DNA of 27,818 nt. It comes from a virus. The notes beneath the pieces are model-generated. The model was not told where the DNA came from, ran no database searches, and worked only from the letters and a program-made list of their open reading frames with translations. Of this stretch, positions 1 through 27,818 are shown piece by piece (the stretch's first letter is position 1; every line of letters starts with the position of its first letter). The stretch is taken from the IMG/VR virus record IMGVR_UViG_3300010042_000199, positions 1-27,818 of that record, one strand, 5' to 3'. Made by a program: the position numbers and the translations under genes.

Positions 1-3
1 GCC

Positions 4-584
4 TCACCTCTTCGGACGCTTCCGGAAAACCGTTGTCACCTCGTGGCCGCCGCTCCCGGCCCCAGCTTGGGGACGTCCCGCGCGCAGCTCGTCGGCCTCC
101 AAGTCGCAGTAGGCGAGCAGGTGGACGACGTCGTCCCAGGCCCACCCGCGCACCTCGTCTGGAGACTGGCCCGTCAGCTTCACCACCCCATGCAGGGCCT
201 TCAGCTCGGGGTGGTCTCGGAGTTTCCCTTCGCGCTCTCCAGCGTCGGGCCCGCGAAGGCCGAGGCCAGCTCGCTCTGCACTTCCTCCAGCCAGGGCTCG
301 TTCTTCACCGCCGCCACGTCCGCCTCGGTGAAGACGCGAGTCGCGGTGCCCGGGAAGTACAGGCAGCAGACGGCGATGCGAGCCATCATCATCATCCCCG
401 CCGCTTCATCCACGGGCTGGCGGTTGTCGCCCATCTCCTTGGCGGCGCGCGACGCGGACAGCACGTCCATCTTCTCGCCCAGGGTGGGGCGGCAAATGTC
501 GTAGTCGGCGCCGTCGAGAGCGACGCGCTTGTGGAGGGCTCGGCGGGTGCCCAGGGGCTTACGGTGCATGGCGGGTGCGGACAT
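4..584 (-). CDS. Tail assembly chaperone fusion gpGT, made by -1 frameshift
   Basis: This is the longer form of the tail chaperone. Translation starts at 584, reads 121 codons, slips back one base on the heptamer GGGAAAC and continues for 72 codons to a TGA at 6..4, giving about 193 aa. The -1 frame is open across the junction, and its product (beginning LRDHPELKAL, later SPDEVRGWAWDDV) has no start codon with a good ribosome-binding site of its own. In lambda-type phages gpG and gpGT together bind the tape measure and recruit tail tube subunits during tail assembly. The gene position, between the major tail protein and the expected tape measure just off the left edge, fits exactly. Frame, heptamer and reading phase are seen in the sequence; the frameshift event itself is inferred from the family. 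Confidence 0.82.
201..584 (-). CDS. Tail assembly chaperone gpG (unshifted form)
   Basis: A 127-residue protein starting at the ATG at 584, chosen because GGAGAC lies just upstream; a longer in-frame extension to 629 has no ribosome-binding site. It is the normal-frame product of the tail chaperone gene and should act in the cytoplasm on the tape measure protein. The sequence is helical and charged, begins MSAPAMHRK, and contains a run of four Met codons (GMMMMARIAV). It ends six codons after the slippery heptamer, as in many gpG proteins. It follows the major tail protein gene by 34 nt in the same operon. The assignment rests on position, size and the shared frameshift rather than on sequence recognition. 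Confidence 0.78.
   Translation of the reverse strand: MSAPAMHRKPLGTRRALHKRVALDGADYDICRPTLGEKMDVLSASRAAKEMGDNRQPVDEAAGMMMMARIAVCCLYFPGTATRVFTEADVAAVKNEPWLEEVQSELASAFAGPTLESAKGNSETTPS
222..228 (-). promoter_or_regulatory. Programmed -1 frameshift heptamer GGGAAAC
   Basis: On the minus strand the in-frame codons AAG GGA AAC contain G_GGA_AAC, an X_XXY_YYZ slippery heptamer that differs from lambda's GGGAAAG only in the last base. The phase is exact relative to the start at 584. Slipping back one base enters the open frame that ends at position 4. Confidence 0.82.
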
Positions 585-618
585 GGATGTCTCCTCGAAG
601 GTGAAAGGCAATGGCCAG

Positions 619-1044
619 CTACACGGCAACAGGAGCGCCCTGGCCGTTGAGAGTGACTGAGAAGGTGACGACGTCCGTGGAGGTGCGTCCTTCCTCGTAG
701 GACGTCACCGTCACTGGGTAGCGGTAGCCCTGGCTTCCCACGGGTGCCGTCTCGTCCTCGATGATGGTGAAGAACACCGTGGCGTCGGACTCGAAGGCTT
801 CGCGCAACACCTTCTGAGGCGCGCTGCCCTGAAGGACGTGGCCTGACAGAGGAATGGTGAAGGACTTGAGGGTGCCCTTGCTGCGCTTGTATCCGTCGTT
901 CCCGAAGTAGTTGGTGTCGACGGTGTCCTTCGCGCGGTTGACAGGCGCCTCGGTGACGCCGTCCAGCGCGTCCACGTCGGTGGGCGCTGTCTCCGTGGTG
1001 CGGATGTAGAGTTTGTCGAAGAATGCCTCTCGGGGCTGGGCCAT
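619..1044 (-). CDS. Major tail (tube) protein
   Basis: A 141-residue protein with ATG at 1044 preceded by AAGGAGAC. It is probably the hexamer-forming tail tube subunit of a siphophage tail. The sequence is beta-rich (for example FTIPLSGHVLQG, FFTIIEDETAPVG, VVTFSVTLNGQG), as expected for tube proteins, and it carries a predicted strand-loop-strand pattern near residues 45-70. It sits between the gp10-like head-tail protein and the tail chaperone, the usual place for the major tail protein. It has no cysteine and no signal peptide. The identification is by gene order and fold style; a more distant tail-completion role cannot be excluded. Confidence 0.68.
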   Translation of the reverse strand: MAQPREAFFDKLYIRTTETAPTDVDALDGVTEAPVNRAKDTVDTNYFGNDGYKRSKGTLKSFTIPLSGHVLQGSAPQKVLREAFESDATVFFTIIEDETAPVGSQGYRYPVTVTSYEEGRTSTDVVTFSVTLNGQGAPVAV

Positions 1045-1055
1045 AGGTGTCTCCT

Positions 1056-1469
1056 TCAGTGAGAGGGGAAGCGGCGAGCGAGGAAGTCCTGGAGGATGGC
1101 GGCGACGCGGCGGCGCGCGCTTCCTCGGGCTTTGCGGAAGGACTTGCGGAGGAAGTGGGACGGCGGATTGAAGATGGGCGCGCCCCAATGCCACCCCTCG
1201 TGAATGGGGCCGGCGGACGGGTGCGAGTAGCCCGCTGTCCAGGTGGTGGAGAGGGGCGGCCCGAGGTTGTAACGGGGGCCGTCGAGGAAGGCCGTGTCGC
1301 GCAGGTGGCCGTCCGTCCCGTCCTTACCCACCGGCACCAGGAATAGGGAGTAGTCGAGGGCGAGCCGCGCAATGTCCCTGCACGGAACATCCAACGCGCG
1401 CAGTACCTCAGCGGGGGAGCGGCGCAGGCGCTCCAACTTCACGGCGTCGACTTTGACTCGGACAGGCAT
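1056..1469 (-). CDS. HK97 gp10-like head-tail morphogenesis protein
   Basis: A 137-residue basic protein starting at the ATG at 1469. It begins MPVRVKVDAVKL, has an early helix (RRSPAEVLRAL) and ends with a long basic helix (LRKSFRKARGSARRRV), which is the layout of the HK97 gp10/minor capsid family acting at the neck or tail-completion step. It is the first phage gene after cargo island 1 and is preceded 14 nt upstream by a copy of the recurring 14-bp motif, so it probably has its own transcription start. It ends 11 nt before the major tail gene. The function is inferred from size, charge and synteny. In intact relatives this gene normally lies next to the tail terminator, from which the island now separates it. 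Confidence 0.55.
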   Translation of the reverse strand: MPVRVKVDAVKLERLRRSPAEVLRALDVPCRDIARLALDYSLFLVPVGKDGTDGHLRDTAFLDGPRYNLGPPLSTTWTAGYSHPSAGPIHEGWHWGAPIFNPPSHFLRKSFRKARGSARRRVAAILQDFLARRFPSH

Positions 1470-1483
1470 CCCACTACTTCTTT

Positions 1484-1497
1484 ATGGGGACGCTTTC
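1484..1497 (-). promoter_or_regulatory. Recurring motif, copy 1 (heads gp10-tail unit)
   Basis: Minus-strand GAAAGCGTCCCCAT followed by AAAGAAG. Its 3' end is 14 nt from the start codon at 1469. It lies between cargo island 1 and the phage gene it serves. The 5' flank (GCTCGCA) partly keeps the extended TCGCG pattern. Confidence 0.8.
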
Positions 1498-1583
1498 TGC
1501 GAGCGGAACACGACCTACACAAACCCACAATGCGAGCAATGGTCTTGTCCGGAATGAGAATGCAGGGGTGTAAGCGACCCACG

Positions 1584-1613
1584 TTGAATGAAAATCCATC
1601 CCACACCTAGAGT
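1584..1613 (+). promoter_or_regulatory. Possible vegetative promoter for cargo island 1
   Basis: TTGAAT (1584-1589) and TAGAGT (1608-1613) with an 18-nt spacer resemble a housekeeping -35/-10 pair, four of six matches each. It lies 42 nt before the ATG at 1656 in an AT-rich leader. No other candidate is visible in 1498-1655, and chance occurrence is quite possible. Confidence 0.3.
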
Positions 1614-1655
1614 CCGATCAGCATTTAGAAAGTGCCAAAAACAGGGACTCCCCCA

Positions 1656-2918
1656 ATGGATCAAAAATCGAAGGGCGCATGGATTATTCATCACAGCCAG
1701 AAGCTAGAAGGCTCTCAATACGAGCCCACCTACGGCAACCTACTGCAAGCCGGAAAGGCGGGCATTCTTCTATCAGCCCTCGCCAGATCAGACGAAAGTA
1801 CACTCTCGGCCGATGACGTCAGTGCGCATGCAACAGCGCTTCGCATCAACCCCCTAGAGCTGCCAACAATCATAACACATCTCACAAAAACGAAACTCAT
1901 CGACACCAGTGAAGGAGGGAGCGTTCGAGTTCTAGGGGTTGCCCAAAGCACGGTCCTCATTCATACGGCAAGCCTCTTCCAGCAGATGGAGCCACACTCA
2001 GAAGAAGAGGCAATAATAGAATTCGCAGAACAAACGTCCAATTCCCCCATCATTGAAACGGAAGCCTCAGAATACCTCGGCGACAATTTCAGCCTATCAA
2101 AAGACGAAGTGAAAGAGCTCTTCAACGATACTCAGCACTATGGATTCACCGACACGGAGCAGGTCGACAGTTCCAACAGAATTTACTTCAACGGAAATCT
2201 ATTCCGCAAAAACGAAGTAGACAAAATCAGCCGTGCACTCTCAGCGCTAAACCAAGCCGATCAGCTAAAGGTCACCAGTCTCAATGAACTCCTTAAAAAG
2301 CGAGGTTGTCTACCGGAAGATGATGTAACCACCATCTTAGGCCAAGACCTATTCGAGCGACTACACGGCGTAGGCCTCTTCGACGTGGGGGTAGTCACCA
2401 ATTCCGAAGGGGAAGCGAGATTCATTACAAGACCAGCGGCATTTGGAAAATTCGGAGACCCCTTTGCTGATGATGCACTAGATCTCGCCAAAGCATTCGT
2501 CGCATGCCTCACATATGGAATGACAAGAAGAAATGCCGCACAAGGACGGATCTCCAGTCTCAAACACCTAATGAAACACTTAGTGGAGGGCAGAACCATT
2601 GGCCCAGCCACGGCCATTGGCGAAGACTACAAGATTCTTGAACTAAAAGGCGTCGTTCAGATTACCCCAGGCCCCTCCAACAGATTTTACATGAAGCTAT
2701 TAAAGAAGGACATCGGAGAACTGGCCCTTCAGGTTCTCACAGAAGGAGAAACCAGCGATCAAGCGCTACCAAATTTCCCAGGCTCAGCAGCCTCGAACTA
2801 TCAGCGCCCAGAGCAGCAACGGGTCTTCAGTAGACAGCGAATCAGGAACAAGCCGCTCAACAAAAAATCGCAAACAAACGTCCTCATGGCCCTCAGGACT
2901 GGCGGCGTCTTTCGATGA
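1656..2918 (+). CDS. Winged-helix-like protein of island 1, unknown function
   Basis: A 420-residue soluble protein. The ATG at 1656 is preferred over the upstream GTG at 1632 because AGGGA lies 9 nt before it. I do not recognise the family. Residues about 25-90 look like a winged helix (LLQAGKAGILLSALA, then a recognition-like helix and LIDTSEGGSVRVLG). Helix-strand blocks of similar style recur near residues 125-190 and 215-270, so it may be a chain of winged-helix domains. No enzyme motif, membrane segment or signal peptide is seen. The stop overlaps the ATG of the next gene by 4 nt (ATGA), so the pair is translated together. Codons are much richer in A and T than in the phage genes on either side, which suggests separate acquisition. 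A likely role is the sensor, specificity or antitoxin partner of the nuclease downstream. Confidence 0.72.
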   Translation: MDQKSKGAWIIHHSQKLEGSQYEPTYGNLLQAGKAGILLSALARSDESTLSADDVSAHATALRINPLELPTIITHLTKTKLIDTSEGGSVRVLGVAQSTVLIHTASLFQQMEPHSEEEAIIEFAEQTSNSPIIETEASEYLGDNFSLSKDEVKELFNDTQHYGFTDTEQVDSSNRIYFNGNLFRKNEVDKISRALSALNQADQLKVTSLNELLKKRGCLPEDDVTTILGQDLFERLHGVGLFDVGVVTNSEGEARFITRPAAFGKFGDPFADDALDLAKAFVACLTYGMTRRNAAQGRISSLKHLMKHLVEGRTIGPATAIGEDYKILELKGVVQITPGPSNRFYMKLLKKDIGELALQVLTEGETSDQALPNFPGSAASNYQRPEQQRVFSRQRIRNKPLNKKSQTNVLMALRTGGVFR

Positions 2919-3982
2919 CACAACTCGATAAGGGCGGACAAGCCGAGGAGCTCCTACGGGAGTATTTTTTATCACTAGGATACTACGTCGTTCGTTCGCT
3001 CTGCATCAAGATCGACAGGGCAGACATCACGGACGTCGACATCTGGCTCTATATGAGATCATCCACAGTCTCACGCGAGCGCATTAACGTTGACGCCAAA
3101 AACAAGACCAGCCCCAAGGCTCTCGAACGAATTTTCTGGGCCAAAGGTGTTCAAAGCATCCTCAATCTTGACGGCTGCATGGTCGCAACAACCGACAAGC
3201 GCGAACTCGTCAAAGAATTCGGAAGGCAGCACAACGTAACCGTTCTCGATGGGGAGTTTCTGCTAAGACTGGCGAAGGCGGGCCTCCCATGCAAAGAAAG
3301 GCTTTCCGAGGAGGAGTTTCTCGCCAACTGCTTTGGCGAACCGGATTCAAACATGCTCTCCAAGCAGGACAAAGACGACTTCCAGCGAGCACGAAGTCTT
3401 CTCCTGACGAAATTAAACTTCGACGGCTGCAACTCATGGCTCCATCTTTGCGGACTAGCCATTGACAAGGCACTAAAAATCCCAGCACTTAGGCCCGCCG
3501 CCACCAGAGTCCTATACGCATCCATATCAATGCTACTCATAGGAATCGACTATAGCGCACGCCTAATTCAACTCGAAGACAGAGACACCACAAGGAAGCG
3601 AATCACCGAGTCACTCAGATACGGCGAGAACGGATTCTCCAGAATGCAGGACACCGTCAACACTGCGATCAAGATGATGGAGGCATACACGCCAGAGGTT
3701 CGCACCAAGGGCACCCAACTCTCACTAGGGATCCGCCAAGACATGGAGAGCATTCCAGCCGAGATACTTGGCGAGATGTTCAGCAAGATCGACATCGCGC
3801 GAGAACTTTTCTCGACTGCCAAGTCATTTGAATCACTCGCATATCGCCGGACCCTGGTTTCACCGTCACAACTCGACCCACAACTCTCGGCAATCCTTTT
3901 CGGACTCCTTGATTTCTTTAAAATTGATCGACTCGGCTTCCTTGATCAGATCTCAAGCGGCATCACGGCGACCTCTCTGTAG
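2915..3982 (+). CDS. PD-(D/E)XK nuclease of island 1
   Basis: A 355-residue protein whose first 90 residues fit a restriction-endonuclease fold: an N-terminal helix with E11/E12 (GGQAEELLREYF), a strand with D40 and D42 (ITDVDIW), then D60-x-K62 on the next strand (INVDAKNK) and a helix ending WAKGV. This is the order of Mrr/RecB-type nucleases, and a metal-dependent DNA or RNA cleavage activity is expected. Residues 90-355 are helical with no motif I recognise; a mildly hydrophobic stretch near 195-205 is too weak to call a membrane segment. It overlaps the preceding winged-helix-like gene by 4 nt and ends 19 nt from the convergent tail terminator gene. The nuclease call is fairly firm; a defence role is inference from its place as prophage cargo. 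Confidence 0.75.
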   Translation: MTQLDKGGQAEELLREYFLSLGYYVVRSLCIKIDRADITDVDIWLYMRSSTVSRERINVDAKNKTSPKALERIFWAKGVQSILNLDGCMVATTDKRELVKEFGRQHNVTVLDGEFLLRLAKAGLPCKERLSEEEFLANCFGEPDSNMLSKQDKDDFQRARSLLLTKLNFDGCNSWLHLCGLAIDKALKIPALRPAATRVLYASISMLLIGIDYSARLIQLEDRDTTRKRITESLRYGENGFSRMQDTVNTAIKMMEAYTPEVRTKGTQLSLGIRQDMESIPAEILGEMFSKIDIARELFSTAKSFESLAYRRTLVSPSQLDPQLSAILFGLLDFFKIDRLGFLDQISSGITATSL

Positions 3983-4001
3983 GTCTAACGACGACCATAA
4001 A

Positions 4002-4438
4002 TCACTCCCAAACACGAAAGCCTTCCGCATAGGCAATCATTAGATTCAGCACCCACCGATGCCTGTCCGCTCCGTCGGAACCCAAGTATTCAGGGGCGCT
4101 CTCTTCGGCGCGTACGCCGGCGCTCGGCAGGTGGGGCGTCTGGTGGAGTGCCTCCAAGACGGCGAGCGCGAGTGACTGCCCTCCTTGGAAGTCCTCGCGC
4201 GCCGAGCGGATGCGTACCTGACACCCCGGGACAGGTACGCCGCCCTTCCCAGTCCCAGGTACGGCAAGGGCCCTGCACCGCCCGTCACCACCAACGCCAC
4301 GGCCCTATCCGGCACGTCGCCATCCACCTCGGGCATGGGAGACGTGAACAGGTTGGCACCCGGGGCAGGCGGCCGGGCCAACCCGAGGCCCACCGCTTCC
4401 AGCACCGCCGCCAGCTCCGCAGCAACGTCGCGACTCAC
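4002..4438 (-). pseudogene. Tail terminator-like protein, reading frame broken
   Basis: The N-terminal part reads normally from the GTG at 4438, which overlaps the previous stop as GTGA and has GGAAGG 7 nt upstream, as far as YLGLGRAAYLSRGV (codon about 73). The zero frame then runs into arginine- and serine-rich sequence and stops at 4046. The -1 frame continues sensibly as QVRIRSAREDFQGG, then LALAVLEALHQTP and finally DRHRWVLNLMIAYAEG, stopping at 4002. Together they make a 145-residue protein with the pattern of siphophage tail terminators, which cap the tail tube for head joining. One extra base in the GGGG run at 4227..4224 would restore the frame. It may be a true mutation, a sequencing error in the homopolymer, or an unusual frameshift; no canonical slippery heptamer is present. 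Confidence 0.68.
4212..4240. repeat. Perfect 9-bp inverted repeat at the frame break
   Basis: GCGTACCTG (4212-4220) and CAGGTACGC (4232-4240) are perfect reverse complements around an 11-nt spacer that holds the CCCCGGG run. It lies exactly where the tail terminator changes frame, so it may have promoted slippage or be part of a recoding structure. Confidence 0.72.
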
Positions 4439-4758
4439 AGCCACACCTTCCGGAAGCGCACCATGCCCGCGCCGTCCACCAGTTCGTCCACTGCCACCGG
4501 CCGCCGAGCCCGGTTGAAATCGGACGTGTCCTCTCCCGACAACCAGAGCCGGTGGAGCAGGGTCAGCGCCGCGTCTGTGTAGATGACATGGGAGGCAAGG
4601 TGTTCGTTGCCGGTTGCGTCGCGGATGAGTCGTCGGCTCGGTTGCACGCGCGCCCGCGACCAGGACACCGGCCCCAGCATGGGCTTGCCGTGGGCATCCC
4701 GTCCCGTCACCAAGGCGTAGGAGATGAGCTGCCGGAACCTGTCCGAAGGCGAGGCCAT
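4435..4758 (-). CDS. Head closure (stopper) protein, likely
   Basis: A 107-residue protein from the ATG at 4758, which shares one base with the previous stop (TGATG). Size and position, directly after the head-tail connector and before the tail terminator, match the head-closure or stopper proteins that seal the portal after DNA packaging. The sequence has the family's look: an N-terminal region LISYALVTGRDAHG followed by short beta strands (HVIYTDAAL, RRPVAVDELVDG, MVRFRKVWL) that would form a small beta-barrel. No motif is diagnostic; the call comes from gene order. Confidence 0.55.
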   Translation of the reverse strand: MASPSDRFRQLISYALVTGRDAHGKPMLGPVSWSRARVQPSRRLIRDATGNEHLASHVIYTDAALTLLHRLWLSGEDTSDFNRARRPVAVDELVDGAGMVRFRKVWL

Positions 4759-5423
4759 CAGCTCACCCGATGCAGAGCGTAGGGGGCGAGGAGCGCCTGC
4801 GCCGCACCCGGAATGGGACTCTTCCCCTCGGCCTTCGCGGCGAAGTAGCTGACGGACCAGTCGCCAATCGACTCACTGGCCACCATGGCGTCGACACCTC
4901 GCGAGCGGTAGAGCTGAACGGCCGTGAGGACGGCGGCCTCCTGCACATCCTCGGGAAGCGTCACCGCCAGGGCACCGTCGAGCGCCTGCTGGCCAGGAGT
5001 GACGTAGCCCCCGTCGTAGACGACGCGGAGCCCATCCTCGCCACCGTCACCATGGAAGTCCCCAAGCATCCCCGTTACCCCACCGCCTGCGCTCACCGTC
5101 GCCCGCCACACGCCGCGCCGTCGCCTCAACATGCCGGACGCGGCCAGGCCGCCGGCAATCTCGTACTCCTCGGCGGAGACCTGGTTGCCACCCTCCCAGA
5201 CGCCGGAGACAGCCAGGACGGGAGGGCGCTCCAGGAGAAGCAGGGGGCGCCCGTAACCAGCCGGGTACTCCACGAGCCCCAGGCCCCGCTCGAAGACCCG
5301 GCAGCAGTAGCCCGCCACGGCACGACTTGCCGCCGTGACGAGCACCTCCACGCGCGGCGACACAGGGATGCCCAAGTCATCCGCGACCGTGGAGGCAAAA
5401 CAGAGGTCCGCAGCTGAAGCCAT
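4758..5423 (-). CDS. Head-tail connector (gp6/gp15-like adaptor)
   Basis: A 221-residue protein from the ATG at 5423, four nucleotides after the preceding stop. It has the layout of the adaptor proteins that form a ring below the portal: N-terminal helices (VEVLVTAASRAVAGYC), a beta-rich insertion with the hairpin LLLLERPPVLAVSGV, a strand ending LRVVYDGGY, and C-terminal helices (PEDVQEAAVLTAVQLYRSRG). The RPP(V)xxVxxV and YxGGY patterns are common in this family. It joins the filled head to the stopper and tail. It is tightly packed in the late operon. Confidence 0.7.
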   Translation of the reverse strand: MASAADLCFASTVADDLGIPVSPRVEVLVTAASRAVAGYCCRVFERGLGLVEYPAGYGRPLLLLERPPVLAVSGVWEGGNQVSAEEYEIAGGLAASGMLRRRRGVWRATVSAGGGVTGMLGDFHGDGGEDGLRVVYDGGYVTPGQQALDGALAVTLPEDVQEAAVLTAVQLYRSRGVDAMVASESIGDWSVSYFAAKAEGKSPIPGAAQALLAPYALHRVS

Positions 5424-5426
5424 GGT

Positions 5427-5870
5427 TCACCGCACCGGGAACTCGTCGGCACCACCGAGAACAAGGGCCGCACCCCATTGCGCGGTGTCCGTGTTCGCCG
5501 CTGACAAGTCGGGCGTCACCTTCATACGGAGGAAGCGCTTGCGGTTGGCGACGCGCAGGTCCACCCGGAGACAGAAGGCTTGAAGCGTGGCGCCACCGGC
5601 CACCACCGTTACGGCATTGGCCAGCGTCTCGTCCGCGCCGAACGCCGTCCCGTCCTCGGACTCGGCCACCTTCACCGTGGCCTTGAGCGTCTGGCCGGCC
5701 GCACAGTTGGTGTTCCCCGTGAAGAGGAGCTGCGCGGAGTCGAAGCCGTTGCGGTCCACGGCACCGCTCGTCACCTCGGCGGCGTCACCCGTCCCGCCGG
5801 CCGTGAGCGCGCCACCCGCTACCCCGACGGCCTTGTAGAAGACTTGGAAGTCCTGCGTGTTCGCGTGCAT
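5427..5870 (-). CDS. Probable head decoration or minor head protein
   Basis: A 147-residue protein from the ATG at 5870, with AGGAGAC upstream, directly following the major capsid gene by 27 nt. It is rich in Ala, Gly, Thr and Val, with short strands (DSAQLLFTGN, LKATVKVAESEDG, RKRFLRMKVTPDL) and no catalytic motif. Small beta-rich proteins at this place often bind the capsid exterior at three-fold or quasi-three-fold sites. I do not recognise the exact family, and a second structural role in the head or neck is possible. Confidence 0.5.
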   Translation of the reverse strand: MHANTQDFQVFYKAVGVAGGALTAGGTGDAAEVTSGAVDRNGFDSAQLLFTGNTNCAAGQTLKATVKVAESEDGTAFGADETLANAVTVVAGGATLQAFCLRVDLRVANRKRFLRMKVTPDLSAANTDTAQWGAALVLGGADEFPVR

Positions 5871-5897
5871 GTCGTGTCTCCTGGTGATTCCGCGGGC

Positions 5898-7001
5898 TCA
5901 GTAGCCCTTGCGCTCCGAGAACGCCTTGTCGTGCCGCAGCTTGAAGTCCCCTCGGCAGATTCCCCGAAGCGTCGTCTCGTCGTACTCGGCGCGCACGTCG
6001 TGCTCGGACAGCACCAGCTCCGTGTCCACGCCGTAGAGCAGTTGGTCCCACGTGCCGAAGAGGATGCGGCTCGGCGCAATCCGCGTGGACGCCTTGTAGG
6101 GGAAGCCTCGAAGCGTGCCCCGGTTGAGCATCTCGTCCCGGAAAATCCAGGTGCCGCCGTCCTTCAGGCCGAGCAGTGCCGTCTCGCGCGTCGGGTGCAG
6201 CAGGAAGCCCGGACGCCGCAGCTTGATGTTCGCCTTGAGGACGTCCTCCACCATGCCGTCCACGTCCGCGAGGTAGTGGTCCGCGCTCGTCCCGCTCCGG
6301 GCCTTCGAGTGCGAGGAGTCCATCTGCGCGAGGACGCCCTTGGGGTTGGGGCCCTGTCCGTCGCCGTTGAGAGCCGCCTCGTCCATGCCGTCCGCCGCCG
6401 CGTCGCGGAAGTCCTCGGCCACGCCCGCGTCGCCCACCGAAGGGTTGCGCAGAAGGTCGTTGGAGATGTCGGCCAGAATCATGGCCTTGTGGGCCTTGAG
6501 CACCACCTTGCCGTGGGAGGGCTGCGTCTTCTCCACCTTCTCGCCCTCGCCAATCCACTTGAAGGTGACGCTTCCGGTCTTCTTGCCGAAATGCAGCTCG
6601 CCTTTGAAGGGCACGGTGCGAGCCCCCAGGGCGAGGACGACGGAGTCAGGCCGGAGGAACTCAATCATCTCCCCCGCCTCCTGCACCGGCACCAGCACAC
6701 CCGCCGAGCTGAAGACGCTCTCCTGCACCGCCTTCTGGACGTCAGCTCCACCGAAGCGCTTGGCCTGCTCCAGCACTGCCTCGCGCGTCGGGTTGCGGCC
6801 CGCATTCACGACGGCCTTCAGGTACGCACCGAAGCCATTCAGGCTTTTCAGGATGCCGGGGACCTGGTTGTCCTCGGGCTTGGACTTCGCGCCCATGAGG
6901 CCCGCCAGCCCGTCACGCTGGCCCTTGGCCTGCTCCATCAGCTGCGCGGCCACCAGCGGGCCCAGGGACTTCGCCATTTCCTGCATCTGCTCGGGGGTCA
7001 T
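5898..7001 (-). CDS. HK97-fold major capsid protein
   Basis: A 367-residue protein whose ATG at 7001 overlaps the protease stop (ATGA). Residues 1-100 are helical and charged (MTPEQMQEMAKSLGP onward), like a delta/scaffold domain that the protease removes. The body shows HK97-fold hallmarks: an extended E-loop region (ELHFGKKTGSVTF, KWIGEGEKVE), the helix-preceding LADISNDLLRN, ALNGDG followed by PKGVL, and a C-terminal domain ending HDVRAEYDETTLRG. It forms the icosahedral shell. Synteny of protease, capsid and connector strongly supports the call. Confidence 0.9.
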   Translation of the reverse strand: MTPEQMQEMAKSLGPLVAAQLMEQAKGQRDGLAGLMGAKSKPEDNQVPGILKSLNGFGAYLKAVVNAGRNPTREAVLEQAKRFGGADVQKAVQESVFSSAGVLVPVQEAGEMIEFLRPDSVVLALGARTVPFKGELHFGKKTGSVTFKWIGEGEKVEKTQPSHGKVVLKAHKAMILADISNDLLRNPSVGDAGVAEDFRDAAADGMDEAALNGDGQGPNPKGVLAQMDSSHSKARSGTSADHYLADVDGMVEDVLKANIKLRRPGFLLHPTRETALLGLKDGGTWIFRDEMLNRGTLRGFPYKASTRIAPSRILFGTWDQLLYGVDTELVLSEHDVRAEYDETTLRGICRGDFKLRHDKAFSERKGY

Positions 7002-7660
7002 CTCATCTCCTTGAAGTGGTGCAAGAGGGCCTCGGCCGTGTGCTTGGCCAAGGCGTTGACGTCGGGAGCTGGAGGGAGCGCGGCCTTTCTCCGGTCGCGT
7101 TCATCGAGGGCGGCGACCACGGCCTTCGCCACATCCTGAATGAAGGAGGCGCGCTCATCGGCCAGTTCCTTCACCCGGACTGCGCGCTGGTTGCCCGGAA
7201 TCGTGACGACGGAGATTTCGAGAAGCTCTTGCTGCTCGCAGTCGAATCCGCCGCGCTCGTTCTCGTGGTAGCGGTGCATGAGGTAGCGCACCGAGACGGC
7301 ATTCAGGATGCCGCGCGCCACCTTGCTCTCTACCTTCCGCGCGAAGTCGTCTTCCTGGTCGAACTCAATGTCCACCAGGAGGGCATCACCCTGGACGTAG
7401 GCGCGCCCCTTGCCGATGGGCAGGACGTCCTTGCGTCCCGTACCGAAGAGGCCGCCGGAGCCGTCGTCATGGTTGTAGAGGACGACGGGATTGGCGTTGA
7501 AGGCGTTCAGCATCCAGCCCTGGACGCTCAGCCTGTCGTTGTAGCGGTCGAAGTCGCCGTCGTTGGCGCGGAAGGTGTGGAGCCTCGGCGCGCCCTCGGC
7601 AGGCTCAGGGGTGTCCTTCTGGACTGTGAAGAGGCGGGCTCTGGAGAGAGGTACAGGCAT
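6998..7660 (-). CDS. HK97-type prohead protease
   Basis: A 220-residue serine protease that processes capsid and itself during head maturation. The ATG at 7660 follows GAGAGGTGA. Catalytic candidates are H64 in LYNHD and S123 in NAVSVRY, followed by the family signature ELLEISVV and IPGNQRA. The C-terminal 50 residues are helical and charged, as in proteases whose tail acts as scaffold or delta domain. It is the first phage gene after cargo island 2 and is preceded 12 nt upstream by motif copy 2, so the capsid genes may have their own transcription start here. It overlaps the capsid gene by 4 nt. Confidence 0.88.
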   Translation of the reverse strand: MPVPLSRARLFTVQKDTPEPAEGAPRLHTFRANDGDFDRYNDRLSVQGWMLNAFNANPVVLYNHDDGSGGLFGTGRKDVLPIGKGRAYVQGDALLVDIEFDQEDDFARKVESKVARGILNAVSVRYLMHRYHENERGGFDCEQQELLEISVVTIPGNQRAVRVKELADERASFIQDVAKAVVAALDERDRRKAALPPAPDVNALAKHTAEALLHHFKEMR

Positions 7661-7672
7661 TCACCTCTCTTT

Positions 7673-7686
7673 ATGGGGACGCTTTC
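7673..7686 (-). promoter_or_regulatory. Recurring motif, copy 2 (heads protease-capsid unit)
   Basis: Minus-strand GAAAGCGTCCCCAT followed by AAAGAGAGG. It ends 12 nt before the protease ATG at 7660. It sits between cargo island 2 and the resumed late operon. The 5' flank (GCCCCCA) has lost the TCGCG extension. Confidence 0.8.
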
Positions 7687-7791
7687 TGGGGGCGGCCTCA
7701 GCCACAAGCTGACTGGGCCGAACAGGAGATCAAAAGCCAGAGTCAATACAGACCCCACCCTCAAGTACCACCACGTAAGGAACGGTAGCAA

Positions 7792-7807
7792 TTGGCACGA
7801 CATTGGG
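7792..7807 (+). promoter_or_regulatory. Possible sigma-54 (-24/-12) promoter for island 2
   Basis: TTGGCACG-ACAT-TGGG matches the -24 half of the sigma-54 consensus perfectly, with the right spacing, but the -12 half has GG where GC is usual. It ends 29 nt before the ATG at 7837. Sigma-54 promoters are common in myxobacteria. No upstream activator site was identified. Confidence 0.35.
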
Positions 7808-7836
7808 TTACAGTGGCCCTAACACTGGGGGAATCA

Positions 7837-8649
7837 ATGAGGGCTCTACTTGCACTGCTCGTCATACTTCTTGTTCCATCCGTTGCACTAGCGGGAGGAA
7901 AAGGCGGCGGGAAAAGCAACCGCAGCAGCGGCGATGTCTCTGTTCGCGGTCATGTCCGCTCAGACGGCACCTATGTTGCCCCCCACTATCGGACGAGACC
8001 CGATAGCAGTTTTTCCAACAACTGGAGCACAGTTGGAAACACAAATCCATATACAGGGAAAGAAGGAACAAAGACCTATCCATCATCTGGGTATTCTTAT
8101 CGTCCCTCTCAAGGTTCTCCCAGTTCATACAACTCCCGAAACTCGCGCACTACGACAGCAAGCCCCCCGGGCGCAACATCGGCTAGTCGTCCAGCTACGT
8201 CCTACTACTCCGAAGGCACTGCTACTCACCGACCCGATGCTGATGCTCATTATTCAGACTCACTCTGCGAGAGTGTCGCCGCGCGCGTTCGCAACTATGG
8301 ATACAGCGCTGACTGCTCCAAGCAGAGCTTCCTCACCCTGAGTGACTGGGAGTCGCGCATCCAGCAAGCCCAGAAACTCCGCGCCTTGGGCTATGAGGTA
8401 GACTGGCGTCAGCACGAATTCCTCACGATGAGTGACTGGGAGTCGCGCATCCAGCAAGCCCAAAAACTCCGCGCTTTGGGCTATGAGGTAGACTGGCGTC
8501 AGCACGAATTTCTCAAGATGAGCGATTGGGAGTCCCGCATCCAACAGGCTGAACGGCTCCACGCGTTGGGCTATGATGTTGATTGGAAGAAACACTCCTG
8601 GCTCCAACTCTATGAAATGGAGCAAACAGGTCGCCGGGATTCGTACTGA
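7837..8649 (+). CDS. Secreted protein with 30-residue tandem repeats (island 2)
   Basis: A 270-residue protein from the ATG at 7837, with GGGGGAA upstream. Residues 1-19 form a Sec signal peptide (MRALLALLVILLVPSVALA) with an ALA|GG cleavage site and no lipobox. The mature N-terminus is Gly/Ser-rich, then RGHVRSDGTYVAPHYRT and a WSTVGNTNPYTGK segment, a pattern I know from many small secreted proteobacterial proteins of unknown role. After a Ser/Thr/Pro/Tyr-rich linker come four units ending GYxVDW/GYSADC, the last three each 30 residues (SDWESRIQQAQKLRALGYEV...). Unit one carries two cysteines. Base composition is lower in GC than the surrounding phage genes. It opposes the late operon. Export suggests a change to the lysogen's envelope or surroundings, but the function is unknown. 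Confidence 0.85.
   Translation: MRALLALLVILLVPSVALAGGKGGGKSNRSSGDVSVRGHVRSDGTYVAPHYRTRPDSSFSNNWSTVGNTNPYTGKEGTKTYPSSGYSYRPSQGSPSSYNSRNSRTTTASPPGATSASRPATSYYSEGTATHRPDADAHYSDSLCESVAARVRNYGYSADCSKQSFLTLSDWESRIQQAQKLRALGYEVDWRQHEFLTMSDWESRIQQAQKLRALGYEVDWRQHEFLKMSDWESRIQQAERLHALGYDVDWKKHSWLQLYEMEQTGRRDSY
8341..8610 (+). repeat. Three 90-bp tandem repeat units
   Basis: Units at 8341-8430, 8431-8520 and 8521-8610. The first two differ at four positions, three of them synonymous, so this duplication is recent or homogenised. The third is more diverged. A degenerate fourth unit lies just upstream, at about 8251-8340. Confidence 0.93.
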
Positions 8650-8707
8650 CGCCATCATTTCTCACACCAAACAAGAGCACCCCAACCCAAGCGGAGCGAA
8701 CATCCCA

Positions 8708-9004
8708 ATGAGCGCCTCAACCCCCAACATCACAATCATAACAGGCACCATAAACACTGGACCCGCAGAGCAAGCATCTGGCGGCGACATTACCATCCAG
8801 ATTCGACAAGACCAGATCGACAGCAGCCTCCTTCAGGATGAGAGTGACCTCGTCGTAACCCGCATTGACGGCGCGCCATTCTACGAAACAGCACCCGAAG
8901 GCCACTACACTTGCTTGGTCGCGGGCGGGGTAGTCTTCGAAATCATATCAATCAAAGAACACAACGGCTTTCTCCACGTAAAGATTCGCCCCACGGAACG
9001 TTAG
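8708..9004 (+). CDS. Small protein of island 2, unknown
   Basis: A 98-residue protein from the ATG at 8708, with GGAGCGA upstream; an in-frame extension back to 8573 would overlap the previous gene and is not favoured. The sequence is acidic to neutral with probable beta strands (NITIITGTIN, GGDITIQIRQDQ, YTCLVAGGVVFEIISI, FLHVKIRPTE) and no signal peptide. I recognise no family. It follows the secreted repeat protein by 58 nt and shares its AT-richer composition, so the two probably form one transcript. It ends 80 nt from the convergent portal gene. That 80-nt spacer shows no clear terminator. Confidence 0.62.
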   Translation: MSASTPNITIITGTINTGPAEQASGGDITIQIRQDQIDSSLLQDESDLVVTRIDGAPFYETAPEGHYTCLVAGGVVFEIISIKEHNGFLHVKIRPTER

Positions 9005-9084
9005 TTCTCTGGGCAGACTCCTTCGCCACTTCCAACAGACATCCCAGGAAGGCAACAAGGATTACGAGTCTCGATTTGCCATCA

Positions 9085-10365
9085 TCATCGAGACTTCTGC
9101 TGAATCTGGCCGGGCAATGGGAGTGGGTATCCCTGACGGTTCAGGTCAGGCCGGAGCCCCGCCAGCTCTCGCCATTCGTCGTAGCTGAATGCCTCCGGCA
9201 TGGTGCCCATGACGCGGAGCTGGTGCTCGCGGTCTGCCGGCACGGGGCTGTCGTAGTCGAGGATGGCCCCTTCATCACCCAGGAGCGGCATCAGCCGCAT
9301 CTGGTACTCGGTGCGCAGGAACTCCATGCGCGGAAGCGTCGCCTGCTCAGCAAGGTTCTCCCGTGCCGCGAAGGCCGTGGCTTTGTTGGAGCTGGAGATG
9401 TCCCCGACGATTTCAGGCGGTACCCTGAACGTCATGCGGACGAAGTCCATTAGGAAACGACGCAGCTCCACCAGCTGCATGTCCTTGAAGCTCGTGTCGA
9501 GGCGGGCAAACGTCACCTTCCCGCTGGTGATGAGGAGCTTCCCTGCCTTGTCCGGCCCCTGGTGCTCGCGCGCCAGAGATTCCTTGAACGCCTTCGCGCC
9601 CGCGCTGTTCGCGTCGGACAGGCCCTCAATCGAGGCGATGGCCGGCGGCAGCATGTTGTTCCAGAAGGACGTCTTGAGGAACCGCGCCACGTACTCGTCG
9701 GTGTCCAGCTCGTCTCCCAGCGCGTAGGCAGGACCGATGCCGCGCCCTAGAGGGTCCTCCGGATCCAAGCTGCGCAGGTGCAACACGTCGCTGGCCGGAA
9801 TCTCCCGCGACACCTTGCCCACCGTCACCGTGTACGTGCGTTGCTCGCGCGGCACGTCCAGCGCGGGCAACCGCGTGACGGTGCTCGGCGGCACCGGCCA
9901 GAAGCCCACCGGCACACCGCCCACGCGCTCCAGCACCAGGAACGCCTCGCCAACCAGGTCCAGGTACACCTGAACGAGCTTCGTCACGGAGCGTCCGGTG
10001 AGATGGTCGTTCGGGTCCGAGAGCAGCTTGAGGACGGGATGGTCCGGAACCTCCTGGGCCTCGCCCGCTTCCAGCATCGCTTTCAGCCGTCCGGCACGGA
10101 CCTCGCGCGTAGCGCTTCGCAGCGCGTAGTCCTTCACGGGCTGCCCGTCCTTCTGGACGCGCCGATAGACGCGCCACTGCACGCCCGCCACCGAGTCGGC
10201 CACCACGTCCACACACGCGCGGAGCCACGGCATTTCCCGGTACGCGGCGAGGAGCTGCGCAGTCCCTCGACGCGGCGGCGCCTGCTGCCAGCGCGCCAGC
10301 TCCAGCCCTGTCCCCTTGCGCGGCTCGCGACTCACCGCCGACTTCATCCGGTCCCAGAAGCCCAT
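9085..10365 (-). CDS. Portal protein (HK97/lambda-type)
   Basis: A 426-residue protein. The ATG at 10365 is chosen because GAGGGTGG lies just upstream, and it starts with the typical MGFWDRMKSAV; an upstream extension to 10422 overlaps the terminase gene. It forms the dodecameric ring through which DNA enters the head. Typical segments are PWLRACVDVVADSVAGVQW (N-terminal wing), VYLDLVGEAFLVLER, GFWPVPPSTVTRL, DVLHLRSLDPEDPLGRG, and the C-terminal helix region LRRFLMDFVRMTFRVPPEIVGD. Directly downstream in the phage direction the operon is interrupted by cargo island 2; normally the protease follows at once. Confidence 0.9.
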   Translation of the reverse strand: MGFWDRMKSAVSREPRKGTGLELARWQQAPPRRGTAQLLAAYREMPWLRACVDVVADSVAGVQWRVYRRVQKDGQPVKDYALRSATREVRAGRLKAMLEAGEAQEVPDHPVLKLLSDPNDHLTGRSVTKLVQVYLDLVGEAFLVLERVGGVPVGFWPVPPSTVTRLPALDVPREQRTYTVTVGKVSREIPASDVLHLRSLDPEDPLGRGIGPAYALGDELDTDEYVARFLKTSFWNNMLPPAIASIEGLSDANSAGAKAFKESLAREHQGPDKAGKLLITSGKVTFARLDTSFKDMQLVELRRFLMDFVRMTFRVPPEIVGDISSSNKATAFAARENLAEQATLPRMEFLRTEYQMRLMPLLGDEGAILDYDSPVPADREHQLRVMGTMPEAFSYDEWRELAGLRPDLNRQGYPLPLPGQIQQKSR

Positions 10366-10373
10366 CGCCACCC

Positions 10374-11795
10374 TCACAAACAGAAGAAGGAATCCGCGAA
10401 CACCAGCTCGTGGACGCCCCAAAGCAGGGCGTCGACGCGGTCATCACGGCGACCGTTGATGCCGCTGAACTTGGACAGCTGGGCCTCGAGCTTCGGGAAG
10501 GTGCCCACCAGCTCGATGCGCCCCGTCTCGGCCAGCGCGCTCACCGGCTCGGCGCGCTTGGACTTGGCCTCGCGAGCGCGGACGGGCTTCACGTTGACGT
10601 GGACGCCCATCTCGGAGGCCACCGTCTGAATCGTCGTCTCGACCATCTCCCCGCCCGAGTTCACCTCGGCCACAAGGGCGTCGCACCCGAAGGCAAGGTA
10701 CTCGCGGATTGCGGCGGCGGCCCACTCGCGCGGCGAGCCCCGGAGGCTGGCGTCCTTGAGCACCGAGACGCGCTTGAGCGACGCGCCGTCCGTCCCGACA
10801 AGCGGACTGTTTCTCACGCCCTGGACGATGATGCCCGTCTCGTCCGAGCCCGTCTCGCTCGTGGGCGCGGGGTCCACGGAGACGATGCGCCTGTCCAATG
10901 CCCGCGCGTACTCGTGAGCGTCCGCCTCCACGCGGCCCCACCGCGCGGAACCGAAGATGGCCCCCGGCACATCCATCAGCAGCTTGCCGAGGACTTCCTG
11001 TTGGCCCCAGCGCGTGTGCATGAGGGCCTTCATGGTGGCCACGGCACTGGGCGCCAGGTTGGCGCGGTTGGCCAGCGAGGAGCCCGTCCGCAGCACCACG
11101 CCAGGCCGAAGCGCCTTCGTCTCCGCGTCGGAGAAGAGAAGCTCCTCCAGCTTGCGCAACGGGCGCGGCGTCCCCGTCAGGAGCAACTGGGGCGGGTTCG
11201 CAGCGGTGCCGATGCGCAGCACCATGGGGAGCTGGTCCAGCGCCGCCATCTCATGCTTCCAGGACGCGGGCTCATCGCCCCAGGCCCAGCCGCAGTTGGG
11301 CCCGCGCAGCCGGTCCGGCTTATCCGCCGAGTAGCAGATGGCGTAGACGCCGTTGGGCCACGTGACGCGCCTCTTGCTGGGCTCGTACACGGGCATGAAC
11401 CACGGGGGAGACAGGGCGAGGATGCCGCTGGAGCCGCGAATCATGGTGTCGCGCACGTCCGCCGCCGTGGGGCCGATGAGCGCTCCAATCGTCTTGGCCT
11501 CGCGGGCCTTCTGAATCACCCAGCGAGCGCCCGACCAGGTCTTTCCGAAGCCGCGCCCGGCCAGGATGAAGCACGTGGTGAACGAGGCCGGCGGCATCTG
11601 TTCGCGGCGCGCCCAGAAGTCCAAGTCATGAACGAGCGTCTCCACCTCGGGATGGGTGAGACGCCCGAAGAGACGCGCGAGTCCCTGCTGGGTGCGAGCC
11701 TGTTTCACCAAGAACGCGGCCGGGGACTCGTCCGGGGCGAGTTGGTCCACGAGCACCGAGAATCGCGAACACCGAGTGTCACGAGACATGGCCAT
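10374..11795 (-). CDS. terL: Terminase large subunit
   Basis: A 473-residue packaging motor and nuclease. Walker A is GRGFGKT at residues 80-86, and Walker B/catalytic DE is at D174-E175 (GWAWGDEP). The RNase H-like nuclease domain begins around VSVDPAP (D308), continues with a strand ending LVAEVNSGG, and has a late acidic residue in RRDDRVDALLWG. It cuts concatemeric DNA and drives it into the prohead through the portal. The start at 11795 overlaps the small subunit by 17 nt (an ATG at 11789 is equally possible), and its stop lies 8 nt before the portal start. Confidence 0.93.
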   Translation of the reverse strand: MAMSRDTRCSRFSVLVDQLAPDESPAAFLVKQARTQQGLARLFGRLTHPEVETLVHDLDFWARREQMPPASFTTCFILAGRGFGKTWSGARWVIQKAREAKTIGALIGPTAADVRDTMIRGSSGILALSPPWFMPVYEPSKRRVTWPNGVYAICYSADKPDRLRGPNCGWAWGDEPASWKHEMAALDQLPMVLRIGTAANPPQLLLTGTPRPLRKLEELLFSDAETKALRPGVVLRTGSSLANRANLAPSAVATMKALMHTRWGQQEVLGKLLMDVPGAIFGSARWGRVEADAHEYARALDRRIVSVDPAPTSETGSDETGIIVQGVRNSPLVGTDGASLKRVSVLKDASLRGSPREWAAAAIREYLAFGCDALVAEVNSGGEMVETTIQTVASEMGVHVNVKPVRAREAKSKRAEPVSALAETGRIELVGTFPKLEAQLSKFSGINGRRDDRVDALLWGVHELVFADSFFCL

Positions 11796-12249
11796 CCCCC
11801 TCGTCCGTGTCGGTGGAGCTGGAGGCGCTCGCGTCGGGCTCGGGCGCGTCCGGCAGGAAGCGGCCCAGGCGCTCCATCAGCAGCTCGCGCAGGGCCTTCT
11901 CGTCGGCGGCCTTGTCCTCGGGCGCCTGCACCTCGACGTTGTCGCGCCTCCCGTAGAGGTCGGGGAAGCGACGCGAGAGAAGCCACTGGACGTGCTTGGG
12001 GTTGTGAGACGCGGCGGCCTGGAGCATGTCAGTTGCCCCCGCCATGAACTTCGCTTCCGCCTCGTTCACCGAGAGGAAGAAGTCCCGGTACAGGCCGCGT
12101 TGTTCTCCGGCGCCTCGGTGATACCAGCGCGAGAGGGTGTGCTCCTCGACGCCCACGAGGCCGGCAACGGCGCGACGAAACAGGCCGCGCTCCAGGTGGG
12201 CGCAGATGTCAGCTTGCAGCTCAGGGGTGAGCTTCGTTGGACGAGCCAT
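11779..12249 (-). CDS. terS: Terminase small subunit
   Basis: A 156-residue protein from the ATG at 12249, which follows GAAGGGGATGA. The N-terminus (MARPTKLTPELQADICAHL, then a turn and LVGVEEHTLSRWYHRG) is a helix-turn-helix that would recognise the packaging site. The centre is helical (LSVNEAEAKFMAGATDM, HVQWLLSRRFPDLYGRRDN) for oligomerisation, and the tail is acidic and Ser/Asp-rich. It works with the overlapping large subunit. Motif copy 3 lies 12 nt upstream of the start, so this gene heads the packaging and head operon. Confidence 0.87.
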   Translation of the reverse strand: MARPTKLTPELQADICAHLERGLFRRAVAGLVGVEEHTLSRWYHRGAGEQRGLYRDFFLSVNEAEAKFMAGATDMLQAAASHNPKHVQWLLSRRFPDLYGRRDNVEVQAPEDKAADEKALRELLMERLGRFLPDAPEPDASASSSTDTDEGDGHVS

Positions 12250-12261
12250 TCATCCCCTTCA

Positions 12262-12275
12262 ATGGGGACGCTTTC
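12262..12275 (-). promoter_or_regulatory. Recurring motif, copy 3 (heads terminase operon)
   Basis: Minus-strand GAAAGCGTCCCCAT followed by TGAAGGGG. It ends 12 nt from the terS ATG. The 5' flank ACCAGCCACG keeps the CCA element of the extended motif. Confidence 0.82.
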
Positions 12276-12468
12276 CGTGGCTGGTCCGGAGTTCTCTTCA
12301 AACTTTCATTCAAGGGGCCGAACAAAACCCGAGGAGCCCCTGACGTTTTCTTGAAGTTTTTCAAGCGTGGGGGTCCGCCGAGCAAGGCAGGAACGGGCCC
12401 ACCGTCCAAAATCCGGACCCGGGGGGCTCGCTAAGTCCAGCTACAGGTTTCGCATGTAGGACAAGAAC
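12276..12468. other. Non-coding spacer with two inverted repeats
   Basis: No gene is seen here. CTTGAA-GTTT-TTCAAG (12350-12365) is a perfect hairpin, and AGGGGC (12313-12318) pairs with GCCCCT (12336-12341). They lie between the zinc-ribbon gene's end and motif copy 3. They could be a terminator for the sigma unit or an operator, but neither has a clear U-tract. Confidence 0.5.
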
Positions 12469-12777
12469 TCACCGGGCGACCTGGGCAAGCCTCGCGTTGC
12501 ACGCCATGGAGTCCGCGCAGGACACCCGCCAGACGCGCGAGAAGGCCCCGTCCTCGCACGTTTCGGTGACGTCAAGCCTTCCCCTCCCCTTGCGAACCAG
12601 GAAGCCACAGAGCGAGCACCGGGCCGCGTACCTGTTGCGACGCAGCTCCGGTGCCCTGTCCGCACACGCGAGGTGACGCGGGCCTGTCGCCAGTTCGTAG
12701 GCAATGCGCTCACCCTCCAGGATGGGCGCGCCACATGCCGCGCACGGCCCGCCCTTCCTGGCGACGAGCACCGGCAC
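12469..12777 (-). CDS. Small zinc-ribbon protein downstream of sigma
   Basis: A 102-residue basic protein. The GTG at 12777 shares a base with the sigma factor stop (TAGTG), so translation is coupled. It carries CxxC at CAACG (residues 12-15), a later HLAC, a second CxxC in ARCSLCGF (near residues 54-57) and further cysteines near the C-terminus (VSCADSMACN), suggesting one or two zinc ribbons. Small zinc proteins next to phage transcription factors may bind RNA polymerase or DNA, but no family is recognised, and a DNA-processing role is equally possible. The stop is at 12469. Confidence 0.72.
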   Translation of the reverse strand: MPVLVARKGGPCAACGAPILEGERIAYELATGPRHLACADRAPELRRNRYAARCSLCGFLVRKGRGRLDVTETCEDGAFSRVWRVSCADSMACNARLAQVAR

Positions 12778-13532
12778 TAGAGGAGCCTCCCACTCAAACG
12801 TGCGCGCAGCTCGTCATGCGCCTGGGCCAACAGCTCGTCGACACGCCGACGAGACATGCCCCACCGCGTAGCCACGGCACGCGTCCCCTCACGTGGCATG
12901 CCGATGCCGTAGATGCGGGAGAGCAGCTCCTCCTGTTGGGGCTCCAGTTCCGCGAGAGCACGTTGCACCAGGACGGACCGCTCATGCGCGATGAGGACTG
13001 ACACCAAGCTGTCCGCCTCGCGTGCGCGCCTCTCGTCATTCTTCCGCGTCGCGGACCTGGAGAGTTCCTGCTCCGGCGCGTCTTTGCTGACGAGGTCCAC
13101 GGCCTGCTGCCACTTGCCCTTGCCGCGCTGGGCCCGGTCCGGCAGGCACACGTCCGCTCGGTGCAACCGGATTTGGTCCATGATGGCGCGGTGGGCCCGC
13201 CACTTCACCCACGATGTGAAGCTCTGCTCCCCGCGCTTCGAGCGCTGATACGTATCAACCGCCTTCACAGCCTCCATCGCGGCGACTTGAACGAGGTCCT
13301 CCCGCGACAGAGAGCCTCGCGACTTGTCGAAATCGCACGCGAGCTTGCGCAGCTCAGGCATCAGCACTTCCATCAACTGGCTGGAGTACTCGCGCTCGGA
13401 CTGGGCGTCCCCTGACGCTCGGCACCCGCGAATCGCGAGGACCAACATGTCAACCAGCTCTCGGGACACTCGCGCTCCCCCACGTCCCGACTTCACACCA
13501 TCCTGCTTCACTGGCCCGTTACCGCACTGCAT
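12777..13532 (-). CDS. Phage-encoded sigma-70-family factor
   Basis: A 251-residue protein. The ATG at 13532 is chosen because AGGGGG lies 5 nt upstream; the GTG at 13571 lacks a ribosome-binding site. The region 2-like part reads EDLVQVAAMEAVKAVDTY, then FTSWVKWRAHRAIMDQIR, the signature of core-binding and -10 recognition helices. Region 4 at the C-terminus reads LAELEPQQEELLSRIYGIG, then ATRWGMSRRRVDELLAQA, a helix-turn-helix for -35 contact. Region 1.1 is absent, and the linker is charged and short of structure. It would redirect host RNA polymerase to phage promoters. Its own transcription unit begins with motif copy 4, which makes self-activation plausible. Which promoters it reads is inference. 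Confidence 0.87.
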   Translation of the reverse strand: MQCGNGPVKQDGVKSGRGGARVSRELVDMLVLAIRGCRASGDAQSEREYSSQLMEVLMPELRKLACDFDKSRGSLSREDLVQVAAMEAVKAVDTYQRSKRGEQSFTSWVKWRAHRAIMDQIRLHRADVCLPDRAQRGKGKWQQAVDLVSKDAPEQELSRSATRKNDERRAREADSLVSVLIAHERSVLVQRALAELEPQQEELLSRIYGIGMPREGTRAVATRWGMSRRRVDELLAQAHDELRARLSGRLL

Positions 13533-13788
13533 GACTGCCCCCTGCGACTTGCCTCGTTGTGAAACACTCACGGAACAAAGAATCCGAAGGGGAAGGCATC
13601 GCTAAGCAAGGCGCCTGCCAGTTCACACTGAGAGCAATGGCTCGTGCTGTGAGCAACACCACGGCGAGCGAATGAAACGCCCGGACGCGCGGCATGCCGC
13701 ATCCCACGACGAAGGGGACTCGCGGGACGCAACGTAGCGCCCGCCTCTGACACGAAGTCTCAACCATGCTGGAGAGGACAAAGCCCAT
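13519..13788 (-). CDS. Possible small ORF at head of sigma unit
   Basis: An 89-codon ORF from the ATG at 13788, preceded by AAAGAAAGGGAC and, 13 nt upstream, by motif copy 4. This is the same spacing as at six other motif-headed genes, and it is the main reason to list it. The predicted protein is rich in Arg, Cys and Val, with a hydrophobic stretch (FHSLAVVLLTARAIALSV), and does not look like a known family. It overlaps the sigma start by 14 nt, so its translation could open the sigma ribosome-binding site. It may instead be just a leader RNA of about 260 nt. Confidence 0.35.
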   Translation of the reverse strand: MGFVLSSMVETSCQRRALRCVPRVPFVVGCGMPRVRAFHSLAVVLLTARAIALSVNWQAPCLAMPSPSDSLFRECFTTRQVAGGSHAVR

Positions 13789-13801
13789 GTCCCTTTCTTT
13801 T

Positions 13802-13815
13802 ATGGGGACACGTTC
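13802..13815 (-). promoter_or_regulatory. Recurring motif, copy 4 (heads sigma unit)
   Basis: Minus-strand GAACGTGTCCCCAT followed by AAAAGAAAGGGA. It is the only copy with C for A at the fourth base. The 5' flank CCACTCGCG is a full match to the extended motif. It ends 13 nt from an ATG at 13788 and 269 nt from the sigma start. Confidence 0.8.
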
Positions 13816-14048
13816 CGCGAGTGGCTCAAGCCGCGTGCTGATTCCTCGGCGGCAGAGGTCACCAACAAGGAGTCACTGTCACTAACTCTTCTCTATAAAG
13901 GGTGTAGAAAAGTTGAGGTATCAGAGGACATGACAAAGACACACTGGAGTAGTTCTAGAGGATAGATGGAGCGGAGCTAGTGACGGGGACACCCTTCAAT
14001 CGGGGTATGCCGAGACGCGGGAAATGAGCCTTGGCTGGGCCAGTCGCG
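13816..14048. promoter_or_regulatory. Divergent control region between late and replication units
   Basis: A 233-bp gene-free segment between the two outward-pointing motif copies 4 and 5, more AT-rich in its middle (13880-13980) than the rest of the phage. It includes GTCACTGTCACTAACTC near 13873 and TCTATAAAGG near 13892, which could be promoter or operator parts, but I cannot define a convincing -35/-10 pair. It is the natural place for the lysogenic switch, yet no repressor gene adjoins it. Confidence 0.5.
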
Positions 14049-14062
14049 GAAAGTGTCCCCAT
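14049..14062 (+). promoter_or_regulatory. Recurring motif, copy 5 (heads replication operon)
   Basis: GAAAGTGTCCCCAT with the full extended 5' flank CCAGTCGCG and 3' AAGTAAG. It ends 10 nt before the GTG start at 14073. Confidence 0.82.
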
Positions 14063-14072
14063 AAGTAAGTGC

Positions 14073-16445
14073 GTGAGCCTGCGATCTAGTCAGAGCCCTG
14101 CCGGATGTGCCGTCCCTGTCGTCGGAGACACCCTCGTCCAAGTCGCCTTCTTCGATGGCGTCCAGGACAACAGACCCCAGTCCCAGGTGGTGACATGGGG
14201 CGAGTTGATACAGTTGCTCACCACGCATGCTGTGACGGCCTGCGCTCCGTGCGTCGGTCATAGGTGCCCCACCAAGCTGACCCAACGAGCCTGGGCCCCC
14301 GTCGACATCGGCGCGCTCCGCAAAGATGCCGAAGTCCACGCTGTCACAGCGGCTGTCTTCGATTTGGACGGAGTGTCTACGGAGCAGACTGTCCGAGCCT
14401 CGGAGAAGCTCGAAGGCTACGCCGCGATTGTCCACACCACCCATGGGCACCGTCCGGGCTACACCAGTCTGCGCATCGTCGTCCCGCTCACGCGCCCAGT
14501 GCTGCCCGCCGAGTGGCCGCGCGTGCGGGAAGAAGCGGAGCGCCTGCTGGAGATGCCGGCGGACCCGAACACGCGGAACCTGTCGCGCATCTACTTCCTG
14601 CCCAACCACTCGGGCGAACACGAGTCCATCACCAACGTAAGCGAGGGCCGCGCGCTCGACGTCGACGCGTTGCTGGCCTCGGTGCGCCCGGCACCAGCCG
14701 TCCCTGCCACTCCCTCCAGCCCCCTGCCCTCGGTGGAGTCGGGTTCGGCGGACCTCTACGCACTGCGCGCCAAGCTGCGCCGCGTCCGCAAGCCCGAGCA
14801 CAGCGCGCTCATTCGCCGCGTGCTGTCTGGGGAGCCCCTTGCCGAGGTGGGCATGCAGGACAACACGCTCAACACCCTCATGTCCTGCGTGGCTCACGTG
14901 CTGCCACCGGCCACCCCCGAGGAGGCCATCCTGGAAGTGCTCCGCCCCTGCTTCGCGGCAACGGCATGGGGCGAGGGCACCGCGCATCTGTGCGAGGAGG
15001 CCCTCCTCAAGCTGCGTCGACACCGCGAGCGCCGCGTCCAGGGGGATGCCAAACGCGTCGCGGACAACCAGGCGTTGTGGACCTCACTGCAAGGCAGACC
15101 GAAAACCGAGACGCCGGTATCCCATCAGGAGGACGCCTCTACCGCTACTGAAGAGGACTGGACGCGCGCGCTGCTCTCTTACGAGACGAAGGACGGAAGG
15201 CGCCTCAAGAACAACGAGGCCAACCTCTTCACCATCCTGACGCTCTCTCCTGAGTGGCGAGACACCATCCGCTTCAACGAAGTAACCAAACACATGGAGT
15301 ACGCGGGCGGCCCGCTGGCGGACGACACGCCCGTGGACGAGTTGGACGGCCGCATCGCCTATTGGATTCAGAAAAGCGAGTACGGCCGCCTCGGCATGGA
15401 CCCTCGTCCCGCCCATGTCCGGGAAGTGCTTCGGCAGGTTGCCTCAGAGAACGCGTATGACCCGCTGCGCGAGTACCTGGAGGGCCTCGTCTGGGACGGA
15501 GTTCCTCGCGCGGACTCCATGTTGGAGCGCTACTTCGGCGCCGAGGGCGATGCCGAGCACCTGCGCGCCATCAGCGGCAAGTGGCTCATCAGTGCCGTGG
15601 CCCGAGCACTGGAGCCGGGCTGCAAGGTGGACACGGTGCTCATCCTCGAAGGCCCCCAAGGCATCCGGAAGTCCACGGCCTTCCGCGTCCTCGCGGGGGA
15701 GTGGTTCTGCGATGCCCCCATCAACATCCGCGACAAGGACAGCGCCTCGCTCGCGGGCCGTTGCTCTCTCATCGAGCTTGCCGAGGTGACGACGCTGCGC
15801 GCGTCCGAGGCGGAAGACCTCAAAGCCTTCATCTCGCGCAACGAGGACACCTTCCGTCCGCCCTATGGCCGCGTCACGGTGAAGACGCCGCGCCGTTGCG
15901 TCTTCGTTGGAACCACGAACTCGTCCGAGTACCTGCGCGCGGATTCGAGCGGCTACCGGCGGTGGTGGCCCGTCAAGTGCAGCCACATCGACATCGCGGG
16001 CCTGAAGCGCGACAGGGGCCAGCTCTGGGCGGAAGCCGTGGTGCGCTTCCTGAAGGGTGAGGAGTGGTGGCTCGAAGAGAAGCAAGCCCAGCGCGCGGAG
16101 GTGCATGCCCAGGAGCGCAGTGAGTCAAACGGCGGCCCGGACGACACGATTCTCCAGTGGGTGTTGAGCTTGCCACCCGAGAAGCGCAACGAGGTGACCA
16201 CCGAGCTGGTGGCCCGCGACGCGCTACTCCTCACGACGCCTGGGCAGATTCCGCGCGGCGTCCGCCTCGACATTGGCCGCGCTCTGCGTCGCCTCGGCTT
16301 TCAGCGTACCCAGCGACGGATTGCTGGCGTCCAGACGTGGGTCTACCTGCCGCCGGAGAACATCCGCACCGCGCCCCAGCAGTTACCCGGCACCTCTCGT
16401 CCGAGTTCAGTTTCCCTCGCAGCCCCCAAGGTGGTGAAGCCATGA
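14073..16445 (+). CDS. PrimPol/VirE-type primase-helicase
   Basis: A 790-residue replication protein. The GTG at 14073 is chosen; an upstream TTG at 14031 would run through motif copy 5. The N-terminal 200 residues look like an archaeo-eukaryotic-type primase fold: AVFDLDG gives D97-x-D99, followed by HTTHGHRPG and LRIVVPLTRPV. The C-terminal half is a VirE-type superfamily 3-like helicase: LEGLVWDGVPR, Walker A GPQGIRKS at 527-534, SLIELAEV as Walker B, then FVGTTNSSEYL and YRRWWPV. It would prime and unwind at the phage origin. Its stop overlaps the next gene by 4 nt (ATGA). The primase assignment is less certain than the helicase. Confidence 0.87.
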   Translation: MSLRSSQSPAGCAVPVVGDTLVQVAFFDGVQDNRPQSQVVTWGELIQLLTTHAVTACAPCVGHRCPTKLTQRAWAPVDIGALRKDAEVHAVTAAVFDLDGVSTEQTVRASEKLEGYAAIVHTTHGHRPGYTSLRIVVPLTRPVLPAEWPRVREEAERLLEMPADPNTRNLSRIYFLPNHSGEHESITNVSEGRALDVDALLASVRPAPAVPATPSSPLPSVESGSADLYALRAKLRRVRKPEHSALIRRVLSGEPLAEVGMQDNTLNTLMSCVAHVLPPATPEEAILEVLRPCFAATAWGEGTAHLCEEALLKLRRHRERRVQGDAKRVADNQALWTSLQGRPKTETPVSHQEDASTATEEDWTRALLSYETKDGRRLKNNEANLFTILTLSPEWRDTIRFNEVTKHMEYAGGPLADDTPVDELDGRIAYWIQKSEYGRLGMDPRPAHVREVLRQVASENAYDPLREYLEGLVWDGVPRADSMLERYFGAEGDAEHLRAISGKWLISAVARALEPGCKVDTVLILEGPQGIRKSTAFRVLAGEWFCDAPINIRDKDSASLAGRCSLIELAEVTTLRASEAEDLKAFISRNEDTFRPPYGRVTVKTPRRCVFVGTTNSSEYLRADSSGYRRWWPVKCSHIDIAGLKRDRGQLWAEAVVRFLKGEEWWLEEKQAQRAEVHAQERSESNGGPDDTILQWVLSLPPEKRNEVTTELVARDALLLTTPGQIPRGVRLDIGRALRRLGFQRTQRRIAGVQTWVYLPPENIRTAPQQLPGTSRPSSVSLAAPKVVKP

Positions 16446-16708
16446 AACAACTTGAGTGCACGACTGTCATCCATGTCCCCGGCCACCTGCCCGAACACGT
16501 GAGATTGCGCGCCGTCCTTAGCCCTGGTGGTGGCACCCGAACCACGACGTTGATTGAATTCCACTTCGAGGGAGGGCTCGAACCCACCGTGGAGACGTCT
16601 GAAACCACCTTCGGAAGCTGCATTCGCCTGACCGTCCACGGGACGCTTGAACGAGAGGGTCTTGTGGCTGCGCTACACGCATTGAGCAGAGAGCTACTCA
16701 AGACATAG
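16442..16708 (+). CDS. Small unknown protein after primase-helicase
   Basis: An 88-residue protein whose ATG at 16442 overlaps the preceding stop as ATGA, with AAGGTGG upstream. The sequence is beta-rich (ECTTVIHVPG, TTTLIEFHFEGG, SCIRLTVHGTLE) and ends in a helix (VAALHALSRELLK). No family is recognised. Coupled translation with the primase-helicase suggests a replication accessory role. The stop lies 30 nt before motif copy 6. Confidence 0.7.
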   Translation: MKQLECTTVIHVPGHLPEHVRLRAVLSPGGGTRTTTLIEFHFEGGLEPTVETSETTFGSCIRLTVHGTLEREGLVAALHALSRELLKT

Positions 16709-16738
16709 ACGGAAACGCGTTGGAGTGAACCACTCGCG

Positions 16739-16752
16739 GAAAGCGTCCCCAT
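16739..16752 (+). promoter_or_regulatory. Recurring motif, copy 6 (heads nuclease-helicase unit)
   Basis: GAAAGCGTCCCCAT with the full 5' flank CCACTCGCG and 3' TGAAGAGAG. It ends 10 nt before the GTG at 16763. It lies inside the replication block although no cargo adjoins it. Confidence 0.83.
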
Positions 16753-16762
16753 TGAAGAGAGT

Positions 16763-18226
16763 GTGGACGCTCCTGCTCTTCAGCCCGTCGAAAGCCCCCG
16801 TCGTCGCGCCGTAGACGGGGGCGTCCTCAACTTCCTCTCCGTCTCGCAGCTGAAGCAATTCAGCCTGTGTCCGCGCCGCTGGCACTTCGCCAAGGTGCTG
16901 CGACTGCCCGAGCCCGAGACGAAGGCGCAAGCCCTGGGCGTCGAGGGGCACGCGCAGTTGGAGCACTACCTCCGCACGGGCGAGGACGTCCTGGGCGACG
17001 TCGCGCGGGCTGGGCGCCATCTGCTTCCTGCTCCGGGCGCGGACCTCCTGGTTGAAGAGTCCTTCGGCACGCCCTCGCCCCTGTCGGCGGATGGAGTCCC
17101 GTTCATCGGGCACATCGACCTCATCAACCCGCGCCGACTCGCGGAAGGCGTGCTGCGCGTCACGGACCACAAGTTCTCTTCCAACGTGGCGCGCTACGGG
17201 GCGACGCCCACGCAGTTGGCGGACGCGAGCACCGAGGCCGGCTTGCAGATGGTGGGCTACGGCGTCTGGGCGGCCCTCTCGGACGCGCGCTTCCCAGGTG
17301 TCCGCGTGCTGGAGCTGGAGCACCTCTACTTCCAGACGCGCGGCGCGAAGCGCGCAGCAAGCGTGTTGGCCTCGGTGAGCGTCGAGCACGTCACGCGCGA
17401 GTGGACAGAGAAGGTCGTCCCCATGGTGCGCCGCATGCGCGAGGTGGCCCGAGCCACGCGCACCGCCGACGCGCCTCCCAACTTCAGCGCCTGCGAGAAG
17501 TACGGCGGGTGCCCCTTCAAAGCGCAGTGCATCTCCGGAGAACGCACCATGTCCCTGTTGAACCGCTTCATTCCCAAGCACCAGTCCCCCGTCGCCGCCG
17601 CGCAGCTCCCGCTCACCGTGCCCCACCAGGTCATCCCCGAGCCTCTCGGGACATGCGACAGGTGCGGCGAGGCCCTGACGCCGGAGAACACCAGCAAGCT
17701 CCGCTCGGGTGACGTGCTGCATGTGTCCTGCCCTGGTGCCGAGGTGGCCGCCGTGCTGCCCCCGGACGCGCCCGCCGCCTCCCCTACCCTCCCCCCGGAT
17801 GCCGCGCCGAAGCGCCGTGGACGCAAGCCGAAGGTCCTGGACGTCCCGGTCGCCACGCCGCGCGCCGAGCACCAGGAGCCCGCCGACGGCTCATCGGCCG
17901 CGCCGAGCCCCCAGCACGAGCGCCTACGCCTCTTCGTGGACTGCGTGCCCAACATGCCCGCCGCGTCGCTGTCCGAGTACGTGGCGAAGGTGGCCGCCCA
18001 GGTGAGTGAGGCCGGCGGAGTGGCGGACCTGCGCTTTGCTGGAGCCGAGAGCACGCTGGGATTCGGCAGGTGGAAGGGGGCGCTCTCCATGGCCATCCGC
18101 AACGCGCCGCCAGCCCCCGGTGCCTACGCCGCCCTCGGCCTCGCCCACTCGGAGCTGCTGCAACTCGCCGTCGAGGCCCTGGAGCCTCTGTGCGGCCCTG
18201 GTGACTTCGTGCGCGGTGCTCGCTGA
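16763..18226 (+). CDS. Cas4/RecB-like PD-(D/E)XK exonuclease with zinc ribbon
   Basis: A 487-residue protein from the GTG at 16763. Residues 20-260 form a RecB-family nuclease: LSVSQLKQFSLCPRRW at the start, GHIDLI with D119, then D135-x-K137 in VTDHKF, followed by a motif QMVGYGVW with its Gln and Tyr. Cysteines C36, C244, C250 and C256 are placed like the iron-sulphur cluster ligands of Cas4 and AddB. The C-terminal half is unusual: a zinc ribbon (CDRCG, later HVSCPG), a Pro/Ala-rich linker with the AT-hook-like RRGRKPK, and an unrecognised 100-residue domain. It probably processes DNA ends for phage recombination together with the SNF2-like helicase that starts 11 nt downstream. Confidence 0.85.
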   Translation: MDAPALQPVESPRRRAVDGGVLNFLSVSQLKQFSLCPRRWHFAKVLRLPEPETKAQALGVEGHAQLEHYLRTGEDVLGDVARAGRHLLPAPGADLLVEESFGTPSPLSADGVPFIGHIDLINPRRLAEGVLRVTDHKFSSNVARYGATPTQLADASTEAGLQMVGYGVWAALSDARFPGVRVLELEHLYFQTRGAKRAASVLASVSVEHVTREWTEKVVPMVRRMREVARATRTADAPPNFSACEKYGGCPFKAQCISGERTMSLLNRFIPKHQSPVAAAQLPLTVPHQVIPEPLGTCDRCGEALTPENTSKLRSGDVLHVSCPGAEVAAVLPPDAPAASPTLPPDAAPKRRGRKPKVLDVPVATPRAEHQEPADGSSAAPSPQHERLRLFVDCVPNMPAASLSEYVAKVAAQVSEAGGVADLRFAGAESTLGFGRWKGALSMAIRNAPPAPGAYAALGLAHSELLQLAVEALEPLCGPGDFVRGAR

Positions 18227-18237
18227 AGGGGCACGAG

Positions 18238-20106
18238 ATGCGGCTACTTGAACGACTGGGCGTCACTCCCACGCCCTCCAGCCCCCCGCCCGAGGAGCGC
18301 GCTCCTGTCTACGGGCGCTCTCCCGTGGGCTACTCGGCGGACCTCGGCCGCATCCTCGCCTTGCCTCGGCGCAACCTCGCCACCGCCTACACAGCGGCGG
18401 ACATCGAGGCGCTGGAAGCCCAGCTACGCGCGCCACCCAGCCCGTGTAGCTGCGCGAGCATGTCCCCGCCGCGCCCTTGCCCCACGCGGTTGAGGAGGGT
18501 GCAGGCACAGGCGCTTCTGGAAGCACCGCGCGTCGGCGGGCTCCTCGCGCCCATCGGCACGGGCCACGGCAAGGAGCTGACAACCTTCCTCATGCCCATG
18601 GTGATGCCGGGATGCCGTGTGGCAGTCCTCTTCATCCCCGCCAACCTCCTGCCCCAGTTCCAAGTCGAGTGGAGCTACTACGGCGCGCACTGGCGGCTGC
18701 CCAACCTCGCGGGCGGCAGGTGGTTCCGCGTGGGCCTGCCGGTGCTCCACGTCGTCTCGTACAACAAGCTCTCCAGTCAGGAAGCGACGAACCTCCTGGA
18801 GCGCATCCGCCCGGACCTCGTCATTCTCAACGAGGCTCACAACCTCAAGGACCCGAAGTCTACGCGCACGGGCCGCTTCCTCCGCTACTTCGAGGAGCAC
18901 CCACGGACACGCCTCGTGGCGCTCTCCGGCACCTTCGCGTCCAAGAGCATCAAGGACTACGCGCACCTGTCGCGCCTGGCGCTCGGTGAGGGCTCGCCTT
19001 TGCCACTCGCGCACCACGTCGTCGAGGAGTGGGGAACGGCCCTGGACCCGGGCAAGGTGGTGGCCCCTCCTGGCGCGTTGGAGCAACTGTGCGAGCCGGG
19101 AGAGCACGTGCGCGAGGGATTCCAGCGCCGCCGCAACTCGACGCGCGGCGTGGTGGCCACGGAAGAGAGCGCCCTGGACAAGCCGCTCATCATCCGAGAG
19201 CGGAAGCTGGGGGCCGTGCCCGCGCAGATCCTCGCCTTCATCGAGCTAGCGCACGCGGGCGAGCGTCCGGACGGGGAGCAGTTCCAGGAGCAACTCCAGT
19301 CCGTGGCCTGCGCGCGGCAGCTGTCCGCCGGTTTCTTCCACCGCTGGCGCTACCCAAGGGGCGAACCGCCGGAGCTGATTGAGAAGTGGTTCGCGCGGCG
19401 CAAGGAATGGAACAAGGAAGTCTGGGAGGAACTCAAGGGCGAGCGCCGCGAGCACCTGGACTCACCGGGGCTGCTCACCAAGGCAGCTATCCGCGCGCAC
19501 ATGACGCCGCCCTACGAGGGCGACAAGCCCGTCTGGCACGCGGGGACGTGGTCGGAGTGGGCGGAGATTCATGCCGCCGTGCAGCCCGAACCTCAAGTGG
19601 TTAGGGTGTCGGACTTTCTCGTGAGGGACGCAGCGGAGTGGGCACGCTCGCGGGTGGGGATCGTCTGGGTCGAGTACCCGGAGCTGGGCGAACGCATCGC
19701 CAAGGCGGCGGGCGTGCCGTTCTACGGCGGGGGCAAGGCCGCATCCGAAGCCATCCTCCGGGAGACAGGGAAGCGATCCGTAGTGGCGAGCATCAAGGCG
19801 CACGCCACAGGGAAGAACCTTCAGCAGTTCTCACGTAACCTCGTGGTGACACCACCCTCGGATGGGGCGATGTGGGAGCAGCTCCTCGCACGGACGCACC
19901 GCCCCGGGCAGCAGGCGCCATGCGTTGAGCTGGAGGTGTGCCTGCATACCCAGAACTACGTCGAGGCATTCGCGCTGGCGCACGAGAGGGCGAGGTTCGT
20001 TCAACAGACCGACGGACAGCTTCAGAAGATACTCCATGGAGAGAACTTTCCGCCTCTTGCAGATTCCTCTAATCTCCTGCGTCGAGGACTCCAGCAGAGT
20101 CCCTAA
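18238..20106 (+). CDS. SNF2-like superfamily 2 helicase
   Basis: A 622-residue protein from the ATG at 18238, with GAAGGGG upstream. The helicase core shows Walker A GTGHGKE at residues 107-113, a DEAH-box variant NEAH at 198-201, motif III LSGTF, and motif VI with RTHRPGQ beginning at R552, typical of SNF2 and related DNA translocases. Asn replaces the first Asp of the box, which may weaken hydrolysis or be family-typical. The N-terminal 80 residues are Pro-rich. It would move along duplex DNA to help replication, recombination or stripping of bound proteins. It ends where the AT-richer island 3 begins. Confidence 0.87.
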   Translation: MRLLERLGVTPTPSSPPPEERAPVYGRSPVGYSADLGRILALPRRNLATAYTAADIEALEAQLRAPPSPCSCASMSPPRPCPTRLRRVQAQALLEAPRVGGLLAPIGTGHGKELTTFLMPMVMPGCRVAVLFIPANLLPQFQVEWSYYGAHWRLPNLAGGRWFRVGLPVLHVVSYNKLSSQEATNLLERIRPDLVILNEAHNLKDPKSTRTGRFLRYFEEHPRTRLVALSGTFASKSIKDYAHLSRLALGEGSPLPLAHHVVEEWGTALDPGKVVAPPGALEQLCEPGEHVREGFQRRRNSTRGVVATEESALDKPLIIRERKLGAVPAQILAFIELAHAGERPDGEQFQEQLQSVACARQLSAGFFHRWRYPRGEPPELIEKWFARRKEWNKEVWEELKGERREHLDSPGLLTKAAIRAHMTPPYEGDKPVWHAGTWSEWAEIHAAVQPEPQVVRVSDFLVRDAAEWARSRVGIVWVEYPELGERIAKAAGVPFYGGGKAASEAILRETGKRSVVASIKAHATGKNLQQFSRNLVVTPPSDGAMWEQLLARTHRPGQQAPCVELEVCLHTQNYVEAFALAHERARFVQQTDGQLQKILHGENFPPLADSSNLLRRGLQQSP

Positions 20107-20162
20107 GCCCATTTGCGCTTTGTACGGTGACACTGCACATCCATACTACGGGACAAAATCAA

Positions 20163-21167
20163 ATGCCTCCAGCACTAGAAGAACTCGAAGAACAATACAC
20201 GTCAACACTCCCCCTGGCGGAGAGGTTCTCCAAGAAACTCACGGAAGCCATCACACACACACTCGAATCAAGCAAAATCCCACTCAGCATCCCAATTCAA
20301 TATAGAATAAAGCAATGGCCCTCCATAGCTGAAAAACTTGATCGAAAGCCACGAGAGCTCGGGCACATAACAGAGCTAACCGATCTTATTGGGCTCAGGC
20401 TAATCCTGCAATTTCACGGAGACATCAACAGAGTCACCAAGCTCATCGAGAGAAAGCTCCATGTCATTGAAAAGCAAGACAAAGCCAAGGCCCTCGACGA
20501 GAACCAGTTTGGGTACCTCTCCATGCACTTATTGGTCAAAATGCCAGAGACATGGATTGAAGTCCCAACCTATGAGGGTCTTGGCAATCTAGTTGCCGAA
20601 GTACAGATACGAACAACGGCCCAACACATCTGGGCAGCAGCATCCCATACGCTTCAGTACAAAAACGTGACATCAATTCCAGCACAGTTGCGGAGATCAC
20701 TCCATCGAGTTTCCGCCCTACTCGAAACCGTCGATCTTGAGTTAGAACGTATCGTGGAGGCCCGCGAAATCTACAGAGACCAAGCACCTATTGAGGCAAA
20801 CCACGGACCTCTCGATGTAGATATTCTCGAGAAGACCTTGGACTCAACATGGCCTAAAATAAACAAGCTCGGCGTTGAAGACTACGACGACCTCATCACT
20901 GAGCTGCTCCACTTCAAGATCAATACCATTGAGCTAGCGAAAAACCTCATCCTGAAACACAGAAAAGAAACCCTCGCCTACGACAAGCAAGCAGCTACAC
21001 GGGCCCTAAAGGACAATCCCGAAATGGCCGCCAGATTTCACCAAACCCTCATCCAGGGTGTCTTTTTCTCCCATGCAGGACTAACTCGACACGCATTGTC
21101 TCTAGAGTTTGGCGACGCGCACGAGAATTACATAAAGAACATTTTCATCACCAAGCCCAGCGAATAA
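20163..21167 (+). CDS. RelA/SpoT-domain alarmone synthetase (island 3)
   Basis: A 334-residue protein from the ATG at 20163, with GGGA upstream; the GTG at 20127 has no ribosome-binding site. Residues 40-170 carry every part of a (p)ppGpp synthetase domain: R48-x-K50, S54 and K58, D74 in TDLIGLRL with R79, GYLSMH with Y118 and H122, E146, Q148 and R150 in AEVQIRT, then H155, H162 and Y166-K167. There is no hydrolase HD domain and no TGS or ACT domain, so it is a small synthetase like toxic SAS or CapRel types. The C-terminal 120 residues are helical and unrecognised, a possible sensing or neutralising part. One base separates it from the GIY-YIG gene. It is AT-richer than flanking phage genes. 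Confidence 0.87.
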   Translation: MPPALEELEEQYTSTLPLAERFSKKLTEAITHTLESSKIPLSIPIQYRIKQWPSIAEKLDRKPRELGHITELTDLIGLRLILQFHGDINRVTKLIERKLHVIEKQDKAKALDENQFGYLSMHLLVKMPETWIEVPTYEGLGNLVAEVQIRTTAQHIWAAASHTLQYKNVTSIPAQLRRSLHRVSALLETVDLELERIVEAREIYRDQAPIEANHGPLDVDILEKTLDSTWPKINKLGVEDYDDLITELLHFKINTIELAKNLILKHRKETLAYDKQAATRALKDNPEMAARFHQTLIQGVFFSHAGLTRHALSLEFGDAHENYIKNIFITKPSE

Positions 21168-21168
21168 C

Positions 21169-21669
21169 ATGCTCATTCAGTCCTATGGTTTGTTTTGGCA
21201 TGCAGATCAAGTGAACTGGTTTCCAGGCAAGGGACATTCGTTCCGCATGCTAGGACGTCGTTACTGGAACTTGCCCCACCTCCGCGTGACCGACTTTAGA
21301 CAGCAGAGCGGAATCTACATTCTCTATGGAAATCATGGACCGCATTATGTCGGCCTTGCGCGCAAACGTGGCATTGGCGTGCGCTTAAGAGAACATTTAG
21401 GCGACGAACACAAAGGCCATTGGGATCGCTTCAGTTGGTTTGGGTTTCGAGCTGTCCTGAAATCAACTAGCAATCTAGGACTCCATGGCCTCAAGAAGTT
21501 GGCAACCATTGGGAAAGGCCCCCCGAACGACCTCATTGCGGACACTGAGGCTCTACTAATCAAGGCGATGGGCTTACGAAACAAGGCTGACATGAAGTTT
21601 AAGAAAGCACTTTGCTGGGAACAGGTTCGATCCGACGAAATCAACCAAATCTTGCAAAAAATCCTTTAG
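21169..21669 (+). CDS. GIY-YIG nuclease (island 3)
   Basis: A 166-residue protein whose ATG follows the synthetase stop by one base. The nuclease core reads SGIYILYG (GIY at 48-50), HYVGLARK (YVG at 60-62), VRLREHLG with R72/R74, and ADTEALLIKA with the metal-binding E127. Residues 1-45 are an extra N-terminal part with aromatic residues (YGLFWHADQVNW). GIY-YIG enzymes cut DNA or RNA in homing, restriction and repair. It has no intron or homing context here. Tight coupling to an alarmone synthetase suggests a two-part conflict or defence module. The stop at 21669 is 57 nt before motif copy 7. Confidence 0.85.
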   Translation: MLIQSYGLFWHADQVNWFPGKGHSFRMLGRRYWNLPHLRVTDFRQQSGIYILYGNHGPHYVGLARKRGIGVRLREHLGDEHKGHWDRFSWFGFRAVLKSTSNLGLHGLKKLATIGKGPPNDLIADTEALLIKAMGLRNKADMKFKKALCWEQVRSDEINQILQKIL

Positions 21670-21726
21670 ATTCAAGAACGCTGACCTTCTTTCAGTTACG
21701 CCAAGGAGGGCGTTGGGCCACTCTCA

Positions 21727-21740
21727 GAAAGCGTCCCCAT
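21727..21740 (+). promoter_or_regulatory. Recurring motif, copy 7 (restarts replication operon after island 3)
   Basis: GAAAGCGTCCCCAT with 5' CCACTCTCA and 3' AAAGGAAGG. It is the only copy out of register: the next start codon (21797) is 56 nt away, although a ribosome-binding-like AAAGGAAGG follows at once. Confidence 0.8.
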
Positions 21741-21796
21741 AAAGGAAGGTAAGGACGTCCTCTCGACGTCCCGCCACCTGACTAGGAACACGGGAC

Positions 21797-22327
21797 ATGA
21801 GCAACGCAGCACTCGCACGAATCGCCACCTCTCAGGCCGCCCTCGGCGCGCAGTACCTCAAGGCAGGCCGCTACCGCCTGGAGGTGCAGTCCATCCGCAC
21901 CAAAGACGGCTTCAAGGGCCTGTCCGCCATCGCTGAAGTGAAGGTGGTAACTTCGGAGCGGACCCAGCCCAACACCGAGCCCACGCGGCCCGGCCTCGTC
22001 ACCAGCTACGTGGAGAACCTCTCCGACGCGAAGAAGAACGGAGGCGGGCGCTTCAAGGCTTTCCTCATGGCCCTGGCTGGGGCCGAGGAGCACGAAGTCT
22101 CCCCAGACTTCATCGCCAAGTTCACCGAGGCGAAGCAGGCCGGCGCTTTCCTCTTGGTGGACTGCGACGTCTTCCCCAAGACGCTCCCGGAGAAGGACGG
22201 CAGGCCCGGCAAGGTCATCGAGGGCTACCGCTGGAGCAACGTGAGCCCCACGGACACGGAGCTGGCCGCCATCGAGTCCAAGCGCGCCGCCGCGAAGCTC
22301 CCGCCGCTCGCGGACGCCCTGGGCTGA
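21797..22327 (+). CDS. DUF669-like phage protein, possible single-strand DNA binder
   Basis: A 176-residue protein from the ATG at 21797. The N-terminal half has the look of phage DUF669-type proteins: YLKAGRYRLEVQSIRTKDG followed by LSAIAEVKVVTSE, a beta-strand pattern also found in OB-fold proteins. A helix (RFKAFLMALAGAE) and another strand pair (GAFLLVDCDVFPKT, GKVIEGYRWSNV) follow. It sits immediately before the DNA polymerase gene, where phages often carry a single-strand binding protein. The match is by pattern, not by a proven family, and no catalytic motif is seen. GC-rich codons mark the return to the phage core after island 3. Confidence 0.6.
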   Translation: MSNAALARIATSQAALGAQYLKAGRYRLEVQSIRTKDGFKGLSAIAEVKVVTSERTQPNTEPTRPGLVTSYVENLSDAKKNGGGRFKAFLMALAGAEEHEVSPDFIAKFTEAKQAGAFLLVDCDVFPKTLPEKDGRPGKVIEGYRWSNVSPTDTELAAIESKRAAAKLPPLADALG

Positions 22328-22405
22328 CGTCCCCTTCACCTCTGGACTTCTTGGCGTTCCATCTGGGGCGCCACGGCTGGCCCACGTCACGGGCCTTTCG
22401 GTGTT

Positions 22406-24418
22406 GTGGCCACCCTCTTTAGCTTCGACACCGAGACGTACCCGATTCAACCCGGACTCCTCGCGCCGCCGCTCGTCTGCGCTTCCATCGCCCTGGAGGC
22501 GGCTGGAAGCGAGCAGCTCCTTTCCGCCGCCCAGGCCCGTGCGTGGTTCCGCGATGCACTCCGCGAGCCGGACCTCGAACTGACGGGCGCCAATCTCCCG
22601 TACGACCTGGGCGTCATGTGCGCGGATGACCCGCGACTTGTGGACGCCGTCTTCGCTGCCGCCGAGGCAGGGCGATTCCATGACGTGGCCATCCGCGAGG
22701 CTCTTCTGGACATCGCCCGCGGACTCCACGGTGTGGACCCGGAGACGGGTCGCCCGCTCGGAGATGATGAGGGCGCACGCTACCCGCTGGCCCTCTTGGT
22801 GCGGCGGCACCTCGGCCTCGACATTTCCGCCGACAAGCACGCCCCCGACGCGTGGCGCCTGCGCTACGGCGAGTTGGACGGTGTGCCGCTGGAGAAGTGG
22901 CCCGAAGGCGCCGTGAAGTACCCGCTACGGGACGCGCGCTTCACGCTGGACGTCCACCTCTCGCAAGAGCGCGCCGCATCCAGCATCCCCAACGGCGGCA
23001 ACCTCCACGCCGAAGGGGACCAGGTCTGCGCCGCTCTCGCGCTCCACTTCGCTTCCATCTGGGGGCTTCGCACCGATGCCGGACGCGTCGAGGAGCTGCG
23101 CCGCCGCGTCGAGCAAGAGTGGAAGGCCAACCGCGCGCACTTCCAGGCCGCCGGCATCTTCCGCCCCAACGGCACCAAGGACTCCAAGCGCCTCGCCCAA
23201 CTCGTCACCGCCGCCTACAACGGCTCGCCTCCCGTCACCCCTCCCTCGACACGCTTCCCCGAGGGACAGGTGGCCACGGACCGGGACACCCTCCTCGACT
23301 CGGGCGACACGGTGCTGGAGGAGCTGGGCAAGGCCGGCAAGGTGGACAAGTACCGCTCCACATACCTGGGCAAGTTGGAGGCCGGCACCACCACGCCCCT
23401 CAACCCGCGCTTCAACGTGCTGGTGTCCACGACGCGCGTCTCCAGCGACTACCAGCAGCTTCCCCAGCGAGGAGGCGTGCGCGAGTGCCACGAGGCCCGC
23501 CCTGGCTTCGTCTTCTGCTCCGTGGACTACGGCGGCCTGGAGCTGCGCACCATGGCCCAGCGTGCCATCTGGGACGTGGGCTACTCGCGCATGGCCGAGG
23601 CGCTGCTGGCCAAGGAGGACGTCCACACCTCGGCGGCGGCCACCTTCCTTGGGGAGAGCTACGACGCCCTCCTGCCGCGCGTGAAGGCTAAGGAGGCGAC
23701 GGCCACGTCCTTCCGCTCCCTCGCCAAGATTTTCAACTTCGGCAAGGGCGGGGGCCTCGGGGCCGGCGGCATGGCGTACCACGCACGCGCCAAGGACGGC
23801 GTCCGGTTCTGCCTGATGGCGAAGGTGGCGGACACGTGCGGTGTGGAGCGCGTCCCCGTGCGCGTCCAAGGCAAGGTGAAGATGGTCTGCGCCGCGTGCG
23901 TCGAGGTGTCGCGCCGCTACGGCGACAGGTGGCTCGACGCGTGGCCCGAGCAACGCGTCCTCTTCGGCAGCGCCAGCGCGTACACGCGCAACGGCCAGCT
24001 CGTGGACGTCATGATTCCGGGCGCCAACATCCTCCGGGGCGGGTGTGGCTACACGCAGTGGCTCAACACGCCCTTCCAGGGGCTCGGTGCCGTGGGCGCG
24101 AAGCTGGCGACCTGGCGCGTGTCCCGAGAGATGTACGCGGACCGTCGCTCTCCCCTCTGGGGCTCACGCCTCGTCCTCATGGTGCACGACGAATTGGTTG
24201 CGGAACTGCGCGCGGACTGCCCCAACCGCCTCCATGACGCCGCCGAGCGCATGGCGGAACTCATGCGGCAGGCCATGCGCGAGGTGACGCCGGACCTCGC
24301 GGGGGCCATCGAAGCCGAGCCCGCCCTCTCGCGCGTGCTCTCGAAGGACGCGGCCACGGTGAGGGACGGCAAGGGGCGCCTACTGGTGTGGGAACCAGAC
24401 GCGAAGAAGGCCGCGTGA
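22406..24418 (+). CDS. Family A DNA polymerase with 3'-5' exonuclease
   Basis: A 670-residue replicative polymerase from the GTG at 22406, with only a weak ribosome-binding site. The exonuclease motifs are complete: FSFDTET (D8, E10), ANLPYDLG, and the YPLRDARFTLDV pattern near residue 175. Polymerase motif A is VDYGGLELR with D374, motif B RSLAKIFNFGKGG with K441, and motif C MVHDELVAEL with H594, D595 and E596. Between B and C is an insertion with four cysteines (CLMAKVADTCG and later VCAACVEV) that could bind zinc. The protein lacks the N-terminal 5' nuclease of Pol I, as T7-type phage polymerases do. Motif copy 8 follows its stop. Confidence 0.92.
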   Translation: MATLFSFDTETYPIQPGLLAPPLVCASIALEAAGSEQLLSAAQARAWFRDALREPDLELTGANLPYDLGVMCADDPRLVDAVFAAAEAGRFHDVAIREALLDIARGLHGVDPETGRPLGDDEGARYPLALLVRRHLGLDISADKHAPDAWRLRYGELDGVPLEKWPEGAVKYPLRDARFTLDVHLSQERAASSIPNGGNLHAEGDQVCAALALHFASIWGLRTDAGRVEELRRRVEQEWKANRAHFQAAGIFRPNGTKDSKRLAQLVTAAYNGSPPVTPPSTRFPEGQVATDRDTLLDSGDTVLEELGKAGKVDKYRSTYLGKLEAGTTTPLNPRFNVLVSTTRVSSDYQQLPQRGGVRECHEARPGFVFCSVDYGGLELRTMAQRAIWDVGYSRMAEALLAKEDVHTSAAATFLGESYDALLPRVKAKEATATSFRSLAKIFNFGKGGGLGAGGMAYHARAKDGVRFCLMAKVADTCGVERVPVRVQGKVKMVCAACVEVSRRYGDRWLDAWPEQRVLFGSASAYTRNGQLVDVMIPGANILRGGCGYTQWLNTPFQGLGAVGAKLATWRVSREMYADRRSPLWGSRLVLMVHDELVAELRADCPNRLHDAAERMAELMRQAMREVTPDLAGAIEAEPALSRVLSKDAATVRDGKGRLLVWEPDAKKAA

Positions 24419-24428
24419 ACCAGTCGCG

Positions 24429-24442
24429 GAAAGTGTCCCCAT
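24429..24442 (+). promoter_or_regulatory. Recurring motif, copy 8 (heads methylase-integrase unit)
   Basis: GAAAGTGTCCCCAT with the full 5' flank CCAGTCGCG and 3' CAGAAGTG. It ends 10 nt before the GTG at 24453 and 10 nt after the polymerase stop. It heads the coupled run of methylase, resolvase, excisionase and integrase. Confidence 0.83.
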
Positions 24443-24452
24443 CAGAAGTGAT

Positions 24453-25835
24453 GTGAAGACAGAACTGCTCACCGAACGCGCCGCCCTGCTCCTTGGCGAC
24501 TCATCGCACGTCGCCCGGGTGCTCGCTCCCAACAGCATCGACGCCATTGTCACGGACCCACCTGCCGGAATCGGGCTGATGAACCACACGTGGGATAGCG
24601 ACCGAGGAGGCCGCCATGCGTGGGTGAATTGGCTTGCTGGCATCCTCCGTGAAGCCCTTGGCGTGCTCAAGCCCGGCGGCCACGCGCTCGTGTGGGCCCT
24701 GCCGCGCACCTCTCATTGGACGGCCACCGCCCTGGAGGAAGCGGGCTTCGAGGTGCGCGACATTGTCATGCACCTCTTCGGCACTGGGTTCCCCAAGTCA
24801 CTTGATGTGTCACAGGCCATCGATAAGCAACGAGCCTGTCTGGACGATGTCCGGCTTGTTACCCGCTGGATTGCGGAGATGCGAGACCGTGCCGGGCTCA
24901 CCAATGCGCGAATCGACGCGGCATTCGGGCGCAATGGCATGGCGGGGCACTGGACGTCGCAGGGCTCCCAACCCGAAGTGCCCAGCAAGTCCCATTGGCC
25001 GACGCTCCTTGAGCTGCTCAGAGTCGACGAGGTGCCCGAGCCTATTCGCGCGCTTGTCGAACGACTCGTCACGGAGAAGGGCAAGCCCGGCCCCAACTGG
25101 TTCCGACGCGCCATCACTGGACACCATCCAAGAGCCGCCGCCGGCCAGCTCTGGCTCGCGAGCACGGGACTCAAGGCGAACCTTTCGTCCCGCGAGCGTC
25201 GCGACGAACCCGCGACAGAAGCCGCTCGCCAGTGGCGCGGATGGGGCACGGCGCTCAAGCCTGCCGCCGAGCACTGGATTCTCGCGCGCAAGCCGCTCAC
25301 CGGCACGGTGGCCGCCAATGTCCTCCAACACGGGACGGGGGCTCTCAACATCAATGCATGCCGACTCCCGCGCGAGGACAGGGCGGCATGGCCCGCGCAC
25401 GTGACGTTCGATGAAGAAGCCTCGGACATGCTTCCCAAGGGCGCATCCCGATTCTTCTACATCGCCAAGCCCTCGCGCGCCGAACGAGATGCCGGTTGCG
25501 CCCAGCTTCCGCTTCGCTCGGACGCCGAGTCACGCGCGGGGGCGGACGGAAGCAAGGCGCTCAACGCGCTGCGAGACGGGGAGGATATTGGAGACGGGCG
25601 CAACTCCCATCCCACGGTGAAGTCGGTTGCGTTGATGCGATGGCTGTGTCGACTCGTCACGCCCCCGGGCGGCACCGTCCTCGATGTGTTCGCAGGCAGT
25701 GGCACCACCGGGCTTGCCGCGCTTGCCGAGGGCTTCGAGTTCATCGGCATCGAGCGCGAGCCCGAGTACCTGGCCATCGCGAAAGCGCGTCTCGAGCACG
25801 CGTTGAGCCAGGGCAGCGGGGAGGCTTCACGGTGA
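24453..25835 (+). CDS. Beta-class DNA methyltransferase (N6-adenine or N4-cytosine)
   Basis: A 460-residue enzyme from the GTG at 24453. Motif IV comes first (TDPPAGIG, D35-P-P-A38) and the cofactor-binding motif I comes last (DVFAGSGTTGLAA, F413), the order of beta-class enzymes. The central 150-330 stretch would be target recognition. DPPA in place of DPPY/W is something I recall in a common phage subfamily with GGHALVWALPRTSHWT, so it need not mean loss of activity. It likely protects phage DNA from host restriction or marks it. No partner endonuclease lies next to it. Its stop overlaps the resolvase start (GTGA). Confidence 0.88.
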   Translation: MKTELLTERAALLLGDSSHVARVLAPNSIDAIVTDPPAGIGLMNHTWDSDRGGRHAWVNWLAGILREALGVLKPGGHALVWALPRTSHWTATALEEAGFEVRDIVMHLFGTGFPKSLDVSQAIDKQRACLDDVRLVTRWIAEMRDRAGLTNARIDAAFGRNGMAGHWTSQGSQPEVPSKSHWPTLLELLRVDEVPEPIRALVERLVTEKGKPGPNWFRRAITGHHPRAAAGQLWLASTGLKANLSSRERRDEPATEAARQWRGWGTALKPAAEHWILARKPLTGTVAANVLQHGTGALNINACRLPREDRAAWPAHVTFDEEASDMLPKGASRFFYIAKPSRAERDAGCAQLPLRSDAESRAGADGSKALNALRDGEDIGDGRNSHPTVKSVALMRWLCRLVTPPGGTVLDVFAGSGTTGLAALAEGFEFIGIEREPEYLAIAKARLEHALSQGSGEASR

Positions 25836-26368
25836 AGCTCGTCTCCATTGACCCTGGCCTCCGGCATTGCGGCGTCGCTGTGTTCGATGTGCCGGTGCAC
25901 GAACGCGCGTCACTCCTGTCCGCTGGGTTGCCGAAGAACCCCGACCGTCAGGACGGAGAGCTGTCGCTGGCTTCGTGGGCTTCCATGGCCTTCGCGGTCC
26001 GTGACTGGCTTCGTCCCCGCGTGGGCGACGAGCCCTTCCAGCTCATCATCGAGCTGCCCCGTGTCTACGCCGCCGGGCACCAGAAGGGCGACCAGAACGA
26101 CCTCATCCAACTGGCTGGCGTCGTGGGGATGCTCGGCGGCTTCCTGCCGAACGTCGCCGGCCGTCGCAGCGTCTACCCGCGCGACTGGAAGGGCACCGTC
26201 GAAGCGGACGCGTTCATCGAGCGCATCAAACAGCGTCTCGACGCCGCCGAGCATCTCCGCGTCGAGCTGCCCAGCACCGCCACCCTCCATCACAACGTCT
26301 GGGACGCCATCGGCATCGGGCTCCATGCCCTCGGTCGCCTCGCGCCCCGCCGCGTCTTCCCGAGGTAG
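25832..26368 (+). CDS. RuvC-like Holliday junction resolvase
   Basis: A 178-residue protein whose GTG at 25832 overlaps the methylase stop by 4 nt. It has the RNase H-fold acidic residues of RuvC: D7 in SIDPGLRHCG, E74 in LIIELPRV, and D158 in HHNVWDAIGIG preceded by H153/H154. It would resolve four-way junctions in replicating phage DNA before packaging by the terminase. A large C-terminal extension is absent. It ends 2 nt before the excisionase-like gene. Confidence 0.87.
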   Translation: MKLVSIDPGLRHCGVAVFDVPVHERASLLSAGLPKNPDRQDGELSLASWASMAFAVRDWLRPRVGDEPFQLIIELPRVYAAGHQKGDQNDLIQLAGVVGMLGGFLPNVAGRRSVYPRDWKGTVEADAFIERIKQRLDAAEHLRVELPSTATLHHNVWDAIGIGLHALGRLAPRRVFPR

Positions 26369-26370
26369 CC

Positions 26371-26598
26371 ATGTCCGAGCCCATACTCAGCAGCCCGGAA
26401 GACACACCTACTTTTCTCACCGTGGACGAGGCCGCCGCTTTGCTGCGCGTGAACCGGAAGACGCTCTACGAGGCCATTCGGCTTGGGCAGGTGCCGGGAG
26501 TCGCGCGCATCGGAAAAGCACTCCGCATTCGGCGGGACGCACTGGTAACGTGGCCCTCGGGTAAGGGCCGCGATTCTGCGCTTGGGAGTCGACGATGA
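26371..26598 (+). CDS. Excisionase-like MerR-type HTH protein
   Basis: A 75-residue protein from the ATG at 26371. The pattern FLTVDEAAALLRVNRKTLYEAI followed by VPGVARIGKALRIRRDAL is the helix-turn-helix and wing of the excisionase/HTH-17 family. It overlaps the integrase start by 4 nt (ATGA), so the two are made together. The likely role is to bend DNA at the attachment site and favour excision. It might also act as a transcription regulator, which matters because no other repressor candidate is visible. Confidence 0.82.
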   Translation: MSEPILSSPEDTPTFLTVDEAAALLRVNRKTLYEAIRLGQVPGVARIGKALRIRRDALVTWPSGKGRDSALGSRR

Positions 26599-27818
26599 GC
26601 GTCAGGTTGCGGAAGTGGACGACGAAGGAAGGGAAGTCAGAGGAGGCGTGGCAAGTGGACTTCGTGTTTCAGCACGCGGACGGACGGAAACAGCGAGTCG
26701 TGAAGTTCTCGCCCGTTCAAACTCGCCGTGGTGCCGAGGCATACGAACGCGACTTGAGGACCGCACTCCTCAACGGGACCTTCGGAAAGGAGAGCAAGCA
26801 AGAGGAGGGGAGCGCGCCTACGCTGGCGAATTTCGCGCCGCGATTCCTCACCTACAGCGAGAACAACAACAAGGCTTCAACGGCAGACACCCAGCAACGG
26901 CACCTGGAGAACCACATCATTCCGTTCTTCGGGGAGATGGCACTGGATGACATCGGCCCGGCGCAAATCGAGGACTTCAAAGCCGCAATGAAGAAGAAGT
27001 CCTCGGCTACTCGTGCACGCAAGGAAGCCCCCACAAAGGCAGCCATTCGCAAGCGCAAGGACGCTGCACCCAAGACGCTGGGCAAGAAGTTCATCAACAA
27101 CGTCCTGTCGTCGCTCAGCAAGCTCCTAGCTGTCGCGGAGGAGCAAGAGGTCATCGCGAAGGCTCCACACGTGAAGCTGTTCGTGAAGGTGCCCAAGCCT
27201 GATTTCGACTTCCTGAGCTTTGAGGAGGCCGAGCGGCTCGTTGCAGCCGCTGAACCGGAGTGGCGTCCCGTGCTCCTCGTCGCCCTCAAGGCGGGGCTGC
27301 GGCAGGGGGAGCTGATGGGGCTCCAATGGAACGACCTGGACCTGACCCGGGGCCTGCTGAACGTCAACCGGACGATTTGGAACGGCGTGGAGGACTTGCC
27401 GAAAAGCGGGCGCGAGCGAATGGTCGATTTGCCCGCATCCGTGGTGGATGCCCTCAAGGCACACCGGCACCTTCGGGGCCGCTTCGTCTTCTGCCAAGAG
27501 GACGGACAGCCACTGACGGCAGGGCTGATGAAGGCGCCGCTTCGTCGCGCGCTCCGGGCGGCGGGCATTACCCGCGAGCAGGGGCAAATCGGCTGGCACG
27601 ACCTGCGGCACACCTACGGGAGCCACCTTGCGATGAGGGCGGTTCCGCTGAAGGTGATTCAGGAGCTGATGGGGCACGCGACCATCGAAATGACGATGCG
27701 CTACGCCCACCTGAGCCCCGACACTCGGAGAGAGGCGGTCTCTGTGCTCGACCGCCCCTCTGTTCCCGAATGCGACATACGTGCAACACGGGCAGTTGAA
27801 GCGTCTAACTACCCGTAA
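26595..27818 (+). CDS. int: Tyrosine-type phage integrase
   Basis: A 407-residue site-specific recombinase from the ATG at 26595, ending exactly at the window's last base. The N-terminal 85 residues form a beta-rich arm-binding region (EAWQVDFVFQHADGRKQ), residues 90-200 the SAM-like core-binding domain (FLTYSENNNKASTADTQQRH), and the rest the catalytic domain: R236 in KAGLRQGEL, H335-x-x-R338-H339 in WHDLRHTYGSH, H361 in LMGHATIEMTM, and nucleophile Y370 in RYAHL. All catalytic residues are present. It integrates the phage into the host chromosome. In the related myxophage Mx8 the attachment site lies within the integrase gene; whether that holds here cannot be seen. Confidence 0.94.
   Translation: MSVRLRKWTTKEGKSEEAWQVDFVFQHADGRKQRVVKFSPVQTRRGAEAYERDLRTALLNGTFGKESKQEEGSAPTLANFAPRFLTYSENNNKASTADTQQRHLENHIIPFFGEMALDDIGPAQIEDFKAAMKKKSSATRARKEAPTKAAIRKRKDAAPKTLGKKFINNVLSSLSKLLAVAEEQEVIAKAPHVKLFVKVPKPDFDFLSFEEAERLVAAAEPEWRPVLLVALKAGLRQGELMGLQWNDLDLTRGLLNVNRTIWNGVEDLPKSGRERMVDLPASVVDALKAHRHLRGRFVFCQEDGQPLTAGLMKAPLRRALRAAGITREQGQIGWHDLRHTYGSHLAMRAVPLKVIQELMGHATIEMTMRYAHLSPDTRREAVSVLDRPSVPECDIRATRAVEASNYP

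Follow-up and report, generated by a model that had tools for sequence, protein, structure and literature searches.

A DNA motif that heads the operons of a family of myxobacterial prophages is likely the promoter class of the family's own sigma70-family factor (12777-13532, minus strand), as judged from sequence comparison. The window, the 27,818-nt stretch of DNA analysed here, is a fragment of a Myxococcus prophage and not a whole one. According to our preferred explanation, the phage sigma would join the host RNA polymerase and transcription would begin at each motif copy, so that the head, tail/lysis, replication, and recombination operons would all be turned on together. The operon of the sigma itself would be switched on too, forming a positive loop.

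Motif units and their placement

An earlier note had described eight copies of an asymmetric 14-bp motif in the window. All eight 14-mers lie at the coordinates and on the strands given there and are co-oriented with transcription, and seven stand, as claimed, 10-14 nt ahead of a start codon (measured from the motif's final T); the copy at 21727 is the exception. The units containing them, with this distance, are:

1484-1506, minus: CCGCTCGCAGAAAGCGTCCCCAT, 14 nt before a 137-aa tail-completion/neck-like gene (1056-1469)
7673-7695, minus: CCGCCCCCAGAAAGCGTCCCCAT, 12 nt before the head maturation protease gene (6998-7660)
12262-12284, minus: CCAGCCACGGAAAGCGTCCCCAT, 12 nt before the terminase small subunit gene (11779-12249)
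13802-13824, minus: CCACTCGCGGAACGTGTCCCCAT, 13 nt before a small leader ORF, which the sigma gene follows
14040-14062, plus: CCAGTCGCGGAAAGTGTCCCCAT (14-mer at 14049), 10 nt before the primase-helicase gene (14073-16445)
16730-16752, plus: CCACTCGCGGAAAGCGTCCCCAT (14-mer at 16739), 10 nt before the exonuclease gene (16763-18226)
21718-21740, plus: CCACTCTCAGAAAGCGTCCCCAT (14-mer at 21727), 56 nt before a 176-aa gene (21797-22327) heading the DNA polymerase operon
24420-24442, plus: CCAGTCGCGGAAAGTGTCCCCAT (14-mer at 24429), 10 nt before the DNA methyltransferase gene, followed by RuvC-like (frame 25832-26368), AlpA-like, and integrase genes

By chance, 0.0009 exact matches are expected in the window. 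With up to three mismatches allowed, the window holds 20 matches, whereas 100 shuffles averaged 7.5 and never exceeded 14, and the motif pattern read backwards gave no matches in the window or in the family-level and order-level genome scans. The extended flank that the note reported for five copies is correct at 13802, 14049, 16739, 21727, and 24429, but it is not restricted to them: every site in the window has it in relaxed form, as CC[A/G] at a constant offset of 9 nt, usually after TGRR. The true unit is therefore about 27 bp long and not 14 (TGRRCCAsTCGCGGAAAGYGTCCCCAT). A sequence logo of 102 sites, drawn from both sigma groups that use the V1 version of the motif (versions V1 to V4 are described below), carries information from position -3 onwards and next to none before it.

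Random occurrence in the host, which would have spoken against the motif, is excluded. In three complete Myxococcus genomes (35 Mb), 30 of 30 exact copies lie in the prophage family, its remnants, or satellite-like elements, and neither there nor in wider family and order scans does the motif stand in front of host genes. The search of related myxobacterial prophages and hosts that the note had proposed recovered a real myxobacterial-prophage signal. Literature searches returned no earlier description of the motif, as the note had supposed, nor of the phage family, and the searched phage collection contained no close relatives.

In about 28 related prophages, the motif heads the first gene of each transcription unit. 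Most first genes of V1, V2, and V3 phages are preceded by it, with a spacing that is constant for a given gene (12 nt before protease and terS in V1, for instance, and 56 nt before the 176-aa gene), and two conserved sites, at the 176-aa and RuvC-like genes, are 55-56 nt from the start codon. No motif precedes the internal genes scored in these phages (MCP, portal, terL, helicase, pol, hta, and int). The tie to both structural and replication operons that the note had drawn is right. In complete relatives there is also a ninth site, which lies about 7 kb past the left end of the window and heads a lysis-like/kinase operon, and in several relatives that lack the methyltransferase the counterpart of the unit at 24420 precedes the RuvC-like gene. 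A site at the right prophage end looks antisense to the integrase; in G088, a V2 phage whose integrase is reversed, it is a V2 site about 47 nt ahead of that gene.

The sigma factor and coordinated motif versions

Three overlapping or adjoining reading frames follow the unit at 13802:

13519-13788, minus: putative leader ORF, 89 aa; it begins 13 nt past the motif and shares 14 nt with the start of the sigma gene
12777-13532, minus: sigma gene, for a 251-aa sigma70-family factor (Sigma70_r2, E 3.9e-9) that is proposed to read the motif
12469-12777, minus: zn102, a 102-aa protein with paired cysteines (zinc-finger-like); its frame overlaps the stop codon of the sigma gene

The phage-encoded sigma is genuine, with profile matches to RpoS, FliA, and SigA over regions 2-4 (E 1e-8) and fold matches to sigma chains. 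Each of the complete phages encodes a sigma70-family factor behind its own motif copy. A family-level sigma profile was found in 22 of 145 genomes; it is present in all seven genomes with at least five V2 sites and in every genome with at least three V1 sites except G083, the three copies of which are in satellites. The putative leader ORF is 72-93% conserved in most relatives of the same sigma group and 51% in the most distant one.

The V2 version of the motif, GAATCCGCACGCATTTA, occupies the same places as V1 in about ten phages, and so does V3, GAAnTTGCCCCCATTGA, in two; V4, also from two phages, is a looser motif for which one spacing does not fit every site. The versions are changed coordinately within a phage, at equivalent positions, with a constant upstream half and a varying downstream half, and where V1 sites are left over in V2 phages, their last bases are changed (CCCCAC, GTTCCCAT). 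Mapped onto the sigma tree, motif version requires no more than the minimum number of changes; none of 200 shuffles was as low. Every core gene tracks the motif versions as sigma does, and covariation therefore gives sigma no advantage over zn102. V1 is common to sigma groups A and B, although these are only about 40% identical.

By position, sigma region 4 would read the constant upstream half (TGRRCCA) as a -35-like element; about 17 bp away, region 2 would read the variable half downstream, which has CATWWA at its end, as a -10-like element. A spacing of 16-17 bp from GRRCCA to CATWWA is possible, the -10 is not TATAAT-like, and V4 is irregular. With this geometry, transcription would begin on the start codon or no more than a few bases from it and yield leaderless or near-leaderless mRNAs. 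Against the sigma-promoter reading are the unusual C-rich -10 and the Shine-Dalgarno-like sequences between motif and start codon, with which the implied start sits badly. The predicted strength of these sequences is indistinguishable from that at other starts; it does not discriminate and was dropped as a test of leaderless mRNA. An ECF-type -35/-10 arrangement was also dropped, because the 12 bp from TGRRCC to YGTC are too short.

A family of primase/integrase elements carries the motif without sigma, terminase, or portal genes, often with V2 and V1 in tandem. The presence of integrase and primase and the absence of terminase and portal match the gene content of P4/PICI-like satellites; those of G069 and G030 encode a capsid-protein homologue. 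No recognised motif precedes the primase operon at three satellite loci (G020, G067, and G033). The sigma-less elements with the motif may be switched on in trans by a helper phage. We tentatively suggest, at a little under an even chance, that the phages split into mutually exclusive sigma-promoter groups, with all 8-12 promoters per genome changed together, and that the sigma-less satellites stack the promoters of these groups (V2+V1, V2+V2+V1) before their replication operon and could be woken by either helper.

Cassettes, hairpins, and alternative readings

Variable cassettes and a hairpin adjoin several units:

1507-4041: cassette 1, variable, lower-GC, upstream of a motif
7696-9104: cassette 2, variable, upstream of a motif, with three tandem 90-bp repeats
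20038-21713: variable cassette upstream of a motif, with a gene for a RelA/SpoT-domain protein
24443-25833, plus: variable cassette with the DNA methyltransferase gene, inserted immediately after a motif
7645-7670, minus: AGAGAGG/CCTCTCT hairpin that takes in the protease gene's ribosome site

The homology of relatives stops at the units at 1484-1506 and 7673-7695, and several cassettes that break at motif sites encode defence genes; in G002, the slot equivalent to cassette 1 holds a PARIS AriA/AriB pair. Hairpins occur at some sites only. The stem at the protease gene is present in V2 and V3 relatives with different bases, and a second hairpin, GGACGTC/GACGTCC, follows the unit at 21718-21740. 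A general RNA hairpin after every site was rejected (mean z -0.8 for V1 and -0.6 for V2, versus -0.1 for the upstream control). Where hairpins occur, read-through RNA may fold the ribosome site into them, as in T4 gene e.

Among the roles that the earlier note had considered, a phage promoter read by one trans-acting factor has gained ground, and a repressor site and an RNA-level signal are less supported. The motif could act as an SAS-like leader signal in translation or RNA stability, with promoters elsewhere: the sites abut the ribosome-binding region, and the 5' strand of a site pairs better with its own coding strand than with the strands of other sites (V1 z 4.5, V2 z 3.1). We regard this as improbable, because nothing is conserved upstream of -3, and a shared promoter upstream is therefore lacking, yet divergent operons 233 bp apart need a promoter each; moreover, 55-56 nt separate the motif from the starts of the 176-aa and RuvC-like genes downstream, and a hairpin is found at only some sites. 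That the motif is mainly a recombination linker allowing cassette exchange is suggested by homology breakpoints, 53 of 155 of which lie no more than 20 bp from a site, where 2.4 would be expected and 2,000 random trials gave at most 8. Breakpoints at sites would come from a shared promoter anyway, low-turnover sites (terS, sigma, and primase) are equally conserved, and a linker leaves the orientation, the fixed start spacing, and the coordinated variants unexplained, which makes this role very improbable.

If a phage repressor used the sites as operators or stoperators to silence the prophage, this would account for many asymmetric sites sharing one orientation, like those of cluster A mycobacteriophages, and type-specific variants would resemble immunity groups. 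This too is improbable, given that the distance to the first start codon of each operon is fixed, that internal genes have no sites, and that no immunity repressor was recognised among the phage genes scanned, where an AlpA-like HTH protein is present. Somewhat less doubtful, though still unlikely, is a promoter or activator site whose specificity comes from another phage or host factor, e.g., zn102 as an Ogr-type activator together with a host sigma. Zn102, a possible co-regulator, adjoins the sigma gene, is conserved in phages of types V1, V2, and V3, and diverges less than sigma between the two V1 sigma groups (61-94% versus about 40%), which fits the unchanged V1 motif. Against it, zn102 had no significant fold match, DNA-binding folds included, and a known DNA-binding fold was accordingly rejected; the search did not detect it in some V2 phages (e.g., G012d and G073b), the sigma tree matches the motif types, and a dedicated sigma requires no extra assumption.

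If the phage sigma indeed reads the motif, the four motif versions and 28 sigma sequences compared form a natural series of matched sigma-promoter pairs, which would map how sigma specificity shifts while all promoters in a genome keep up. The choice of helper by satellites would be readable from their promoter arrays, and there would be an explanation for the positions at which the family takes up variable cassettes, several of which carry defence genes. Promoters would also be named for a prophage group that occurs in many Myxococcus-type genomes and is absent from the searched phage collection.

Comparison with known systems

The motif system probably fits the known class of phage sigma regulons: a sigma70-family protein is encoded, the co-directional repeat stands at unit heads and not at internal genes, and host genes lack the motif. 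The sigma promoters of the lytic phages phiEco32 and 7-11 have a 9-bp -10-type motif, TAATGTATA (PMC4331800). There as here, the phage sigma is a distant relative of sigma-A, a short motif specific to the phage precedes several operons, and related phages have a similar layout (PMC4331800). Unlike them, the phage here bears an integrase (temperate), and its motif is a bipartite, C-rich unit about 27 bp long that comes in several coordinated versions and also occurs in satellite-like elements. The T4 gp55 late promoters consist of an AT-rich 8-bp element, TATAAATA; at genes e, soc, and 49, the late promoter is directly upstream of the ribosome site, which read-through RNA hides in a hairpin; RNA begun at the promoter lacks the 5' strand of that hairpin (PMC3014915). 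A similar ribosome-site hairpin in read-through RNA is proposed here for some operons; unlike in T4, our hairpins are predicted ones at a subset of sites.

The likeness to mycobacteriophage stoperators and start-associated sequences that the earlier note had drawn holds for placement and goes no further. Stoperators are repressor sites that stop transcription (PMC9283540, PMC6550527); they too are many, asymmetric, and genome-wide, with variant specificity between related phages, whereas the sites here are at operon heads, with a spacing to the start codon that is fixed for each gene. SAS/ESAS always adjoin start codons, about half have a 17-bp inverted repeat upstream, and they are thought to be translational; the short repeats fixed just ahead of start codons are a common trait (PMC3203893). 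The motif falls outside this group, as its sequence differs, it has no conserved upstream inverted repeat, and two conserved sites are 55-56 nt away. A T7-like promoter was dropped, since no phage-encoded single-subunit RNA polymerase is among the scanned phage genes.

In the P4-P2 system, late promoters are activated by Ogr, and the satellite carries promoters read by a helper-encoded transcription factor. We propose the same principle for the elements described here, which would resemble P4-like satellites (PMC8628076) in carrying promoters for a factor of their helper. Unlike in P4-P2, the proposed factor is a sigma, and single satellites stack putative promoters of two helper types.

Motif copies, placement and confinement to prophages

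All eight copies of the asymmetric 14-mer described in the earlier note were recovered at their coordinates and strands, against roughly 0.001 exact copies expected in the window by chance, and the pattern read backwards had no match there. As the note stated, a start codon follows seven of them after 10-14 nt; for the copy at 21727, the gap to the next gene is 56 nt. The window, an IMG/VR virus record of 27,818 bp, encodes terminase, portal, protease, capsid, primase-helicase, exonuclease, DNA polymerase, methyltransferase, integrase, and a sigma factor, and tail genes are mostly absent from it. Complete relatives reside in Myxococcus chromosomes (M. eversor, M. llanfairpwllgwyngyll..., and M. 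qinghaiensis) and have a ninth motif site past the window's left end.

Alignment of 102 distinct sites from 15 prophages gave the consensus YTGRRCCAsTCGCGGAAAGYGTCCCCAT, followed by a purine-rich stretch. The alignment is informative from position -3 onward and carries almost no information farther upstream, so the recognised signal is contained in ~27 bp and the start-codon region; DNA upstream of several sites is unrelated from phage to phage. Random occurrence across the host genome, which the earlier note had set against the motif, was not seen: in three complete Myxococcus genomes, each of the 30 exact copies belongs to the prophage family, to a remnant of it, or to a related element. The longer pattern matches 16 of 96 genomes of the host family, nearly all within prophage-family or related elements (reversed control: 0 matches in the 96).

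In phages with motif version V1 (that of the window), V2, or V3, the motif precedes most first genes; its distance depends on the gene and varies little inside one motif type. It is absent in front of every internal gene that was scored (MCP, portal, terL, helicase, pol, hta, and int); in this placement table the V2 phage of genome G088 was mistakenly scored as V1, and its row is empty. First genes with the motif are lysis-like, tail-completion, protease, terS, sigma leader, primase, exonuclease, 176-aa, and RuvC-like genes. In G088, a reversed integrase has a motif site to itself. In the divergent sigma/primase region of V2 phages (e.g., L309:15904-16363), as many as five V2 sites stand in tandem, ~76-86 bp apart per direction, with ATG after many.

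Coordinated motif versions and candidate readers

G088 has the same layout with sites close to CCACTCsCrGAAnYCGCACGCATTTA (V2). Of 145 genomes of the order, 30 contain V2 matches, and none matches the reversed control. V3 is GAAnTTGCCCCCATTGA in G036 and G042, and V4 is a looser motif with CCACAACATCTACA or a TA-rich end, found in G012 (C124) and a third G073 prophage. Across versions the upstream half is constant and the downstream half differs at the sites of an entire genome, the mark of a single trans-acting reader. V1 sites stranded within V2 phages have altered last bases; those in G088 (L231:6835-6857) and G088c (L363:13047-13069) lie a few hundred bp upstream of a V2 site.

The candidate reader, encoded at 12777-13532, is a sigma70-family protein (Pfam) with profile matches to RpoS, FliA, and SigA across regions 2-4. 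Its predicted fold (mean pLDDT 80) has sigma chains as structural matches, with low whole-model TM-scores (~0.3), probably because its two domains are flexibly linked. The sigma gene sits behind its own motif copy, which makes a positive loop on its operon plausible. When motif types are mapped on a tree of 28 sigmas, the number of changes is the lowest possible. Two caveats apply: other core genes track motif type as well, and V1 is common to sigma groups A and B, which are ~40% identical. A second candidate reader is zn102, the 102-aa paired-cysteine protein adjoining sigma. The sigmas of V4 phages G012f (L353/L354) and G073c (L355/L356) are ~68% identical to the V2 sigma.

As a promoter, the unit would have GRRCCA as -35 and CATWWA as -10, spaced by 17 bp, and transcription would start near position 33, where the start codon falls in most operons. 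The purine- or G-rich stretch ahead of the start codon may be discriminator DNA; in Shine-Dalgarno-like strength it is indistinguishable from other starts. At some operons this stretch pairs with the first codons, and the two strands of one site pair more strongly with each other than when strands are exchanged among same-genome sites (V1, z 4.5; V2, z 3.1), values that are inflated by related sequences, with many sites having no such pairing. A direct model for the proposed role of hairpins at some motif operons is T4 gene e, where RNA begun at the late promoter does not include the 5' strand of an inhibitory hairpin (PMC3014915). The leader between the motif and the 176-aa gene (21741-21797) contains the hairpin GGACGTC/GACGTCC, which in V2 is GTCAGCG/CGCTGAC, the stem being kept with different bases across types.

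Cassettes and satellite-like elements

Alignments of the window with 13 relatives have 155 ends, and at 53 of these homology is lost ≤20 bp from a motif, where 2.4 were expected and 2000 random trials reached a maximum of 8. Variable blocks lie directly upstream of a site, and the methyltransferase block directly downstream. Cassette contents include:

G002 L129:1635-3939, corresponding to window cassette 1 (upstream of the 1484 motif): PARIS defence pair (AriA, E 2e-29; AriB, E 1.5e-28)
G002, another cassette: HNH-effector-like gene
Window 20163-21669, low-GC: RelA/SpoT-domain gene matching PADLOC candidate PDC-S33, then a 166-aa gene; possibly a toxin or defence pair
Window 8329-8598, within variable cassette 7696-9104: a 90-bp repeat in three tandem copies (96% and 69% alike)

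A family of ~13-15 kb elements, for which primase comparison gave 17 close loci in 15 of 145 genomes (three copies in G083), is organized as follows:

Left-facing genes: two kinases, DUF2381, others
Right-facing genes: small gene, 371-aa gene, primase/ATPase, AlpA-like, integrase

No terminase, portal, or sigma was found in these elements; a capsid-protein homologue is present in those of G069 and G030. With a cutoff of E 1e-25, searches of the entire genomes G083, G072, G076, G032, and G037, whose elements carry the motif, did not detect the family sigma. Some stack sites: V2 then V1, ~73 bp apart (G083 a, b, and c; G082), V2, V2 (G072, G076, and G088), or V2, V2, V1 (G012, a genome that also houses V1, V2, and V4 phages). 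The G073 element has a V1 site ending CCCCAA, and no motif was seen in those of G020, G067, and G033. The elements may be mobilised by the phages. A left-end cluster of two kinases, DUF2381, and a further gene is common to phage (L177-L179, the Mqi prophage) and satellites. Elements in G069 C11 (L341), G030 C527 (L342), G016 (L346), and G047 (L349) have an integrase, an AlpA-like gene, and a V2 site followed by a capsid-protein homologue, the first two additionally a primase; none of the four matched terminase or portal, and they are possible capsid-coding satellites.

Relation to known systems

The motif shares placement features with mycobacteriophage stoperators and start-associated sequences (SAS), but not their defining features. 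Searches found no close relatives of the window phage in the phage collection and no paper on the motif. Phage sigma regulons are already known as a kind: T4 gp55 governs one, and others are described for phiEco32 and 7-11 (PMC4331800). What is new is the motif itself, its several coordinated versions, and the elements that stack more than one version.
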